DNA from: Bacillota bacterium
GTDB lineage: Bacteria > Bacillota > Clostridia > Peptostreptococcales > Anaerovoracaceae
Assembly: GCA_017433375.1 (NCBI GenBank)
Contig: JAFRHG010000021.1
Location: forward strand, 94,167 to 158,166
Direction of reading: 5' to 3'
Length of the DNA stretch: 64,000 bases
The translations under genes were made by a program, and so were the position numbers. Shown one piece after another: positions 1 to 64,000 of the stretch. How positions within the stretch are numbered: the first letter of the stretch is position 1; the number at the start of each line of letters is the position of its first letter. The notes under the pieces are model-generated. The model searched no databases. It saw nothing but the letters and a program-made list of their open reading frames with translations, and was not told the DNA's origin.

Positions 1-3000
1 GGCGTCCATGATCTCCTCGTTCTGCCCGGCGTATTCCACCGTCACGCCGTCGGAAACAAGGTGTTCCTCATTGATGGCGCGGCGGATCAGGGAAGTCATC
101 TTGGTGGCGTTATAGCCGTCCTTCAGGGACGCCGTCACATTGATGCACCGCTTTTTGTCGTCATGATTGATCTCCTTCAGGGAAAAATCGTTCTCAATAT
201 CCGCCACATCCGTCAGCCGGATCTTTTCCTTCTTCCCGTCCTTCTTCTCCACCGTCAGCTTCATTTCCTCCAGCTGCCCTCGGGTGAAGTCGCTGGTGGA
301 ATTCTCCACGGTGACGTCGATGTTGCCGTCATCCGCTTTGATGGTGGTCGCCGTTTCCTCCTTCTTGAGCTTGGCGGCGATCTGCTGGTAGATCTGGGCC
401 ACGGTCAGCCCTTCGGTCATGGCGTAGTTCTTATCCACGGAGACGTGCAGTTCCTCCGTGCTGTTCTCCTCGATGTCGGAAATGTCTTCCAGCCCGTTCA
501 TCTCCCCCATCCGCTCCTCAACGCGCTCGGCGGAGGTCCGAAGATCATCCAGGTCGTCGGAAAACAGCTTGATGCTCACATCCGAACCGCCCATCATAGA
601 GGACATATCCGTATCCTCCGACGTCACTACCGTGCAGCCATATTTCTTCTCGAAGGACTTCAGGGTCTTCGCCACCACCTTGCCCTGTTCCGCCTTCTTC
701 TCGTCCAGCACGATGTACATGGATGTCTTGGTGACGTTCTGTTCCCCGCTGTCCTGGCTCATGGTGACCATGCTGCCGGAGGCCAGCATATCGCCCACCG
801 TTTCCACGCCGTCGATCTTGCGCACCGCCTCCATCATCTCATCGTTGGCCGCCGCCGTCTCCTCCAGGGTGCTGCCCTCGGGCATGGTGATGTCCGCGGA
901 AATCTGAGGTGAACTCATGGACGGCATGTACTCGAAGCCCTTGGTCAAAAGCAATCCCGCCGAGGCGATCAGCAGCACAACGGCGCCGATGAGGATCCAT
1001 TTCTTATGGTACAGAGACCAGGCGGAGATCTCCCGGTACTTCCGCACCACTCTGCCCTTCTGCCCCAGCACCGTGTTCTTCGGCGTCTTCACCAGCATGC
1101 CCTTGGCCATGGCGGGAACCAGGGTCAGGGCGATGAACAGGCTGGCCATCAGGGAATAGACCACCGTCAGGGCCAGGTCCACGAAGATGTCCTTGGTCAT
1201 CCCGTCCACGAAGACGATGGGCGCGAAGACGCAGATGGTGGTCAGGGTCGACGCGGTGATGGCGCCGGCCACCTGGACAGCGCCGGAAACCGCCGACTGG
1301 ACCAGGGAATATCCCATGGACCGCAGGCGGTAAATGTTTTCAATAACGACAATGGAGTTATCCACCAGCATGCCGATGCCCACAGCCAGGCCGGACAGGG
1401 AAATCATGTTCAGGGTGACCCCGGAGAAGTACATCATGGCCAGGGCAAAGACAACGCTGACCGGGATGGAGATCGCGGTGATGATGGTCGGCCGGATATC
1501 CCGCAGGAAGAAGAGCAGGATCAGGATGGCCAGAATGCCGCCCAGGAGGAGATTCCTCAGGACGGAAGTGATTACAATTTTGATATAATCCCCCTGGTTC
1601 ATCAGGGTGGTGAAATGGAGGCCCTCGTGTTTTTTCTCCAGCTCCTCAAACCGGTCCAGTATGTTGTTGGCCACCGTCGCCGCCGGATAGGTGGACTGCT
1701 TGCTGAAGGTGAGCAGAACTCCGTTCTCTCCGTCGATCCTGGCATAGGTCTCCGTCTTGCTGGCCGCCGGCACGACGGCAGCGATGTCCCTGACCCGGAT
1801 GGGGTCGACGCCGTCGATGTCCAGATCGAAGAGAATCAGGTTCTCCATTTCCCCGGAGTCGGTGATCTTGTCTCCTACGCTGACCAGGATGTCCGCCTTG
1901 CCGTCGGTAACATAGCCGGCGGGCATGGCGAAATTCTGCGCCTCCAGGATTGCCTTTACATTATCCATGGTGATAATGTTATCCAGGTCGCCCCCTGCCA
2001 GAGCAGCGTCACGGGAATCCTCGATCTCCTTCAGGGTGCTTTCCAGCTGGCTGAGGGTGGAGTCCAGGGTGCTCTGGGCGGAAGACAGATCGGAGTAGCT
2101 CTTTCCCATGGAAAAGCTCAGGGAGCTCTCCTGGGTCTCGATGGCGGCCAGCCCTTCTTCGATGGCCTCTATGCTGGAATCGTACTGTGTGGTATCGATG
2201 GCCTCCAGCTTTTCGATGGCAGCGTTCAGGTCCTCTGCGCTGGCGTAGCCGCTCTCTTTCAGCAGCTCCTCCGCCTGGGCGATGGCTTCCGGGGTTCCCA
2301 CCTCATAGAGTGATTCCAGGTCCTTCGCCAGTTCCAGCAGCGTAGGCAGGTTCTGCTTCTGGGCGATCAGGGTGTCCTTCTGCGCCTGCAGGGCGGCCTT
2401 CTGTTTCAGCAGTTCCTTCTTCTTTTCCAGGAGTTTGTCGGCGGCATTCTCCTGGCCGTCCGACACCTTTTCCTTGCCTTTATTGACTTTGTTCTTTCCG
2501 GATTTTACAGAATTGATGCCTTTTTTGACCTTGTTCTTTCCCTTGTCCACCTCGGCGTTGATCTGGGCTTTGACCCGCCTGTTCAGATCATCGATGGCAT
2601 CCTGGGAGAGGACAACCTGCAGTCCGTCGTCCACCAGGCCCATGGTGGTGATGTTCGCCACGCCTTCCGTTCCCTCCAGGGAGCTGAGCAGTTCGTTCCG
2701 CGTCAGGGAGGATACCTGGGCCGGCGTGCCGTCCTCCAGGGAAACGGCAGCCACCAGCACCGGCATCATATCCAGATTGATCTTCATGACCACCGGCGTA
2801 GCCGCGTTATCGGGCAGTTCCCCCTTGATCTGCTCCAGTTTGTCCCGGATATCCACGGAGATGGCATCCATGTTCACGTTGTCGTTGAACTCCAGGGTGA
2901 CCATGGAGTAACTGTCCCCGGAAATGGAAGTGATGTTCTTGATATTGGGCAGGGTCGCCAGCTGCTGCTCCACCGGATCGGTGACTTCCTTCTCCGCCTC

Positions 3001-3168
3001 CTCAGCGCTGGCGCCCGGGTCGGCCGTCATGACCAGAACGTAGGGCATGTTCAGGCTGGGGAACAGTTCCGGCGTCATTCTGGACAGCGCAACACCGCCG
3101 AAGATCAGAACGATGGCAACGGCGACAAAAATCGTGAACGGTTTTTTTACGCTGAACTTGGTTAACAT
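1..3168 (-). CDS. RND-family (HAE1/AcrB-like) efflux transporter, 3' end outside window
   Basis: Proton-driven inner-membrane exporter. About 1056 residues are visible and the C-terminus lies beyond the left edge. The start MLTKFSVKKPF is followed by a first membrane helix (about residues 11-30). The typical porter segments follow, then a block of membrane helices from about residue 520 with the conserved GMLVDNSIVVIENIYR near residue 600. Residues about 198-390 are a Lys/Glu/Gln-rich coiled coil inserted just before the conserved ILEAQNFAMPAG segment. Gram-negative AcrB lacks this insert. The start lies 7 nt after the GH25 gene stop, so the two are probably co-transcribed. No adaptor (MFP) gene is visible. 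The family is clear; the substrate is unknown. Confidence 0.9.
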   Translation of the reverse strand, partial: MLTKFSVKKPFTIFVAVAIVLIFGGVALSRMTPELFPSLNMPYVLVMTADPGASAEEAEKEVTDPVEQQLATLPNIKNITSISGDSYSMVTLEFNDNVNMDAISVDIRDKLEQIKGELPDNAATPVVMKINLDMMPVLVAAVSLEDGTPAQVSSLTRNELLSSLEGTEGVANITTMGLVDDGLQVVLSQDAIDDLNRRVKAQINAEVDKGKNKVKKGINSVKSGKNKVNKGKEKVSDGQENAADKLLEKKKELLKQKAALQAQKDTLIAQKQNLPTLLELAKDLESLYEVGTPEAIAQAEELLKESGYASAEDLNAAIEKLEAIDTTQYDSSIEAIEEGLAAIETQESSLSFSMGKSYSDLSSAQSTLDSTLSQLESTLKEIEDSRDAALAGGDLDNIITMDNVKAILEAQNFAMPAGYVTDGKADILVSVGDKITDSGEMENLILFDLDIDGVDPIRVRDIAAVVPAASKTETYARIDGENGVLLTFSKQSTYPAATVANNILDRFEELEKKHEGLHFTTLMNQGDYIKIVITSVLRNLLLGGILAILILLFFLRDIRPTIITAISIPVSVVFALAMMYFSGVTLNMISLSGLAVGIGMLVDNSIVVIENIYRLRSMGYSLVQSAVSGAVQVAGAITASTLTTICVFAPIVFVDGMTKDIFVDLALTVVYSLMASLFIALTLVPAMAKGMLVKTPKNTVLGQKGRVVRKYREISAWSLYHKKWILIGAVVLLIASAGLLLTKGFEYMPSMSSPQISADITMPEGSTLEETAAANDEMMEAVRKIDGVETVGDMLASGSMVTMSQDSGEQNVTKTSMYIVLDEKKAEQGKVVAKTLKSFEKKYGCTVVTSEDTDMSSMMGGSDVSIKLFSDDLDDLRTSAERVEERMGEMNGLEDISDIEENSTEELHVSVDKNYAMTEGLTVAQIYQQIAAKLKKEETATTIKADDGNIDVTVENSTSDFTRGQLEEMKLTVEKKDGKKEKIRLTDVADIENDFSLKEINHDDKKRCINVTASLKDGYNATKMTSLIRRAINEEHLVSDGVTVEYAGQNEEIMDA

Positions 3169-3175
3169 GTCTCGG

Positions 3176-3931
3176 TTACTTCATGTGCTTCAGCTCCCAC
3201 AGACTGCCGTCATAGCGGTCCAGGTCGATGTGATGGCTTTCCACCGCCGAGGTTTCCCCGGTGAAGGAATACTGACAGAAGGTCCACAGCTTTCCGTCGC
3301 TGAGGGTTTCCGGCAGATCCGGATCGCTGATCCAGATCCGGTATTCCTCGTAATCTCCCGACAGATACAGATCATACACATAGGGATTCGTGTAGATCAC
3401 CGGTTTGGTCCCGTACTCATCCTCCAGGCGGAAAAGCACCTCGTCCAGAAGCTCCTGCACCGTATCCTTATCGGGACGGGCGCTCTCGTATTCCCCGTAG
3501 AGCTCCAGGTCCACCGCCGGCGGAAGCATATGGCGGCTCTTCTCCACCGTATCGATGAAGTTCTCCGCCTGTGTGTCCGCACCGGTATCGAAGCTGAGGA
3601 AATGATAGGCTCCCGTCACCAGCCCGGCCCGGTGGGCCCTTTTGCTGTACACGCTGTACTCCGGATCCACATGGGTGGTTCCCTCGGTGGCCTTGATGTA
3701 GGCGAAGCGAACCCCTTCCCTCTTCAGCTGGCGCCAGTCGATCTCCCCCTGATAGGAGGAAACGTCCACGCCCTTGACCGGTGACATCTTCGACTCGGTG
3801 GCGTAGCGGAAGCCCTGCCAGCCGACGATGAGCACCAGAATCAGGGCGAGGATAATCGCCCCGATCAGCACCAGGTTCCCGGTGGAACGTTCCCGTATGG
3901 CGTCCTGAATATCCAGAAGAAAATCTCTCAT
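3176..3931 (-). CDS. Membrane-anchored GH25 (lysozyme-like) muramidase
   Basis: Predicted cell-wall hydrolase of glycoside hydrolase family 25, cleaving the MurNAc-GlcNAc bond. 251 residues. One N-terminal membrane helix (about 19-41, LVLIGAIILALILVLIVGW) anchors an extracellular catalytic domain. GH25 marks are visible: GVDVSSYQG at the domain start, YIKATEG, and the DxE motif in PPAVDLELYGEY, which carries the catalytic acids. The start has AGGAAGGGG upstream. It lies directly upstream of the RND pump gene (7 nt) and downstream of the tRNA-Leu terminator. The family is secure; whether it serves wall remodelling or competition cannot be told. Confidence 0.88.
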   Translation of the reverse strand: MRDFLLDIQDAIRERSTGNLVLIGAIILALILVLIVGWQGFRYATESKMSPVKGVDVSSYQGEIDWRQLKREGVRFAYIKATEGTTHVDPEYSVYSKRAHRAGLVTGAYHFLSFDTGADTQAENFIDTVEKSRHMLPPAVDLELYGEYESARPDKDTVQELLDEVLFRLEDEYGTKPVIYTNPYVYDLYLSGDYEEYRIWISDPDLPETLSDGKLWTFCQYSFTGETSAVESHHIDLDRYDGSLWELKHMK

Positions 3932-3951
3932 TGCCCCTTCCTGCTCAGTGT

Positions 3952-3994
3952 AAAAAACTGCTGCTTCGATATTCCCATCGACAGCAGCAGTTTT
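3952..3994 (-). terminator. Rho-independent terminator after tRNA-Leu
   Basis: Read on the minus strand: a 12-bp stem AAAACTGCTGCT / AGCAGCAGTTTT extended by TCGAT/ATCGA, a 6-nt loop, and a tail of T residues. It immediately follows the CCA end of the tRNA. Confidence 0.85.
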
Positions 3995-3997
3995 CCA

Positions 3998-4080
3998 TGG
4001 TGCGGCCTACCGGACTTGAACCGGTACGGTCTCCCACACGCCCCTCAAACGTGCGCGTCTGCCAATTCCGCCAAGGCCGC
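3998..4080 (-). tRNA. tRNA-Leu (anticodon GAG)
   Basis: The cloverleaf reads on the minus strand: acceptor stem GCGGCCT/AGGCCGC, D-arm with GCG-GAATTGGCAGA-CGC, anticodon stem CACGT/GCGTG around loop TTGAGGG (anticodon GAG, reading CUY), a variable arm, T-loop GGTTCAAGTCC, discriminator A and an encoded CCA. It has its own promoter and terminator. Confidence 0.95.
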
Positions 4081-4108
4081 ATATCCGTGCCCCTTCAGGC
4101 ACTCGTTT

Positions 4109-4137
4109 ATTTTAGTCGGAAACCCGTCGTTTGTCAA
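4109..4137 (-). promoter_or_regulatory. Sigma-70-type promoter of tRNA-Leu
   Basis: TTGACA (-35, 4132-4137), a 17-bp spacer and TAAAAT (-10, 4109-4114) on the minus strand, about 29 bp before the tRNA. The -10 overlaps the coaE stop codon. Confidence 0.85.
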
Positions 4138-4759
4138 TATCACCCTTCATGAAATCCAGCGCCTCGTCCAGCTGCCGGAACAGGTCTTCCCGGCTGCCGG
4201 AATTGTCGACGATCAGATCGGCACGGCTGGCCTTGTCGGCGTCGCTCATCTGGCTGCCCATCCGTGCCAGCACATCCTCCCGGCTGGCGCCGTCCCGGGA
4301 CATGACCCTCCGGATCCGTGTTTCCTCATCGGCCGTCACCAGGATCACCTTATCGCACAGAGCATCTGCCCCCGACTCAAAGAGCAGGGGCGCGTCCAGA
4401 AGAACCGGCCCTTTCGCCCCTTCGATCCGCTCCCGGATGATGCGGATGATCTCGGTAAACATGATCCCGTCCAGACGGGCCTTTTTCTCCGGATCGGCAA
4501 AGACGATCCGGGCCAGGCCGGCACGGTCCAGGCTGCCGTCCTCCCGCAGAACGGAGGGACGCTCCGGATGCTCTTCGCTGCGGCCGAAGTTTTCCTCCAG
4601 CACCGCCAGCATAGGGCTTCCGTCTTTGGTCAGGTCCCGTCCGATCTGATCGGCGTCGATATGGGTGAATCCGCGGGATACCAGATACCTGGCTGCCGTG
4701 GATTTGCCGGTGCCGATGCCGCCGGTCAGGCCCAGCACGATTTTCTTATTTAAGTTCAT
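4112..4759 (-). CDS. coaE: Dephospho-CoA kinase
   Basis: Last step of coenzyme A synthesis: phosphorylates dephospho-CoA at the 3'-OH of ribose with ATP. 215 residues, normal for the family. The P-loop GLTGGIGTGKST is at residues 10-21, the substrate segment DADQIGRDL follows, and DAPLLFESG is the conserved lid-side motif. The start codon overlaps the last 14 nt of polA, so the two are translationally close. polA-coaE adjacency is common in Firmicutes. Confidence 0.95.
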   Translation of the reverse strand: MNLNKKIVLGLTGGIGTGKSTAARYLVSRGFTHIDADQIGRDLTKDGSPMLAVLEENFGRSEEHPERPSVLREDGSLDRAGLARIVFADPEKKARLDGIMFTEIIRIIRERIEGAKGPVLLDAPLLFESGADALCDKVILVTADEETRIRRVMSRDGASREDVLARMGSQMSDADKASRADLIVDNSGSREDLFRQLDEALDFMKGDIDKRRVSD

Positions 4760-7439
4760 ACCAGTTCCCGCCTTCGTTGAGGTCCGCTTTCAGCCGGACC
4801 TTCATCTCCACGGCGCCCTCCATCATGTCCACCAGCAGTTTTTCCACTGCAACCTTCTCTTCCTCCAGGGTATGGATGATCAGCTCATCGTGGATCTGCA
4901 GGATCAGTTTCGACCTTAGTCCCTGCTCCCGCAGGGCGTTATAGACCCTGATCATGGCGATCTTGATGATGTCCGCCGCGCTGCCCTGGATGGGCGAGTT
5001 CATGGCCAGCCGCTCGCCGATCTGCCGGACCACGAACTGGGTCGCCCGGATCTCCTTGATGTAGCGTTTGCGGCCGAACATGGTCTCCACGTAACCCTTG
5101 TCTTTGCAGAAGGCGACGGCCTCGTCCATGAAGGCCCGCACATTCTCATGCTTGGCGAAGTAGGCGTTGATGTATTCCTCCGCCTCCTTCCTGGTGATAT
5201 GCAGATTGCTGGACAGGCCGAAGGCGCTCATGCCGTAGATCACGCCGAAGTTGACCGCCTTGGCCCGGCTGCGCTCCTCAGGGGTGATGTCTTCCTCGGG
5301 GATGCCCAGCACGTTGGCCGCCGTGGCCCGGTGGATGTCCTCCCCCCGGTTGAAGGCGTCGATCAGGGCCGGATCGTCCGCCATATGGGCCAGCACCCGC
5401 AGCTCGATCTGGGAATAGTCCGCGCCCACCAGGGTATGTCCCCCGTCGGGGACGAAGGCCTTCCGCAGCTGCCGCCCCAGTTCCTGGCGGATGGGGATGT
5501 TCTGCAGGTTGGGCTCGATGCAGCTGATGCGGCCCGTCGCCGCCACCGTCTGCATGAAGTGGGCGTGGATCTTGCCGTCCCGGCTGTTGATCAGGGGGAT
5601 CAGCCCGTCCACATAGGTGCTCTTCAGCTTGGTCAGGGTCCGGTATTCCAGAATGGCCGGAACGATCTCGTGCTTATCCTCCAGCTTCTCCAGCACCTCG
5701 GCGCTGGTGGAGTAGCCCCTCTTGGTCTTTTTGCCGTGGGGCAGGCCCAGTTTTTCGAAGAGGATGGTTCCCAGCTGAATGGGAGAATTGATGTTGAATT
5801 CCTCGCCGGCCATCCCGCAGATGGTCTCCCTGAGCAGGTCGATCTGTCCCGCCAGTTCCTGCCCGAAATCGGCCAGGAACTCCCGGTCGGCCCGGAAGCC
5901 CTCATGCTCCATGGCGGCCATCACTTCGATCAGGGGAAGCTCGATCTCGTAGAGAACTTTCTCCATGCCGGCCTGGCGGATCTTATCCTCCTGCACCGCC
6001 CGCAGAGCCGTGACGGCGGCGCACCAGCGCAGGCCGTAATCGGCGTATTTCTCCGTATTTCCGCCCAGCAGGTCCATCTGGCCCACGGACTCGGCGAACT
6101 CCTTCTCCGAAGGGATGCCCTCCCCCAGTTCCTCGGCCGCCAGCAGAGGCAGGCTGTAGTCGCCTCGCCCCGAATCCAGCATGTAGGCCGCCACCTGGGT
6201 GTCAAAGGCAACCCCGAACCGCTCCATCCCCCGGCTCATCAGCATGAAGATATCCTTTTTGATATCGTGGCCGTACAGTTTCAGGCCCTGTTTGGCGAAC
6301 CAGTCAAAGAAGCCGGGCACAGCCGCCAGATCGACGTAATAGAAGGTGTTCCCGCACAGGAGGGCCGCGCCGTCCATCACCGGGTCATCCACGTGGTTGT
6401 TGTCTCCGAAGATCCGCAGGACGGCTTCCCCCTCGGGGTGGATGTCCTTGAGCTGGGTGTCCTCCCGGATGATCACCTGCTGGATGGCGGACAGATCCGG
6501 CATGCCTGCCACAGCGGGCGCGTCTTCCCCGGCCGGGGTTGCCTTTGCAGCGGCTGCCCCCTGCAGGCCGGTCAGATCCAGCTTCTTCAGGAAGCGGTTG
6601 AACTCCAGCTTCTGATAGATGGACACCAGCTGGGCCATGTCCGTCTCCCCGATCTTCCACTGCTCCTTGTCCTCGCCGCCGGGCAGGGGCACGGCCGTGT
6701 TGATGGTGGCCAGCCGCTTGCTCATCAGGGCCAGGGTATCGTTGTCCCGGATCTTTTTCTGCAGGCCGTCGGGCCTGATCTCATCCACGTGATCGACGAT
6801 CTCCTCCACGCTGCCGAACTGCTGGATCAGCTTCGTGGCCGTCTTGTCCCCCACGCCGGGGACGCCGGGAATGTTGTCCGATTTGTCGCCGGCCAGTCCC
6901 TTGAAGTCGATGAACTGGAGGGGCGTAAAGCCGTAGGCCTCCACGAAGGCGTCATGGTCGAAGATATCAAAATCGGAGACGCCCCGCTTGGTGAAGACCA
7001 CCCGCGTGGTGTCCGTAGCCAGCTGCAGCTGGTCCCGGTCGCCGGTAAAGATCACCGGCTCCAGCCCCTGCTTCTCCGCGGACCGGGCCACCGTGCCGAT
7101 GATATCGTCGGCTTCGAAACCCTCGATCTCCATCCGGGTGATGCCCATGGCATCCAGGATCTCCTTCAGCAGGGGGATCTGCATGGCCAGTTCCGGGGGC
7201 ATCTTCTTCCTGCCCGCCTTGTATTCGTCGTACTCCTCGTGGCGGAAGGTGGGCCCCTTTTTATCAAAGGCAACGACCATGTACTCCGGGCCGTAGTCCC
7301 GGCGCAGCTTGTCCAGCATATTCAAAAACCCGAAAATCCCGTGGGTGTAGATTCCGTCCCGGGTGATCATCGGGTTTCGCATGGCATAGTAGGCGCGGTT
7401 GATCAGACTGTTTCCGTCGATGATGGCAATGCGTTCCAT
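4746..7439 (-). CDS. polA: DNA polymerase I
   Basis: Repair and Okazaki-fragment processing polymerase, 897 residues. The N-terminal 5'-nuclease domain (about 1-290) begins with IAIIDGNSLINRAYYA. The middle domain (about 315-490) has the 3'-5' exonuclease fold, but the expected DxE metal-binding motif is not visible at its start (AVLRIFGDNN), so proofreading is probably lost, as in Bacillus and Taq enzymes. The polymerase domain (about 510-897) has motif A DYSQIELR (about 671), motif B around KAVNFGVIYGMSAFGL, and motif C QIHDELIIH (about 850). GAGGAGAG precedes the ATG. It lies 30 nt downstream of htpG and overlaps coaE. Confidence 0.97.
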   Translation of the reverse strand: MERIAIIDGNSLINRAYYAMRNPMITRDGIYTHGIFGFLNMLDKLRRDYGPEYMVVAFDKKGPTFRHEEYDEYKAGRKKMPPELAMQIPLLKEILDAMGITRMEIEGFEADDIIGTVARSAEKQGLEPVIFTGDRDQLQLATDTTRVVFTKRGVSDFDIFDHDAFVEAYGFTPLQFIDFKGLAGDKSDNIPGVPGVGDKTATKLIQQFGSVEEIVDHVDEIRPDGLQKKIRDNDTLALMSKRLATINTAVPLPGGEDKEQWKIGETDMAQLVSIYQKLEFNRFLKKLDLTGLQGAAAAKATPAGEDAPAVAGMPDLSAIQQVIIREDTQLKDIHPEGEAVLRIFGDNNHVDDPVMDGAALLCGNTFYYVDLAAVPGFFDWFAKQGLKLYGHDIKKDIFMLMSRGMERFGVAFDTQVAAYMLDSGRGDYSLPLLAAEELGEGIPSEKEFAESVGQMDLLGGNTEKYADYGLRWCAAVTALRAVQEDKIRQAGMEKVLYEIELPLIEVMAAMEHEGFRADREFLADFGQELAGQIDLLRETICGMAGEEFNINSPIQLGTILFEKLGLPHGKKTKRGYSTSAEVLEKLEDKHEIVPAILEYRTLTKLKSTYVDGLIPLINSRDGKIHAHFMQTVAATGRISCIEPNLQNIPIRQELGRQLRKAFVPDGGHTLVGADYSQIELRVLAHMADDPALIDAFNRGEDIHRATAANVLGIPEEDITPEERSRAKAVNFGVIYGMSAFGLSSNLHITRKEAEEYINAYFAKHENVRAFMDEAVAFCKDKGYVETMFGRKRYIKEIRATQFVVRQIGERLAMNSPIQGSAADIIKIAMIRVYNALREQGLRSKLILQIHDELIIHTLEEEKVAVEKLLVDMMEGAVEMKVRLKADLNEGGNWYELK
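6538..6548 (-). repeat. Dispersed 11-mer GCAAAGGCAAY, perfect copy
   Basis: GCAAAGGCAAC inside polA, read as codons for Ala-Lys-Ala-Thr in the linker between nuclease and exonuclease-like domains. Confidence 0.85.
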
Positions 7440-7469
7440 ACTCTCTCCTCTGTTCCGCGTTGATGCGGC

Positions 7470-9389
7470 TTATTTCGTCATCAGATCGCAGACCCGGTTG
7501 GAAAAGGCAACGGGGTCCTCTACGCTCAGCCCTTCGATGAGCAGCGCCTGGTCGTAGAGCAGCTGGGCGTAGGTCCTGACCTGTTCCTGATCCTCTCCGT
7601 AAGTTCGGATCAGCTTGTCCACGATGGGATGGGAGGCGTTGATCTCCAGCACCCGGTCCGCCTTGACCTTCTCCTCCATGGGCATGGCGTTGAGCACCTT
7701 TTCCATTTCGATGGAAAGACCTCCCCTGGATGTCAGGCAGACGGGGTGGGACTTCAGCCGGTGGCTCAGCCTAACCTCAGCTACCTTGTCCTCCAGGCAT
7801 TCCTTCAGGAAGTCAAGCACGGGACGGCTGTCCTCTTCCTTTTTTTCGGCTTCCTTCTTTTCCTCTTCCGTTTCCTCCAGCTCCAGATCGTCCGCGGATA
7901 CGGACTTGAAAGGCTTTTCCTCGAATTCGCCCAGGATCTGGATGGCGAACTCGTCGATATCGTCGGTCATGTAGAGGATCTCATATCCTCTGTCCTTCAG
8001 GACCTCCGTCTGGGGCATCCGGTCGATCTTCTCCACCGATTCGCCGCAGGCGTAATAGATGGCCTTCTGGTCTTCCTTCATCCGGCTCACGTACTCGGAC
8101 AGGGTGACCATGCCTTCCTCCGTGGAGGAATGGTAGATCAGCAGATCCTTCAGCTGGTCCTTGTTCATGCCGAAGCGGTCATAGACGCCGAACTTCAGCT
8201 GCAGGCCGAAGTGGCGGAAAAACTCCGTATACTTTTCCCGGTCCTGATGAAGCATCTCCAGCAGGTCGGCGTGGATCTTCTTTTCCAGCCGCTGGGCGAT
8301 GGCCTTCAGCTGGCGGTCATGCTGAAGCATTTCCCGGGAGATGTTCAGGGACAGGTCCTGGGAGTCCACCAGGCCCCGGACGAAGCTGTAGTGATCCGGC
8401 AGCAGATCCGGGCACTTCTCCATGATCATCACGCCGGAGGAATAGAGGGTCAGACCCTTCTCGAAGTCCTTGGAATAGTAGTCGAAGGGAGCCTGCCCCG
8501 GCACGAAGAGCAGGGCCGTATAGCTGACCACGCCCTCCACGTTGGTATGGATGACCCGGACCGGATCCGCCATGTCGTAGTATTTCTCTTTATAAAACCG
8601 GTTGTAGTCTTCGTCAGTCAGTTCGCTCTTGGGTTTCTTCCAGAGGGGAACCATGGAGTTCAGGGTCTCCAGTTCCTGATAGGTCTCATATTCCGGTGCC
8701 TTGTCCGGATCGGCCTCTTCCCCTTCGGGAATATCCTTCGGCCGTGACTTTTCCACCATCATCTGAATGGGATAGCGGATGTAGTCGGAATACTTCTTCA
8801 CCAGGCTCCGCAGGGTATAGTCCTCCAGGAAGCGGCTGTAGTTCTCCTCTTCCGTGTCCTCCTTAAGCTTGAGGATCACCTGGGTGCCCACATCATCCTT
8901 CTCCGCCTCTTTGATGGTATAGCCGTCGGCGCCGGAGGATTCCCAGATCCAGGCCTGTTCCTCCCCGTAGGCCCGGGAGATCACGCTGACCTTCTCGCTG
9001 ACCATGAAGGCGGAATAAAAGCCGACGCCGAACTGGCCGATGATGTCGATATCCCCTTCCTTCCCCGCTTCCATCTGGGACTTGAAATCCAGGGACCCGC
9101 TGCGGGCGATGGTGCCCAGATTCTTCTCCAGTTCCTCTTTATTCATGCCCATGCCGTTGTCGGTGATGGTCAGGGTTCCCGCCTCCTTATCCGGCTCCAG
9201 AAGGATCCGGAAACTGTCCCGGGAAAGCCCCGTCTTCCCTTCCGCCAGGCTCTGGTAATAGAGCTTGTCGATGGCATCGCTGCCATTGGAAATCAGCTCC
9301 CGCAGGAAGATTTCCTTATGGGTATAGATGGAGTTGATCATCAGGTCCAGAAGACGTTTTGATTCTGCTTTGAATTGTTTTTTTGCCAT
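7470..9389 (-). CDS. htpG: Molecular chaperone HtpG (Hsp90)
   Basis: ATP-dependent cytosolic Hsp90 homodimer assisting protein folding. 639 residues, normal length. The N-terminal GHKL ATPase domain shows the helix ELISNGSDAIDKL, TDNGMGM and the lid glycines GQFGVGFYSAFMV. Middle and C-terminal dimerisation domains follow, with an acidic EETEEEKKEAEKK linker near residues 505-517. GGAGG lies 10-11 nt before the ATG, and that spacer is one perfect copy of the dispersed 11-mer. No CIRCE element or clear promoter is seen. It may read through from the surface-protein gene 50 nt upstream or have a promoter inside it. Confidence 0.96.
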   Translation of the reverse strand: MAKKQFKAESKRLLDLMINSIYTHKEIFLRELISNGSDAIDKLYYQSLAEGKTGLSRDSFRILLEPDKEAGTLTITDNGMGMNKEELEKNLGTIARSGSLDFKSQMEAGKEGDIDIIGQFGVGFYSAFMVSEKVSVISRAYGEEQAWIWESSGADGYTIKEAEKDDVGTQVILKLKEDTEEENYSRFLEDYTLRSLVKKYSDYIRYPIQMMVEKSRPKDIPEGEEADPDKAPEYETYQELETLNSMVPLWKKPKSELTDEDYNRFYKEKYYDMADPVRVIHTNVEGVVSYTALLFVPGQAPFDYYSKDFEKGLTLYSSGVMIMEKCPDLLPDHYSFVRGLVDSQDLSLNISREMLQHDRQLKAIAQRLEKKIHADLLEMLHQDREKYTEFFRHFGLQLKFGVYDRFGMNKDQLKDLLIYHSSTEEGMVTLSEYVSRMKEDQKAIYYACGESVEKIDRMPQTEVLKDRGYEILYMTDDIDEFAIQILGEFEEKPFKSVSADDLELEETEEEKKEAEKKEEDSRPVLDFLKECLEDKVAEVRLSHRLKSHPVCLTSRGGLSIEMEKVLNAMPMEEKVKADRVLEINASHPIVDKLIRTYGEDQEQVRTYAQLLYDQALLIEGLSVEDPVAFSNRVCDLMTK

Positions 9390-9398
9390 TGCCTTTGC
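9388..9398 (-). repeat. Dispersed 11-mer at the htpG start
   Basis: GCAAAGGCAAT fills the space between the Shine-Dalgarno GGAGG and the htpG start; its last two bases are the first two of the ATG. Confidence 0.85.
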
Positions 9399-9439
9399 TT
9401 CCTCCTTCGTCGCTTAGGTCTTTTTTTGCCGGTGCCCGG

Positions 9440-12400
9440 TCAGCTTCTTCTGCGGCGCATCACGAATATGCCGGCGCCCGCCGCCAGGAAGAGGAACAGA
9501 ATGATCGCCGGATATGCGGCATCGCCGGTACGGGATGAACTGCCGGAGCTTCCGTCTCCATCATCGTCCCCGTCGGAACCATTGTCCGCCGTACCCGATC
9601 CGTTGTCCTTTTTCTCCGGATCGCCGCCCGGTGACTGATAGGTGTTGTCAAACTCAAAGGTGGCGATGGTCACATCTTTTCCGTCCTTCTGGAATATCCT
9701 CTCGCAGGTCAGCACGTTGTCTGCAGTGGGGGTAACGATGTATTTCACCGTGTAGACGCTGCCGTCATAGGCGTATCCCCTCAGGCCGTCGTTGATCTCC
9801 GTAATGGAGTAGACGTATTCACCGGGTTTGGTGAAGGTGAGCACACCGAATTCATGCTCCTGGCCGGCAGCGAGGGAAACGACGATCTCGTCGTCCGTCG
9901 TGCCTCCCGGCATGGGCATCTTCCCCGTCTCGAGGCCCGCCGTATTGCTCACCGGCGCGAACCGGAAGCGGAACCGGTCTCCGGAGGGTGGCGTATCGCC
10001 TTTGACCACCTTCTTCACCGGAGGATCGCCCTGGGTGATGGCGGGGCCGTATTCCCGCTCGATCTGAAGGAAAGTAGCCCGGTAGGTCTGCTCACCGGTA
10101 ACCGGACCGATCAGAGGATCCCATCCGTCAAACTCGTAAAGGTAATATGCATCGGGCTCTTTGGTTGGAGCCTCGCCATGATAGCGGGGCACCTGGCCGT
10201 ATTCGACATCCTGTGGATCGATCAGATCGGTGCTGCCGTCCTCATCCGTGAAGCGGATGGTGTATTTCCTCGTCGTCCGATCGTAGGCGGGACTGAAGGT
10301 GACGTTGCCGGTGACCGTATCACCGATATCCACATCGGGGACCCATTCCCTGAAGCTGTAGGTGTATTCCGCATCCGCCTCTTTTTCAGGAGGCGTGCCG
10401 GTGTATTCCGGCATATCAGCGCCGTACTCCGCCGTCTTCGTCTGCTCCGTGATCTCCCCGCCCGAGGCGTCGAGCCAGCGGATGGTGTATTCGTTGGTCG
10501 TCTGGGTGTACCGGGCCTTATATACCGCCTCCCCTGTCACCTCGGTGATGGCCGGATCCCATCCGGCAAAGGTGTAGCTGTGCTGGACGTCCCCCTGCTT
10601 TGCGGGTGTCCCGCCGCTGTAATGAGGAAGCACACCGTACTCGACCTGCTGAGGATCGATGAGATCGGTCTGCCCGTCCTCATCGACAAAACGAACGGAA
10701 TACTTTCTCTTCGTTTTGGAATAGGACGGCGTGAAATCTACATTCCCCGTCACGGTCGTCCCGATATCCACGTCAGGCACCCATTCGCTGAAGATGTAGG
10801 TATATTCCGCATCCGCCTCTTTTCCCGGGGGCGTGCCGGTGAATTCCGGCATATCCGCTCCATATTCCACCGTCTCGGTCTTGACGGGACTGCCCGCGTC
10901 ATTGAGCCAGCGGATCGTATACTTGTTCACGGTACTGGTGTACTTTGCCTTATAGGACGCGTCCCCGGTCACCGTCGCGATCTGAGGATCCCATCCGGCA
11001 AAGGTGTACGTATGCTGGGCGTCGCCAGCCCGCTGAGGTGTCTCCCCGTCATAGCTGGGCGTTGCGCCGTACATGACGTTCTCGTCCTTTTCCAGCTGGG
11101 AACCGTCGTCATTCTTCCAGGTGACGGTGTAGGTGTTCCTCTTGTAGCGGATCTCCACCACTGCGGGATTCGCTCCGCCGTTGGTATCCGTAATCGTAGT
11201 CTGGGAGAAACTCTGGGCTGTAAAGCCCTCGTACTGCTTTGCCGCGGCTCCCGTCTGCTCGCCGATATCTCCGTGAAGGGTCTCGGTTTCGTCAGGCACG
11301 GCAGGATATTCTCCCTCCAGATTCTGTTTGTAATGCTTCACCAGATACTCCGCATTGGAGGGCCAGTTGGCCGTGTAGCGGCGGTCCCCCGTGCTCCCTT
11401 TGGGGATCTCCACGGTGAGGGAGGCCTCCGTCAGATCTGTACCCGTCCATCCATGGAAGGTGAATCCGGGTTTCACCGGGTTGATCAGGGTGATCTTTTT
11501 GCTCTCTATGGTATACGTCGTGGGGTTGGCGCCGTCCACGCTGCCGCCGTTCAGGGTATATTCGATGCGGTAGGTGATCGGAGAATAGAGGGCGGTCAGG
11601 GTCACATCCTCATCCGGCATGGTTTCCGGAACTTCTCCGTTCCAATCGGTAAACCGGTAGCCCGTTCTGTCCGGCACATCCGGGGCGCTGACGCTGCTCC
11701 CCTCCACGCCGGTCACCTCTCCGATGGTTTCACCGTTCCAGTTGAGGAAGGTGACCGTATAGAGTCTGGCCCACTCAGCCTTCAGTACCGCTGGTTCCTC
11801 GGGCATGGTCCGGGGAACATCCTTGTCCCATCCCATAAACCGGCAACCGTCTCTGACGGGATCACCCGGTGTCATTACCGGGGACTCATACTTTCCCGCC
11901 ACCTGTTTTTCCGTAACGGCGGGGTCATCGTCAAAGTATCCGCCGTTGGCGTCAAAGGTGACGCTGCTGCTGTTTCGCGAGTAGTAGATCTCCGCCTTCG
12001 ACCGTTCCGCCGTGCCGCTTTCCCTTCTGATCTTTTTATCCTCAGGGTCATAGGTGCTCATGGATTCCTGACAGGTGAATCCGGTGATCGCCCCGATGAC
12101 CGGTGACATCTGCGTACCCTCTTCTCCGAACAGCGTCTCCTTGCTGTGGAGGGAATAGTTGTCCTTGTCCGAGGCATCCGTGGAATCGGTCTTTTCCGTG
12201 TAGTAGTACACATCATAAGGCAGCACCGCTCTGTCCACCCACTGGGCATAAAGGGTGACATCGGCATCCGTGCTGTATACGGAACCCGGCGGACAGGCCG
12301 TGCCGTCACCGTCTTTATCCGTGTTCCAGCCGGTGAAATAATAGTTGACCGAAGAGGATGAAGCCCTTTCCGGCGTATCGCTGGACAGGGTAAGATCTAT

Positions 12401-15400
12401 TCCGTGCCTCTTGGTCTGATCAGCCGGCAGTCCCGTGACGTCGCTTCCCGTCTCCGTATTTCCGTCGTACTTCACCGTATAATTTTTCTCCTGGCATACG
12501 GCTCTCACGGTGATGCTGCCTCCGCCGGCCGTTTCTGCAAAGACAAATCTGCCGTCACTGCTGGTGTCGCTGTTCACACTGTTCTCCCAGTGATCGGTGA
12601 CACAGCCCGCACCCGGGATTATCTGAGGCGGATCCGTTACCGCCAGATCAAATGTAGTCAGCCAGCCGTGGCCATCCGTCTGACAGATGTATTCGAAGGT
12701 CTTCTGTCCCGCCTTGATGCTGCCCCCGTCGACCTCGTAGTTCACCCTTACCTGGCAGGCATCGGGAATGCCGTCCGGCTCACTGCCGTCGGTTCCGCCG
12801 CCGACTTTATCCACATACATACCGGCATTCTGGTATTCCTGATAGCCGGCTAAAACGCCCTCGTATGGCAAGGTGATCGCCGCGGAGGCCGTCACATTAT
12901 CCGCTGAACCCACGGCTTCGGAATTCACCCGGTAATTGCTCTTGGTCGCGGGATGGTTTTTCGTGAACACATATCCGCCATCCACGTCCGGATTGGTGAA
13001 GCGGATGGTATAGTCCCCCGCATCCAGTCTGTTGGGATCAATGTTGGCCGTAGTGAAGGAGTATTTGCCGCCGGAGTCCGTCGTCTGTTCGCCGATCTGT
13101 TCCTCTTCGCTGTCATAGAGGCCGACGTTGACGCCGCCCATGGCCGCTTCCTTCTCCCTGTCCCAGAAACCGTCGCCGTTAATATCCTGGAAGACATATC
13201 CGCCGATGGAAGACACCGCCAGTCTGGCCGCCACATAATTGCCGTTCACCCAGACCGCTCCGATTCCGCCTTCCCGGTGATAGCGGGGCCGGAAGATGTT
13301 TTTCGTCAGGTTCAGCTGTGCCTGGGTCGCCTGGGTCTCCGTGGCGCCCACTTTCAGGGGAAGGACGAATTCAAATCCGCCTCCCGGCACCTTCAGGCCC
13401 TCTTTGGAGCTGATCTCCACCAGAACGACCCGGGAAAGCTGCTGTTCGGTCATGGACTGAGGGTTGACCAGGGTGCTCGTCCCGCTTGGCTCGCCGTTGG
13501 CGTCCAGGGTGACGGCATCCAGGTAATAGATGATATCGAAAATATCCTCATCCGCGTTTTCGATCATACCTCTGAGGGACATGGGCCACTGGTAACCGCT
13601 GAACTGATACCGCTGGAAGCTGTCATCCGTGTTGATGGCCGTAAATGTGCTGCCGTCGGCGCTGAAACTGCCGTTGGGTATGGGAATATAGGCGTTGACC
13701 GAACACTTATCCCCGATGCTGACCAGCGTATTGGAAACGATCACATGATAATCTGCGTTGGTCGCCGGCATAAACTCCACCACATTGACCTCGTTGGAGC
13801 CGTCGCTTCCGGGATCATAGGGATGCACGGCATCGCTTCCTCCCTCCTGGGTCAGATAGCCGGATACGGTGATGTTCATATTGGTCAGAACGGTCACTCT
13901 CTCGGCGGAGGCGGAAATCACGTTAGTTTCCGTGCGGTTCCGGTTTCCGTTCATATCCCAGGTATCTACGTGGGTGGACACGTTATTGGCACCCTTGATG
14001 GGAAGGAACTCCTCCGTTTCCAGGTTGCCTTTGCCTGCCATCAGGTAATCGCCCAGATCGAAGGTGGACGTCTCCGCTGTTTCCGAAACGACGAGTTCGT
14101 AGTCAAAGACCAGGGATGTATTGTAATGTCCCGCCCATGAGTATTGCTTGTCATCCTTGAAGGAACCGGTCGCGGATCCGGGTACGTAGAACTCATAGAC
14201 CTGATAATAACCACCGCTGGCATCCCGCACGTAGCCGGAGGAACTGACCAGCTGGTCGGTGAGATCCACGGGAGGCTTGATCGGGTTGGCGGAATTGCTG
14301 GTGGTGATGTAATCATGAACCGTTACGCTGGCCGGATCGAAAGTCATATCCTTGGGAACGACAAGATAGAAACGGGGTTCCCCCGTAGATGTCAGATAGT
14401 TGCCCCCGACACCGAGCTTGCTTCTGGCGTAAATGGTATCCCCCGCCTTGAAACTGGCGGACTCCGTTGTTCTGGAGGCGTTGCTGTACGTGGTGTCGTC
14501 GATATTCAGACAGGCGAACTCCCCGTCCGGATCATAATCCACAGTCAGCGTCTGAGGATCTGCCCGGTTTATCTTGAAGGTAAAGGGAATGGTTGCCGGT
14601 ACGCCCGCATCCACGACGGCCTGACTGAAATAGCCTACCGGTCTGCCGTACCAGGTACCGGTAGAGAAAGCCTCACCGAAGGTCCCGCAGTCCGCAGTGA
14701 TAGACCGGATATACTTCGCCCCTGCCGGAACCTCCGTCCTGTCCCTCAGGGCGGCGGTGTTGACGTAGCAGATCTTCTGGGTTGTGGTGAATTCCAGATC
14801 AGGAGTGATCGTCGTCCCGTCGTCAAAGGTAACCGATTTGACGGCGATCTTTTTGCTGTCCGTCGGGAAGAATACTCCGATCACATCCAGGGTATTCTCT
14901 GCGAAGGACCAGGTGGCGATCTGGTTATCCGTCTGCGCGTTGGATGTATAGAAATTACTGAGTTTGCCGAAAATGGAGGGGTAGTCCTCGGGGAACTGGG
15001 TGAATGCCGTATTGCCTGCATAATCAGCGATCCGAACCACATCCTGGGCTTCCGCGATCTCTACGTAATTTGTCGACAGGGAAACGAAATCGTCGGGATA
15101 GGCGTAGGATGCCGTGCCGCCGTCATAGGTTGAGGTATAGTCAAAGCGGATCGGTGTGTTGGCGGCAGCGTAGCTGCCAGGACGCGCATCATCGGCGATA
15201 TCCCCGTATATGCTGTAGTAAAAGCGGCCGTTGCCGGACAGCTCAACATTCCGGATGGTCAGGGTGTTGTTCCCGGAATCAAAGGATAACTGCTCTGTAG
15301 GGATCTCATCCCCTGTACCGGCGGAAACGACCCTCGTCACCGCGCTTACGCACGTGGGGATCCCCAGGGTAACATCGGCCGTTCCCTGGGGGAGCGATCT

Positions 15401-16099
15401 GACGGTACCGTCCCAGTACCGGTAATACAGAGCGTCATAGAGATGGACATCCTCCTGTCCTGCTGTAAACTTCTTTCTGGAATAGGAAGAATTCGTTATG
15501 GGTCCGCCGGCGATCTTCACATCCACCTTGCCGGACCGGAGAACCTCATTGCTGCTGTTCACCAGTTCAAACCGAACACCGTTTTCAATGGAATTCCCCA
15601 AATAGGCATGGATCTCGTCGGGAACCACAACGATCTTGTCCGTCAGACGCATACCGTCGCACTCCACATGGGTCAGGTATTCCAGGACCGTATTCCCCTG
15701 GGCATCGACGGAAAGCGCTCCGCCGCGGAAAAAGTCGCTTGTGGCATCGTCCATTTCCACAGGAGTTCCCTTCACCCCTTCTCCTCTGATCCAGTGCTCT
15801 GTGTCACGGCTGTTCCAGAGAAAGGATTCCAGTTTCATTCCCTTGGCGACGGTGATTCTGATCGTATACCCGCCCTGACCGGTCTGCAGATTATCCGTCT
15901 CCACGATCAGAGGTTTAGGCTCTGAAACCTCCCAGTTGCTCCCGGAGCTGTAGCCGTCCACACAGAAGGTGGCCGTTTCCTGGGAATCGCCAAACACACC
16001 GGTGAACAGGAGCGCAAAAAGAAGAACGGTGCCGACCAGCACAGCGGCGGCCCGGCCCGGCCGTCTACCGACGGATGAAAAGACGCGTCTGATTCTCAT
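9440..16099 (-). CDS. Giant repeat-rich surface protein (adhesin/pilin-like)
   Basis: Secreted, wall- or membrane-anchored protein of 2219 residues. The signal peptide (about 1-37) has a twin-Arg-rich n-region. Residues 40-960 carry no family I recognise. An SdrD/Cna-B-like domain follows (about 963-1045, GGYVFQDINGDGFWD). From about 1150 to 2010 there are Listeria-Bacteroides (InlB B-type) repeats with FxGWxxD cores. The last five units (about 1640-2010) alternate in an A-B-A-B-A order of about 70-75 residues each. A Spy0128/FctA-like pilin domain (about 2021-2153) ends in EFDNTYQ. The C-terminus has an Asp/Ser/Gly linker, SRTGD (about 2189-2193), a hydrophobic helix and RRRRS. A full LPxTG is absent. 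A strong promoter lies upstream and AGAGGGGG precedes the ATG. A role in adhesion is inferred. Confidence 0.85.
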   Translation of the reverse strand: MRIRRVFSSVGRRPGRAAAVLVGTVLLFALLFTGVFGDSQETATFCVDGYSSGSNWEVSEPKPLIVETDNLQTGQGGYTIRITVAKGMKLESFLWNSRDTEHWIRGEGVKGTPVEMDDATSDFFRGGALSVDAQGNTVLEYLTHVECDGMRLTDKIVVVPDEIHAYLGNSIENGVRFELVNSSNEVLRSGKVDVKIAGGPITNSSYSRKKFTAGQEDVHLYDALYYRYWDGTVRSLPQGTADVTLGIPTCVSAVTRVVSAGTGDEIPTEQLSFDSGNNTLTIRNVELSGNGRFYYSIYGDIADDARPGSYAAANTPIRFDYTSTYDGGTASYAYPDDFVSLSTNYVEIAEAQDVVRIADYAGNTAFTQFPEDYPSIFGKLSNFYTSNAQTDNQIATWSFAENTLDVIGVFFPTDSKKIAVKSVTFDDGTTITPDLEFTTTQKICYVNTAALRDRTEVPAGAKYIRSITADCGTFGEAFSTGTWYGRPVGYFSQAVVDAGVPATIPFTFKINRADPQTLTVDYDPDGEFACLNIDDTTYSNASRTTESASFKAGDTIYARSKLGVGGNYLTSTGEPRFYLVVPKDMTFDPASVTVHDYITTSNSANPIKPPVDLTDQLVSSSGYVRDASGGYYQVYEFYVPGSATGSFKDDKQYSWAGHYNTSLVFDYELVVSETAETSTFDLGDYLMAGKGNLETEEFLPIKGANNVSTHVDTWDMNGNRNRTETNVISASAERVTVLTNMNITVSGYLTQEGGSDAVHPYDPGSDGSNEVNVVEFMPATNADYHVIVSNTLVSIGDKCSVNAYIPIPNGSFSADGSTFTAINTDDSFQRYQFSGYQWPMSLRGMIENADEDIFDIIYYLDAVTLDANGEPSGTSTLVNPQSMTEQQLSRVVLVEISSKEGLKVPGGGFEFVLPLKVGATETQATQAQLNLTKNIFRPRYHREGGIGAVWVNGNYVAARLAVSSIGGYVFQDINGDGFWDREKEAAMGGVNVGLYDSEEEQIGEQTTDSGGKYSFTTANIDPNRLDAGDYTIRFTNPDVDGGYVFTKNHPATKSNYRVNSEAVGSADNVTASAAITLPYEGVLAGYQEYQNAGMYVDKVGGGTDGSEPDGIPDACQVRVNYEVDGGSIKAGQKTFEYICQTDGHGWLTTFDLAVTDPPQIIPGAGCVTDHWENSVNSDTSSDGRFVFAETAGGGSITVRAVCQEKNYTVKYDGNTETGSDVTGLPADQTKRHGIDLTLSSDTPERASSSSVNYYFTGWNTDKDGDGTACPPGSVYSTDADVTLYAQWVDRAVLPYDVYYYTEKTDSTDASDKDNYSLHSKETLFGEEGTQMSPVIGAITGFTCQESMSTYDPEDKKIRRESGTAERSKAEIYYSRNSSSVTFDANGGYFDDDPAVTEKQVAGKYESPVMTPGDPVRDGCRFMGWDKDVPRTMPEEPAVLKAEWARLYTVTFLNWNGETIGEVTGVEGSSVSAPDVPDRTGYRFTDWNGEVPETMPDEDVTLTALYSPITYRIEYTLNGGSVDGANPTTYTIESKKITLINPVKPGFTFHGWTGTDLTEASLTVEIPKGSTGDRRYTANWPSNAEYLVKHYKQNLEGEYPAVPDETETLHGDIGEQTGAAAKQYEGFTAQSFSQTTITDTNGGANPAVVEIRYKRNTYTVTWKNDDGSQLEKDENVMYGATPSYDGETPQRAGDAQHTYTFAGWDPQIATVTGDASYKAKYTSTVNKYTIRWLNDAGSPVKTETVEYGADMPEFTGTPPGKEADAEYTYIFSEWVPDVDIGTTVTGNVDFTPSYSKTKRKYSVRFVDEDGQTDLIDPQQVEYGVLPHYSGGTPAKQGDVQHSYTFAGWDPAITEVTGEAVYKARYTQTTNEYTIRWLDASGGEITEQTKTAEYGADMPEYTGTPPEKEADAEYTYSFREWVPDVDIGDTVTGNVTFSPAYDRTTRKYTIRFTDEDGSTDLIDPQDVEYGQVPRYHGEAPTKEPDAYYLYEFDGWDPLIGPVTGEQTYRATFLQIEREYGPAITQGDPPVKKVVKGDTPPSGDRFRFRFAPVSNTAGLETGKMPMPGGTTDDEIVVSLAAGQEHEFGVLTFTKPGEYVYSITEINDGLRGYAYDGSVYTVKYIVTPTADNVLTCERIFQKDGKDVTIATFEFDNTYQSPGGDPEKKDNGSGTADNGSDGDDDGDGSSGSSSRTGDAAYPAIILFLFLAAGAGIFVMRRRRS
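10035..11160 (-). repeat. Tandem A-B-A-B-A InlB-type protein repeats
   Basis: Five coding repeat units inside the surface-protein gene. Type A units share FxGWDPxIxxVTG. Type B units share EYGADMPE(F/Y)TGTPP, KEADAEYTY and EWVPDVDIG. The near-identical type B cores at about 10330-10430 and 10760-10870 suggest duplication of an A-B pair. Confidence 0.8.
14024..14034 (-). repeat. Dispersed 11-mer GCAAAGGCAAY, perfect copy
   Basis: GCAAAGGCAAC inside the surface-protein gene, read as part of Gly-Lys-Gly-Asn. This is a different codon phase from the polA copy. Confidence 0.85.
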
Positions 16100-16140
16100 C
16101 GTCCCCCTCTCATTTCGTTAAAACCAACCGTTATTATATG

Positions 16141-16169
16141 ATTATATCAGGCCGTTTTTTCTCTGTAAA
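16141..16169 (-). promoter_or_regulatory. Promoter of the giant surface-protein gene
   Basis: TTTACA (-35, 16164-16169), a 17-bp spacer and TATAAT (-10, 16141-16146) on the minus strand. The -35 abuts the terminal T-run of the upstream 6S RNA gene. Confidence 0.8.
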
Positions 16170-16352
16170 TAAAAACCCGAAGTGCCGTACAGGGAGGATA
16201 ATTCACGCCCTATCGACTGATAGGTGGGTTGCCTGCCGCCGGCCTCCGTGTCCCCACCATGACGTGGGTCTCACTTGGCAAGCTGGACTTGGGCATCCCT
16301 GGAATTCTATGTAGGGTGAATTACACAGTCCCTTTCACGAACACCTCAGGAT
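16170..16352 (-). ncRNA. ssrS: Probable 6S RNA
   Basis: Regulatory RNA that mimics an open promoter and sequesters housekeeping RNA polymerase. It is about 183 nt, typical for 6S. The 5' end CCTGAGGTGTTCG closely resembles the 6S start of E. coli (CTGAGATGTTCG). It pairs with CACTTCGGG at the 3' end, just before a T-run (16171-16175). A second long-range stem joins TAATTCAC-CCTA with TAGGGCGTGAATTA, and GGGA pairs with TCCC between them, giving one long irregular rod. A central part contains the small hairpin CCCAC/GUGGG. A possible -10 TATAGT lies at 16357-16362. The gene starts about 15 nt after the yebC stop. A covariance-model search would be decisive. Confidence 0.78.
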
Positions 16353-16366
16353 GAAAACTATATGGT

Positions 16367-17098
16367 TCAGCCGATACTCTCCAGATCTACGCTGCAGTTG
16401 TGATGCACCTTCTGGACGTCGTCATTGTCCTCCAGAATGTCGATCATCTTCTTCAGCTGCTTCAGGTCGCCTTCGGTCTTGGGCGCCGCCTCCATGGAGG
16501 GAACGTATTCGATCTCGGATTCCACGAATTCGTAGCCCGCGTCGGTGAGGGCGCCGTGCACATCCGTATAGGCGGAGGGCTCGGTCAGAATTTCGAAGCT
16601 GTCCTCATTGACGATCATGTCGTCGGCGCCCGCTTCCAGCGCCACTTCCATCAGTTCGTCCTCGTCGACCTCATCGGTCTTTTCGATGATGATCACGCCC
16701 TTGCGGGAGAACATATAGGATACGCATCCCTGGGAACCCAGGTTGCCGCCGTGCTTGTCAAAGGTTGACCGCACCGCCGCCGTCGTCCGGTTCTTGTTGT
16801 CCGTCAGGGCTTCCACGATGACCGCCACGCCGCCGACGCCGTATCCTTCGAAGCTCAGTTCCTCGTAGGTTTCCCCGGCCAGTTCGCCGGACCCCTTCTT
16901 GATGGCCCGCTTGATGTTCTCGTTGGGCATGCCGATGGCCTTGGCCTTTTCAATGGCTACCCGCAGAGTCGCATTGTAATCCGGATCACCGCCGGCCTTG
17001 GCCGCCACGATGATCTGCCGGCCGTACTTGGTAAACATCGCCGCGCGCTTGGAATCCTGCGCAGCCTTTCTTCCCGCTATCGTTCCATGTCTTCCCAT
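16367..17098 (-). CDS. yebC: YebC/TACO1-family protein
   Basis: Family known as a probable DNA-binding regulator and, more recently, a translation factor that helps ribosomes through proline stretches; which role applies here is not visible. 243 residues, full length. The N-terminus MGRHGTIAGRKAAQDSKRA, MPNENIKRAIKKGSG, and the YEGYG-like block EGYGVGGVAVIVE followed by TDNKNRT are family signatures. It has its own promoter (17137-17165) and AAGGAGGTG before the start. 6S RNA follows directly. Confidence 0.95.
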   Translation of the reverse strand: MGRHGTIAGRKAAQDSKRAAMFTKYGRQIIVAAKAGGDPDYNATLRVAIEKAKAIGMPNENIKRAIKKGSGELAGETYEELSFEGYGVGGVAVIVEALTDNKNRTTAAVRSTFDKHGGNLGSQGCVSYMFSRKGVIIIEKTDEVDEDELMEVALEAGADDMIVNEDSFEILTEPSAYTDVHGALTDAGYEFVESEIEYVPSMEAAPKTEGDLKQLKKMIDILEDNDDVQKVHHNCSVDLESIG

Positions 17099-17136
17099 GA
17101 AGACACCTCCTTGTGTGTAGATTTCTTTCGGTTTCC

Positions 17137-17165
17137 AGTATACACCTCTTGCCGGCGAAATTCAA
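17137..17165 (-). promoter_or_regulatory. Promoter of yebC
   Basis: TTGAAT (17160-17165), 17-bp spacer, TATACT (17137-17142) on the minus strand, about 39 bp before the start codon. Confidence 0.8.
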
Positions 17166-17223
17166 CGCCTACCGCGAGAATTCGATTATCCGCGCTCCCG
17201 GCGGCGGATGTGACGCCATCGGC

Positions 17224-18441
17224 TTACCGGGACAGGGCGATGGTCTGGGGGCTTTCGGTTTTCTGACTGTAGTATTCCTCCCCGATCAGGCCCTTATCGA
17301 TGCCGCCCTTGTAGGGGTCCGCCTCGCCGGCCCATCCCAGGGGATGCACGCCGTCAGCGCTGTAGCGGGTCAGATCCATCCGATCGGGCCAGATCTCGCA
17401 GACCGTAGCCGTCAGGGTCTCATCGGCGGCCCTGTATTTATCCAGATCGCCCGCCTCCAGTTCCTCCGGGCCGCAGTTCATATAAAAGCCCGCATATCCC
17501 GCGTTCAGATAAGTGAAGTTGAGGGTCTCCTCGGTAAAGCGGTCCGTAGTCCGGTCATTTTCACTGAACTGGGGAATCAGGATCTTGTCTCCCACCCCCT
17601 TGTACACGCTGCTTCCGCCCAGATAGCAGTCCCAGCCCTTGGAGTGATTGTGGCCGAACAAAAAGACGATGTTCAGGTCCTTCGCCGCCTCGTTGACCAC
17701 GTTATAGAGAATCGAGGAATAGAGATTGTCCCCCGTGGTATGGCGGGAAGATGTACGGGCCGTGTAGTGAAGGGGAACGTGGCCGGCAATGAATACAGGC
17801 CGTTTCTCCCCCTTCCCGATCAGCTGGTCGAAGCAGGCCTTCATGACCTCTGAAGCCTGTCTGACCTTGTCCAGGCATCCCCTTTCCTTGCCCTGCTTCC
17901 AGGGGAAGTCATTCTCCGTATTGAGGACGTAGACCAGGTATTCCCCGCAGTCGTGGAGGCCGGTCTCGGCGATGGATTCCGTCAGTTTGTCGTGGTTGCC
18001 CTGATTGAATAAGGCGGCTCCCTCGTCCACATCCGGACAGTTTTCGTGAATCACCTTCCTGGCCTGGGCGATGGTATCCTCCGGGCTGATCTGGTAGTCG
18101 TGGAGATGGCGGTCGTTGGTGTAATCCCCGCAGATCACCACGCCGTCCGGGCTCTTTCCGTCGGCCTGTATGGCCCGCAGGATCGCCGCCAGGTTGTCCG
18201 CCGGCTCGCCCCAGCCCTCTTCCTTCTGCAGGTCCGAAGCGAAGACCACCGTCGCCAGGGGCTTATCCCTGTCCGCAGCCGTGCTTTCCTCCGTCGCCGC
18301 CGTCGTCTCCGCCGGCGCCGCGGTTGTGGTCTCCCCCTCGGGGCTGCCTTTGCCGCAGGCGGTCAGGGCCAGTGCAAAGGCAATCAGAAGCAGGATGAAC
18401 AGTGCCCTATTGCTGTTGCTCTTTTTTCTCATTGGCTTCAT
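17224..18441 (-). CDS. Calcineurin-like metallophosphatase lipoprotein
   Basis: Predicted extracellular, lipid-anchored phosphoesterase. 405 residues from the start chosen here. A lipoprotein signal peptide ends in the lipobox LTAC (Cys about 29), followed by a Thr/Ala/Glu-rich linker. The metal-binding blocks are FASDLQ, VICGDYTND, NQGNHDK, FIAGHVPLHY and FGHNHSKG, i.e. the D-x-D/GD/GNH/GH-x-H set with Gln-Gln-like variation in the first block. It overlaps the end of the upstream GDPD-like gene. An alternative ATG at 18468 has a weak AAGGG upstream, so the start is uncertain. The pairing suggests joint breakdown of extracellular phosphoesters; the substrate is unknown. Confidence 0.82.
   Translation of the reverse strand: MKPMRKKSNSNRALFILLLIAFALALTACGKGSPEGETTTAAPAETTAATEESTAADRDKPLATVVFASDLQKEEGWGEPADNLAAILRAIQADGKSPDGVVICGDYTNDRHLHDYQISPEDTIAQARKVIHENCPDVDEGAALFNQGNHDKLTESIAETGLHDCGEYLVYVLNTENDFPWKQGKERGCLDKVRQASEVMKACFDQLIGKGEKRPVFIAGHVPLHYTARTSSRHTTGDNLYSSILYNVVNEAAKDLNIVFLFGHNHSKGWDCYLGGSSVYKGVGDKILIPQFSENDRTTDRFTEETLNFTYLNAGYAGFYMNCGPEELEAGDLDKYRAADETLTATVCEIWPDRMDLTRYSADGVHPLGWAGEADPYKGGIDKGLIGEEYYSQKTESPQTIALSR
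18374..18384 (+). repeat. Dispersed 11-mer GCAAAGGCAAY, perfect copy
   Basis: GCAAAGGCAAT on the plus strand, antisense to the lipoprotein signal peptide where it is read as Ile-Ala-Phe-Ala. Confidence 0.85.
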
Positions 18442-19372
18442 TGGTCTGGTACCGTTTCTCAAATCCATATCCCTTTTCCAGATCGATGGACTGTTTGACG
18501 TTATCCGTAAAATAGATGTCCACGCCGGCGTCGATGGCGTCCTTCGTCTCCTCTTCCGTCACCACGGGCCATACGCTGAAAAGCTTTTTGCCCTCATGGG
18601 CCCGGCGGGCGCGTTCCTCCGTCATCATGTAGTAGTCCACGGAGATGATGTCCACGCAGGAGGCCTCATACCCCTGATCCAGCAGCCCGGGGTACTTGCA
18701 GAGATAGACCTTGATCATGTCCGGGTACCGCTCTTCGATCATCCGGAGAATATCCAGGTCGAAGCACTGCACCATGATCCGGTCGGCAAAGCCGTACTGC
18801 TCCACCAGATCCATGAAGGCGCCTGCCGTGTCCCGGTCCTTGCTCTTCAGTTCGATGGCGTACTCCACCGTTGTGCCGTAATGGTCGAAGACCTCGCTCA
18901 GCCGCAGGACCGGATTGCCGACGTAGGTCCTGAGACTGTCGATCTCCTCATCGGTCATCCGGGAAAAGGCCTTCGACACACCGGTCAGCCGCCCCGCTGT
19001 CTGGTCATGAAAAACATATAGAGTGTGATCCTTGGAGATGACGATGTCCTGCTCGATGATCCGGGCGCCGTCGGCGATGGCCTGGTCATAAGCCTCGAAG
19101 GAATGCTCCTTGTCCTCGCCGATCACGTTCCGGTGGGCGATGACGTGCATCCCCGCCAGGGCGGACCGAAGATCAGGCTGCACGGCGGTGAAAACCTCCC
19201 GGCTCTTTTCCGCCAGGGCCTCCGCCTCTGCCTTTCCCGGCAGGGAGACGACCGCCTGTGTCCTGTCTCCGGAAGGGTCATTGGAACGGATATGCTGCAG
19301 CAGCGAAAACGCTCCCGCGATCAGCAGGAGCAGGACAACGATTCCGGAGATGATGATCTTCGTCTGTTTCAT
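18407..19372 (-). CDS. Glycerophosphodiester phosphodiesterase-family protein, membrane anchored
   Basis: GDPD TIM-barrel enzyme, expected to cleave glycerophosphodiesters to glycerol-3-phosphate and an alcohol. 321 residues. One N-terminal membrane helix (about 7-26) faces the domain outward. The catalytic HRN (IAHRNVIGE), the acidic pair EQDIVISKD, and FHDQTAGRLTG match the family pattern HR-x-n-ExD-x-H. Family members usually show E-N after HRG; here EHSFEAYDQA fills that place. It ends inside the following metallophosphatase gene and starts 46 nt after the activase gene, so the three are probably one transcript. Confidence 0.85.
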   Translation of the reverse strand: MKQTKIIISGIVVLLLLIAGAFSLLQHIRSNDPSGDRTQAVVSLPGKAEAEALAEKSREVFTAVQPDLRSALAGMHVIAHRNVIGEDKEHSFEAYDQAIADGARIIEQDIVISKDHTLYVFHDQTAGRLTGVSKAFSRMTDEEIDSLRTYVGNPVLRLSEVFDHYGTTVEYAIELKSKDRDTAGAFMDLVEQYGFADRIMVQCFDLDILRMIEERYPDMIKVYLCKYPGLLDQGYEASCVDIISVDYYMMTEERARRAHEGKKLFSVWPVVTEEETKDAIDAGVDIYFTDNVKQSIDLEKGYGFEKRYQTNEANEKKEQQQ

Positions 19373-19417
19373 GCCGTCAGCTGTTCCGTAAATGATTCCG
19401 CCTTGCCCCTTTGCCGG

Positions 19418-22400
19418 CTACTCCGCCAGCTGCCGCTCCAGGTTCCGGTGGGCCGTGGTCATCATCAGCTTGATCCGGTTCAGCTGGTTCACGTGGCTGG
19501 CGCCCGGGTCGAAGTCGATGGCTACGATGTTGGCGTTGGGGCTGAACTTGCGCATAGCCTTCATCATACCCTTTCCGGTGACGTGGTTGGGCAGGCAGGC
19601 GAAGGGCTGCAGGCAGGCGATGTTCTCCACGCCGTGGCTGATCAGCTCCACCATTTCGCCGGTGAGGAGCCACCCCTCCCCGCACTGGTTGCCCAGGGAG
19701 ACGACCTGGCTGGCTGCCTCGGCAGTTTCCTCGATGCGGGAGGGCTCGTGGAAGCGCAGAGACTCCCGCAGGGCCTTGCGCATGGGCGCCCGGTAGTGTT
19801 CGATGAAGCGGATGGCCGCTTTGTTGGCCAGCATCTGGGAACGTGTTCCCGACAGGTGCTGGAAGTTGAATTCCTTATTGTGCATGCCGTAAAGGAGGAA
19901 GTCCATGAGATCCAGGACGACCGCCTCGCCGCCCTCTTCCTCGATAACGCCGACGATGTCATTGTTGGCCGTCGGGTGGTACTTCACCAGGATCTCGCCG
20001 ACCACGCCCACACGGGGTTTCCTGATGTCCCTGAGAGGCAGCTTGTCGAAGTCCTCCACAATGCCCTTGATGTTCTTGCGGAACTCCTTCATGCTGCCGT
20101 TGGCCACGTTTTCCTCGGCGATCCGGTTCCAGACCTCGTAGAGGGCATTGGCCGATCCCTTTTCCACCTCGTAGGGCCGTGTCGCGTAGAGCACCCGCAT
20201 GAACAGGTCGCCGTAGACGACGGCCATCATGCCACGCTTGACCAGTTTCGGGTCCGTCAGCTTGAAGCCCGGGTTGGATTCCAGTCCCGCCATATTGACG
20301 GAGATCACCGGGATCTGCCCCATGCCCAGATCCTTCAGAGCCTTCCGCAGCAGGGAAATGTAGTTGCTGGCACGGCACTGCCCGCCGGTCTGCGACATGA
20401 ACACCGCCGTCCGGTCCGGATCGAAATCGCCGGACTTTAACGCCGCGATGGTCTGTCCCAGGGTGACGATGGTGGGATAGCAGGCGTCGTTGTTCACGTA
20501 TTTCAGCCCCTCTTCCACCGCGTTGGTGGTCACCGGGGGCAGTTCCACGGCCCGGTAGCCGCAGGAGCGCATCATCTTCTCCAGCAGGCGGAAATGGATG
20601 GGCGACATCTGGGGCATCATGACCGTATACTCGCTCTTCATCTCCTTGGTAAAGATCTTACGCTCATAGGGCGTATTGGCAGGCTCCGCCTGCACGCCGT
20701 TCATCTCCCGTTCGGTCATGGCGGCCTTCAGGGAGCGGATCCGGATCTTGGCGGCGCCCAGATTGGACCCTTCGTCGATCTTCAGCACCGTATAGAGTTT
20801 GTTGTTCTTGTGGCAGATCTCCTCCACCTGGTCCGTGGTGACCGCGTCCAGGCCGCAGCCGAAGGAGTTCAGCTGGATCAGTTCCACATCATCCCGGGTG
20901 CCGGCGAAGACCGCCGCCCGGTACATGCGGGAGTGGTAGACCCACTGGTCCAGCACGCGGATGGGCCGCTCCAGCTTCGCCAGGTGGGCCACGGAATCCT
21001 CGGTCAGCACGATCATGCCGAAGGTGTTGATCATCTTGTCGATGCCGTGGTTGATCTCCGGATCCACATGGTAGGGCCGGCCGCACAGGACGATGGATTT
21101 CACGTTGTGGTCCTCGCCGTAGTGCAGGGCTGCCTCCCCCGCCTTGCGCATATCCGCATGGAAGCGGTCATCTTCCTTCCTGGCCGCATCCACGGCTTTT
21201 CCGATCTCCGCCGCGGGGATGTTCAGGTCCGCCAGCACCGCCGTCAGTTCCTTCTTCAGCCGCTTGTCGTCATCGTAGGGCAGGAAGGGATGCAGGAAGG
21301 TCACGCCCTCCTCCTCGATGATCTCGTCCATGTTGTTGGCGATGACCTCCGGATAGGTGGCGACGATGGGGCAGTTGTAGTGATTGGGCTGTTTTGTGTC
21401 CTCAACCCGCTCGTAGTTGATGCTGGGATAGAAGATCAGCTTGTGTCCCTCTCTGATCAGGGCCTTGATGTGGCCGTGCACCAGCTTGGCCGGATAGCAG
21501 GCCGTATCCGAGGATATGGTATCCATCCCCTGCTCGTAAACAGACTTCCTCGACATGGGCGAAAGGGCAACGGAAAAGCCCAGCTCCGTGAAGAAGGTGT
21601 GCCAGAAGGGATAGTTCTCAAACATATTCAGCACCCGGGGAATGGCCACCACGCCGCGGGTTGCCTTTTCAGCCGGAATGGACTCGTAGCTGAAGAGCCT
21701 CTTCAGCTTGTACTGGTACAGGTTGGGCAGATGGGACTCCTCGTCCGTGTGACCCGCCCCCTTCTCGCAGCGGTTGCCCGTGATCAGCCGGCTGCCGTCG
21801 GCGAACCGGTTGATGGTCAAAAGACAATTGTTCTCGCAGTGGCGGCACCGGGTGGTGGAGGTCTTCACCTCGAAGCTGTCCAGTTCGTCCCGGCCCAGAA
21901 GGGTCGATGTTTCCCCTTCCGTCCAGTTGTTTCTGGCGATCAGGGCGCAGCCGAAGGCACCCATGAGGCCGGAAATGTCGGGCCGGACCACTTCTTTGTC
22001 CAGGATCCGCTCGATGCTGCGGAGAATGGCGTCGTTGAGGAAGGTCCCTCCCTGGACGACGATCTTCTCCCCCGCGTCCTCGGGATTGCGCAGCTTGATG
22101 ACCTTGTACAGGGCATTTTTGATGACCGAATAGGACAGGCCGGCGGAGATGTCGCCGATGGTGGCGCCCTCCTTCTGGGCCTGCTTGACCTTGGAATTCA
22201 TGAAGACGGTGCAGCGGGTGCCCAGATCCACGGGGCCCTTGGCAAAGAGGGCCGCCTGGGCGAAATCGGGCACACTCATGTTCACCGACTTGGCGTAGGT
22301 CTCGATAAAGGAACCGCAGCCGGAGGAACAGGCCTCGTTGAGCATGATGTTGTAAAGGGCATTGTCCTTGATCTTCATGCACTTCATGTCCTGTCCGCCG

Positions 22401-23650
22401 ATGTCCAGGATGAAGTCCACGCCGGGCAGGAATTCCTCCGCCGCCTTGTAGTGAGCCATGGTCTCGATCTCGCCCATGTCCGCCTTAAAGGCCGCCTTGA
22501 TCAGATTCTCGCCGTATCCGGTGACCGCCGTGCGGGCGATGTAGGAATCCTCCGGCATGCTGTCGTAGACTTCCTTCAGCATCTCGATGATGGGCGCGAT
22601 TGGCTTGCCCCGGTTGTTCCGGTAGAATGTGTACAGAATATTTTTATCGTTGTCCATCAGAACGGACTTGGTCGTGGTCGAGCCGGCGTCAATGCCCAAA
22701 AACAGCGGTCCCCTGGCTTCGGAAAGCTCGCCCCTCCGCACCTTCGCCTTGTCGTGGCGTGCCCGGAATTCGTCGTAATCCGCCTGATCGGCAAAGAGAG
22801 GCTCGATGAGCGCCGTATCCCGCAGTTTGGTCTGATCGGAGTTCTTCAGCAGCTCCAGGATCTTCGGCAGTGTGGTCTCCTCGTACTTCTCCGCCAGGAA
22901 AGCCGCGCCGATGGACACGAAGAACCGGGAATTATCCGGGAAGATCACATCTTCAGGCTGGATATTCAGGGTTTCGATGAAGCGCTTGCGCAATTCCGGC
23001 AGGAAGGACAGAGGCCCGCCCAGAAAGGCGACTTTTCCCTTGATGGGATGGCCGCAGGCCAGGCCGGAGATGGTCTGGTCCACCACCGCCTGGAAGATGG
23101 ACGCCGCCAGGTCCTCGATCTTGGCGCCGTCGTTGATCAGCGGCTGGATATCCGTCTTGGCAAACACGCCGCAGCGGGCGGCGATGGGATAAATCAGCGT
23201 ATGGCGGGACGCGGCCTCGTTGAGCCCGTCCGCGTCCGTATTCAGCAGGACCGCCATCTGGTCGATGAAGGCGCCCGTCCCCCCTGCGCAGGTGCCGTTC
23301 ATTCTCTGCTCGACGGTCTGTCCGTAAAAGGTGATCTTGGCGTCTTCCCCGCCCAGCTCGATAGCCGTGTCTGTCTCCGGAATCAGGTCCTCCACAGCCC
23401 GGCTGCAGGCGATGACCTCCTGTTCAAAGGGTACCCCCACCAGCTTGGCCAGGGACAGCCCGCCGCTTCCGGTGATGACCGTCTGCACCGGCTGGTCGCC
23501 GAATTCCTTTTCGGCTTCCTCCAGCAGTTCCTTCACCTTGTCGAACACGTTGGACATATGCCGCTCGTAGCGGCTGTAGATGATCTTTCCGTCGTCGTCC
23601 AGAAAGACCAGTTTTACCGTCGTCGATCCGACGTCAATACCTAATCTCAT
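19418..23650 (-). CDS. Fused 2-hydroxyacyl-CoA dehydratase activase / HgdB-like protein
   Basis: 1410-residue protein with two ASKHA (BadF/BcrA/HgdC) ATPase domains and a C-terminal DUF2229/HgdB-like half. Domain 1 begins [12 protein letters not shown] with cluster cysteines in [10 protein letters not shown] and ARCGVFAK. Domain 2 (about 318-600) begins [13 protein letters not shown] with ACSSGCGSF and TRCTVFMN. In HgdC these two positions bind a [4Fe-4S] cluster between subunits. A CRHCENNC motif (about 604-611) may hold another cluster. In the known family, ATP use drives one-electron transfer to a dehydratase. The actual partner of this long fused form is not established, and no dehydratase subunits lie nearby. 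Confidence 0.88.
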
Positions 23651-23759
23651 CTTTTCCCTCTTTGTCTATATAAATATATGAAGAATTTTGTGGCAATCGT
23701 TGACAACATATTCTATACTATTCCTGGAGTTATTGCAATCGGAATTCGGTGTAGTTTTG

Positions 23760-24365
23760 ATGAAATCCACAATCAGCAAACGTTCATTTCAAGCCATTTA
23801 TCGTTTTTTAGACAAATTTAATCCAATTCAGGGCGACTGCGGCGCTCTCTGCGGAGCCGCCTGTTGCCTTTGCAGCACCGACTCGGGTCCCGACACCCCC
23901 GCCTCGCCCAGCGACGAGAACGCGGACCACTCCATGGGCCTCTACCTGCTTCCCGGCGAGGAACAGCTCTTCGACGGGACAGAGGACTGGATCAGCTGGG
24001 GCTCCCTGCAGGCGGAGGATTACGAGTTTCCCGAGAGCTGGCACGGCCGGGTCCCCTTCTTTCAGTGCACAACCGCCCCCTTCTGCCCCCGCGAAAAAAG
24101 GCCGCTGCAGTGCAGGACCTTCCCCCTCGCGCCCCATCTGGATGAGGACGGTATTCTCTATGTCATCTATCACGCGGATCCGCTTCCCTACCGCTGCCCC
24201 CTCATTGAGGACCGCATCCCGCTGGATCCGGATTTCATCAAGGCAACCTGGACCTGCTGGGCCCATCTGATCGCCGACCCCCTGATCCGGGATCTGGTGG
24301 AACTGGATTCCGCCATCCGGGAAGAGGAAGGCTATCCCGTGGAGATCCTCTGGCCTCTCCCCTGA
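23760..24365 (+). CDS. Cysteine-rich protein, possible metal-cluster binder
   Basis: 201 residues from the ATG chosen here; an open frame continues upstream to 23688 without a better ribosome site. The N-terminal CGALCGAACCLC cluster and the later CTTAPFCPREKRPLQCRTF and YRCPL segments give at least ten Cys. The set resembles YkgJ-type zinc/iron-cluster proteins, but I cannot assign the family firmly. It is divergent from the activase gene, with a 109-bp AT-rich gap between starts, so shared regulation is possible. The base composition at its start is more AT-rich than in neighbouring genes. Cytosolic: no signal peptide is seen. Confidence 0.65.
   Translation: MKSTISKRSFQAIYRFLDKFNPIQGDCGALCGAACCLCSTDSGPDTPASPSDENADHSMGLYLLPGEEQLFDGTEDWISWGSLQAEDYEFPESWHGRVPFFQCTTAPFCPREKRPLQCRTFPLAPHLDEDGILYVIYHADPLPYRCPLIEDRIPLDPDFIKATWTCWAHLIADPLIRDLVELDSAIREEEGYPVEILWPLP
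23873..23883 (-). repeat. Dispersed 11-mer GCAAAGGCAAY, perfect copy
   Basis: The plus strand reads GTTGCCTTTGC, encoding Cys-Leu-Cys of the Cys-rich protein's first cluster. Confidence 0.85.
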
Positions 24366-24380
24366 CCAGGGAATGCCGGT

Positions 24381-24391
24381 GCAAAGGCAAC
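24381..24391 (+). repeat. Dispersed 11-mer, intergenic copy
   Basis: GCAAAGGCAAC in the 75-bp gap between the convergent Cys-rich gene and MATE gene. Confidence 0.85.
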
Positions 24392-24440
24392 GGCGCCGTG
24401 CATCCGTCCGGGCGGACGGCAGCTGCGGGTGGCCCCGCCG

Positions 24441-25814
24441 TCAGAAAGCCTCGTCGGGGGCGATGCCCAGCCTTCGGTATTCCTTGTTGTACATGTACCG
24501 GAATGCCAGGGCGAAGTACAGGGTACCCAGGATCTCCGCCAGGGAGAAGGAGTACCAGACCATGTCCAGTCCCGCGAATCTGGCAAAGATCAGGGCCAGG
24601 GGCAGGATTCCAATGAACTGCCGGATCAGGGATCCCCAGAGACTGAGGAATCCGTGGCCGGAAGCCTGGAATACGGACGAGGTCATGATGCCGTAGGATG
24701 CCGGCATGAAGCACCAGCTGATGGCCTTGAAGGCCGGAACACCGATATCGAAGAGCTCCTGATCATTCTCCGCGTTGAAGATGGCGATCAGCGGATGGGT
24801 GAAGATCTGGAACACGAGAAATCCGATGAACATGATGCCGAAGGCCAGGATAAAGCCTTTTTTGTATGCCTCCATGAACCGCTTCCTGTTCTGGGCGCCG
24901 TAATTGTATCCCATGATGGGCAGGACCCCCTGGTTCAGGCCGATGACCGGCATGAAGATGAAGGACTGCAGCCTGCCGTAGATGCCCATGACCGCTACGG
25001 CGGTTTCCGTGAAACCGCCCAGGATCAGGTTCATGGAAAACTGGAGAACGGATCCCAGCCCCTGCATGAGGATGGCCGGTCCGCCCACCGCGTAGATATC
25101 TTTGGTGATGGTCCAGTCCCACTTCCACCCTTTCAGCTTCACGCTCACCGCGTGCTGCTTGCGGAAGAGGACGAACTGTCCCAGGCACAGGGCCAGGGCC
25201 TGTCCGATGACGGTGGCCACCGCCGCGCCGAGCACGCCCATCTCCGGTAAAGGCCCGATGCCGAAGATCAGCAGCGGATCCAGCACGATATTGCTGATGC
25301 CGCCCACCAGTCCGCAGAGCATGGGAATGATCATGTTCCCCGTGGCCTGCAGGATCTTTTCCGTGCTCAGCTGAACGAGGACCATGACGGAAGCGATCAT
25401 GACGATGGACAGATAGACGGTGCCGTTCTCCACGATGTAGGGCGTATCCGACATGAACCGCATGAGCGGCCCCGCCAGGAAGAGGCCGATGATCAGGAAG
25501 GGAACCCAGCTGATAAAGGCCAGCCGGTAGCCGTGGCTCGCCGCCATGTTGGCTTCCTCAAAACGCTTCGCCCCCAGTCTGCGGGAAATGAGTGAGTTGA
25601 TGCCCACTCCCGTTCCCACACCCACGGAGATCATCAGAAACTGAAAGGGAAATACATAGGTAACAGCGGCCAGCGCCTCCGTCCCGATCCGGGAAACGAA
25701 GAAACTGTCCACCACATTATAAAATGCCTGGACCAGCATCGAAAGGATTGCCGGCCAGGACATGGTTACGATCAGTTTGCCAATGGGCATTACCCCCATC
25801 TTGTTTTCCTGCAT
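24441..25814 (-). CDS. MATE-family efflux transporter
   Basis: Multidrug/toxin extrusion-type cation-coupled antiporter of 457 residues with about 12 hydrophobic segments. The N-terminal block PAILSMLVQAFYNVVDSFFV and the internal repeat around PAILMQGLGSVLQFSMNLIL are typical. GLNQGVLPIMGYNYGA is the conserved MATE loop. GGAGGGCG lies 9 nt before the ATG. It is a lone minus-strand gene between the heptad-repeat gene (65 bp upstream) and the convergent Cys-rich gene. The substrate is unknown. Confidence 0.93.
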   Translation of the reverse strand: MQENKMGVMPIGKLIVTMSWPAILSMLVQAFYNVVDSFFVSRIGTEALAAVTYVFPFQFLMISVGVGTGVGINSLISRRLGAKRFEEANMAASHGYRLAFISWVPFLIIGLFLAGPLMRFMSDTPYIVENGTVYLSIVMIASVMVLVQLSTEKILQATGNMIIPMLCGLVGGISNIVLDPLLIFGIGPLPEMGVLGAAVATVIGQALALCLGQFVLFRKQHAVSVKLKGWKWDWTITKDIYAVGGPAILMQGLGSVLQFSMNLILGGFTETAVAVMGIYGRLQSFIFMPVIGLNQGVLPIMGYNYGAQNRKRFMEAYKKGFILAFGIMFIGFLVFQIFTHPLIAIFNAENDQELFDIGVPAFKAISWCFMPASYGIMTSSVFQASGHGFLSLWGSLIRQFIGILPLALIFARFAGLDMVWYSFSLAEILGTLYFALAFRYMYNKEYRRLGIAPDEAF

Positions 25815-25879
25815 GTCAGGCGCCCTCCAAAAACGCTACAGGAGGTATTCTACCACCGCCGGCAACCCGTGGCAAGGGA

Positions 25880-28027
25880 TTAATAGATGGATGTTTTATA
25901 GATGAATTTGACCTTGCCGTCCATGCCCTCGGGCAGGCGGGTGAAGGTCTTGTATTCCTGGCCGGCGTCGATGGTGTCCTGCAGGTCATCGATGGAGCCC
26001 TTCAGGTCGTTGTTGTAGAGGTCCACGATCTTGCGGATGCCTTCCCGGTACATTTTGCTCATGCCGTCCCGCAGCTTTATGGAGCCGCTGTTGAGGCGGG
26101 TCACGCCGTCGGAAAGCTGGTAGGTTTTATCCTCCAGGGCGTTCATGCCGTCGGCGAGGCCGTTGGCCCCGTCGGCGATCTGTTTCTGGCCGCTGACCAG
26201 ATCGCTGCTCCCCTGGGTCAGCTGGGCAAGGCCCTTAGTCAGGGTCCCTTCGGGATCGATGGCCTGGGATACTTCCTTATTCAGCTGTTCCAGCCCGCCG
26301 TCGATGACGGTCATGGCGCCGATCAGCGAGGTCTGCTGCTGTCCCTTATCCGGTTCGTAGGCACCCAGGGCGTCGGAGGATTTTTTCAGGCCGTCGGCGA
26401 CGGCTTTGATGGTTGCCGCAGCCTCAGGATTATCCTGCACGGTAATGTACTCCTGGATCTCCACCTTGGATACGGATTTCGAGGAGGTGGATTTGGACCC
26501 CGCGCTGGAGGCCAGTTTCTGGGCATAGGATTTCATGGTGCCGGTCTTGCCGACCAGGTCGCCGTAGCCGGCGGCCTTCAGGGCACCGGAGTGCTTGCTC
26601 ACCGCCGCGTCCACTTCCTTCAGGTATTCCGCCAGGGCCGCGGCTTCATCGGCGTTGATCCCGCTGCCGGAGTTCGAAGACTCCGTCTTCGTGGTGGTTG
26701 ACGACTCGCTCTGGGCGGCGTCCGCTGATTCGCTCTCTTCAGGTTTCGCGGCACCCGCTGATTCGCTCTGGGTGTTCTTGCCGGTCTCCGCCGTCTCCTT
26801 ATCCGCGCTCTGGTCTATGCTTTGTTCCGTGCTCTGGACGCTGTTCGTCTGGATGCTGGGATCCAGGTCCTTGGCTACCTTGTACAGGGTGTTGATGGCT
26901 CCCGGATTGGATGTTGTGCCGTCTCCGTCCAGGCCGCCTTTGATCTGTTTCATTCCGGCCAGGACCTGATCCGCTCCGTCCTTCAGCTGGGACGTGGCCG
27001 TCACCACGGTGCTCATGCTCTCCTTCAGTTGTTCGCCCAGGGTGCTGAGGCCGCCGCTGATCTTCTTCGAGCCGTCCAGGGCTTCACTGGTGCCGTCTTT
27101 GAGCTTTTCCGAGCCGTCCTTCAACTGGCCCACGCCGTTCTCCAGCTTGGGCATTTTGCCGTTCAGGGTGTGGATGCCCTGGTAGAGAAGATCGGTTCCG
27201 CTGACCAGTTCCTTTGCCCCTTTCTCCAGCTGGGCGATCTGGTCATCGTAATCCAGGTCCGCCAGATCCTCATCGTCCAGGTCTTCGAAGACGGAGTTGG
27301 TGACCACGGTCATTATATCCTGCACGGAGAAGTCGTGGGCCGTTCCCCGGACGGTGAAACCGTCGTCCAGATCGATGTCCACGTCCAGCTTATCCAGATT
27401 CAGATCCTCCCGCAGGCCCGGGGCCGCCATGCCGACGACGATCTGTTTGTCCCCGTCGTCCAGGATCTTTCCGTTGTCAATGGTGATATCCGTAAGGGCG
27501 TTGTCCCGGACGATGAATCCGGTGAGGGCAAAGAAAGGCACCACCGTATCCCGTCCGTTGACGTTGACGCTCTCATGGTTCTCATACTTGAAGGTCATCT
27601 TCAGTTCCCCGCTCTTGCCTTCCAGCTCCTTGCCCTGGATCTCCTCTCCGTCCAGGGTGTAGGTGATGTCCATGGTCACCGGCGGGGTGTCGGTGGTCTT
27701 GCCGTCGTAGTAGATGTCATTGCCGCCGGCCTTCCAGATGATCTGGTCCCCCTTCCCCTTCTTGAAGGGTTCATCCCCCTTGACGTTCTCGATCTCCGTC
27801 AGGTTCGATTCGTCGATGATGTCATCGGACTTGATCCCGTTTTTCAGGTGGTCGCTGACCGTAATGTCCTCAGGCGCGCCGGAAGAATCGGTCACCACGT
27901 AGACCGTCTCCTCCTTTTCCATGCCGGAGTCCGCCGCGAAAACCGGCGCCGCCGTCATGGTCAGGGCGAGGACGGCCGAAGCGGTCGCCGCGAGAATTCG
28001 ATTGCCTTTGCCCGATCCCGATCTCAT
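25880..28027 (-). CDS. Secreted YhgE/Pip-like heptad-repeat protein
   Basis: 715 residues. The signal peptide ends near AAPVFAAD (about 32). An N-terminal part carries HGVDVNxD-like strands. From about 250 to 680 there are repeated x-x-x-L-x-x-G heptads (QLKDGSEKLKDG, ALDGSKKISGGLSTLG, QLTQGSSDLVSGQ), interrupted at about 395-450 by a Ser/Glu/Thr-rich low-complexity stretch. YhgE/Pip proteins with such heptads usually carry membrane helices at both ends; here no C-terminal helix follows. The start overlaps the MMPL stop (TAATG), which couples translation. A periplasm-like accessory role for the transporter is inferred from context. Confidence 0.8.
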   Translation of the reverse strand: MRSGSGKGNRILAATASAVLALTMTAAPVFAADSGMEKEETVYVVTDSSGAPEDITVSDHLKNGIKSDDIIDESNLTEIENVKGDEPFKKGKGDQIIWKAGGNDIYYDGKTTDTPPVTMDITYTLDGEEIQGKELEGKSGELKMTFKYENHESVNVNGRDTVVPFFALTGFIVRDNALTDITIDNGKILDDGDKQIVVGMAAPGLREDLNLDKLDVDIDLDDGFTVRGTAHDFSVQDIMTVVTNSVFEDLDDEDLADLDYDDQIAQLEKGAKELVSGTDLLYQGIHTLNGKMPKLENGVGQLKDGSEKLKDGTSEALDGSKKISGGLSTLGEQLKESMSTVVTATSQLKDGADQVLAGMKQIKGGLDGDGTTSNPGAINTLYKVAKDLDPSIQTNSVQSTEQSIDQSADKETAETGKNTQSESAGAAKPEESESADAAQSESSTTTKTESSNSGSGINADEAAALAEYLKEVDAAVSKHSGALKAAGYGDLVGKTGTMKSYAQKLASSAGSKSTSSKSVSKVEIQEYITVQDNPEAAATIKAVADGLKKSSDALGAYEPDKGQQQTSLIGAMTVIDGGLEQLNKEVSQAIDPEGTLTKGLAQLTQGSSDLVSGQKQIADGANGLADGMNALEDKTYQLSDGVTRLNSGSIKLRDGMSKMYREGIRKIVDLYNNDLKGSIDDLQDTIDAGQEYKTFTRLPEGMDGKVKFIYKTSIY
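28011..28021 (-). repeat. Dispersed 11-mer GCAAAGGCAAY, perfect copy
   Basis: GCAAAGGCAAT in codons 3-6 of the heptad-repeat gene, read as part of Gly-Lys-Gly-Asn. Confidence 0.85.
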
Positions 28028-30168
28028 TATTCTACCTCCAATGGTTCAGCTGTATCTGTTATATCCGTTGTATCTGCTGTGTCTGATGTATCCGCAGTTT
28101 TATTCTTATTCACAAATCCCCGGCCGGTCCGGCAGATGATCCCGTCGAAGATCACGAAGAAGGACGGCACGATGAACATGACCACAAAGAGGCTGATGAT
28201 GGCGCCCCGGGCCATGAGCATGCACAGGGAGCCGATCAGGTCGATGTCCGAATAGATCCCCACGCCGATGGTAGCGGAGAAGAAGGACAGTGCGCTGACC
28301 ATGACCGATGGCATGGACGTGGAATGGGCGATCCGGATCGCCTCCTTCTTGTCATGTCCCTCGTAGCGCTCCCGTTTGTACCGGGTGGTCATGAGGATGG
28401 CGTAGTCCACCGTGGATCCCAGCTGCACCGTGCTGATGATGATCGACGTGATGAAGGCCAGCACCGTCCCCGTGTAAAAGGGTATGCCCAGGTTGATGAA
28501 GATGCCCAGCTCAATGGAGGCCACCAGGATGACCGGCAGGGAGATGGACTGGAGGGCGATCAGCAGGATAAAGAAGATCGCCGCCACGGAAACGCCGGTG
28601 ACCACCTTGAAGTCCCGGTCGGTGATGTCGATCAGGTCCTTGGTGCAGGGCCCCTCGCCGATGAGCAGAGATCCTTTGTCGTATTTCCGGGTGATGGCGC
28701 TGATCTGGTCGATCTGCCGGTTCACCTCATCGCTGGCCACGGCGTATTCCGAGTTGATGATGGCCAGCTCGTAGTTTTCGTCCACCAGCTCATCCCGCAG
28801 CCGGTTGGGCACCATGGTGTCCGGGAACCTGGGTCCCAGGGTCCCTTCCAGGCTCAGGGTGTACCCCACCCCGTCCACGTCTTCGATCTCATGCATCATA
28901 TCCCGCACGTACTTCTGGGGCGTGTCCGCGTCGATGAGGAGCATGTGGGTGCAGTTCATATTGAAATCCTCCGCCAGCTTCTGATTCGCCACGGCGAAGG
29001 GCAGCGACTGGGGAATGCTCTGGTCCAGCTTATAGTACACATCCGTGTGCCGGTATCCGTAGAAGGCAGGTCCCAGAAGGATCAGGAATATAGCGACGAA
29101 GATCAGCGGCCGTTTCACGATGAAGGCGGACAGCTTGTCGAACTTCGGCACCACCGGTTTATGCCTGGTTTTGTTGATCAGTTTATCGAACATGAGGATC
29201 ATGGATGGCAGGATGGTCACGCTGCTGATCACGCCGATGAGCACGCCTCTGGCCAGCACGATGCCCATATCCAGTCCCAGCTGGAAGGTCATGAAGCAGA
29301 GGGCCAGGAATCCGGCGATGGTCGTGGTGGAACTGGTGATGACGGACACCAGGGTCCTGGCGATGGCGTTGGCCATGGCCTCCTCGTTCCCCATCCCCTT
29401 CTCTTTCCGGTGTTCCTCGTAGCTGTGCCACAGGAAGATGGAGTAGTCCGTGGTGACGGCCAGCTGCAGCACCGAGGCGATGGCCTGGGTGATGAAGGAA
29501 ATCTCGCCGGTGATGATGTTGGCCCCCATGTTGTACAGGATGGCCAGCCCGATCCCGGTGATGAAGATCACGGGAATGGCGAAGGAGTCCATGAAGATCC
29601 CCAGGACGATCATGGCCAGGATGACGGCCACGGCAACATAGATGGGTTCCTCGTGCTCGATGAGTTCCTTCAGGTCTTCCACGAAGCAGGACATTCCGCT
29701 TATGAATCCCTGCTTGCCGATGATGTGCCGTATCTCCGTGACCGCCTCCAGAGTCGCGTCATCGGAGGTCGGCTTATCGAAGAAGATGGCCATGAGGGTC
29801 GTGTCCCCGCTGTTGAACTTGCTGTAGATGCTCTCGGGGAGCATGGTCTCGGGAACGGACAGGTCCAGAACCGTATCGTACCAGATCACCGAGGCCACAT
29901 GGTCCACGTCCTCGATCTGCTTCTTCACCTTGGCCACATCATGCATGCTCATGCCTTCCACCATGACCATGGAGAAGCCACCCTTGCCGAACTCGTCCAG
30001 CAGGATGTTCTGTCCTTTGATGGTGTCGATGCTGTCGGGCAGATAGGTCAGCACGTCGTAGTTGATCCGGGTGTTGATGATACCAAAAAGGGACGGGATC
30101 AAAAGCAACACCGCCACGATAAGAATGATCTTTCGTTTTCTGACTACTGCCTGTCCGAAGCGCAGCAT
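28027..30168 (-). CDS. MMPL-family (RND superfamily) transporter
   Basis: Large inner-membrane exporter, about 713 residues, with two repeats of one helix, an extracytoplasmic loop and five helices. The N-terminal MLRFGQAVVRKRKIILIVA is typical. The TM4 charged site is present as TTDYSIFLW in half 1 and STVDYAILM in half 2; the Asp-Tyr pair is the proton-relay signature of MMPL proteins. The start is uncertain: GTG at 30180 or 30177, or ATG at 30168, with AAGGAG at about 30182-30187. MMPL proteins export lipids or peptides; the cargo here is unknown. It lies downstream of a TetR gene and is coupled to the heptad-repeat gene. Confidence 0.9.
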   Translation of the reverse strand: MLRFGQAVVRKRKIILIVAVLLLIPSLFGIINTRINYDVLTYLPDSIDTIKGQNILLDEFGKGGFSMVMVEGMSMHDVAKVKKQIEDVDHVASVIWYDTVLDLSVPETMLPESIYSKFNSGDTTLMAIFFDKPTSDDATLEAVTEIRHIIGKQGFISGMSCFVEDLKELIEHEEPIYVAVAVILAMIVLGIFMDSFAIPVIFITGIGLAILYNMGANIITGEISFITQAIASVLQLAVTTDYSIFLWHSYEEHRKEKGMGNEEAMANAIARTLVSVITSSTTTIAGFLALCFMTFQLGLDMGIVLARGVLIGVISSVTILPSMILMFDKLINKTRHKPVVPKFDKLSAFIVKRPLIFVAIFLILLGPAFYGYRHTDVYYKLDQSIPQSLPFAVANQKLAEDFNMNCTHMLLIDADTPQKYVRDMMHEIEDVDGVGYTLSLEGTLGPRFPDTMVPNRLRDELVDENYELAIINSEYAVASDEVNRQIDQISAITRKYDKGSLLIGEGPCTKDLIDITDRDFKVVTGVSVAAIFFILLIALQSISLPVILVASIELGIFINLGIPFYTGTVLAFITSIIISTVQLGSTVDYAILMTTRYKRERYEGHDKKEAIRIAHSTSMPSVMVSALSFFSATIGVGIYSDIDLIGSLCMLMARGAIISLFVVMFIVPSFFVIFDGIICRTGRGFVNKNKTADTSDTADTTDITDTAEPLEVE

Positions 30169-30241
30169 ATTCCGCACCACTCTCCTTACGGGTTAATCTT
30201 ATTGAATGGCCCGGAAAACTTCCATAGACAAAAAAAGATAA

Positions 30242-30260
30242 GTGCACAGAATTTGTGCAC
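30242..30260. promoter_or_regulatory. Inverted repeat between tetR and MMPL genes
   Basis: Perfect 7-bp arms GTGCACA and TGTGCAC with a 5-bp centre. It is a candidate TetR operator. On the minus strand it is followed by TTATC and a run of T, so it could instead terminate the tetR transcript. Confidence 0.6.
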
Positions 30261-30306
30261 ATGTAAGGATTTGCTCAAAATGTCAGACGACTTGATACAA
30301 AGGCAA

Positions 30307-30900
30307 TCACAGCCAGGCAGCGGCCTTGACGGAGCTGGCCAGCGCCCCTTCCACCGTGCCTTCAAAGATCTCGTTGAACAGCCGGGCCATGCGGGACGGC
30401 TTGCGGGGCATGTCCGCCCGGATCCAGGCCAGGACCGCGCCCACCATGGCGTTGGTGTAGAAGTCCGCTGCCAGGGCGATGGCCGCCTCGTCTTCCGGTG
30501 ATCTCTTCTCCCCTTCCCCGATCAGGCTGTCCGCCTTCAGGGACAGGACCGCCTGGGCGTGCTGGAAGACGATCTCATCCACAAACCGGATCAGGGTGTC
30601 GTAGCTCACGGAGCGGTAGACGTGGAGGATCATGGGCTTGCGCTCGTAGAGGAAGGTCAGCACCTCCTGCAGTCCTCCCTGCCAGTCTTCGTTTTCCCGG
30701 TATCTGGCCATGATCCGGTCCGTCTCCTCCCGGAAGATCCAGAGCAGCAGCTCGTAGATATCGTGGAAATGGTAATAGAAGGTGTTCCTGGTCAGGCCGC
30801 AGGCGTCGGTAATGTCCCGGATAGTGATCCGATCCAGGGTGTTTTCCGCCAGCAGGTCGGTCAGTGCCTGGGCCATGGCCCGTTTTGTCAGATTGCTCAT
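30307..30900 (-). CDS. TetR-family transcriptional regulator
   Basis: 197-residue dimeric repressor-type protein. The N-terminal helix-turn-helix (about 20-48) reads ITIRDITDACGLTRNTFYYHF, and the KRAMAQALTDLLAE helix precedes it. The C-terminal half is a ligand domain like that of DhaS/TetR_C_8 proteins. It is upstream of and co-directional with the MMPL/heptad cassette, separated by 127 bp holding a perfect inverted repeat, so it probably controls that export cassette. AAGGAG lies about 10 nt before the ATG. A hairpin containing the dispersed 11-mer lies in its leader. Confidence 0.92.
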   Translation of the reverse strand: MSNLTKRAMAQALTDLLAENTLDRITIRDITDACGLTRNTFYYHFHDIYELLLWIFREETDRIMARYRENEDWQGGLQEVLTFLYERKPMILHVYRSVSYDTLIRFVDEIVFQHAQAVLSLKADSLIGEGEKRSPEDEAAIALAADFYTNAMVGAVLAWIRADMPRKPSRMARLFNEIFEGTVEGALASSVKAAAWL

Positions 30901-30919
30901 CGGTTCATCGCTCCTTCCG

Positions 30920-30941
30920 GCAAAGGCGGAATTGCCTTTGC
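30920..30941. repeat. Inverted pair of the dispersed word forming a hairpin
   Basis: GCAAAGGC, six bases GGAATT, GCCTTTGC: perfect 8-bp arms. The right part is a perfect 11-mer copy (30931-30941). It lies between divergent tetR and aminopeptidase genes. Confidence 0.85.
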
Positions 30942-30950
30942 AAATCTATC

Positions 30951-30980
30951 TTAACAGAAATCCTGTCCCTGGTGTATAAT
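30951..30980 (+). promoter_or_regulatory. Promoter of M29 aminopeptidase gene
   Basis: TTAACA (30951-30956), 18-bp spacer, TATAAT (30975-30980), about 30 bp before the ATG. Confidence 0.75.
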
Positions 30981-31010
30981 CATTTCAGAAAACAACAAGA
31001 GGAGGCTGTC

Positions 31011-32123
31011 ATGGATCCAAGAATCAACAAACTGTCATCCCTGCTCGTGGGCTATTCCTGCCGCGTGAAACCCGGCGACCGTGTGCTCATCAGCTACGAG
31101 GGAGAATGCTGCAAAAACCTGGCCCGCCAGCTGATCAAGGATGTCTACGCCGCCGGCGGCGAGCCCTACGCGGAAATCCGGGATTCGGCCATCACCCGGG
31201 AGATCATGCTCCACTGCAAGGAGGACCAGATCCGTTTTCAGGACGAGATCGCCCTGGCCCAGATGAAGGGCATGCAGGCCTATATCGCCATCCGGGCGGG
31301 AAACAATACGGCTGAACTTGCCGACGTTCCGGCGGATCAGCTCAATCTCTACAGCCGGATGACCCGGCCCAGCATCGACTACCGGGTCAACGAGACCAAC
31401 TGGGTGGTACTGCGCTATCCCAACTACTCCATGGCCCAGCTGGCCAACACCAGCCTGGAGGCCTTTGAGGACTTCTATTTCGACGTGTGCACCCTGGACT
31501 ACGGGAAGATGAGCCGTGCCATGGATCCTCTCGTGGAGCGGATGAACCGGACCGATCAGGTGCGGATCAAGGGGCCGGGCACCGACCTGACCTTCTCCAT
31601 CAAGGGCATCGGCGCCGTCAAGTGCGACGGAGAAAAAAACATCCCCGACGGCGAGGTCTACACCGCGCCCGTCCGGGACTCCATGAACGGAACCGTTTCC
31701 TATAACACCCCCTCCGAGGAGCAGGGCTTCACCTACGAGAACATCGTCTTCACCGTCCGCGACGGCAAAATCGTAGAGGCTTCCGCCAACAACGACGAGC
31801 GGATCAACAAACTGCTGGACACCGACGAGGGCGCCCGCTTCTTCGGCGAATTCGCCCTGGGCGTCAACCCCTACATCCTCCATCCCATGAAGGATACCCT
31901 CTTCGATGAGAAGATCGCCGGCAGCTTCCACCTGACCCCGGGTATGTGCTACGAGGACGCGCCTAACGGGAACAAGTCCGCCATTCACTGGGATCTGGTC
32001 ATGATCCAGCGGCCGGAATACGGCGGCGGAGAGATCTGGTTCGACGACGAACTGATCCGAAAGGACGGCATCTTCCTCCCGGAAGAACTGCAGGGACTGA
32101 ATCCGGAGAACCTTACTTCTTGA
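31011..32123 (+). CDS. M29-family (thermophilic-type) aminopeptidase
   Basis: Metal-dependent cytosolic exopeptidase, 370 residues. The start at MDPRINKL is preceded by AGAGGAGG at good spacing; the frame open further upstream has no such site. The visible family blocks are NIPDGEVYTAP (metal-binding Glu), the later GEFALGVNP, and GSFHLTPGMCY followed by SAIHWDLVM (His and Asp ligands). It is the only plus-strand gene in this region. Its end overlaps the convergent BMP lipoprotein gene by 11 bp, and no terminator hairpin is seen between them. A role in peptide nitrogen use is inferred. Confidence 0.92.
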   Translation: MDPRINKLSSLLVGYSCRVKPGDRVLISYEGECCKNLARQLIKDVYAAGGEPYAEIRDSAITREIMLHCKEDQIRFQDEIALAQMKGMQAYIAIRAGNNTAELADVPADQLNLYSRMTRPSIDYRVNETNWVVLRYPNYSMAQLANTSLEAFEDFYFDVCTLDYGKMSRAMDPLVERMNRTDQVRIKGPGTDLTFSIKGIGAVKCDGEKNIPDGEVYTAPVRDSMNGTVSYNTPSEEQGFTYENIVFTVRDGKIVEASANNDERINKLLDTDEGARFFGEFALGVNPYILHPMKDTLFDEKIAGSFHLTPGMCYEDAPNGNKSAIHWDLVMIQRPEYGGGEIWFDDELIRKDGIFLPEELQGLNPENLTS

Positions 32124-33252
32124 ATTTGACCTTCTCCACCTTCACCAGTTTGCCCGCCAGATCGTTCAGACTCTTGTCACCGGTCTCCTTGGCGATGGTC
32201 TTTTCGCCGCTTTTGATCTGGTTCAGCAGCGTCTGGTAGTCGGATGTGCTGAAGGTCTCGAACCGGGCATTGGCCATCTCCAGGCTGACGCCATCGTTAT
32301 CGATGGTGTAGTTGAATATGGAGTTGCCCTTAAAGTTATTGTGCATATAGGTCTTCAGGATGTCGTAGACCGCCGTGTTGATGCCCTTTTTGGCGGAGGT
32401 GATCACCGTCTCCGACATGGCGCTCTGGTCCGTATCCACGCCGATCACCTTTCCCCCTGCGGCCTCCGCGGCCTTCATGACCGAGCTGCCCAAAGATCCG
32501 CCGCAGGCGAAGATGACCTCCGTGCCGTCGGCATACCGGTCCGCCGCCCACTTCTCCGCGTCCTCCGACGCGTCGAAGGATCCCGTATAGGCGGTCTTCA
32601 CCTGAATGTCCTCCAGACCCTTGTCCTTTGCCGCCGCGGCGATGCCCTGGATATATCCGATCTCGTAGCGCTTGACCGAAGGCAGTTCCACGCCGCCCAA
32701 AAATCCCAGGGACCGGTATCCGTCGCTGACCGCCGCGTAGCCGGCCAGATACCCGGCCTGTTCCTCGGCAAAGAGGACGCCGGTGCTGTTGGCTGCCATC
32801 TCGTAATTGTGCTCGTCATCCCGGGCGACGCCGTCCAGCAGGACGAAGTAGGTATCCTCGTATTTCTGCTGGGCCGCGTAGACCGTGGTCTCGAACAGGG
32901 AGCCGGCAAAGAAGATCACCTTCGCTCCCTTCTCCCTGGCCTGTTCCACCGCCTTCAGGGCGGAATCCGTGGTCTCCTCCTCTTCGGCGTACCACTGGCA
33001 GGTCGTCTCGAACTCCTCACAGAAATCCTGGATGCTCTTCCATGTGGTCTCCCGGAAGGAGCCGTCCTCCACGCCGGAGGGTTCGGTGATCATGGCGATC
33101 TCAAAGGTCTCCGGCTCCTGGCTCTCTTCACCGCCGCTCTCGCCGCAGCCGGCCATGACCACAAGGCCTGCCAGGATCAGCAGACCGGCCAGAAGACTGA
33201 GCAGAAGGCGCTTTCGATCCTTCCCTTTTCCCCTTTGCCGTTCCTTATTCAC
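32113..33252 (-). CDS. BMP-family (nucleoside-type) substrate-binding lipoprotein
   Basis: Extracellular solute-binding lipoprotein of the basic membrane protein (Bmp/PnrA/Med) family, 379 residues. The lipobox VMAGC ends the signal peptide. The ITEPSGVEDGSFRE, VLLDG, AGYLAGYAA and GVDTDQS segments are family features. Known members bind purine or pyrimidine nucleosides. A GTG start at 33252 is chosen because GGAGGAG precedes it and it overlaps the stop of the upstream phosphorylase gene (GTGA). The longer frame upstream is shadow. No ABC permease or ATPase gene is adjacent, so its transport partner must lie elsewhere. Confidence 0.87.
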   Translation of the reverse strand: MNKERQRGKGKDRKRLLLSLLAGLLILAGLVVMAGCGESGGEESQEPETFEIAMITEPSGVEDGSFRETTWKSIQDFCEEFETTCQWYAEEEETTDSALKAVEQAREKGAKVIFFAGSLFETTVYAAQQKYEDTYFVLLDGVARDDEHNYEMAANSTGVLFAEEQAGYLAGYAAVSDGYRSLGFLGGVELPSVKRYEIGYIQGIAAAAKDKGLEDIQVKTAYTGSFDASEDAEKWAADRYADGTEVIFACGGSLGSSVMKAAEAAGGKVIGVDTDQSAMSETVITSAKKGINTAVYDILKTYMHNNFKGNSIFNYTIDNDGVSLEMANARFETFSTSDYQTLLNQIKSGEKTIAKETGDKSLNDLAGKLVKVEKVKFKK

Positions 33253-34565
33253 TCGATCTCTCCTCCGATCACCTGGTGTATCAGTTTCCGGGGCTGGGTC
33301 TCTTCCTTCGTGATCGTAAAGGCTTTCTCCGCCCGCTTCGCCGCCGCCTGCAGCTTCTTCTCGTCTTTGCCGTAGAGGATGCAAAGGCAATCCCCCTTGG
33401 AGACGGCATCTCCGATCTTGTGCTTCAGGAGGATCCCCGCACCGTGATCGATGTCATCTTCCTTCTTTTCCCGTCCGGCTCCCGTTTCCTGGGAGGCCTG
33501 GCCGATGAGCATGGCATCCAGCCCGCTCACATAACCGTCGGCGGCTGCTTTGATTTCCAGCTGTTTTTCACTGAGGGCCAGCCGCTCCGGCTCGTCCACC
33601 ACAGCGGGATCGCCTCCCTGTCCGGCGACGAACTCCTTCATCTTCTCCAGTCCACGGCCGTCGTCCAGGGCCTGCTGGGCCTTCTCAACGCCTTCTTTCG
33701 CCGAGTTCGCCTTTCCGCCCATATGGATCATCAGGCCGGCCAGGATAACCGACAGCCTGGTGATATCCTCCGGGCCGTTTCCCTTAAGTACATCGATGGC
33801 CTCCCGCACCTCCAGGGAGTTGCCCACGGCACAGCCCAGAGGCTGGTCCATGTCGGTGATCACCGCCCGGGTATCCTTGCCGTCGGCGCAGCCGATCTCC
33901 ACCATCATCTCCGCCAGGGCCACAGCATCCTCCTCCGTTTTCATGAAGGCGCCCCGGCCGCACTTGACATCCAGCAGGATGCCGTCGGAGCCGGAAGCCA
34001 GCTTTTTGCTCATGATGCTGGAGGTGATCAGGCTCAGGTTCTCCACCGTTCCCGTCACGTCCCGCAGGGCGTAGATCTTCTTGTCCGCCGGAGCGATGCT
34101 GGCCGTCTGGCCGATAAGGGCGATGCCGTTTTCGTTGACCAGGCGGAAGAATTTCTCCTCGGGAATGGTGGTCTGATATCCGGGGATGGATTCCAGCTTG
34201 TCCACGGTTCCCCCGGTAAAGCCCAGTCCCCGTCCGCTCATCTTGGCCACGGGAACGCCCCAGGCCGCCGCCAGGGGTGAAACGATCAGCGTCGTCTTGT
34301 CCCCCACGCCGCCGGTGCTGTGCTTGTCCACCTTGATGCCGTCGATGGCCGACAGGTCCACCACATCTCCGGAGTTCTTCATGATGCGGGTCAGGGCCAC
34401 CGTCTCTTCCCGTTCCATGCCCTTCAGGCAGATCGCCATCAGAAAGGATGACATCTGGTAATCGGGGATATCGCCCCGGGTATAGCCTTCCACCATATAG
34501 GCGATCTGTTTTTCCGTCAGTTTTTTTCCGTCTCGTTTGGCGACGATAATGTCTACTGTGTTCAT
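33249..34565 (-). CDS. pdp: Pyrimidine-nucleoside phosphorylase
   Basis: Cleaves (deoxy)uridine and thymidine with phosphate to base and (deoxy)ribose-1-phosphate. 438 residues, as expected. The family signature is near residues 80-125 (KHSTGGVGDKTTL, KMSGRGLGFTGGT), followed by SIMSKKLASG. The three-domain layout with a C-terminal PYNP domain is retained. It is in one run with deoB, which uses the sugar-1-phosphate, and is coupled to a nucleoside-binding lipoprotein. deoA-type thymidine phosphorylase is the close alternative. Confidence 0.94.
   Translation of the reverse strand: MNTVDIIVAKRDGKKLTEKQIAYMVEGYTRGDIPDYQMSSFLMAICLKGMEREETVALTRIMKNSGDVVDLSAIDGIKVDKHSTGGVGDKTTLIVSPLAAAWGVPVAKMSGRGLGFTGGTVDKLESIPGYQTTIPEEKFFRLVNENGIALIGQTASIAPADKKIYALRDVTGTVENLSLITSSIMSKKLASGSDGILLDVKCGRGAFMKTEEDAVALAEMMVEIGCADGKDTRAVITDMDQPLGCAVGNSLEVREAIDVLKGNGPEDITRLSVILAGLMIHMGGKANSAKEGVEKAQQALDDGRGLEKMKEFVAGQGGDPAVVDEPERLALSEKQLEIKAAADGYVSGLDAMLIGQASQETGAGREKKEDDIDHGAGILLKHKIGDAVSKGDCLCILYGKDEKKLQAAAKRAEKAFTITKEETQPRKLIHQVIGGEIE
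33381..33391 (+). repeat. Dispersed 11-mer GCAAAGGCAAY, perfect copy
   Basis: GCAAAGGCAAT on the plus strand, antisense to the phosphorylase gene, where it reads Cys-Leu-Cys. Confidence 0.85.
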
Positions 34566-34587
34566 GCCTCCTCCTCTGCAATAGCCG

Positions 34588-35295
34588 CTAGCCGATCTTC
34601 AGCAGCCGGCAGTTCAGATAATCCAGGGAAACCAGATGGTACCGGACGCCGTGCACTTCTCCCTGGAGCGCGCTCCGGAATCCGTCTTCCCCGTGAATGT
34701 GTCCATAATATACGTCTTCCACGCCGTAGCGCAGGAAAAGCCGTTCAAAATCGGTGAAGGCGCTGCGGTCCGCCGCCGGCGGATAGTGGAGAAAGCCCAC
34801 CAGCTTCCCCTCTCCCCGCTGGTCAAGCTGCTTCTGTCCCTCCTTCAGGGACATCTCCAGTCGCAGGACCTCCCGGCGGTAGATCTTCTCATCATCCTCG
34901 GTGAAGTCATCATGCTCCGGCGTCAGCCATCCCCGGCTGCCGCACACGCAGAAGTCCTCCGCCCAGGCGCAGTCATACTGCAGGAACCGCATATCCTCAT
35001 ACATCCGGTTCATCCTGGTGATGCCGTTCCACCACAGATCGTGGTTGCCTTTGAGCAGGATCTTCCTGCCCGGAAGGGCATCGATCCAGTCCAGGTCCCA
35101 GCGGGCGTCCTCCAGCTTCAGTCCCCAGGAGATATCTCCGCAGATCACCACCGTGTCCTCCGGGCGAACGTTCTCCTCCCAGGATCTCTTCAGGCGTTCC
35201 TCGTGGTTGATCCAGCGGCCCCCGAAGACCTCCATAGGCTTGTCGGAGCCGGGAAAAAAGGACAGGTGCAGGTCGGCAACGGCAAAAACGCTCAT
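34588..35295 (-). CDS. Calcineurin-like metallophosphoesterase (cytosolic)
   Basis: 235 residues. The metal-site blocks are VADLHLS, VICGDISWG, LLKGNHDLWW, FLHYPP and YYGHIHGE, the complete DxH / GD / GNHD / H / GHxH set. No signal peptide is present. The start overlaps the stop of the upstream hypothetical gene by 4 nt (ATGA), and pdp begins 22 nt downstream of its end. It belongs to a widespread Firmicutes phosphohydrolase group of unknown substrate. Its place in a nucleoside-salvage run hints at a nucleotide or phosphosugar substrate, but that is inference. Confidence 0.87.
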   Translation of the reverse strand: MSVFAVADLHLSFFPGSDKPMEVFGGRWINHEERLKRSWEENVRPEDTVVICGDISWGLKLEDARWDLDWIDALPGRKILLKGNHDLWWNGITRMNRMYEDMRFLQYDCAWAEDFCVCGSRGWLTPEHDDFTEDDEKIYRREVLRLEMSLKEGQKQLDQRGEGKLVGFLHYPPAADRSAFTDFERLFLRYGVEDVYYGHIHGEDGFRSALQGEVHGVRYHLVSLDYLNCRLLKIG

Positions 35296-35801
35296 GACTG
35301 CTCCTCGTCTTCCCCGGTCAGCATGGCGTAGGTCATGTATTCCCCGCCCGCCTCCACGTCCTCCGTGTAGTCGGCATAGAGAATATCCAGATCCCGGATC
35401 GCCGAATTGGCCATGGCATGGGCCTTCTGGGCCCGGTGATAGATCTCGTTGTATTCCTTATAGGACAGATCCTTCCCCTGAGCCTTCTGCTGCAGGGCGG
35501 TCTGCATCTGCACGTAGGCGTCGCAGAGCTTGTTGAACAGCCGGATGCACTCGTTGCACTGGTGCACGATATCCTTGGACTCCCCGTCGGAGGAGGGAAT
35601 GTCCCCCGTGGGGAACTTCACGCTCTGGGCCTTCTTCTTGCAGCGGCGCAAAAGATCGATGTTGGCGCCGTAGTCCTTCTTCTTGAATATCCGGCGGAAC
35701 TTGGAGTCATTGGCGATCCGCACTTCCGCCTCACGGAACTCCTCCACGCAGTCGAAGTAAAACCGGTTCACGCTCTCGATGATCTTCTGTTTGTATGTCA
35801 T
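35292..35801 (-). CDS. Conserved-looking hypothetical protein, 169 residues
   Basis: Not recognised. Largely helical, basic in the first half (FRRIFKKKDYGANIDLLRRCKKK) and acidic at the end. It has a HQCNECIRLF segment with a CxxC pair and a second helical half rich in Gln, Lys and Ala. No membrane helix or signal peptide. It is tightly coupled on both sides: its ATG overlaps the deoB stop and its stop overlaps the phosphoesterase ATG, so it is surely translated. The context is nucleoside salvage. Confidence 0.8.
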   Translation of the reverse strand: MTYKQKIIESVNRFYFDCVEEFREAEVRIANDSKFRRIFKKKDYGANIDLLRRCKKKAQSVKFPTGDIPSSDGESKDIVHQCNECIRLFNKLCDAYVQMQTALQQKAQGKDLSYKEYNEIYHRAQKAHAMANSAIRDLDILYADYTEDVEAGGEYMTYAMLTGEDEEQS

Positions 35802-36988
35802 TTCAGCAGTTCCTCCCTCATGCTGGTTCCGTGGATGGTGGCCACGCGCCCCGCCGTCAGCAGATCCGTCACCGTGGCACCGATATCGGAGAAGGTCGGG
35901 CGGGTGCCCAGGTCCGTTCCCGGCTTCACCGCTGCGCCGGCAAAGAGGCCGAAGATGTGCTCCCGGGTATGGTTGAATCCCGTGTGAACGGGATCGTTGC
36001 CGTGGTCCGAACAGAGGATCAGGATATCCTCCTCGTTCATGGCCTCCAGGATCTCCGGCAGGCGCCGGTCGAAGGCCTCGATGGCCGCGGCGTACCCTTC
36101 CGCATCCCTGCGGTGGCCGTACTTGGAATCAAAGTCCACCAGATTGGTGAAGATCAGTCCGGCGAAGTCCTCCTCCAGAGCCTGGATGGTTTTAGTCACC
36201 CCGTCGTCGTTGCTCTCCGTGTGGACGGATGTGGTCACCCCGCTGCCGTTGAAGATGTCGCTGATCTTACCGATGGCGTGCACCCGCAGTCCCGCGGCGG
36301 AGAGCTTGTCCAGCATGGTCTCCTCCGGAGGATCCAGGGCAAAGTCGTGGCGGTCCGCCGTTCTGACCCGGTTTCCTTCCTTATCGATAATATATGGCCG
36401 GGCGATGACCCGCCCCACGGCATAATCTCCCTGGAGCAGTTCCCGGGCGATCCGGCAGACGCGGTACAGTTCCTCCAGGGGAACCACCGCCGTGTTGGCC
36501 GCTATCTGGAATACGCTGTCCGCCGAGGTATAGACGATGAGCTTGCCCGTCCTCTCGTGCTCTTCCCCCAGCTCCTTGATGATCTCCGTGCCGGAGGTGT
36601 TGATGTTTCCTAAGTACTCATGGCCGGTCCGCCGGACGAACTCGTCCATGATCTCTTTGGGGAAGCCCTCCGTAAAGGTCCGGAAGGGCACCTTCGTGGT
36701 CACACCGGCGATTTCCCAGTGGCCCGTGATGGTATCCTTGCCCTCCGACGCCTCGGCAAACCGGCCGAAGGCTCCCTCGGGGCTTTCCACCGCCAGCCTT
36801 CCCCCGGCGGCTCCGGAAACGTTCCCCAGTCCCAGCTTTCGCAGATGGGGGATCTGAAGACCCACCTTGTCCACAATATGTCCCAGGGTATCCGCACCTC
36901 CGTCGCCGTAGTCCGCCGCGTCGGGGAGTTCCCCCACGCCCAGGCTGTCCAGCACGATGATGCAGGCCCGTCTGATGTCCTGTTTCAT
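35798..36988 (-). CDS. deoB: Phosphopentomutase
   Basis: Interconverts (deoxy)ribose-1-phosphate and -5-phosphate, linking nucleoside breakdown to central carbon use. 396 residues, typical. Alkaline-phosphatase-superfamily marks are visible: IVLDSLGVGELPDA at the start (metal Asp), GADTLGHI with the phosphorylated Thr region, GHWEIAG, FTNLVDFDSKYGHRRD, and CSDHGNDPVH near the end. It works with pdp four genes downstream in the same run. recX lies 11 nt upstream. Confidence 0.96.
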   Translation of the reverse strand: MKQDIRRACIIVLDSLGVGELPDAADYGDGGADTLGHIVDKVGLQIPHLRKLGLGNVSGAAGGRLAVESPEGAFGRFAEASEGKDTITGHWEIAGVTTKVPFRTFTEGFPKEIMDEFVRRTGHEYLGNINTSGTEIIKELGEEHERTGKLIVYTSADSVFQIAANTAVVPLEELYRVCRIARELLQGDYAVGRVIARPYIIDKEGNRVRTADRHDFALDPPEETMLDKLSAAGLRVHAIGKISDIFNGSGVTTSVHTESNDDGVTKTIQALEEDFAGLIFTNLVDFDSKYGHRRDAEGYAAAIEAFDRRLPEILEAMNEEDILILCSDHGNDPVHTGFNHTREHIFGLFAGAAVKPGTDLGTRPTFSDIGATVTDLLTAGRVATIHGTSMREELLK

Positions 36989-36999
36989 TTCTCTCTACC

Positions 37000-37458
37000 T
37001 CACATGATCCGGCCGATGACCCGGTAGATCGTATCTGAGGAGAAGCCCTTTCCCGCCAGCCGGCGGGCGATCCGGGCCTTCCATTTTTCCCGTTCCGCGT
37101 ACTCCAGTTTGCCCGTGTCCACACCGGCGAGTATGGCCTGCGCATGTGCAAAGGCAACATCAAACTCGTCGGGAACATCCTCCAGGGCCTCAGCCGCTTC
37201 TTCGATCACTTCGTCGGCCACGCCCTTCTGCTTCAGTTCCCGCCGGATGCGGAGCATGCCCCGGCCCTTCTCCAGCCCGGACTCCATAAAAGCTGCCGCA
37301 TAGCGCCGGTCGTCCAGATAGCGGTATTCCTCCAGGTCCCGGATGGCCTCTTCGATTTCCTCGTCCTCGTGTCCCTTCCGCCGCAGATAGTCCCGCATCT
37401 GCTGTACGCTGCACATCCGGGCGTTCAGGTACCGGAGGGCCCTATCCCTGGCTTCCAT
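37000..37458 (-). CDS. recX: Regulatory protein RecX
   Basis: Small helical protein that binds RecA filaments and modulates recombination. 152 residues. The three-helix repeat pattern is visible: ALRYLNARMCSVQQMRDYLRRKG, YLDDRRYAAAF and LRIRRELKQKGV. It overlaps the end of the upstream MBL gene by 17 nt. recA is not in the window. Confidence 0.88.
   Translation of the reverse strand: MEARDRALRYLNARMCSVQQMRDYLRRKGHEDEEIEEAIRDLEEYRYLDDRRYAAAFMESGLEKGRGMLRIRRELKQKGVADEVIEEAAEALEDVPDEFDVAFAHAQAILAGVDTGKLEYAEREKWKARIARRLAGKGFSSDTIYRVIGRIM
37148..37158 (+). repeat. Dispersed 11-mer GCAAAGGCAAY, perfect copy
   Basis: GCAAAGGCAAC on the plus strand, antisense to recX, where it reads Val-Ala-Phe-Ala. 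Confidence 0.85.
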
Positions 37459-38278
37459 GGAAGGTGTCCCCCGCTCCGGCGATCACGCACCGGTCCCTCA
37501 GCCTGGCCTTGATCTCACAGGTGGCCTCCATCCCCGTACAGTGGACGGGCAGCACCCTGCCGATGTCCGCGCCGGCAAGTTCCTCGATGAGGGCGGCTCT
37601 GGTCTGGTTGTCCGCCACATAAAGGTGCATCCCCGCAACCAGGACTGCCACCTGTTCTCCCGGGAACAGTTCCTTCGCCGCGTTTAAGGCGGAAATAACG
37701 CCCCGGTGGCTGCAGCCGGAGAAGACGCAGAGCCCCTCCTCTTCCCGGATCACCAGGCACTGCTCGTGGGACATGTCGTCTTCCACCGGATGGCCGTCCA
37801 GGTTGTAGTAATAGAACTTCTCAGAGGGGACGAAACCTTCGGCATAGGGAATGGTTCCCGAGATCACGATGTTGTCCGTGATCCAGCAGGGCCCGTCGGT
37901 GAAGTGGATCCGGTCCTCCATGGCCCTCTTCACCTCATCGTTCCACCGGATCCCGCTCATCTCCTCCTCGATCTTCCCGTCGGAGAACCCGTGGGAAAGG
38001 CGGAAGGCGTTCTTGTGCATATAGATGGGCGCGGCAGAGTTGATCCGGCTGAAGAGGGGAAAACCTTCCGTATGGTCGCTGTGGCCGTGGCTGACCACCG
38101 CCAGGTCCACCTGGGACAGATCGATCCCCATCCGGTCGGCGTTCAGGGAAAACGCGTCGGACGCGCCGGCGTCGAAGAGAATCTTCCTCTCCTCCGTTTC
38201 GATGTAGATGGACAGGCCGTGTTCGGCGAGGATTCCTTCATGGTACGTCTTATTCTCGATGAGAAACTGATACTTCAT
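37442..38278 (-). CDS. MBL-fold metallo-hydrolase (DHPMR-synthase-like group)
   Basis: 278 residues. The metallo-beta-lactamase metal motif is HGHSDHTEG (about 64-72), followed by FSGCSHRGVI and GMHLY. This arrangement, with a late Cys-Ser-His, is that of the MJ0936/DHPMR-synthase-like subgroup rather than RNase J or glyoxalase II. No signal peptide. It begins inside the last codons of the phosphopantetheinyl transferase gene and runs into recX, so it belongs to the same operon. The substrate is unknown. Confidence 0.85.
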   Translation of the reverse strand: MKYQFLIENKTYHEGILAEHGLSIYIETEERKILFDAGASDAFSLNADRMGIDLSQVDLAVVSHGHSDHTEGFPLFSRINSAAPIYMHKNAFRLSHGFSDGKIEEEMSGIRWNDEVKRAMEDRIHFTDGPCWITDNIVISGTIPYAEGFVPSEKFYYYNLDGHPVEDDMSHEQCLVIREEEGLCVFSGCSHRGVISALNAAKELFPGEQVAVLVAGMHLYVADNQTRAALIEELAGADIGRVLPVHCTGMEATCEIKARLRDRCVIAGAGDTFHGSQG

Positions 38279-38774
38279 TCGTTACCTCCTCCGCTCTGCA
38301 GATGCAGCAGAGCATACCGTTGCCCAGGTTGATCTCCTTAAAGAAGATGTCCTCCCGGTTCATCACATTCTCTCCGACCACTTCCGCCAGTTCGCAGCCC
38401 CGCAGCTTGCTCAGGGCTTCCTTTCGCGTCCACAGGCGGAAAAAGGCCGGGGGGCCCTCCCTGCTGATCCAGTCCGCTTCCTCCGCGGTGAAGAACCGGC
38501 GGGCAATGGCGCCGGTGTCCAGCTTGCGAACCTTCTGGATGTCCAGGCCCACGGGGGAGTCGTCCACCGCGCAGGCGAACAGATTATCGCTGTGGGATAC
38601 GGAGAACTGAAAACTTCCGTCCTCCAGAGAGGGCTTGCCTTTGGATGAACGGACGATCACCGGTTCAGGCACGCCAAGTTCCCGAAACAGATCGGTCAGC
38701 AGCGCGTTGGTCAGCTCGCGTCCTCTCAGATCGGGATATTCATTTCGGTATTCATCAATCAGGTACAGTTCCAT
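38250..38774 (-). CDS. 4'-phosphopantetheinyl transferase (Sfp-type)
   Basis: Moves phosphopantetheine from CoA to carrier-protein serines. 174 residues from the ATG at 38774, preceded by GAGGAAACGGG; an upstream TTG frame is unlikely. Sfp signatures are seen: FSVSHSDNLFACAV, PVGLDIQKVR with the Mg-binding Asp, and FFRLWTRKEALSKLRG with the WxxKEA core. No polyketide or peptide synthetase is nearby, so the target is probably a fatty-acid acyl carrier protein or an unlinked synthetase. Confidence 0.88.
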   Translation of the reverse strand: MELYLIDEYRNEYPDLRGRELTNALLTDLFRELGVPEPVIVRSSKGKPSLEDGSFQFSVSHSDNLFACAVDDSPVGLDIQKVRKLDTGAIARRFFTAEEADWISREGPPAFFRLWTRKEALSKLRGCELAEVVGENVMNREDIFFKEINLGNGMLCCICRAEEVTNEVSVSHRE

Positions 38775-38787
38775 CCCGTTTCCTCGT

Positions 38788-38820
38788 GAAAATGGCGGAG
38801 CCAAGGCACCGCCACTTTTC
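38788..38820. terminator. Hairpin between yerC and the transferase gene
   Basis: Arms around AAATGGCGG and CCGCCACTTT with A/T flanks. It could end transcription after yerC, but the T-run is short. Confidence 0.4.
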
Positions 38821-38841
38821 CATTCGGTCTATCCGAGTCGA

Positions 38842-39141
38842 TTATTCCTCTTCCTTCATTCTCTTCAGAATGCGCTGGTAACCTTCCGCGCCGTAGACCA
38901 GGCACTTGTTGATCCGGCTGATGGTCGCCGTGGAAGCCTTGGTGATGCCTTCGATCTCGTTGTAGGTCTTGTTTTCCGACAGAAGCTTCGCCACCTGAAG
39001 ACGCTGCGCAATGGCATGGATTTCATTGATCGTGCAGATATCTTCAAAGAATCGGTAGCAGTCTTCCTCATCTTCCAGCAAAAGAACCGCACGGAACAGC
39101 TCGTCGATATCATCTCTCTTGAATTTTGATTCGTATGCCAT
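38842..39141 (-). CDS. yerC: YerC/YecD-family TrpR-related regulator
   Basis: 99-residue DNA-binding protein of the TrpR superfamily. INEIHAIAQRLQVAKLLSENKTYNEI and TKASTATISRINKCL form the helix-turn-helix region, as in YerC of Bacillus. AAGGAGCAGG precedes the ATG and a strong promoter lies upstream. A 13-bp palindrome covers the -10 box and may be its own operator. The ligand and regulon are unknown. Confidence 0.9.
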   Translation of the reverse strand: MAYESKFKRDDIDELFRAVLLLEDEEDCYRFFEDICTINEIHAIAQRLQVAKLLSENKTYNEIEGITKASTATISRINKCLVYGAEGYQRILKRMKEEE

Positions 39142-39180
39142 GTCCTGCTCCTTTCCTTCAGTCTATACTTTCACACATTC

Positions 39181-39193
39181 AAGTATAATACTT
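39181..39193. promoter_or_regulatory. Palindrome over the yerC -10 box
   Basis: AAGTAT-A-ATACTT, a perfect 13-bp inverted repeat covering the -10 hexamer; candidate autoregulatory operator. Confidence 0.5.
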
Positions 39194-39210
39194 TCGTGTT
39201 GTAAAGTCAA
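39182..39210 (-). promoter_or_regulatory. Promoter of yerC
   Basis: TTGACT (39205-39210), 17-bp spacer, TATACT (39182-39187) on the minus strand. Confidence 0.85.
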
Positions 39211-39224
39211 GGAGTAAATCTGGA

Positions 39225-40400
39225 CTATTTTTCCACCAGTTCCTTCGCCTTGTCCAGCTGCTCGTCAGCATCCGTGTCCTCATCGTCCTCGATCTCCGTG
39301 TTCGGCGTCACACCCTTCTTGTGAACGGGATGCCGGTCGGGGGTCAGGTATTCCATGATGGTCAGCTTCAGGCCGGAGCCGTCTTTCTGGGGGAAGGTCA
39401 CCTGGATGACGCCTTTGCCGAAGGTCTTTTCCCCAACGACGGGGAAGTCGTTGTCCTGCAGGGCTCCGGTAAGGATCTCCGATGCGCTGGCCGAGTAGCC
39501 GTTGACCAGAACCACCGTCTTCAGGCCGGTCTTGCCGTCTCTGGCGTCGTAGGTCTCCTCCTTGCCGTTTTTGTCCTGCACATAGGTGATGACCCCGGCA
39601 TCCAGGAAGTCGTCGGCGACCTTGGCGCACTCGTCCACCAGTCCGCCGCCGTTGTTGCGCAGATCCAGCACCAGATTCTTCGCGCCCTTGCCTTCGATAG
39701 CGGCGAGAGCCTTGTCGAAGTCATCGGCGGTTCCCTCGATGAAACCGCTGATCTGGATGTATCCCGTCTGGTCATCCAGCATGCGGTATTCCACCGTTTC
39801 GTGGTGGATGGTATCCCGGACCATGGTGACATCCTCGCTCTTGCCGTCATGCATGACCTCCACCGTCACCTTGGTGCCCTTGTCCCCGCGGATGTGGGCC
39901 GCCATCACGTCGCTGCTGCTGTAGGTCTTGCCGTCCACGGAGAGAAGGAAGTCCCCCGGGACGATGCCCGCCTTCTCCGCCGGCGAGCCCTTGCTCACCG
40001 AGACGACCTCGTAGCCGCCCTGCTCGTTCTGCTCGAAGGTGATGCCCACGCCGGAGTAATCCGATTCATAGGACTCCTCGTCGGACTGGACTTCTTCCTT
40101 CGTCATGTAGGCCGAATAGGGATCGTTCAGGCCGCTGACGTAGCCGTGGTAGGCGCCCTCTACCAGGTCCTCCTCGACGATGTCTCCCTTGTAATACTTC
40201 TCGATCTGGGCGTGAAGGGAATCGAGCTTGTTCTGGTCGACCTTTTTCCCCGTCGATTTTACCGGACCCGCGCCGGCGACAGCGCTGCCCACGAAGCCGG
40301 CCACCGCGCCGAGAACCAGCGCCAGGACCAGACAGATCACAAAGACAACTACGGGAACTCCCCGCCTGCGTTCAATTACCCTTACCTCATTTGCTTGCAC
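39225..40400 (-). CDS. ctpA: Carboxyl-terminal processing protease (S41)
   Basis: Membrane-anchored serine protease, 391 residues. A GTG start at 40400 is chosen because GGAGG stands 9 nt before it; a longer frame is open but has no ribosome site. An N-terminal helix (about 18-38) is followed by a PDZ domain (about 90-170, GVGITFEQNEQGGYEVVSV) and the peptidase domain. That domain contains LRNNGGGLVDE, the catalytic Ser in NGYSASASEILTGAL and the Lys in GEKTFGKGVIQ. It overlaps the end of recJ by 14 nt. It lies in the ftsEX / M23 hydrolase cluster and so may process wall enzymes. Confidence 0.93.
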   Translation of the reverse strand: MQANEVRVIERRRGVPVVVFVICLVLALVLGAVAGFVGSAVAGAGPVKSTGKKVDQNKLDSLHAQIEKYYKGDIVEEDLVEGAYHGYVSGLNDPYSAYMTKEEVQSDEESYESDYSGVGITFEQNEQGGYEVVSVSKGSPAEKAGIVPGDFLLSVDGKTYSSSDVMAAHIRGDKGTKVTVEVMHDGKSEDVTMVRDTIHHETVEYRMLDDQTGYIQISGFIEGTADDFDKALAAIEGKGAKNLVLDLRNNGGGLVDECAKVADDFLDAGVITYVQDKNGKEETYDARDGKTGLKTVVLVNGYSASASEILTGALQDNDFPVVGEKTFGKGVIQVTFPQKDGSGLKLTIMEYLTPDRHPVHKKGVTPNTEIEDDEDTDADEQLDKAKELVEK

Positions 40401-42021
40401 GTTGAATGTCCTCCACCATAAACTGTACTCTGGTTCTTCCGTTCCATACCTGGCCGCTGACGGTCCCGACAAGGTCCGCCGGGCCGCCGCTGTTCAGCAG
40501 ATCGGCATAATCCTGGGCCCTGCGGAAAAAGACGCAGGGCGCCGCCGCGCCGCCTCTGACCGCCATAAACCGGACATGGGTCTGCTGCGCCCCCATGAAG
40601 CGGACCTGGGCGATCTGCACGTTCTTCAGGGCGATCCGGGGAGCGGGATTCCCCTCCCCGAAGGGCTCCATGGCGCAAAGGGCCTGGGCCAGATCTACGG
40701 TGATCTCCGCCGGTTCCAGGGTGATCTCCGCCTCACTTCCCGCCTCAATGATCTCCGGATGCTCGGTGAGCAGCCGGGCCATATCCGCCTCGGCCGCGGT
40801 TTTCACCGGTTCGAATTCCTCTTCCCGCATGGTGAATCCGCAGGCGCCAGCGTGTCCGCCGAACTTCAGGAAATGCTCCCGGCTGACGTCAAGGAGCGCC
40901 CGGATATCCACGCCGGGAATGCTCCGTCCCGTACCTTTCAGCAGACCGTCGCCGGAGGGCGTGGCCAGGATGACTGGACGGCGGATCTCCTCCTTCAGCT
41001 TGCCGGCGGCGATGCCGGCGATGCCCTCGTGGATGCCATCCACCCGGAGGAACAGGATGTCCTCTCCGCCGCGGACCATGGCCTCGCACCGGTCCACCGC
41101 CTCCTCCTGGGCTTTCTTCCTCTCCCGGTTATACTGCACCAGCCGGTCTACCTGCCGGCGGATCTCCTCTTCTTCATCGGCCATGAGCAGGTTGACCGCA
41201 TCGCCGGCGGATCCCATGCGGCCCGCCGCGTTGATGTGGGGCACTATGCCAAAGGCAATGCTATCCGAGGTGATCTTTTCCAGGGAGATCGCCTCCGCCA
41301 GAGCCCGGACGGAAGCCCGGTTTCCCTGGTTCAGCTTCTCCAGACCGTACTTGACAATAGTACGGTTTTCGTCAACCAACGGAACGATGTCCCCCACCGT
41401 TCCCGCGCCCACCAGATCCAGCGCCTGGCTGATCACATCCCTGGGCAGACCGCACTTTCTCTGCAGCGCCTGCAGGATCTTAAAGGCAACGCCGCAGCCG
41501 GCCAGATGGGGAAATGGATAGGTCTCTCCCTCCTGCTTGGGATCGATGACCACGCAGTCAGGCAGCTCCGGCCCCGGCTGGTGATGGTCGGTGACCAGCA
41601 CATCCATGCCCAGCTGCCGGGCCCGCTCCACCTCCTTCAGGGAGGTGATGCCGCAGTCCACGGTGATCAGCAGGTCCGTGCCCTTTTCCTTCAGGGCTTC
41701 CACCGCCCCTTCATTCAGCCCGTAGCCTTCCGTAAACCGGGAGGGAATGTACCAGTCCAGGTTATCCGTCAGAAGGGACAGGACGCTGTAAAGGATGCAG
41801 ATGGACGTCACGCCGTCGGCATCGTAGTCCCCGTAGACGCAGATCCGGTTTCCCTTCTCCGCGTGGGACCGGATAAGATCGACCCCTTCCTCCATGCCCA
41901 GCATGAGAAAGGGATCGTAAGTTGCCTTTGGATGGGGGGAAAGATATTCCTCCCTCACGGCCGGGTCATCCAGACCCCTGCCGGAGAGAATCTGTTCCAC
42001 TATGGTCTGTGCGGGCCTCAT
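40387..42021 (-). CDS. recJ: RecJ-type single-strand DNA exonuclease (DHH family)
   Basis: 5'-3' single-strand exonuclease of repair and recombination. 544 residues, near the short form of the family. DHH motifs are visible: YGDYDADGVTS (motif I), VDCG, VTDHHQPG (motif III) and later GIAGIAAGKL and SGDGLLKGTGRS of the DHHA1 domain, with GGHAGACGFT. The C-terminal OB-like part ends with WNGRTRVQF. It overlaps the M23 gene by 4 nt (ATGA) and ctpA by 14 nt, so a recombination enzyme is translationally embedded in a cell-division cluster. Confidence 0.92.
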   Translation of the reverse strand: MRPAQTIVEQILSGRGLDDPAVREEYLSPHPKATYDPFLMLGMEEGVDLIRSHAEKGNRICVYGDYDADGVTSICILYSVLSLLTDNLDWYIPSRFTEGYGLNEGAVEALKEKGTDLLITVDCGITSLKEVERARQLGMDVLVTDHHQPGPELPDCVVIDPKQEGETYPFPHLAGCGVAFKILQALQRKCGLPRDVISQALDLVGAGTVGDIVPLVDENRTIVKYGLEKLNQGNRASVRALAEAISLEKITSDSIAFGIVPHINAAGRMGSAGDAVNLLMADEEEEIRRQVDRLVQYNRERKKAQEEAVDRCEAMVRGGEDILFLRVDGIHEGIAGIAAGKLKEEIRRPVILATPSGDGLLKGTGRSIPGVDIRALLDVSREHFLKFGGHAGACGFTMREEEFEPVKTAAEADMARLLTEHPEIIEAGSEAEITLEPAEITVDLAQALCAMEPFGEGNPAPRIALKNVQIAQVRFMGAQQTHVRFMAVRGGAAAPCVFFRRAQDYADLLNSGGPADLVGTVSGQVWNGRTRVQFMVEDIQRASK

Positions 42022-43112
42022 TTCAAATATCCTCTCGGGTCGACCACATCGCCGTTCTTATACACACGGAAGTCCAGGTGTGGTCCCGTGGAATAACCGG
42101 TGGAGCCCACCTTGGCGATGGTCTGTCCTTTTTTGACCTTGTCCCCCACGGAAACCAGTGTGGAGGAACAGTGGTTGTACTGGGAAACCAGCCCGCCGCC
42201 GTGGTCCACGATCACCGACTTGCCGAATCCGCCGTACCAGCCGGAATGGATGACCTTCCCGTCAGCCGCGGCGACGATGGGCGCGCCGGAAGGAGCGCCG
42301 ATGTCAAGGGCCGCGTGAAATTCCCTGCCGTGGAAGGGGCACCGCCGCCAGCCGTAGCCGGAGGTGATGGTGGTGTTGCCCGGCGTGGGCCAGGCGAATA
42401 CGCCGCCGGTATATTCAGAGGTGTCGCTGGAGCTGACCGCTCCTTCAGCCTGCTTGGCCGCCAGTTCCGCCTCCAGGGATGCCATCTCTTCCTTCAGGTC
42501 ATCGATAGCCTCTTCCGTGGCCTTGTTGGACTCGGACAGTTTTTCCTTCTGGGCGGCGACCGCGGCCACCTCCTGCTCCGCCGTGGCTTCCGCCGTCACC
42601 AGGGCGTCACGCAGGGCCTCCACTTCCTGCTTCTTCTGCTCGATCTCCGCATAGGATTCCTGCATCTGCTTCAGCACATCGGCGTCGCTCTGATAGACCC
42701 GCTGGACCATGTCCAGGTTGGTCATGAAATCGGAGAAGCTGCCGGAATTGAGCAGCACGTCCATGAATCCCACGGATCCGTTCTTGTACATATTCCGCAG
42801 CCGAGCGCTCAGGTCCCGGTTCTGCTTGTCCACCTTGGCCTCCGCCTCCTTCAGATCCGCCTCCAGCACCTTCAGGTCCTCCTGGCTGTTGGCGATCTCC
42901 ACCTGCAGGGCATCGATCTGCTGTTCGATGTCCACGATGGTGGTCATCAGTTCCTTTTCCCTCTGCTTGCCTTCGTCCAGTTCCTGCTGCTTCTTCTTGA
43001 TGTCGTCGTTCATCTTTTCCAGATCACTGGAATCCTTGGGCGCAGCATAGACAAAGGCCGACAGGCTCAGGGCCATCAGGAAGGCTATGGTCAGAATCAG
43101 GCTTCGTTTCAT
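42018..43112 (-). CDS. M23 peptidoglycan hydrolase / EnvC-PcsB-like division protein
   Basis: Secreted 364-residue protein. A signal peptide (about 1-24, ending VYAAP) leads into a long coiled coil (about 27-235) and a LytM/M23 domain (about 255-364). Zinc and catalytic residues are seen in HAALD and QYNH. The last motif, usually HLHFE, reads HLDFRV, so the third zinc ligand is Asp in place of His. The neighbouring ftsE and ftsX suggest that FtsX controls it through the coiled coil, as for EnvC or PcsB. Whether it cuts peptidoglycan itself or only activates other enzymes is open. Confidence 0.9.
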   Translation of the reverse strand: MKRSLILTIAFLMALSLSAFVYAAPKDSSDLEKMNDDIKKKQQELDEGKQREKELMTTIVDIEQQIDALQVEIANSQEDLKVLEADLKEAEAKVDKQNRDLSARLRNMYKNGSVGFMDVLLNSGSFSDFMTNLDMVQRVYQSDADVLKQMQESYAEIEQKKQEVEALRDALVTAEATAEQEVAAVAAQKEKLSESNKATEEAIDDLKEEMASLEAELAAKQAEGAVSSSDTSEYTGGVFAWPTPGNTTITSGYGWRRCPFHGREFHAALDIGAPSGAPIVAAADGKVIHSGWYGGFGKSVIVDHGGGLVSQYNHCSSTLVSVGDKVKKGQTIAKVGSTGYSTGPHLDFRVYKNGDVVDPRGYLK

Positions 43113-43124
43113 CCTTCCCTCCTC

Positions 43125-44012
43125 TTACGCGTTCAGGAACTTCCGCATGGAAATGATGCTGCCGCAGGCGCCGATGCTGACGCCCAGAGCGAGGAATATC
43201 CAGGTCAGGTTGTAGATCAGGAAATCCTCCGGCACGATCCGCATGGACAGCATGGACATCATCTGGTCGCCGATCACCTCGATGATCTTGTGATACATGG
43301 CGGCGGCGATGGCCAGGGAGATTCCGGCGGAGATCAGTCCGATGATGATGCCCTCCACCAGGAAGGGTCCCCGGATGAACCAGTTGGTCGCCCCCACGTA
43401 CTTCATGATGCTGATCTCATCCGCCCGGTTGAATACCGTCAGCTTGATGGTGTTGGATACCACGATGATGGAGATGATGATCAGGAAGATCATGACCACC
43501 ACGGCGGAGATCTGAATGAACCGGGTCACCTTGAGCAGCTTGTCCACGGTGTTTTTGTAATATTTGATGTCCTCCACCCCGGCGTAGGTGGCCGCCTTCT
43601 TGGCGATGGCGTCGGCCTGTTCCAGATCGCCGATCTGGATGATGACCGAGTTGGGCAGAGGATTCTCCTGCAGGTTCTCCAGAAGATAGCTATTGTCGCC
43701 CCATCTGGTCTTGAACTCCGCCATGGCCTCTTCCTTGGTCTGGTAGCGGGCGTCCTCCACGCCCTTGACGGTCTTAATGTCCGCCACCATCATCTGGGCG
43801 TCATCGGCCGTCGTCTCATCGGTCAGATAGACCTGGATGGAGTCGTAGTCTCCCTTGATGGTCTCCGCCGCCATGTTGATGTTGATGGTGGCGATGAAGA
43901 AAATGCTCAGGATCAGGAGCATGGCCGTAATGGCGAAGATGGACACGATGCCCGTGTTCAGGTTGCGGAAGAACTGGATGAAGGCCTGTTTCAGCGTGTA
44001 GAATAAGCTCAT
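43125..44012 (-). CDS. ftsX: Cell-division protein FtsX
   Basis: Permease-like partner of FtsE, 295 residues, four membrane helices (about 22-44, 170-195, 220-240, 262-285). A large outer loop after helix 1 bears the FtsX extracellular domain. The helix SNTIKLTVFNRADEISIMKY is the conserved segment after TM2. ftsX starts within the ftsE stop (ATGA). FtsEX uses ATP to switch wall hydrolases on at division. Confidence 0.95.
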   Translation of the reverse strand: MSLFYTLKQAFIQFFRNLNTGIVSIFAITAMLLILSIFFIATININMAAETIKGDYDSIQVYLTDETTADDAQMMVADIKTVKGVEDARYQTKEEAMAEFKTRWGDNSYLLENLQENPLPNSVIIQIGDLEQADAIAKKAATYAGVEDIKYYKNTVDKLLKVTRFIQISAVVVMIFLIIISIIVVSNTIKLTVFNRADEISIMKYVGATNWFIRGPFLVEGIIIGLISAGISLAIAAAMYHKIIEVIGDQMMSMLSMRIVPEDFLIYNLTWIFLALGVSIGACGSIISMRKFLNA

Positions 44013-44782
44013 CTGCGCTGCCCTCCTCTCCGGAACCTGGTCTTGAAGAGCCGGCGCGTCTCCACTTCTACCGTATCGAAGGTCATTTCCGTATTCTGCA
44101 GGGCCTGCATGTATCCGTACATGCCGAACTCATCCCGGACGATCCGTCCGTTTTCGATGGCGATGACCCGCTTCTCCATCCGGTCCACGATGTCCTTGGC
44201 GTGGGTAACCATCAGGATGGTCGTTCCCCTCATATTGATGGTGTTCAACAGCTGCATGATCTCCCAGGCCGTATCCGGGTCCAGGTTTCCCGTGGGCTCA
44301 TCGGCGATGAGGATCTTGGGCCGGTTGACGATCGCCCGGGCGATGGCCACCCGCTGCTGTTCGCCGGCGCTCAGTTCATCGGGGTACTTCCTGGCGTATT
44401 CGGAGATGCCCATCATGCTCAGCACCTGGGGGACGTTCCTTCTGATCGCCTTCCTGGGCTGGTGGATGATCTCCATCGCAAAAGCAACGTTTTCGTAGAC
44501 GGTCTTCTTGGGCAGAAGACGGAAGTCCTGGAAAACGATGCCGATGTTCCGCCGGAGAAGGGGAACCTGGCGGGAGGTCATCTTGGTGACGTCCTCTCCC
44601 CGCACCCGGATGGTACCCTTGTCCGCGTCGATCTCCTTCAGGATCAGTTTGACGAAGGTGGACTTTCCCGCGCCGCTGGGACCCACCAGGAAGACGAAGT
44701 CTCCCTTGTTGATGCGCACGGTCACGTTGTCCAGTCCCACGTTCGACTTGTAGTACTTGGTGACATTGTTGAACTCAATCAT
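44009..44782 (-). CDS. ftsE: Cell-division ATP-binding protein FtsE
   Basis: ABC-type ATPase of FtsEX, 257 residues. Walker A GPSGAGKST, Q-loop GIVFQDFRLL, signature LSAGEQQR, Walker B ILIADEPTGNLD and H-loop MVTHAKD are all present. It is about 30 residues longer at the C-terminus than the common 225-230-residue form, with a basic tail (TRFRRGGQRR). Confidence 0.96.
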   Translation of the reverse strand: MIEFNNVTKYYKSNVGLDNVTVRINKGDFVFLVGPSGAGKSTFVKLILKEIDADKGTIRVRGEDVTKMTSRQVPLLRRNIGIVFQDFRLLPKKTVYENVAFAMEIIHQPRKAIRRNVPQVLSMMGISEYARKYPDELSAGEQQRVAIARAIVNRPKILIADEPTGNLDPDTAWEIMQLLNTINMRGTTILMVTHAKDIVDRMEKRVIAIENGRIVRDEFGMYGYMQALQNTEMTFDTVEVETRRLFKTRFRRGGQRR

Positions 44783-44805
44783 GGACGATAACTATCCTTT
44801 CCTCA

Positions 44806-45744
44806 TTATTTGGACGGCATGAGCTGTTTCACCGCGCGGACGATGTCCGCCGAAGTCATGCCGTATTTTTCCCTCAGTTCATCGGGCTTGCCGGACTCGC
44901 CGAAGACGTCCTGCTGGCCGACCATGGCCATGGGCACGGGGCACTTCAGCGCCAGGGCATGGGCCACCGCGTCGCCCAGGCCGCCGATGACGGAGTGCTC
45001 CTCCGCCGTGACGATCCGTCCCGTTTCCTTCGCCGCCTTCACCAGGATCTCCTCGTCGATGGGCTTGATGGTATGGATATCGATGATCCGGGCGTCGATG
45101 CCCTCTTCCGCCAGAGCTGCCGCCGCCTTCCAGGCGGAGCTGACCAGAATGCCCGTGGCCACGATGGTCACGTCTTTTCCGTCACGGACCAGGTTGCCTT
45201 TGCCCAGGACGATATCATCTTCTTCCTTATAGAATACGGGGACCGCCGCCCGGCCCAGCCGCACGTAGCAGGGGCCGTCCATCTCCACCGCCTGGCGGAT
45301 CAGTTTCTTCGCCGCCACCGCGTCGGAGGGGTTGATCACGGTCATGCCGGGAATGGTCCGCATGAGGGCAATGTCCTCGAAGGTCTGGTGGCTGGCGCCG
45401 TCCTCGCCCACGGTGATGCCCGCGTGGGTCGCGCAGATCTTCACGTTGGCCCGGGTATAGCCGATGGCGTTGCGGATGATCTCAAAGGCCCTTCCCGTGG
45501 CGAACATGGCGAAGGTGCTGGCGCAGACGATCTTGCCCGACAGGGCCAGGCCCGCCGCCTGCCCGTAAAGGTTCTGCTCGGCTATGCCCATATTGAAAAA
45601 CCGTTCGGGGAAGACCTTGCGGAACTCCGCCGTCTTGGTGGACCCGGACAGGTCCGCGTCCATGACCACGAGATTGGGGTATTCCTTTCCCAGCTGGGGA
45701 AGGATCTCTCCGTAGGCCGCTCTGGTTGCGATCTTGTCTGCCAT
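44806..45744 (-). CDS. Transketolase, C-terminal (pyrimidine/transketolase-C) subunit
   Basis: Second half of a split transketolase, 312 residues: the Pyr domain (about 5-170, with GIAEQNLYG carrying the catalytic Glu) and the C-terminal domain. The start overlaps the stop of the N-terminal subunit gene (TAATG). Split transketolase is common in anaerobic Firmicutes and archaea. The enzyme transfers two-carbon units in the pentose phosphate pathway; here it would connect to the pentose phosphates from nucleoside breakdown. Confidence 0.93.
   Translation of the reverse strand: MADKIATRAAYGEILPQLGKEYPNLVVMDADLSGSTKTAEFRKVFPERFFNMGIAEQNLYGQAAGLALSGKIVCASTFAMFATGRAFEIIRNAIGYTRANVKICATHAGITVGEDGASHQTFEDIALMRTIPGMTVINPSDAVAAKKLIRQAVEMDGPCYVRLGRAAVPVFYKEEDDIVLGKGNLVRDGKDVTIVATGILVSSAWKAAAALAEEGIDARIIDIHTIKPIDEEILVKAAKETGRIVTAEEHSVIGGLGDAVAHALALKCPVPMAMVGQQDVFGESGKPDELREKYGMTSADIVRAVKQLMPSK
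45193..45203 (-). repeat. Dispersed 11-mer GCAAAGGCAAY, perfect copy
   Basis: GCAAAGGCAAC in the transketolase C-subunit gene, read as Gly-Lys-Gly-Asn. Confidence 0.85.
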
Positions 45745-46586
45745 TATGCCTGTCCTCCCTTCTCTTCATCCGCCGGCTGCCGGAGATCCTCCAGCGCCTG
45801 GGCCGTCTGCTCATCGTTGGGCGCCTTGCCGTGCCATCCGGCCTGGTTTTCCATGAAGGAAACGCCCTTGCCCTTGACGGTTTCGGCGATGACAGCCGTC
45901 GGCCGTCCCTTGCATGCCCTCGCCTCGGCGAAGGCCGCCCGGATTTCGTCGAAGTCGTGGCCGTTGATGGTCACCACGTGCCAGCCGAATGCGGCGAACT
46001 TCTCCGCGATGGGCATGACGGTCATCACATCATCGTTTTTGCCGTCGATCTGCAGGCCGTTGTGGTCCACGACGGCCACCAGGTTGTCCAGTTTGTAATG
46101 GGACGCCGACATAGCCGCCTCCCAGACCAGTCCTTCCTGGATCTCTCCGTCGCCCAGCAGGGTGTATATTCTTCCCGGATCGCCGTCCAGCTTGTTGGCC
46201 AGGGCCATTCCCCCGGCGGCGCTGAACCCCTGTCCCAGGGATCCGGTGGACATCTCTATTCCGGGAACGTAGTGCATGTTGGGGTGACCCTGAAAGGCCG
46301 AGCCCAGCTTGCGCAGGCTCATCATATCCTCGGCCGGATAATTGCCCCGGACCGCCAGGGCGGCGTACTGGGCCGGGCCGGCATGGCCCTTGGACAGGAT
46401 GAACTTGTCCCTGCCCTTCTTCTTCGGGTCGGCCGGATCGATGTTCATCTCCTCAAAGTAGAGCTCCGTCACGATATCCGCGGCGGACAGGGATCCGCCC
46501 GGATGTCCCGATCCGGCGGCGTGCAGGGCCTGGATGATCAGCACCCGCACCTGCCTTGCTTTTTCCTGCAGTTCCTTGTTGGTCAC
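45744..46586 (-). CDS. Transketolase, N-terminal (thiamine-diphosphate) subunit
   Basis: 280 residues. GTG start at 46586 with GAAGGAG 7 nt before it. The thiamine-diphosphate motif GDGEIQEG...NLVAVVDHNGLQIDG is at about 145-175, and HPGGSLSAADIV and SKGHAGPAQYA are transketolase-N marks. It forms the enzyme with the coupled downstream subunit. Confidence 0.94.
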   Translation of the reverse strand: MTNKELQEKARQVRVLIIQALHAAGSGHPGGSLSAADIVTELYFEEMNIDPADPKKKGRDKFILSKGHAGPAQYAALAVRGNYPAEDMMSLRKLGSAFQGHPNMHYVPGIEMSTGSLGQGFSAAGGMALANKLDGDPGRIYTLLGDGEIQEGLVWEAAMSASHYKLDNLVAVVDHNGLQIDGKNDDVMTVMPIAEKFAAFGWHVVTINGHDFDEIRAAFAEARACKGRPTAVIAETVKGKGVSFMENQAGWHGKAPNDEQTAQALEDLRQPADEEKGGQA

Positions 46587-46642
46587 TTTTGCACTCCTTC
46601 TTCTTCAAACAATGGTCTGTATATTCTGTCGGGCTTCTCCTT

Positions 46643-46696
46643 ACCGCCCGGCGATTCCACGAAAGGCCCTCACCGCCCGGCGATCTCACGAAAGGC
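46643..46696. repeat. Imperfect 29-bp tandem duplication at the nnrD stop
   Basis: Two 25-bp copies (46643-46667 and 46672-46696) differ at two bases. The second encodes the last residues of nnrD; the first is its downstream copy. Confidence 0.75.
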
Positions 46697-47689
46697 AGCG
46701 GGCAGAGCCTCGGCGATATCCATGGAGGTCATGCCGATCTCCCCCTTTTCCCGGGCGGCCAGATCCCCGGCCAGTCCGTGGATATAGACGGCGGCCCGCA
46801 CGCAGCTTTCCGGCGTCAGTCCCAGGTCTTCCGTCCTCCGGCCCGCCTTTCCCCAGGCCAGAAGGGCCGCGGTCACACCGGTGAGCACATCACCGCTTCC
46901 GCCGGTGGCCATTCCCGGATTGCCCGTGGGGTTTTCAACGATATCCGCTTCGGTCATGGAAGGCGCCGCGCCGGCCGCGTTAGCGTTGGCCGCGGCGATC
47001 AGGGTGTCCTGTCCCTTCAGGACGATGATGGCTCCCGTTTCCTCCGCCAGGATCCGGGCGCTGGCTTCCCTGCCGAAGGAACGGGTATTCTCCTTGCCCA
47101 GCATGGCCAGAAGCCTGTCCGCTTCCCCGGGATGGGGCGTGAGCACCACCGGCTCTTTGCGCTTCTTCCCGATATCCGGCAGGATGCTGGTCTGCTTTCT
47201 CGGCACCTTCAGCTCATCCAGGGGCGCCGTATCCATATAGCTCTCCCTCGTGGGCGCCATGCCGTAGCGGCACAGGGAATTGATCCCGTCGGCGTCGATC
47301 ACCAGAGGGCCGTGATAGCCCAGCAGGAGATGCTCGATCATCCGGTACTGTTCCTCTCCCTCGCCCAGTCCCGGTCCGATGGCGATGGCGTCGAAACGGT
47401 CCGGGTCCGTCAGGGCAGCGGCCCGTTCCATGCACATGGCTTCAGGCACCGCCGTCTGCAGAATGGGAAAGAGCTCTTCCGGCAGGGCGACCGTCACCAG
47501 GCCCGCCCCGCTTCTCAGGGCTGCCCGGGCGCAGAGCACCGCCGCTCCGGCCATCCCCCGGGATCCGCAGATCAGAAGCACTCTCCCGCAGCGTCCCTTG
47601 TGGATGTCCGCCGGACGGGGGGTGATCATATCCTTTATTTCTGCTTCCGTGATGACACGGATCTCCGTTGCCTTTGCATTATCCGCCAT
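46670..47689 (-). CDS. nnrD: ADP-dependent NAD(P)H-hydrate dehydratase
   Basis: Repairs hydrated NAD(P)H using ADP. 339 residues; only the C-terminal YjeF (dehydratase) domain is present, without an epimerase domain. LLICGSRGMAGAAVL, IGPGLGEGEE, LTPHPGEADRLL and GMATGGSGDVLTG are family signatures. An extra loop of about 30 residues rich in charged residues (around TAPLDELKVPRKQTS) separates strands near residue 155. The second of two ATGs (47689) is chosen because AGGAGG stands 5 nt before it. It lies between mgtE and the transketolase genes. Confidence 0.9.
   Translation of the reverse strand: MADNAKATEIRVITEAEIKDMITPRPADIHKGRCGRVLLICGSRGMAGAAVLCARAALRSGAGLVTVALPEELFPILQTAVPEAMCMERAAALTDPDRFDAIAIGPGLGEGEEQYRMIEHLLLGYHGPLVIDADGINSLCRYGMAPTRESYMDTAPLDELKVPRKQTSILPDIGKKRKEPVVLTPHPGEADRLLAMLGKENTRSFGREASARILAEETGAIIVLKGQDTLIAAANANAAGAAPSMTEADIVENPTGNPGMATGGSGDVLTGVTAALLAWGKAGRRTEDLGLTPESCVRAAVYIHGLAGDLAAREKGEIGMTSMDIAEALPAAFREIAGR
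47667..47677 (-). repeat. Dispersed 11-mer GCAAAGGCAAY, perfect copy
   Basis: GCAAAGGCAAC near the start of nnrD, read as Ala-Lys-Ala-Thr. Confidence 0.85.
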
Positions 47690-47698
47690 CATATCCTC

Positions 47699-49108
47699 CT
47701 AAAGGGCGATGCCCAGCAGAATGGATGCCGTCAGCAGGAAGATCACAGAAGAGACCATATCCGTGACGGAGGAGATCATCGGCGTCGCCATCAATGCCGG
47801 GTCGACGCCCAGTTTCTTCGCCCCCATGGGGAGCATGCCGCCCAGAAGCTTGGCGAACATGACCACGATGATCATGGCCACGGCCACCGTCAGACCGATC
47901 ATGGGCGACTGATGATCGATCAGCGTGATTTTCAAAAAGTTGAAGGCGCTGAGCACGATGCCCAGGATGATGCTGACCCGCAGCTCCTTCCAGAGGACCT
48001 TGGCCGCGTCCTTCAGGTCGATCTCGTCCACGGACAGTCCGCGGATGACCAGGGTCGCCGCCTGGGTACCCGTGTTGCCGCCGGTTCCCATGAGCAGCGG
48101 CAGATAGGCCACCAGGACGATCACCTGGGACAGGACCGCCTCGAACTGGGTGATCAGCGAGCCGGTGATCATCAGGGTCACGGTCATGAACAGCAGCCAG
48201 GGCAGACGGTTCTTCACGTGGCGGAAGACTCCCATGTCCAGGTACTCCTTGTCGGATTCGCCCATGACGCCGCCCATACGCTCGATGTCCTCGGTGGTCT
48301 CCTCCTCGATGATTTCCATGATATCGTCAAAGGTGATGATGCCCACGAGCCGGTGCTCGTTGTCCACCACCGGGATGGCCAGGAAGCCGTACTTCTTGAA
48401 GGCCTCCGCGACCTCCTCCTGGTCGTCGTACACGTTCAGGTAGACGTAGTCCGTCTCCATCAGGTCGCCCACGATGGCGTCATCGTCGGCGATGACCAGG
48501 GCACGCAGGGAGATAACGCCCTCCAGTTTGCGGCCGCCGTGCTTCACGTAGCAGGTGTAGACCGTCTCGCTGTCCACAGCCTCCCTCTTGATGTAGGCCA
48601 TGGCCTCGGCCACCGTCATGGTGTCCTGCAGGCTGATGTACTCCGGGGTCATGAGGGATCCGGCGCAGTCCTCCGGGTAGTTGAGGAACTCGTTGATCAG
48701 CTTCCGCTCCTCCCGGGGCGTCTTCTCCAGGATCTTGTCCACGATATTGGCCGGCAGTTCTTCCAGCACGTCGATCTTATCGTCGAAGTCCATCTCCTTG
48801 ATGATGTAGGAGATCTCCCGGTCGGTAATGGCCTGGACAATGTTGACCTGATCCTCGCCGGGCAGATAGGAGAAGACATCGACGGAGACATCCTTGGGAA
48901 GCATGCGGAAAATGATGACCACCTTTTCCACGCCCAGGTCCTCCAGGATATCCTCCAGCATGTCCGCGATGTCCACCGCGTTATATTTCAGCAAAAGATC
49001 CCGAGCCTTGAAGTAAGCGCTCTCCTCGAGAAAGGCTATGATCTTTCCCAGATCCCGGTCAAACTGCTGGTTTTTTGTGTCCATATCCATGGTCTTGGTT
49101 TCTGTCAT
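47699..49108 (-). CDS. mgtE: Magnesium transporter MgtE
   Basis: Mg2+-gated Mg2+ channel, 469 residues. Cytosolic N domain (about 15-130), two CBS domains (about 135-260, with MTPEYISL at their start), a connecting helix and five membrane helices (about 285-469). PLLMGTGGNTGTQAATLV lies in TM2, and the final block GVDPALMATPMISSVTD includes the pore-region Asp. No M-box leader is seen in the 63 bp upstream, which suggests that control rests on the CBS/N domains. Confidence 0.95.
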   Translation of the reverse strand: MTETKTMDMDTKNQQFDRDLGKIIAFLEESAYFKARDLLLKYNAVDIADMLEDILEDLGVEKVVIIFRMLPKDVSVDVFSYLPGEDQVNIVQAITDREISYIIKEMDFDDKIDVLEELPANIVDKILEKTPREERKLINEFLNYPEDCAGSLMTPEYISLQDTMTVAEAMAYIKREAVDSETVYTCYVKHGGRKLEGVISLRALVIADDDAIVGDLMETDYVYLNVYDDQEEVAEAFKKYGFLAIPVVDNEHRLVGIITFDDIMEIIEEETTEDIERMGGVMGESDKEYLDMGVFRHVKNRLPWLLFMTVTLMITGSLITQFEAVLSQVIVLVAYLPLLMGTGGNTGTQAATLVIRGLSVDEIDLKDAAKVLWKELRVSIILGIVLSAFNFLKITLIDHQSPMIGLTVAVAMIIVVMFAKLLGGMLPMGAKKLGVDPALMATPMISSVTDMVSSVIFLLTASILLGIAL

Positions 49109-49171
49109 GGACTCACTTCCCTTCGTTGCCGATCGCTCCTTACGCGCTCAGCATCGTTTTCGGCTGCTGCT

Positions 49172-50896
49172 CTACACCTTCAGCATGGCGCTGCCGGCTG
49201 CCTCGATCTTCGCCAGCCGCTCCTCCGCCTCTTCGGCCTTCGCGCCCCTGGCCATGATGTAGAATTTGATCTTCGGTTCCGTCCCCGAGGGCCGGATGAT
49301 GGCGGTGCAGCTTTCCGCCAGTTCATAGAAGAGGATGTTGCTTTTGGGAAGGCCCGTGGGCTCCTTGGCACCGCCTGCGCAGTCCACGATCTCCCCGGAC
49401 TGGTAATCCCGGATCCTCTCCACCCCGAGGCCGACCTCAGCCGGCGGCTGCCTGCGCATCTTCTCCATGATCTCGCTCATCTTCGCCTGTCCGTCCAGTC
49501 CTTCGAAGACGAAGGAAACCACCTTCTCCCGGTACTGTCCGTAGGTCTCATAGAGGCCGTCCATGGCATCCTGCAGCGTCTTGCCCTGCAGGTGGTAGTA
49601 ACAGGCCATCTCCGCGATCAGCATGGAAGCCAGCACCGCGTCCTTGTCCCTGGCGTAGGTTCCCGCCAGATACCCGTTGCTCTCCTCAAAGCCGAAGATA
49701 AAGGTATGCTCGCCGGTCGCCTCGTATTCCTTGATCTTTTCACCGATGTACTTGAATCCGGTCAGCACGTTGGCGACGGAAATGCCCTGCTCCGCGCAGA
49801 TCCGGTCCGCCATGGTCGTGGAGACGATGCTCTTCACCGCGATGGCGTTTTCGGGCAGGCTCCCCTGCTCCTTTCTGGCACGGATCAGATAATCCAAAAG
49901 CAATACCCCGATCTGGTTGCCCGTCAGGGTCCTGTATTCGTTGCCTTTGCGGACCACGATGCCGCAGCGGTCGCCGTCCGGGTCCGTTCCGATGATCAGG
50001 TCAACGTTCTCCTTCTCCGCCATGTCGATGGCGATGGCAAAGCCTTCCCGATACTCGGGGTTGGGCGACTTGACCGTGGGGAAGTCCCCGTCGATCACCA
50101 TCTGCTCGGGCACCGTGATCACGTGCTTCATGCCGAGCCGTTTGAGCACTTCCGGCACCAGTTTGTAACCCGTCCCGTGGAAAGGCGTATAGATAATCTT
50201 CAGTTCGTCGGCCGCCTGCTCCACGTAGGGGGCGCCAACCGACTGCTCCATCACGTGGGCCAGGTAGTCCTCGTCCATCTCCTGCCCCAGCATCCGGATA
50301 AGGCCCTTTTCCACGGCCTGTTTCCGGTCCATGGTCTTCACGCCGGTGAAAATGTCCGTCTTATCCATTTCCCCGGCGATCCGCCCGGCCAGATCCGCCG
50401 CGATCTGGGCGCCGTCGGCCCAGTAGGCTTTGAATCCGTTGTATTCCTTCGTGTTGTGGCTGGCGGTGATGTTGATGCCGGCAATGGATCCGGTCTGCCG
50501 AAGGGCAAAAGACAACTCCGGCGTAGGCCGAAGGGACTCGAAGAGATTGACCCTAATCCCGTTGGCCGCCAGCACACAGGCTGACTCGCCGGCGAAGAGT
50601 TCGCTGTTGTTGCGGGAATCGTAGGCAATGGTCACGCCCTTCTCCTGCCCCGACTCTTCGATGATGACATTGGCCATGGCCTGGGCCGCCAGGCGCACCG
50701 TATAGATGTTCATTCCGTTCAGGCCCATGCGCATGATTCCGCGCAGGCCGGCGGTGCCGAATTTCAGCATCTGGGCGAACCGTTCCCGGATTTCCTTTTC
50801 GTCCTGTTCGATCCCGGCCAGTTCCGCTTTTGCCGCCTCATCCAGGGCCTCGCTGTCCATCCATTTTTTGTATTGTTCAATGATCTGTTTTTCCAT
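49172..50896 (-). CDS. pgcA: Phosphoglucomutase / phosphomannomutase (alpha-D-phosphohexomutase)
   Basis: 574 residues, four-domain phosphohexomutase. The phosphoserine loop reads NITASHNTKEYNG, the metal loop DPDGDRCG, the sugar loop GFEESNGYL, and the phosphate-binding loop RPSGTEPKIKFYI. The length and GTAGLRGIMRMG motif match PgcA of Bacillus, which makes glucose-1-phosphate for wall polymers. It is first in the long minus run towards ctpA, with 63 bp before mgtE. Confidence 0.93.
   Translation of the reverse strand: MEKQIIEQYKKWMDSEALDEAAKAELAGIEQDEKEIRERFAQMLKFGTAGLRGIMRMGLNGMNIYTVRLAAQAMANVIIEESGQEKGVTIAYDSRNNSELFAGESACVLAANGIRVNLFESLRPTPELSFALRQTGSIAGINITASHNTKEYNGFKAYWADGAQIAADLAGRIAGEMDKTDIFTGVKTMDRKQAVEKGLIRMLGQEMDEDYLAHVMEQSVGAPYVEQAADELKIIYTPFHGTGYKLVPEVLKRLGMKHVITVPEQMVIDGDFPTVKSPNPEYREGFAIAIDMAEKENVDLIIGTDPDGDRCGIVVRKGNEYRTLTGNQIGVLLLDYLIRARKEQGSLPENAIAVKSIVSTTMADRICAEQGISVANVLTGFKYIGEKIKEYEATGEHTFIFGFEESNGYLAGTYARDKDAVLASMLIAEMACYYHLQGKTLQDAMDGLYETYGQYREKVVSFVFEGLDGQAKMSEIMEKMRRQPPAEVGLGVERIRDYQSGEIVDCAGGAKEPTGLPKSNILFYELAESCTAIIRPSGTEPKIKFYIMARGAKAEEAEERLAKIEAAGSAMLKV
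49940..49950 (-). repeat. Dispersed 11-mer GCAAAGGCAAY, perfect copy
   Basis: GCAAAGGCAAC in pgcA, read as part of Arg-Lys-Gly-Asn. Confidence 0.85.
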
Positions 50897-50986
50897 TTTT
50901 TATGCTTTTTCTCCCTTCTGCATACCTATTTAAATATTAGCCTTTTTTTCCCTCTTTTTCAATGGCGATTTTCACCTTTTCCGGGA

Positions 50987-51015
50987 TTGACGAAAAATTA
51001 TCAGAGTGCTATAGT
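50987..51015 (+). promoter_or_regulatory. Promoter of gdhA
   Basis: TTGACG (50987-50992), 17-bp spacer, TATAGT (51010-51015), in an AT-rich gap. Confidence 0.85.
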
Positions 51016-51073
51016 TATACGTACAAAGGACATTACAGCTATATAAAATTTTTAAGAAAAAGGAGAATCGTAA

Positions 51074-52441
51074 ATGTCAAACTATGTAGAAAGATGTATT
51101 GAGCTTTGCAAAGCAAAGAACCCTGGCGAAGTTGAGTTTCACCAGACCGTCGAGGAAGTTCTGACTTCTCTGATTCCGGTTATCGAACAGCATCCGGAGT
51201 ACGAGGAAGCTGCTCTTCTGGAAAGACTGACGGAGCCCGAAAGAGGCGTTACCTTCAGAGTCGTCTGGGTTGACGATGCCGGCAAGGTTCAGGTCAACAA
51301 GGGCTACAGATACCAGTTCAACAGCGCCATCGGCCCCTACAAAGGCGGTCTGCGGTTCGCACCGAACGTATACCCCGGTATCATCAAGTTCCTGGGCTTC
51401 GAACAGATCTTCAAGAACTCCCTGACCGGTCTGCCCATCGGCGGCGGCAAGGGCGGTGCTGACTTCGATCCCAACGGCAAGAGCGACGCTGAAGTTATGC
51501 GTTTCTGCCAGGCCTTCATGACCGAGCTGTACAGACACATCGGTCCGAACACCGACGTTCCGGCTGGTGACCTGGGCGTAGGCGGCAGAGAGATCGGCTA
51601 CCTCTTCGGACAGTACAAGAGAATTGTTGACAGATACGAAGGAACTCTGACCGGCAAGGGCCTCTCCTACGGCGGACTGCTGGGAAGAGCTGAAGCTACC
51701 GGTTTCGGTATCGTATGGTATGCGGAAGAAATGCTGAAGGCGAACGGCGAAGACTTCAAAGACAAGGTCGTCGGCATCTCCGGATTCGGCAACGTTGCAT
51801 GGGGTGCTGCATGGAAGCTGAAGGATCTGGGTGCCAAGTGCGTTACCATCTCCGGTCCGGACGGCTACATCTACGATCCCGACGGCATCTGCACCGACGA
51901 GAAGGTTGCTTACCTGCTCGAGCTGAGATCCTCCGGCAAGAACATCTGCGCACCTTACGCGGAGAAGTTCCCGGGCGCCAAGTTCTACGAAGGCAAGAAG
52001 CCCTGGGGCGTCCAGCAGGATGAAGGCATCAAGGTTGACATGTTCATCCCCTGCGCGATGCAGAATGACGTTCACATGGAACACGCGAAGCAGATCGTCG
52101 AAGGCGGCTGCAAGTTCTACTGTGAAGGCGCCAACATGCCGACAACCAACGATGCTCTGCAGTATCTCATCGAGCATGAGACCGCAGTAGGTTCCGCCAA
52201 GGCGGCGAATGCCGGCGGCGTTGCCTGCTCCTGCATCGAGATGGGACAGAACGCTGGTCACACCGTATATCGTCATGAGGACGTCTACGAGCAGCTGCAC
52301 CAGATCATGGTCAACATCTACAAGAACAGCGCTGCTGCTGCCGAGAAGTACTTCGGCAACAAGAACCTCCTCGTCCAGGGCGGAAACATCGCCGGATTCG
52401 AGAAGGTTGCCGCGGCAATGATGGAACAGGGCCTGGTATAA
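51074..52441 (+). CDS. gdhA: NADP-type glutamate dehydrogenase
   Basis: Hexameric enzyme joining ammonia and 2-oxoglutarate to make glutamate, or the reverse when amino acids are fermented. 455 residues, typical of the bacterial small (hexameric) type. PYKGGLRFAPNV, GGGKGGADFDP with the catalytic Lys, PAGDLGVGGREIGY and the dinucleotide loop GISGFGNVAWGA are present. AAGGAG lies 8 nt before the ATG. Arginine is almost always AGA, unlike the CGG/CGC use of its neighbours, a sign of very high expression. A promoter and a terminator isolate it as a single gene. Confidence 0.97.
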   Translation: MSNYVERCIELCKAKNPGEVEFHQTVEEVLTSLIPVIEQHPEYEEAALLERLTEPERGVTFRVVWVDDAGKVQVNKGYRYQFNSAIGPYKGGLRFAPNVYPGIIKFLGFEQIFKNSLTGLPIGGGKGGADFDPNGKSDAEVMRFCQAFMTELYRHIGPNTDVPAGDLGVGGREIGYLFGQYKRIVDRYEGTLTGKGLSYGGLLGRAEATGFGIVWYAEEMLKANGEDFKDKVVGISGFGNVAWGAAWKLKDLGAKCVTISGPDGYIYDPDGICTDEKVAYLLELRSSGKNICAPYAEKFPGAKFYEGKKPWGVQQDEGIKVDMFIPCAMQNDVHMEHAKQIVEGGCKFYCEGANMPTTNDALQYLIEHETAVGSAKAANAGGVACSCIEMGQNAGHTVYRHEDVYEQLHQIMVNIYKNSAAAAEKYFGNKNLLVQGGNIAGFEKVAAAMMEQGLV

Positions 52442-52498
52442 ATCCACACTCCTGATCCAAAGGCAACGAATGCCGGTCACCCGGCTAATCCAGCCACC

Positions 52499-52529
52499 AA
52501 AAAGGCTGCCCCTCGCGGGCAGCCTTTTT
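52499..52529. terminator. Terminator between gdhA and nifU
   Basis: Perfect 13-bp stem AAAAAGGCTGCCC / GGGCAGCCTTTTT with a 5-nt loop. It can serve both convergent genes. Confidence 0.9.
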
Positions 52530-52569
52530 CATATCATAATGCATTAAAAGAAGTCCCCGGGACTTCCCC

Positions 52570-53028
52570 CTACTCCTCTGCGGGGATATCGTGGTGGTCG
52601 TCTTCCTCGCTGTCCTCGGTGGGATTGTAGCCCTCCAGGGCGGCGTAGGTCTTGCCGGACTTCTGGGCGTAATCGTAGATGGCGTTCTTGATGGCGTGCT
52701 CCGCCAGAACGCTGCAGTGGATCTTCACGGCGGGAAGTCCGCCCAGTTCCTCGACGATCTTCTTATTGGAAACGTCCAGCGCTTCTTCCACCGTCATGCC
52801 GATGATCATGTCCGTGGCCATGCTGGAGGAAGCGATTGCGCTTCCGCAGCCGAAGGTCTTGAACTTGGCATCGGTGATAACGTCGTTTTCATCCACATCG
52901 ATGGTGACCTGCATCATGTCGCCGCAGACCGGGCTGCCGTAGATCCCCTTGCCGGAGGGGTTCTCGATCTCGCCCACATTGTGGGGATTCATGAAGTGGT
53001 CCATTACCGTATCGTTATATAAAGCCAT
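52570..53028 (-). CDS. NifU/IscU-type iron-sulfur scaffold protein
   Basis: Scaffold on which Fe-S clusters form with sulfur from the cysteine desulfurase encoded just upstream. 152 residues. The three ligand cysteines lie in GSPVCGDMM, FGCGSAIASSS and LPAVKIHCSVLAEH, the last matching the LPPVKxHCS motif of IscU. An acidic tail (EDSEEDDHHD) follows. ATG 53028 is preferred to 53040 because GGAAGG would directly abut the earlier one. It is paired with nifS, as in anaerobes lacking SUF. Confidence 0.93.
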   Translation of the reverse strand: MALYNDTVMDHFMNPHNVGEIENPSGKGIYGSPVCGDMMQVTIDVDENDVITDAKFKTFGCGSAIASSSMATDMIIGMTVEEALDVSNKKIVEELGGLPAVKIHCSVLAEHAIKNAIYDYAQKSGKTYAALEGYNPTEDSEEDDHHDIPAEE

Positions 53029-53033
53029 TGGTT

Positions 53034-54212
53034 TTACCATCCTTCCTTGCCGGTGATCGGCGATAGTTTTCGCAGAGTGTCCACAACCTTCTGCAGGACC
53101 TCTACGGTGTAGTCGATATCTTCTTTTGTCGTGAAGTCCCCCACGGTGAACCGGACGGTTCCGTTGATGATCGTCATGGGGACGTTGATTGCCGCAAGCA
53201 CGTGGGAAATATCCAATGATCCCGATGAGCAGGCGGATCCGGTGGATACGCAGATCCCGCCGCCGTCCAGCATCAGCATGATGGACTCCCCTTCGATGTA
53301 ACGGAACGAGACGTTCAGGTTGCCCGGATGCCGGCGGTCGAAGTCCGCCGGGCCGTTGAGCCGTACATCTTCGATCTTATCCTGGATCTGATCCCAGAGA
53401 TACTGGCGCATCTGCCGGGAGTGGGCCATGTGCTCAGCGAGGCCTGTCCTGGCCAGTTCCGCCGCCTTGCCGAAACCGACGATGCCGGCGGTGTTCTCCG
53501 TCCCTGCCCTCTTCCGGTTTTCCTGGGCTCCGCCGTGGACGAAGTTGGGCAGCATGATGCCTTTTCTCTTGTACAGGGCGCCGATGCCCTTGGGTCCGTA
53601 GATCTTATGGGCCGACATGGACAGGAAGTCCACGTCCAGATCCTTCACGTCGATGGGCACATTGCCCAGGGCCTGCACCGCGTCGGTGTGGAAGAGGACG
53701 CCGTGCTTTTTCGCCACGGCAGCCAGTTCCTTGATGGGCTCCAGGGTGCCGATCTCGTTATTGATCATCATGATGCTGACCAGAATGGTCTTGTCCGTGA
53801 TGGCCGCTTCCAGATCTTCCGGGGAAACGAATCCCTCTTCATCCACATCCAGATAGGTCACCTCGATGCCGTGATACTTCTGCAGATACATGCAGGTATG
53901 GATGATGGCGTGGTGCTCGATCTTGGTGGTAATGATGTGGTTGCCTTTGTCCCTGAGCTGGTCGGCGACGCCCTCCAGAACCCAGTTGTCCGCCTCGGTT
54001 CCGCAGGAAGTGAAGAAGATCTCATTCTCCTTCGCCCCGATCAGATCCGCCACCTGCTGACGGGCCTGGGTAAGGCCTTCCTTCGCCTTCAGGCCGGGGC
54101 CGTAGAGGCTGGACGGATTGCCGAAAGCCTCTGTATAATACGGGATCATCTCGCTCACGACTTCCTGTTTTACCGGTGTCGTCGCGGAATAATCCAGATA
54201 TACTTCTCTCAT
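53034..54212 (-). CDS. Cysteine desulfurase (NifS/IscS type)
   Basis: PLP enzyme that takes sulfur from cysteine for Fe-S assembly. 392 residues from the ATG at 54212 (GGAG 10 nt before it). The N-terminal VYLDYSATTPV, the PLP Lys in SMSAHKIYGPKGIG and the catalytic Cys in STGSACSSGSLD are visible. Its end overlaps the first codons of an alternative nifU start. The promoter region contains the palindrome CACTATATAGTG. Confidence 0.95.
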   Translation of the reverse strand: MREVYLDYSATTPVKQEVVSEMIPYYTEAFGNPSSLYGPGLKAKEGLTQARQQVADLIGAKENEIFFTSCGTEADNWVLEGVADQLRDKGNHIITTKIEHHAIIHTCMYLQKYHGIEVTYLDVDEEGFVSPEDLEAAITDKTILVSIMMINNEIGTLEPIKELAAVAKKHGVLFHTDAVQALGNVPIDVKDLDVDFLSMSAHKIYGPKGIGALYKRKGIMLPNFVHGGAQENRKRAGTENTAGIVGFGKAAELARTGLAEHMAHSRQMRQYLWDQIQDKIEDVRLNGPADFDRRHPGNLNVSFRYIEGESIMLMLDGGGICVSTGSACSSGSLDISHVLAAINVPMTIINGTVRFTVGDFTTKEDIDYTVEVLQKVVDTLRKLSPITGKEGW

Positions 54213-54248
54213 ATTTCTAACACTCCTTAATCGCTGTTTTTGTGAACA

Positions 54249-54283
54249 CACTATATAGTGAACCGAAACCGTCGGGATGTCAA
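54249..54283 (-). promoter_or_regulatory. nifS promoter region with palindromic operator candidate
   Basis: TTGACA (54278-54283) is followed, after about 20 bp, by the perfect 12-bp palindrome CACTATATAGTG (54249-54260) that covers the likely -10 (TATATA). The spacing is longer than the usual 17 bp. Confidence 0.55.
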
Positions 54284-54287
54284 CAAC

Positions 54288-54503
54288 CTAATTGTTTTTT
54301 TTCCTCTTATACTCGGCCAGTTCCTCTTCGCTCAGGTCTTCCACGAACCGGACGTTATCCAGCTGCTGGCGGAAGTTTTTGCGGAACTGCTCCAGATACT
54401 GGGCCCGCAGGCTGGCCTGTTCCATCTGTTCCTCTTCCGTGAGGCCTTCCGTCTTCTTCTTGTGAGCCAGTTCGTTGATCCGGTCGATCATCTTCTTATC
54501 CAT
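54288..54503 (-). CDS. DUF896 (YnzC-like) small protein
   Basis: 71 residues, helical. INELAHKKKTEGLTEEE and EQFRKNFRQQLDNVRFVE match the YnzC/DUF896 family of Firmicutes. YnzC of Bacillus is linked to the SOS operon, but its function is unknown. It follows nadE by 12 nt. Confidence 0.88.
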   Translation of the reverse strand: MDKKMIDRINELAHKKKTEGLTEEEQMEQASLRAQYLEQFRKNFRQQLDNVRFVEDLSEEELAEYKRKKNN

Positions 54504-54515
54504 AAGATAACGCTC

Positions 54516-55253
54516 CTATCCTTCATAGGGGAAACAGGGCATGGGCTGCAGCTTGAACAGGTTTGCCCTGTGCTTCTCGTCAATTCGTTTTTTCGTCTCC
54601 TCATCCTCGCAGATCCCCTCCCGGATGTACCGGTCGAGCACCGCGTAGGTGAAGCCCAGATTGTCCTCGTCGGTCTTCGCCTGCAGGCCGTCGATGGGCA
54701 CCTTGTCCACGAACATGGACGGCAGCCCCAGAGCCCGTCCCACAGCCTTGACCTCCTGCACTGTCAGCTTCGACAGGGGGCTGAAATCTCCGGCGCCGTC
54801 GCCGAACTTGGTGTTGTATCCCACCCAGTCCTCGGACAGGTTGCAGGTGTTGGCCACCCGGCCGCCGATGTTCTGGGAAACGGCGTAGAGCACCGCCATC
54901 CGAAGGCGGGGCGGAAGATTGGTCTTCGCCTGGGCCGTGAACTCGTCGAAGTGCTTCATCAGCTCGGTCACCACACCGTCGTATGCGCCCTTGATGTTAA
55001 AAACGATGGCCTGGATGCCCAGGTGCTTCACCAGGGCGTGGGCAACATCGATGTCAAACTGCTCCCCGTTGGGCATCATCACGCCGAAGACCCGGTCCTT
55101 GCCCAGAGCCTCCACGCAAAGGGCGGCGACGATGGAGCTGTCCTTGCCGCCGGACAGGCCGATGACCGCCGGGCAGCCCTTTCCGTTTTCCTCAAACCAG
55201 TCCCGGATCCACAGGACGACATCGTTCTTTACCTTTTCCGCATCAAATGCCAT
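54516..55253 (-). CDS. nadE: NAD+ synthase, ammonia-dependent
   Basis: Converts deamido-NAD to NAD with ammonia and ATP. 245 residues, without the glutaminase domain. GLSGGKDSSIVAAL is the PP-loop, and DWVGYNTKFGDGAGDFSPL is the conserved substrate and Mg region. Lies between an MBL hydrolase and DUF896. The window holds other NAD genes (nadK, nnrD), but not in this run. Confidence 0.95.
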   Translation of the reverse strand: MAFDAEKVKNDVVLWIRDWFEENGKGCPAVIGLSGGKDSSIVAALCVEALGKDRVFGVMMPNGEQFDIDVAHALVKHLGIQAIVFNIKGAYDGVVTELMKHFDEFTAQAKTNLPPRLRMAVLYAVSQNIGGRVANTCNLSEDWVGYNTKFGDGAGDFSPLSKLTVQEVKAVGRALGLPSMFVDKVPIDGLQAKTDEDNLGFTYAVLDRYIREGICEDEETKKRIDEKHRANLFKLQPMPCFPYEG

Positions 55254-55316
55254 GGGAAATCTCCTTTCTCCTCTGCCGCCGCGGTGTTCGCCGGCCCATC
55301 CTCAGGGAGCCGCGCC

Positions 55317-56300
55317 TCAGGCGTCCGCCCAGGCCAGCAGCTCTTCCCGCTCCCGCAGCAGCGTATCCAATATGTATCCCGAATTCAGCCGAAAGGCTTC
55401 CTTCGGCTGTTCCATTGCTTTTGCCGGTGTCCAGTACCGCTCGATGTAGGCGTCCAGCATGGCCTCCCGGTCGAGGCCCTCCCGGCACATCCCGTCAACA
55501 AAGCGGGTCTTGCTTTTGCACTCTTCCCGGAACATCTCCCAGTACCGGTCAGTGTAGTCCCCGGGGACCATGCCGAAATGGGGAAGGCACAGATACCGGG
55601 GGTTCGCTGCCCGGCATTTGGGCATGGACACGTTCACCGCCTGCACGAAACTCTTCAGGCAGGGCGTGTGGACATAGTCCTTCCCTTCCAGGATCCCGGT
55701 GCTTTCGCTGGTGAACAGGATCCCGGCGGGCTGGAGACAGTAGCTCATGGAGCAGTCCGTATGCCCCGGCGTGGCCAGGGCAGTCACCTTCTCCTCCCCC
55801 AGGGAAACGGTCTCGCCGTCCTCAATGATCCGGTCCACGGCCAGTCCTTCGGTGATGATCTCCACCGGGCTGTCCGGCGCGTAAAGGTCCTTCGCCTCCT
55901 GGCCGAGAGCGCCCATAAGTTTCCGGGCGTTGGGCCGGGACAGGATCCCCGCGCAGTGGCGGCTGGCCAGCACCTGCGCCCCGGGAAAGGCCTTTTTCAG
56001 CCAGGGCAGCGCGCCGATGTGGTCGTAGTGGGAATGGCTCAGAAAGATCATGTCCAGATCCCTGCCCATCCCGGCCAGCACCTTCTTCGCGTTGTCCGCC
56101 GTCGTCGGCCCGCAGTAGGCCATGCCGCAGTCCAGCAGGGCCGTTTTCTCGCTGCCGCAGATCAGCAGCGCCTCCCCGCCGTGGCCTCCCGTGACCCGGC
56201 AAACGGGCCCGGGGAAATCGAACCGGTCAAAGCCCGGCCCGAAAGTCTGAAACAGATCCACATCCTCCGGCAGATCCGGCCGCTCAATGGGTCCACTCAT
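55317..56300 (-). CDS. MBL-fold metallo-hydrolase
   Basis: 327 residues from the ATG at 56300 (GGAGAAG before it). It overlaps the upstream gene by 17 nt. The long frame open upstream is shadow. The metal motif is LSHSHYDHIGA, with later ATPGHTDCSMSY and LPHFG, the glyoxalase-II-like order. Eight or more Cys are scattered through the sequence. No signal peptide. The substrate is unknown. Confidence 0.85.
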   Translation of the reverse strand: MSGPIERPDLPEDVDLFQTFGPGFDRFDFPGPVCRVTGGHGGEALLICGSEKTALLDCGMAYCGPTTADNAKKVLAGMGRDLDMIFLSHSHYDHIGALPWLKKAFPGAQVLASRHCAGILSRPNARKLMGALGQEAKDLYAPDSPVEIITEGLAVDRIIEDGETVSLGEEKVTALATPGHTDCSMSYCLQPAGILFTSESTGILEGKDYVHTPCLKSFVQAVNVSMPKCRAANPRYLCLPHFGMVPGDYTDRYWEMFREECKSKTRFVDGMCREGLDREAMLDAYIERYWTPAKAMEQPKEAFRLNSGYILDTLLREREELLAWADA

Positions 56301-56907
56301 CGTCTTCTCCGTCATCCAGGGCATAGTCGTCCACCGTCTCCGGGTCAAACACGATCCGCCCCTCGTTCTCATCGTCCTCGATTTCCGCCGCCGCAAGCTC
56401 GGCGAAGGACATGGTATATCCGTCCAGCTGGTAGTCCAGCGCGTAGTCAAAATCGTACCGGTACTTCTCCCCGCCCAGCTTTTCCATCCGGGCCGTGGTG
56501 ATGGCGTCCCGCAGACACTGGTGCAAAGGCAATCCCCCGTCCATGGGCGAAAGCTCCGCATCGGAATCCTCCACATACCATTGCCGGAACCGGCAGAACT
56601 CGTCGGTCAGCCGGCGGATATCGCTTTCGTCCTCCGCGTTGCGGGCCAGGCCCACAAGGCAGAGACGTATCTGGTTCAGCAGGGAGTAGATCTCCCCGCT
56701 GTCCTCGGGAAGACCATCCATAATATCGTCGAAATAGTCCCCGAACAGGTCCGCCACCGTGGGCATATCCGCGCCGGCAAAGAGCGCTCCTACAGCTTCC
56801 TGCTCGATGTGTTCATCGCATTCCACCAGATCGGCCATGGCCTCAAAGTAGATGAAGTCAGCCGGCTCCTCCAGATCCAGATGCTTCAGCAGCTCATAGT
56901 AGTCCAT
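56284..56907 (-). CDS. Acidic hypothetical protein, 207 residues
   Basis: Not recognised. It has a strongly acidic helical composition, with blocks such as EDDENEG and DDGEDDEW near the C-terminus. No membrane helix or signal. It overlaps murI by 14 nt and the MBL gene by 17 nt, so it is embedded in a compact translation-coupled run. A homolog search is needed to say whether it is a widespread family. Confidence 0.75.
   Translation of the reverse strand: MDYYELLKHLDLEEPADFIYFEAMADLVECDEHIEQEAVGALFAGADMPTVADLFGDYFDDIMDGLPEDSGEIYSLLNQIRLCLVGLARNAEDESDIRRLTDEFCRFRQWYVEDSDAELSPMDGGLPLHQCLRDAITTARMEKLGGEKYRYDFDYALDYQLDGYTMSFAELAAAEIEDDENEGRIVFDPETVDDYALDDGEDDEWTH
56523..56533 (+). repeat. Dispersed 11-mer GCAAAGGCAAY, perfect copy
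   Basis: GCAAAGGCAAT antisense to the acidic hypothetical gene, read as Leu-Pro-Leu, yet another codon phase. Confidence 0.85.
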
Positions 56908-57739
56908 TCAGCCGTTCCTTTTCCAGGTCGAAGTTCATGAACTTGACCTTCTTTTCGTTGAACTCCTCGCTGTCCGCGAAGATGTGATCGATCATGTTGA
57001 TGAAATTCTCCGACAGGTCGCTGGCGTAGAACACGTCGGTGAAGTCGGAATGGTCCGCCAGCATGTCCCGCTCCGACAGGATCCGTTTCACCTGCCCGAT
57101 GACGATGCTGGAGGGATTGATGATGTTCAGCCCGGGATAGATCCGGGTCAGGTTCGCCTTGATCAGGGGATAGTGGGTGCAGCCCAGAATGATGGTATCC
57201 AGCTGGTTTCCCAGAACGAAATCATCCATGTAGTAGCGGATGGTCATATCCATGATCTCGTTATCGATGATGCCCTCCTCGATCAGAGGCACGAAGGCGG
57301 GACAGGCCTCCTCGTAGATCCGGAACTGGGGGTCAAACCGGCCGATGAACTCCTGATAGGCGTGGCTGGCGATGGTCACCTTCGTTCCGATGATGCCCAG
57401 CCGGCTCCCCGGCTCGCATACCGATGCCGCCTCCTCGGCCGCCGGGGAGATGATCCCCAGGATCGGAATCTTCGGGAAGCGCTTCTGCAGCTCATCCAGA
57501 CAGGTCGCGCTCACCGTATTGCAGGCGATGACGATCATCTTTACGTTGCATTTGACCAGAAATTCCGCGATTTCCGTTGAAAAACTGCGGATGGTGGTCA
57601 CTGCTTTGGAGCCGTATGGCGTACGGGCGGTATCTCCGAAATAGATCACCCTCTCCTCGGGCAGTTCCCTCCGCAGATAGGGTATGCTGGTCAGCCCGCC
57701 AAGGCCGGAATCAAAAAAACCGATGGGTCTGTTATCCAT
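56894..57739 (-). CDS. murI: Glutamate racemase
   Basis: Makes D-glutamate for peptidoglycan. 281 residues. Substrate motifs FFDSGLGGLT, IACNTVSATCLDEL (first catalytic Cys) and ILGCTHYPLI (second catalytic Cys) are all there. It starts an operon whose promoter region is shared with divergent pepF (88-bp gap). Confidence 0.96.
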   Translation of the reverse strand: MDNRPIGFFDSGLGGLTSIPYLRRELPEERVIYFGDTARTPYGSKAVTTIRSFSTEIAEFLVKCNVKMIVIACNTVSATCLDELQKRFPKIPILGIISPAAEEAASVCEPGSRLGIIGTKVTIASHAYQEFIGRFDPQFRIYEEACPAFVPLIEEGIIDNEIMDMTIRYYMDDFVLGNQLDTIILGCTHYPLIKANLTRIYPGLNIINPSSIVIGQVKRILSERDMLADHSDFTDVFYASDLSENFINMIDHIFADSEEFNEKKVKFMNFDLEKERLNGLL

Positions 57740-57760
57740 GTAAATATAACCTTCCTATTG

Positions 57761-57789
57761 TTGAATAGTGGGACACGATATTATACAAT
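57761..57789 (+). promoter_or_regulatory. Promoter of pepF
   Basis: TTGAAT (57761-57766), 17-bp spacer, TACAAT (57784-57789), about 38 bp before the ATG. On the other strand TATAAT at nearly the same place may serve murI. Confidence 0.7.
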
Positions 57790-57827
57790 AGATGCGTTAA
57801 AAAGAAAAGAAAAAACGGAGGAAAACC

Positions 57828-59630
57828 ATGGCAGCGAAAGAACCGAAAACCAGAGCACAGATGGACCCCGCTTACCAGTGGAATATCCAGGCAATGCTCC
57901 CCGATGAGTCCGTCATCGACGGCCAGCTTGAGCAGATCAAAGAGGAAGCCGGCCGCTTTGCCGACACCTACCGGGGATACCTGACCGACGACGGCCAGAC
58001 CCTGCTCGCCGCCTTCCGGGAGCGGGACGATATCTGGCGCCGGCTGGAGAACATCTACGTCTACGCCCACATGAAGCGGGACGAGGACAACGCGGTCAGC
58101 CGCTACCAGGCCCTGACCGACCAGTGCATGTCCGTCATCGCCGCTGTCTCCGCCGCCATGTCCTTCATCTCCCCGGAACTGCTTTCGGCCGATGAAGAGA
58201 AGGTTCTCGGCTTCCTGAAGACCACCGAAGGCCTGGACATCTACGATTTCGCCATCCGGGACGCCTTCCGCCTGAAGGATCACGTCCTCACCGACAGCGA
58301 AGAGGCCATCATGGCCCAGATGGGCGAGGTCACCGGCGCGACAAATGACGTCTTCACCATGCTCAACAACGCGGACCTGGCCTTCGAATCCGTCAAAGGG
58401 CAAGACGGAGAGGAGCACCTCCTCACCCACGGCAGCTACATCAAGCTGATGGAGAGCCCCGACCGGACCCTGCGCAAGGCGGCTTACGAGTCCATGTACG
58501 ATTCCTATAAGAAGCTGATCAACACCATCGCCACGGCCTACAATTACAACACCAAAACCGACGTGGTGAACGCCCGGATCCGACGTTACGGCTCCTCCCG
58601 GGAGGCCGCCCTGGCCGGAGACAACATCCCCGGGGAGGTTTACGATAATCTTGTTTCTGTCGTCAATAAGCACCTGCCCTCCCTCCACCGCTATGTGGCC
58701 CTGAAGAAGAAGCTTCTGGGCGTGGAGGACTTCCATATGTACGACATGTACGTTCCCCTGGTGGAGCTGCCCCCGCGGACCGTTGCCTTTGCAGAAGGCC
58801 TGGACATCATGCGGGCGGCCTTAAAGCCCTTCGGCGAGGACTACCTGAACAAGATGAACGAAGGCATCGAACAGGGCTGGATCGACGTCTACGAGAACAA
58901 AGGCAAGACCAGCGGCGCCTACAGCTTCGGCTCCTACGACAGCTACCCCTACATCCTGCTCAACTACACGGATACCCTCAAGGACGTGTTCACCATCATC
59001 CACGAAATGGGCCATTCCATGCACTCCCGCTACACCCGGGAGGCCCAGCCCTTCATCTACGGCAGCCACTCCATCTTCACGGCGGAGGTGGCCTCCACGG
59101 TGAACGAATCCCTGCTCATGCACCATCTGCTGGAGGAAACCGACGATCTCCAGATGCGTCGCTACCTGCTGAACATGCATCTGGAAGAGTTCCGGACCAC
59201 CCTCTTCCGGCAGACTCAGTTCGCCGAATTTGAGGACATGACTCACCGCTTCATCGAGGAAGGCGGTCAGCTGACGGCGGAGTGGATGAACGAGGAATAC
59301 CGCAAACTCAACGAAAAATACTACGGACCGGCGGTGGAGGCGGACGGCATCATCGACTTCGAATGGGCCCGCATCCCCCACTTTTACAACGCTTTCTACG
59401 TGTACAAATACGCCACGGGCTACTCGGCGGCAACCGCCATCTCGGCGAAGATCCTGGCCGAGGGCGAGCCGGCGGCGGCCCGGTACATCGATTTCCTGAA
59501 GACCGGCGAATCGGACCATCCCATTGAGCTTCTGAAGATCGCCGGCGTGGACATGAGCCGTCCCGAGCCTGTGGAAAAGGCAATGCTTGCCTTTGAGCAG
59601 ATCCTGGACGAATTCGAAGCTCTGCAGTAA
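57828..59630 (+). CDS. pepF: Oligoendopeptidase F (M3B)
   Basis: Zinc peptidase for oligopeptides, 600 residues. The zinc motif HEMGH lies in FTIIHEMGHSMHSRYT (about residue 390), with the third ligand Glu in FTAEVASTVNE. GCGGAGGAAAACC-type Shine-Dalgarno precedes the ATG. First of a plus-strand set with nadK and rluA. Together with the M29 aminopeptidase and gdhA it fits an amino-acid-using anaerobe. Confidence 0.95.
   Translation: MAAKEPKTRAQMDPAYQWNIQAMLPDESVIDGQLEQIKEEAGRFADTYRGYLTDDGQTLLAAFRERDDIWRRLENIYVYAHMKRDEDNAVSRYQALTDQCMSVIAAVSAAMSFISPELLSADEEKVLGFLKTTEGLDIYDFAIRDAFRLKDHVLTDSEEAIMAQMGEVTGATNDVFTMLNNADLAFESVKGQDGEEHLLTHGSYIKLMESPDRTLRKAAYESMYDSYKKLINTIATAYNYNTKTDVVNARIRRYGSSREAALAGDNIPGEVYDNLVSVVNKHLPSLHRYVALKKKLLGVEDFHMYDMYVPLVELPPRTVAFAEGLDIMRAALKPFGEDYLNKMNEGIEQGWIDVYENKGKTSGAYSFGSYDSYPYILLNYTDTLKDVFTIIHEMGHSMHSRYTREAQPFIYGSHSIFTAEVASTVNESLLMHHLLEETDDLQMRRYLLNMHLEEFRTTLFRQTQFAEFEDMTHRFIEEGGQLTAEWMNEEYRKLNEKYYGPAVEADGIIDFEWARIPHFYNAFYVYKYATGYSAATAISAKILAEGEPAAARYIDFLKTGESDHPIELLKIAGVDMSRPEPVEKAMLAFEQILDEFEALQ
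58782..58792 (-). repeat. Dispersed 11-mer GCAAAGGCAAY, perfect copy
   Basis: The plus strand reads GTTGCCTTTGC in pepF, encoding Val-Ala-Phe-Ala. Confidence 0.85.
59576..59594. repeat. Inverted pair of the dispersed word inside pepF
   Basis: AAAGGCAA, three bases TGC, TTGCCTTT: perfect 8-bp arms near the end of pepF. Confidence 0.8.
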
Positions 59631-59654
59631 CGGCACGGACAAAGGAGTGACCCC

Positions 59655-60458
59655 ATGAGCACGAAACAGATTACCGTATTTCACAACGGCGACGAACTGT
59701 CGGCCAGGACCTTCCGGGCCCTGTCCGTCAAGCTGAACAACCGGGGATACCGGGTCAGCCAGACCTACACGGAAGACACGGAACTCATCGTCTGCATCGG
59801 CGGAGACGGCGCCTTCCTCAAGGCCATCCACGCCTGCGACTTTCCCGGCTGCCCCATCGCCGGCATTAACACCGGCCATCTGGGCTTCTTCCAGGATGTG
59901 CTGCCCGACGGGCTGGAACAGTTCCTGGACCAGTACGAATCCGGTGAATACAACCTGCAGAAGCTGAGCACCGTGGCCGCCCTTGTCACCGACGAAGACG
60001 GCCGGGAACACCGGCACATCGGCCTCAACGAGATCACCATCAAGGGGCGCCACTCCTATTCCGTCCACCTGTTCATCTCCATCGGCGGCAAGCCCATCGA
60101 GAAGTTCTCCGGAGACGGCCTCATCGTGGCCACCTCCGCGGGTTCCACGGCCTACAACTATTCCGTGGGCGGGTCCATCGCCGACCCCCGGCTGGATCTG
60201 CTGCAGGTGACGCCCATCGCGCCCATGAACACTACGGCCTACCGCTCCTTCACCTCCAGCATCCTCCTTCCCGCGGACCTCTCCCTGGGGGTGGTGCCGG
60301 AGCATGAGGAGAATCAGATCTTCATCATGAACGACGGCATCGAGACCGCCTATACCAACGTGCGGAGCATCGAGGTACGGGTTTCCGATACCTCCGTGCA
60401 TCTGCTGCGCCTGAAGGGCTACGATTTCTGGAACAAAGTAAAGGATAAGTTTCTGTAA
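59655..60458 (+). CDS. nadK: NAD kinase
   Basis: Makes NADP from NAD. 267 residues. The GGDG motif (CIGGDGAFLKA) is near residue 40-50, followed by GINTGHLGFFQD, INEITIK, and GDGLIVATSAGSTAYNYS. AAAGGAGTGA precedes the ATG. The rluA gene begins at its stop (TAATG), a Firmicutes gene order. Confidence 0.95.
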   Translation: MSTKQITVFHNGDELSARTFRALSVKLNNRGYRVSQTYTEDTELIVCIGGDGAFLKAIHACDFPGCPIAGINTGHLGFFQDVLPDGLEQFLDQYESGEYNLQKLSTVAALVTDEDGREHRHIGLNEITIKGRHSYSVHLFISIGGKPIEKFSGDGLIVATSAGSTAYNYSVGGSIADPRLDLLQVTPIAPMNTTAYRSFTSSILLPADLSLGVVPEHEENQIFIMNDGIETAYTNVRSIEVRVSDTSVHLLRLKGYDFWNKVKDKFL

Positions 60459-61384
60459 TGGCCGATTTTCGTTTTACCGTATCCCCGGAGGAAGATGGGC
60501 AGGAGATCCGGGTGCTCATGCGCCGGCATTTCGATTTCTCCTCCCGGCTGCGCAACCGGATCAAGCGCCAGAAGCTGGTGCGGCGAAACGGCGTCTATGC
60601 CGAAGGCTGGCATAAGGCCTGCGCCGGGGACGTGATTTCCGTGGACCTTCCCGAGGAGACCAGTCATTTCGAACCCGAGGACATTCCCCTCTTCCCCGTT
60701 TTTGAAGACGGGGATCTTCTGGTGCTGAACAAGCAACCCGGCGTGGTCGTCCACCCCACCAAGGGACACCTGGACGGGACCATCGCCAACGGGCTCATGT
60801 ACTATATGGCGAAGACCGGCTCCCCCTTCAAGATCCGCTTCGTCAACCGGCTGGACATGGACACCTCCGGGCTACTGGTGGTGGCCAAGAACGCCTATGC
60901 CCAGAACGACTACATCCGCCAGTCGGACAGCGGCCAGGTGGTCAAGGAATACACGGCCCTGGTCCACGGCATCCCCGATGCCGCCGAGGGGATCATCGAT
61001 CTTCCCATCGCCCCTCCCCTGCCCGGCGAAAAGCAGCGGCGGGTGAGCGAGGACGGTGCCCCGTCCCTGACCCATTACCGCCTGCTGGAGAGCTTCCCGG
61101 CGGCGGGCGCCTGCAGCACGGACCCGGCGGCGGGCTACTCCCTTCTGCGGCTTCGCCTGGAGACGGGCCGCACCCATCAGATCCGCGTCCACCTGTCCCA
61201 CATCGGCCATCCCGTTGCCGGCGACAGCCTCTACGGCGGCGGTGACCCCGATCTCATCGGACGCCAGGCCCTTCACGCCACCTTCCTGAGCTTTCGCCAT
61301 CCCACAACAAAAGAGGAGCTCCATCTCGAAGCTCCCCTTCCTGATGACATACTAATAGCCATTGACCGGCTGCACCGGCCCTGA
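60458..61384 (+). CDS. RluA-family pseudouridine synthase
   Basis: 308 residues. An N-terminal S4-like region (SRLRNRIKRQKLVRRNGV) is followed by the catalytic domain with the Asp motif FVNRLDMDTSGLLVVAKN (RLD) and the later ETGRTHQIRVHLSHIGHPVAGDSLYGG. Modifies rRNA or tRNA uridines; the target site is not predictable. Confidence 0.94.
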   Translation: MADFRFTVSPEEDGQEIRVLMRRHFDFSSRLRNRIKRQKLVRRNGVYAEGWHKACAGDVISVDLPEETSHFEPEDIPLFPVFEDGDLLVLNKQPGVVVHPTKGHLDGTIANGLMYYMAKTGSPFKIRFVNRLDMDTSGLLVVAKNAYAQNDYIRQSDSGQVVKEYTALVHGIPDAAEGIIDLPIAPPLPGEKQRRVSEDGAPSLTHYRLLESFPAAGACSTDPAAGYSLLRLRLETGRTHQIRVHLSHIGHPVAGDSLYGGGDPDLIGRQALHATFLSFRHPTTKEELHLEAPLPDDILIAIDRLHRP

Positions 61385-61391
61385 TTCCGCG

Positions 61392-61432
61392 TCCGTCACA
61401 GAGGCGGAATTGCCTTTGCCCCCCCTGACGGA
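61392..61432. terminator. Hairpin carrying the dispersed 11-mer between rluA and rrf2
   Basis: Outer stem TCCGTCA/TGACGGA and inner stem CAGAGGC/GCCTTTG around loop GGAATT, with a bulge of C residues. It lies between two convergent stop codons, so it may end transcription, although no T-run is seen. Confidence 0.5.
61409..61419 (-). repeat. Dispersed 11-mer, intergenic copy
   Basis: Perfect copy inside the convergent hairpin. Its plus-strand flank GGCGGA is identical to that of the 30931 copy. Confidence 0.85.
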
Positions 61433-61446
61433 GGCTGCCCTTCCCT

Positions 61447-61851
61447 TTAGTACATATCGTCGTCCATGATCTGGGCCAGCTTGAACCGGTTCATCTCCTT
61501 CTCCATGATCTTCTGGATTCGTTCGATTTCCCGGTGCACCTTGCAGGGGTTGTCCGGCCGGTTGCGTATGCAGTCCTCCTTCATGCAGTGGAGCATAGCC
61601 ACATCGTCCTCCAGCAGACTGACCACATCGTAGATGGTCACGTCGTCCAGGGAGATGTTCAGGTAGTACCCGCCCTTGTTTCCCCGCTCCGAGCGGACAA
61701 TGCCGTGGGACTCCAGTTCCCGCAGGATCTTGTAGGCGAATGCTCTGGGCACGCTCTCGTGCCGGCAGATCTCCGATACGTTGTGGATCTTTCCATCCCG
61801 AAGCACCCGGCAGATGCGCAGGGCATAGTCGCTTTTTCTGGTGATAATCAT
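61447..61851 (-). CDS. Rrf2-family transcriptional regulator with three cysteines
   Basis: 134 residues from the ATG at 61851, which has AAGGAGAGG upstream. The winged helix reads IITRKSDYALRICRVL, SVPRAFAYKILREL and GIVRSERGNKGGYYL. The cysteine cluster HCMKEDCIRNRPDNPC (C-x4-C-x8-C) resembles that of IscR/NsrR-type sensors that bind an Fe-S cluster. It could therefore sense iron, oxygen or NO, and nifS/nifU at 53-54 kb is a possible target. It lies downstream of the polysaccharide deacetylase. Confidence 0.9.
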   Translation of the reverse strand: MIITRKSDYALRICRVLRDGKIHNVSEICRHESVPRAFAYKILRELESHGIVRSERGNKGGYYLNISLDDVTIYDVVSLLEDDVAMLHCMKEDCIRNRPDNPCKVHREIERIQKIMEKEMNRFKLAQIMDDDMY

Positions 61852-61898
61852 CCTTTTCCTCTCCTTCTCATTTCCGAAAACCACGCGGATCGCGCGGA

Positions 61899-63350
61899 TT
61901 ATTCGTAAGTTTCTCCCGCTTTAGGCGACTCTCCGGTCTTGTACTTGATCAGCTCACTGACCGTAACCACCTGGTATCCGTTTTCCAGCAGCCAGGGGAC
62001 GATCTTTTCCGTTGCTTCTGCGGTTTCGTCGTACAGGGAATGCATCAATATGATCTTCCCATCCAGTTTTTTGGTCTTCTTGACTTTTTTGAACACTTTC
62101 TTGGCATCCCGTGATTTCCAGTCCAGGGTGTCCACGGTCCAGAGGATCTCCGGCATGTTCGCCTGCTTCCGGACCTTATCGCTGGTGGATCCGTATGGCG
62201 GCCGGAACACGGTGGGCCGCACGCCGGTCACCTTGGTGATCACCTTGTTGGTCTTATTGATCTCCTTGCGGATATCCTCCTTGGAAAGGGAGGTCAGCTC
62301 CGCGTGATCCCATGAGTGGTTGCCGATCTCGCAGCCGATAGCGACACAGGATTTCGCCGTCTCCGCGTCGCTCTTCACCCGGTTGCCCAGGTAGAAGAAG
62401 GTCGCCACCACGTTGTATTTCTTCAGGCACCGCTGGATCCGTTTCTCCGCGTCGCCGCCGGGCCCGTCGTCGTAGGTCAGGGCCACCATGGGCTTGTTCG
62501 GATCGATGAACCGCTCGATGATCCCGCTGCGGACCGTCGGTCCCATGTAGCTGCGCAGCATGCTTACCGCGACCACGCCCTGGTCCTTTTTCAGCACCGT
62601 ATCCTGATCGAAGAAGAAGGTGACGTTGCTCTCCGAAATGACGAACTTGTCGTAATTGCCTTCGTCATCGTCCAGATAGGCGGCCGCGCCCTCGTTGAAC
62701 TTGTCCTCGGCAACGGTGGTCCTCAGGTACTCTTTGGTGAATACCGACGCCTTTTCCCGGTAGTCCGGCGCCATGACCTGGATCGTCTTCAGGGCGCGCA
62801 GGTCATCCTTCGCCACAAGCCAGGTGTCGATGGTGGAATCCACCTTCTCCATGGCCTCGTCCTTCTCCCGGTACTCCTCGGTATAGATCGCCAGGGTCAG
62901 CGCCCCCGTGCCCGAATCGTAGACCGCCGTATCGATGAGGAGCACGTGCTGCAGGGGCCGGTAAAACATGTCCTCGCCATGTTTCTTCTCCCTTGCCGCC
63001 TCGCTCTCCGCGATCCTCTTCTTATAGCTGTTCTGGATATCCCGGATCCGCTGATCGCGGAACACAGCCATATTCTCATCCTGCAGGGGGTCGTAGCGTA
63101 TCGCCGTAGCTGCGCTGTCCGAATAGTCCGTGGACACCACGCGGCTCCTGGCATCCGGCAGAACGTTCATCTGGCGGTACCGCAGATCCACATGGCTGCG
63201 GAATTCATCCTCGTCGTCGTAGACCTTGAACAGCATCTGCGGCGCGATATACAGGCCGATGGACGCGATGGCCAGCACCACCGCGGCAACGGCAAGAACG
63301 ATGTTCCACCGGTTCCTTTTTTTCTTAGGTGTATTCCTGTTATCCTCCAT
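61899..63350 (-). CDS. Membrane-anchored polysaccharide deacetylase (NodB/CE4)
   Basis: 483 residues. N-terminal membrane helix (about 15-37, IVLAVAAVVLAIASIGLYI), a middle domain of about 230 residues of the RsiV/PdaC type (it holds YTEEYREKD and FFFDQDTVL), and a C-terminal NodB domain (about 290-465). Motif 1 is LTYDDGPGG, motif 2 is GNHSWDHAEL, and RPPYGS and ILWTVDTLDW are motifs 3-4. It removes acetyl groups from peptidoglycan or another wall sugar. The layout resembles PdaC of Bacillus. Confidence 0.93.
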   Translation of the reverse strand: MEDNRNTPKKKRNRWNIVLAVAAVVLAIASIGLYIAPQMLFKVYDDEDEFRSHVDLRYRQMNVLPDARSRVVSTDYSDSAATAIRYDPLQDENMAVFRDQRIRDIQNSYKKRIAESEAAREKKHGEDMFYRPLQHVLLIDTAVYDSGTGALTLAIYTEEYREKDEAMEKVDSTIDTWLVAKDDLRALKTIQVMAPDYREKASVFTKEYLRTTVAEDKFNEGAAAYLDDDEGNYDKFVISESNVTFFFDQDTVLKKDQGVVAVSMLRSYMGPTVRSGIIERFIDPNKPMVALTYDDGPGGDAEKRIQRCLKKYNVVATFFYLGNRVKSDAETAKSCVAIGCEIGNHSWDHAELTSLSKEDIRKEINKTNKVITKVTGVRPTVFRPPYGSTSDKVRKQANMPEILWTVDTLDWKSRDAKKVFKKVKKTKKLDGKIILMHSLYDETAEATEKIVPWLLENGYQVVTVSELIKYKTGESPKAGETYE

Positions 63351-63398
63351 TCGGTTCGGTCAGTCCTTTCTCTATCCCAAGTCCCCGACTAATTGAAT

Positions 63399-63407
63399 AT
63401 TATAGCA
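63399..63407 (-). promoter_or_regulatory. Extended -10 promoter of the deacetylase gene
   Basis: TGCTATAAT on the minus strand (TATAAT at 63399-63404); no good -35 seen. About 50 bp before the ATG. Confidence 0.6.
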
Positions 63408-63435
63408 CAAAATGTAGTACATTATGGGAATTAAT

Positions 63436-63464
63436 TTGTCATCTTTCGGAATCTGTGCTACAAT
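63436..63464 (+). promoter_or_regulatory. Promoter of mscL
   Basis: TTGTCA (63436-63441), 17-bp spacer, TACAAT (63459-63464), about 42 bp before the ATG. Confidence 0.8.
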
Positions 63465-63506
63465 CTTCTCTGTCATTATCAACCGATTCAAGGAGGAGCA
63501 AAAGCA

Positions 63507-63932
63507 ATGAAGAGTTTTATGAAGGAGTTTAAGGAGTTTGCCCTCAAAGGCAACGTTATGGATATGGCCGTCGGCATCATCATCGGCGCCGCCTTCACCG
63601 CCATCGTCACCTCCCTCGTGGACGACCTGATCAACCCGATCATCGGCCTGTTCTGCGGGAAGGATTTCAGCAATCTGGCAGCCACCTTCTTTGACGGACA
63701 GGTCACCCTGAAGTACGGTTCCTTCATCATGGCCGTCATCAACTTCCTGATCGTCGCCCTGGTGCTCTTCTGCATCATCAAGGCCATGAACAAGGCCACC
63801 AGCCTGAAGAAAAAGGAAGAGGAAGAAGAAGAGCCGACCACCAAGGTCTGCCCCTTCTGCAAGTCCGAAATCGCCGTGGATGCCACCCGGTGCCCCAACT
63901 GCACCTCGGAACAGCCGGCGGAAACGGAATAG
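63507..63932 (+). CDS. mscL: Large-conductance mechanosensitive channel with C-terminal zinc ribbon
   Basis: Emergency turgor-release channel, pentameric. 141 residues. TM1 (about 17-45, [21 protein letters not shown]) and TM2 (about 72-95) are standard MscL. A Lys/Glu linker follows, and then CPFC-x10-CPNC (about 115-132), a four-cysteine zinc ribbon not found in E. coli MscL. AAGGAGGAG precedes the ATG, with a one-mismatch copy of the dispersed 11-mer in the spacer. Confidence 0.94.
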
Positions 63933-64000
63933 ATTCCTGCAAAAGCAACACAAGCTTGCGGTGGTGGACAGCAGCGGACTGGCCCTGCTCCACCCTCCGC
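63933..64000. other. Right-edge sequence after mscL
   Basis: Contains a one-mismatch copy of the dispersed word (63939-63949) and an imperfect hairpin GGTGG..AGCAG / CTGCT..CCACC. The window ends before any T-run or gene could be judged. Confidence 0.4.

Follow-up and report, generated by a model that had tools for sequence, protein, structure and literature searches.

The stretch of Clostridial DNA analysed here, 64,000 nucleotides in its entirety (the window), carries many scattered copies of an 11-base word, GCAAAGGCAAY. Its host belongs, judging from its relatives, to a genus within the Anaerovoracaceae (Clostridiales Family XIII). Is the word, as a preliminary description of the window proposed, the DNA uptake sequence of a Firmicute, or do recombination, chromosome organisation, DNA modification or coding bias account for it?

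The word in the window

We found 16 perfect copies in the window, the number reported earlier, against a mean of 0.05 and a largest count of 2 in dinucleotide shuffles. Fourteen of the start coordinates in the preliminary description were correct, and the other two (those of the sites at 23863..23873 and 28001..28011) were ends. The base before GC was T in 10 of the 16, as it had stated.

6538..6548, minus strand, perfect word GCAAAGGCAAC, inside ORF 4746-7439 (minus)
9388..9398, minus strand, perfect word GCAAAGGCAAT, immediately upstream of ORF 7470-9389 (minus), with a 2-base overlap with its start
14024..14034, minus strand, perfect word GCAAAGGCAAC, inside ORF 9440-16099 (minus)
18374..18384, plus strand, perfect word GCAAAGGCAAT, outside called genes, though overlapped by an alternative ORF (17224-18468)
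23863..23873, minus strand, perfect word GCAAAGGCAAC, outside called genes
24381..24391, plus strand, perfect word GCAAAGGCAAC, outside called genes
28001..28011, minus strand, perfect word GCAAAGGCAAT, inside ORF 25880-28027 (minus)
30931..30941, minus strand, perfect word GCAAAGGCAAT, 5′ part of ORF 30864-32123 (plus, start uncertain); an inverted GCCTTTGC nearby makes a loose hairpin
33381..33391, plus strand, perfect word GCAAAGGCAAT, inside ORF 33249-34565 (minus)
37148..37158, plus strand, perfect word GCAAAGGCAAC, inside ORF 37000-37458 (minus)
45193..45203, minus strand, perfect word GCAAAGGCAAC, inside ORF 44806-45744 (minus)
47667..47677, minus strand, perfect word GCAAAGGCAAC, inside ORF 46670-47692 (minus)
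49940..49950, minus strand, perfect word GCAAAGGCAAC, inside ORF 49172-50896 (minus)
56523..56533, plus strand, perfect word GCAAAGGCAAT, inside ORF 56284-56907 (minus)
58782..58792, minus strand, perfect word GCAAAGGCAAC, inside ORF 57828-59630 (plus)
61409..61419, minus strand, perfect word GCAAAGGCAAT, between ORFs 60458-61384 and 61447-61884

Four of the 16 lay outside called genes, the calls being those of our own simple codon-usage caller and not of a standard gene finder. This count agrees with the earlier one, but the claim that it is far above the intergenic share was less well supported. When 454 kb of the genome were sampled, 14 of 90 copies were intergenic and 3 more were on a boundary, with a non-coding share of about 10.5%, an apparent excess of about 1.5-fold.

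When one mismatch was allowed, there were 35 matches in the window (1.4 expected for perfect and one-off copies together), hence 19 one-off copies. These included all 15 listed in the preliminary description, which had put their number at about 15.

1445..1455, plus strand, one-off GCAAAGACAAC, mismatch at position 7; a weaker candidate
1949..1959, minus strand, one-off GTAAAGGCAAT
6202..6212, plus strand, one-off TCAAAGGCAAC
7264..7274, plus strand, one-off TCAAAGGCAAC
7501..7511, plus strand, one-off GAAAAGGCAAC
18343..18353, minus strand, one-off GCAAAGGCAGC, inverted to the word at 18374, 31 bp away
21660..21670, minus strand, one-off GAAAAGGCAAC
30297..30307, plus strand, one-off ACAAAGGCAAT
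35044..35054, minus strand, one-off TCAAAGGCAAC
41249..41259, plus strand, one-off CCAAAGGCAAT
41921..41931, minus strand, one-off CCAAAGGCAAC
44478..44488, plus strand, one-off GCAAAAGCAAC, the tolerated G-to-A at position 6
52457..52467, plus strand, one-off CCAAAGGCAAC
53940..53950, minus strand, one-off ACAAAGGCAAC
55414..55424, minus strand, one-off GCAAAAGCAAT
59574..59584, plus strand, one-off GAAAAGGCAAT
63498..63508, plus strand, one-off GCAAAAGCAAT
63544..63554, plus strand, one-off TCAAAGGCAAC
63939..63949, plus strand, one-off GCAAAAGCAAC

Abundance and constraint in the genome

The 1.95-Mb genome held 426 perfect copies, 211 forward and 215 reverse, or about one per 4.6 kb. They were spread over many contigs, and the reversed word occurred only 5 times; neither a background-level count nor confinement to this region was seen. 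For CAAAGGCAA the genome-wide excess was 789 against 38. A single gene family or repeat element as the source was ruled out, the flanks being unrelated save for a preference for T before and C or G after the word.

Within the 454-kb sample, 73 copies were coding (38 sense, 35 antisense), while 40 synonymous-codon shuffles left a mean of 2.3. This near-abolition bears out the earlier proposal that selection acts on DNA and not on protein. The peptides then read from the word (AKAT, GKGN, VAFA/IAFA, CLC and LPL) were all found again in the sample. Codon, peptide or mutational bias without function could draw on such preferred reading frames (AKAT, VAFA), and also on the fact that CAAAGGCAA outnumbers its reverse in several genomes from outside the genus (e.g., 62 versus 8 and 113 versus 37, among the genomes of 45 of 80 loci). 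However, the copies occupied several frames, both strands and intergenic DNA, and the reversed word was not enriched. A peptide or codon origin is rejected by the synonymous shuffles, and we regard bias of any of these kinds as hardly credible.

One-off variants were in excess as well (209 versus 22), and 151 of the 209 were at positions 1, 2 and 6, three of ten positions. At position 6, 26 of 27 variants were G to A; at positions 3, 4 and 8, counts were near expectation. The word is surrounded by a halo of one-off forms with a hierarchy of positions, of which 1, 2 and 6 are tolerant.

This grading bears on the idea that the word marks DNA for a modification or self-versus-non-self defence system, comparable to cyanobacterial HIP1. 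Lineage-specific words could follow the specificity of a methyltransferase. Usual modification sites are shorter than this asymmetric word of 10–11 bp, however, and the tolerance graded by position also speaks against such a mark, which we consider quite improbable. HIP1 is described as a palindrome occurring 5648 times in Synechocystis, with a methyltransferase site inside it (PMC1939737, in excerpt). The word's own sequence lacks such palindromy.

Orientation and spacing

In the 454-kb sample, 260 of 308 genes were co-oriented with their surroundings, which served as a proxy for replication direction, and GC skew agreed. The word showed no strand bias relative to this proxy, with ratios of 48:42 for the 11-mer and 96:80 for the 9-mer while genes gave 260:48. 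Its spacing was near random: the mean gap of the 9-mer was 2.5 kb, and 7 gaps exceeded 10 kb where 3.4 were expected. Closely spaced inverted pairs were rare, one tight and three loose in the 454 kb.

That the word favours no orientation counts against recombination (Chi) and segregation sites, and we rejected Chi, KOPS or similar oriented sites on this ground. At a Chi-like site, the AddAB/RecBCD-type end-resection enzyme of the genus would halt and load RecA. Like Chi words, the dispersed word is short, frequent and lineage-specific. Chi sites are, however, oriented with replication and strand-biased, and we know of no species-level dialects of 10–12 bp for Chi, so that we hold a Chi-like role to be improbable. 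E. coli Chi is given as 1008 copies (PMC1939737, in excerpt).

Similarly small is the probability that we assign to a binding site for nucleoid organisation, segregation or membrane anchoring, such as one bound by a Noc-like or H-NS-like protein. Genome-wide spread, near-random spacing and presence both in and between genes would suit such a site. Yet the word is non-palindromic and without orientation bias in the contigs sampled. Congeners also differ in its spelling, and no drive is known to us by which a structural site with hundreds of copies would come to be respelled species by species.

Distribution and dialects

In 33 of the genus's 49 genomes the core GCAAAGGC exceeded 210 per Mb. None of 273 other genomes of the family did so, the highest value there, read by eye, being 202 per Mb; the cut-off was set after this top value outside the genus had been seen. 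Among 291 genomes sampled from the class, the host's own included, the highest value besides its own was about 166 per Mb, also by eye. Genome sizes of the relatives were rounded, so the densities are off by a few per cent. The named word-bearing genomes among the relatives are MAGs. Forward and reverse core counts were unequal (p<0.05) in 6 of the 33 core-rich genomes (G203, G202, G225, G201, G221 and G216), for which contig orientation could be the cause.

We also ranked words by their excess over a third-order Markov model in samples of differing size. In G236, G190 and G068, sampled over 122, 119 and 73 kb respectively, no word stood out. Eight genomes of other genera, each screened over a single 20-kb stretch, showed no comparable word, though stretches this short make the evidence weak. 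In the genomes sampled, the word is restricted to one genus of Anaerovoracaceae.

Within this genus the spelling varies. Species-specific forms were GCAAAGGCAAY, TGCAAAGGCTGG, GCAAARGCTAC, GCAAARGCAR and CGCAAAGGCY, and a separate clade had TGCAAAGSGCR; the lineage dialects surround a common core, GCAAARGC (GCAAAGSGC in one clade). The second dialect was present at 202 versus 3, 169 versus 4 and 157 versus 4 in three genomes that were at background for the first. In a tree of ComEC these three formed one group with G236, and enrichment of the second dialect was only weak in G236 and G219. Neither word was found in 11 of the 49 congeners (one borderline). The dialects, with their fixed core, follow the ComEC tree.

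The word was conserved at orthologous sites more often than permuted words were. Over ten species pairs, with every site counted from both sides, it was retained at 86 of 179 sites versus 1114 of 4588 for permuted words. Five pairs were significant alone (p<0.05) and five were not. Between our genome and G224, the core was kept at 0 of 5 sites and CAAAGGCAA at 2 of 8. In 12 kb of aligned synteny between G225 and G228, which held few sites, GCAAAGGCA was kept at 2 of 3 and GCAAAAGCA at 0 of 3.

Competence and pilus genes

The genes that the preliminary description had suggested looking for include comEC and those for type IV pili, and the genome has an intact ComEC, a type IV pilus locus (operon) and a Tad pilus locus. 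The Tad locus encodes a Flp1-like pilin, a CpaF-type T2SSE and two T2SSF proteins, all over cut-offs. ComEC was matched in 40 of the 49 genomes of the genus; the nine without a match include the word-rich G204, G206, G207, G227 and G237, all 68–81% complete. A match read as the Tad motor CpaF was listed for 43 of the 49.

For ComEA, neither our genome (G000, 89% complete) nor its nearest relative, G224, gave an HHH_3 match. A ComEA-sized frame, counted from frame lengths since a protein of about 755 amino acids is matched by HHH_3 too, was listed for 43 of the 49 genomes; it was absent as well from G232 and G238, both word-rich, and from G215 and G198. ComEA is unlikely to be the specificity factor of all species, because word-rich G000 and G224 have no match. 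A PilT-like mini-operon as the common machine was set aside as several word-bearing genomes, among them G127, G162, G220, G205, G214 and G233, have no PilT-like T2SSE match. No single pilus gene tracks the word across genomes.

A TadE-type candidate pilin has an outer end with two tandem His-Cys/Cys-x-x-Cys zinc-type motifs. It occurs in the Tad loci of word-bearing species and also of G068, a word-free genome, and 145 of 158 genomes in the family match its profile. As a presence/absence marker of the word it was rejected, being family-wide; any specificity would lie in its sequence and not in its presence. In Pfam it matched TadE weakly (5 of 7 members, best E 0.0034) and an Ada zinc domain weakly and below cut-off (3 of 7, best E 0.055). 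The profile had no match in NCBIfam and nothing useful in PDB (best E 0.21). With its paired zinc-type motifs, this Tad pilin is no more than a receptor candidate.

A putative uptake sequence

Known uptake sequences are marked by abundance, strand symmetry, constraint at the DNA level, a one-off halo, restriction to a lineage and dialects that keep a core, here along the ComEC tree, and by a host with ComEC and a type IV filament. All of these are found here. Frequent closely spaced inverted pairs acting as terminators, which are usual in the known families (DUS and USS) though not required for uptake, are not. The proposal of a DNA uptake sequence is thus supported as the best reading. The word is likely, though not proven, to be a self-DNA uptake sequence of independent origin in Clostridia. 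Our literature search found no report of competence or uptake in any word-bearing species.

As an uptake sequence, the word would be a tag: a surface receptor of naturally competent cells would prefer DNA of their own kind. The receptor would be carried by a pilus of the type IV superfamily, for which the type IV and Tad loci of this genome are candidates, and would read the core and a species-specific tail. Bound DNA would be drawn to the membrane and enter via ComEC. Recombination of tagged fragments would repair broken copies and fix new ones, and the tag would therefore spread by molecular drive while every species drifts to its own dialect. A more specific version, in which this lineage evolved sequence-specific uptake independently of Proteobacteria with the zinc-motif TadE-type pilin of the Tad pilus as the receptor, reading GCAAARGC and a tail and setting the species dialect through changes in the pilin itself, is tentative and rather unlikely.

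The DUS of Neisseriaceae is found on both strands and in all gene contexts. Like it, the present word is of 10–12 bp, has a very high copy number and forms dialects with a fixed core in related species. Its core is GCAAARGC whereas that of DUS contains CTG, and its host belongs to Clostridia whereas DUS hosts are Gram-negative Betaproteobacteria. Dialects of DUS with an invariant core are congruent with phylogeny, and those named have 2245–5918 copies (PMC3630211, in excerpt). With 426 perfect 11-mers, the density here is lower.

The USS of Pasteurellaceae is a word of 9–10 bp present in hundreds of copies or more, with mismatched forms in excess and small differences in spelling from species to species (PMC1939737 and PMC1852404, in excerpt). 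It resembles our word in these respects but differs in motif, in phylum and in having fewer spellings than are seen here within one genus. USS pairs often form terminators (PMC1852404, in excerpt), whereas the present word seldom pairs.

Tad-dependent uptake has precedents. Transformation of Micrococcus luteus requires Tad/Flp pili (PMC6370729), and a Tad motor mutant of Liberibacter crescens has reduced DNA uptake (PMC8513845); the excerpts of these two papers mention no uptake sequence. Our genome likewise has ComEC and a Tad locus, but a type IV pilus locus is present as well, and any role of Tad pili here would be by analogy. Veillonella parvula, also a Firmicute, reportedly prefers its own genomic DNA. 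A screen of two Veillonella genomes revealed no sequence of at least 10 bp present at least 100 times and identified no uptake sequence, according to the excerpt of the same report (PMC5397411), in contrast to the repeated word found here.

Uptake sequences have been described from two Gram-negative families, and sequence-dependent uptake is called an exception (PMC12040237, PMC12236230 and PMC1939737, in excerpt). One in this branch of life would be new, if experiments bear it out. An independent Clostridial origin with at least six spellings in one genus would offer a natural replicate for asking why such tags arise: by receptor bias and drive, or by selection for recombining with one's own kind. 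The dialect series would give a direct route to the receptor, namely the protein that varies in step with the word's tail. Species tags legible in metagenomes would then gate genetic exchange in these mostly uncultured gut and rumen bacteria, whose transformation might become feasible with tagged DNA.

Abundance, orientation and spacing

The window contains 16 perfect copies of GCAAAGGCAAY, the number given in the preliminary description, against a mean of 0.05 and a maximum of 2 in 100 dinucleotide shuffles. When one mismatch was allowed, there were 35 sites against 1.4 expected. The excess extends to the whole assembly holding the window (G000; 1,953,975 bases in 38 contigs, 89% complete), which has 426 copies (211 forward and 215 reverse) but only 5 of the word read backwards. 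In a 454-kb sample of this genome, CAAAGGCAA was found 176 times against 2.6 under a third-order Markov model; its flanks favored T-G on the 5′ side and Y-S on the 3′ side, with little preference further out. A 20-bp palindrome, GTTGCCTTTGCAAAGGCAAC, at C10:5516-5535 (L031) of this genome consists of two overlapping head-to-head words within the comEC ORF.

Replication direction could be read in the contigs of the 454-kb sample because the gene strand majority (260 of 308 genes on the local majority strand) and GC skew agreed. Relative to this direction, neither the 11-mer (48:42, p 0.60) nor the 9-mer (96:80, p 0.26) showed a strand preference in the sample. The gaps between 9-mers there were near-random, 7 being longer than 10 kb against 3.4 expected. 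Strand bias and spacing, both proposed earlier as checks, thus came out balanced and close to random, respectively. The longest word-free gap of contig C3 overlaps the gene for a giant surface protein:

L036:19018 to L037:12610; giant repetitive surface protein, ~4500 aa; G000 contig C3, flanked by the type IV pilus operon and further pilin-like genes

Constraint on DNA

The 454-kb sample has 308 called genes and is 89.5% coding. Its 90 perfect words comprised 73 in genes, 14 between genes and 3 spanning a boundary. The genic words lay in several frames, 38 in sense and 35 in antisense orientation, and a synonymous-codon shuffle of each gene (40 rounds) left a mean of 2.3 words where 73 were observed. 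The suggestion that selection acts on DNA and not on protein is borne out by these results.

One-base variants of GCAAAGGCAA numbered 209 against 22 expected. Changes at positions 1, 2 and 6 accounted for 151 of the 209, those at position 6 being almost exclusively G to A, and variants at positions 3, 4 and 8 were near their expected counts. This distribution is a profile of the binding-site type with graded tolerance, as maintained by a process that also sees near misses.

Two other words, AGGAACTG and GGAACTGG, were over-represented in the same sample (window and L031-L050) at ~2 times the synonymous-shuffle expectation. Their coding copies (100 and 104) were sense-oriented and in a single frame in 92 and 86 cases, respectively. 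This may reflect either codon-pair bias or a strand-biased site. CCAGTTCC was also enriched in pooled loci from other genera.

Carriers, dialects and conservation in place

Named genomes were searched with a ComEC profile; the best 80 of 318 matches included relatives labelled Clostridiales Family XIII, Anaerovorax, Hornefia, Emergencia and Mogibacterium and, closer, metagenome-assembled genomes such as 'Firmicutes bacterium UBA1191'. Named records were paired with genome handles through their identical word counts, which covered 45 of the 80 loci. We take the family to be Anaerovoracaceae, and the genus, sampled by 49 genomes, is presumably the one named after UBA1191. G+C content ranged widely, from ~41% to 58%, in samples of genomes assigned to this one genus.

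CAAAGGCAA reached at least 60 per Mb and at least 3 times its reverse in 23 of the 49 genomes, and the shared core GCAAAGGC exceeded 210 per Mb in 33. Five further genomes passed a less strict criterion for GCAAAGSGCR, three of them strongly (202 vs 3, 169 vs 4 and 157 vs 4) and two weakly (218 vs 56 and 74 vs 17). Neither GCAAAGGC nor GCAAAGSGCR was enriched in the other 11, among which G215 was borderline. Beyond the genus, with maxima read by eye, the 11-mer had at most 22 copies per genome in 192 family genomes. The density of the core peaked at 202 per Mb among 273 family genomes and, the own genome apart, at ~166 per Mb in a class sample of 291 genomes that includes it and five of the family.

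The preferred spelling differed among species; the genomes below were read from samples, and G220 was covered by word counts.

Preferred spelling of the word in samples of genomes of the genus
G000 (own): GCAAAGGCAAY
G208: TGCAAAGGCTGG
G238: YGCAAAGGCTGG
G226: GCAAAGGCWGG
G232: GCAAAGGCAGG (small sample, 20-24 kb)
G216: GCAAARGCTAC
G217: GCAAAGGCW
G210: CGCAAAGGCY
G199, G203, G225, G228, G211, G213: GCAAARGCAR, T often 5′ (G203 and G213 small samples, 20-24 kb)
G127, G162: TGCAAAGSGCR

A quick tree built from 40 ComEC rows placed the three strong GCAAAGSGCR genomes and G236 in one supported group, adjoined by G190 and separate from the GCAAARGC carriers in the tree. The own genome and S3M_St_8 (G224) were sisters. 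Similarly, the DNA uptake sequences of Neisseriaceae are described, in the accessible part of the source, as dialects around a fixed core that match the phylogeny (PMC3630211).

At one aligned locus in six genomes, GCAAAGGCA was intact in the partner in 30 of 63 comparisons and GCAAAAGCA in 16 of 35, against 104 of 715 for permuted words; the comparisons overlap one another. Ten pairs of species were then compared over the comEC and pilus-ATPase stretches and a few more, every site being counted from both sides: core words were kept at 86 of 179 sites and permuted words at 1114 of 4588. Taken singly, five pairs had p <0.05 for conservation at orthologous sites (two <1e-6) and five did not; the pair of own genome and G224 kept 0 of 5.

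Competence and pilus genes

Both comEC and type IV pilus genes, which the preliminary description had proposed to look for, are present in the own genome. ComEC is intact (806 aa) and was matched in 40 of the 49 genomes. The type IV pilus run encodes an N_methyl pilin, PilB, PilT, PilC, a prepilin peptidase, PilM and two proteins occupying the PilN and PilO positions; it is followed by the giant surface protein and then by two more proteins with N_methyl matches below the cut-off. A strong PilB-type match was seen only in G000, G224, G200 and G219 among the 49. The HHH_3 profile had no match in the own genome or G224, either in a ComEA-sized or in a ~755-aa protein. Of the 49 genomes, 43 have a listed frame of ComEA size, and most congeners have the ~755-aa HHH_3 protein.

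The own genome and the relatives examined (G199, G203 and G225) have a further small, conserved cluster:

L179:3154-7913 (G000 contig C7), and L193, L194 and L198; small PilT-like cluster

It encodes a secreted protein, one T2SSF-like protein (a label read from sequence), small membrane proteins and one PilT-like ATPase, and has the appearance of a minimal type IV filament system.

The Tad locus of the own genome encodes a CpaF-type T2SSE protein, two T2SSF proteins, a Flp1-like pilin, a TadE-like protein (below the cut-off) and a 252-aa pilin-like protein. Among the 49 genomes, 43 have listed T2SSE matches read as CpaF, in frames of ~300-540 aa with the start of the profile at 4-8.

L048:1210-1965, minus strand; TadE-type Tad pilin, 252 aa; G000 contig C8, Tad locus

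The C-terminal end of this pilin carries two tandem His-Cys/Cys-x-x-Cys (H...C...C..C) motifs (His166, Cys170, Cys193 and Cys196; His218, Cys222, Cys245 and Cys248), whose residues are invariant across seven species. Searches of Pfam and NCBIfam gave nothing above the cut-off, the Pfam matches being weak ones to TadE and to the Ada zinc domain. Ada-like zinc domains bind DNA. The pilin is a candidate receptor. Its presence was rejected as the sole explanation of word carriage, because word-free G068 also has one, as do 145 of 158 family genomes.

Interpretation

Nearly all competent species outside Neisseria and Haemophilus take up DNA irrespective of sequence, according to the accessible part of one source (PMC12040237). 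Veillonella parvula, a Firmicute, is reported to be biased to its own genomic DNA, and the accessible part of the report describes no repeated word of at least 10 bp at 100 copies (PMC5397411). Among the literature matches listed, none reported an uptake sequence in Clostridia, which is not proof of absence, most subscription journals being outside the reach of the search.

With its abundance, DNA-level action, lack of orientation, carriers, dialects and conservation in place, each to the extent stated, GCAAAGGCAAY is quite probably a DNA uptake sequence. A filament-borne receptor would prefer tagged DNA, ComEC would bring it in, and recombination would then spread the tag.
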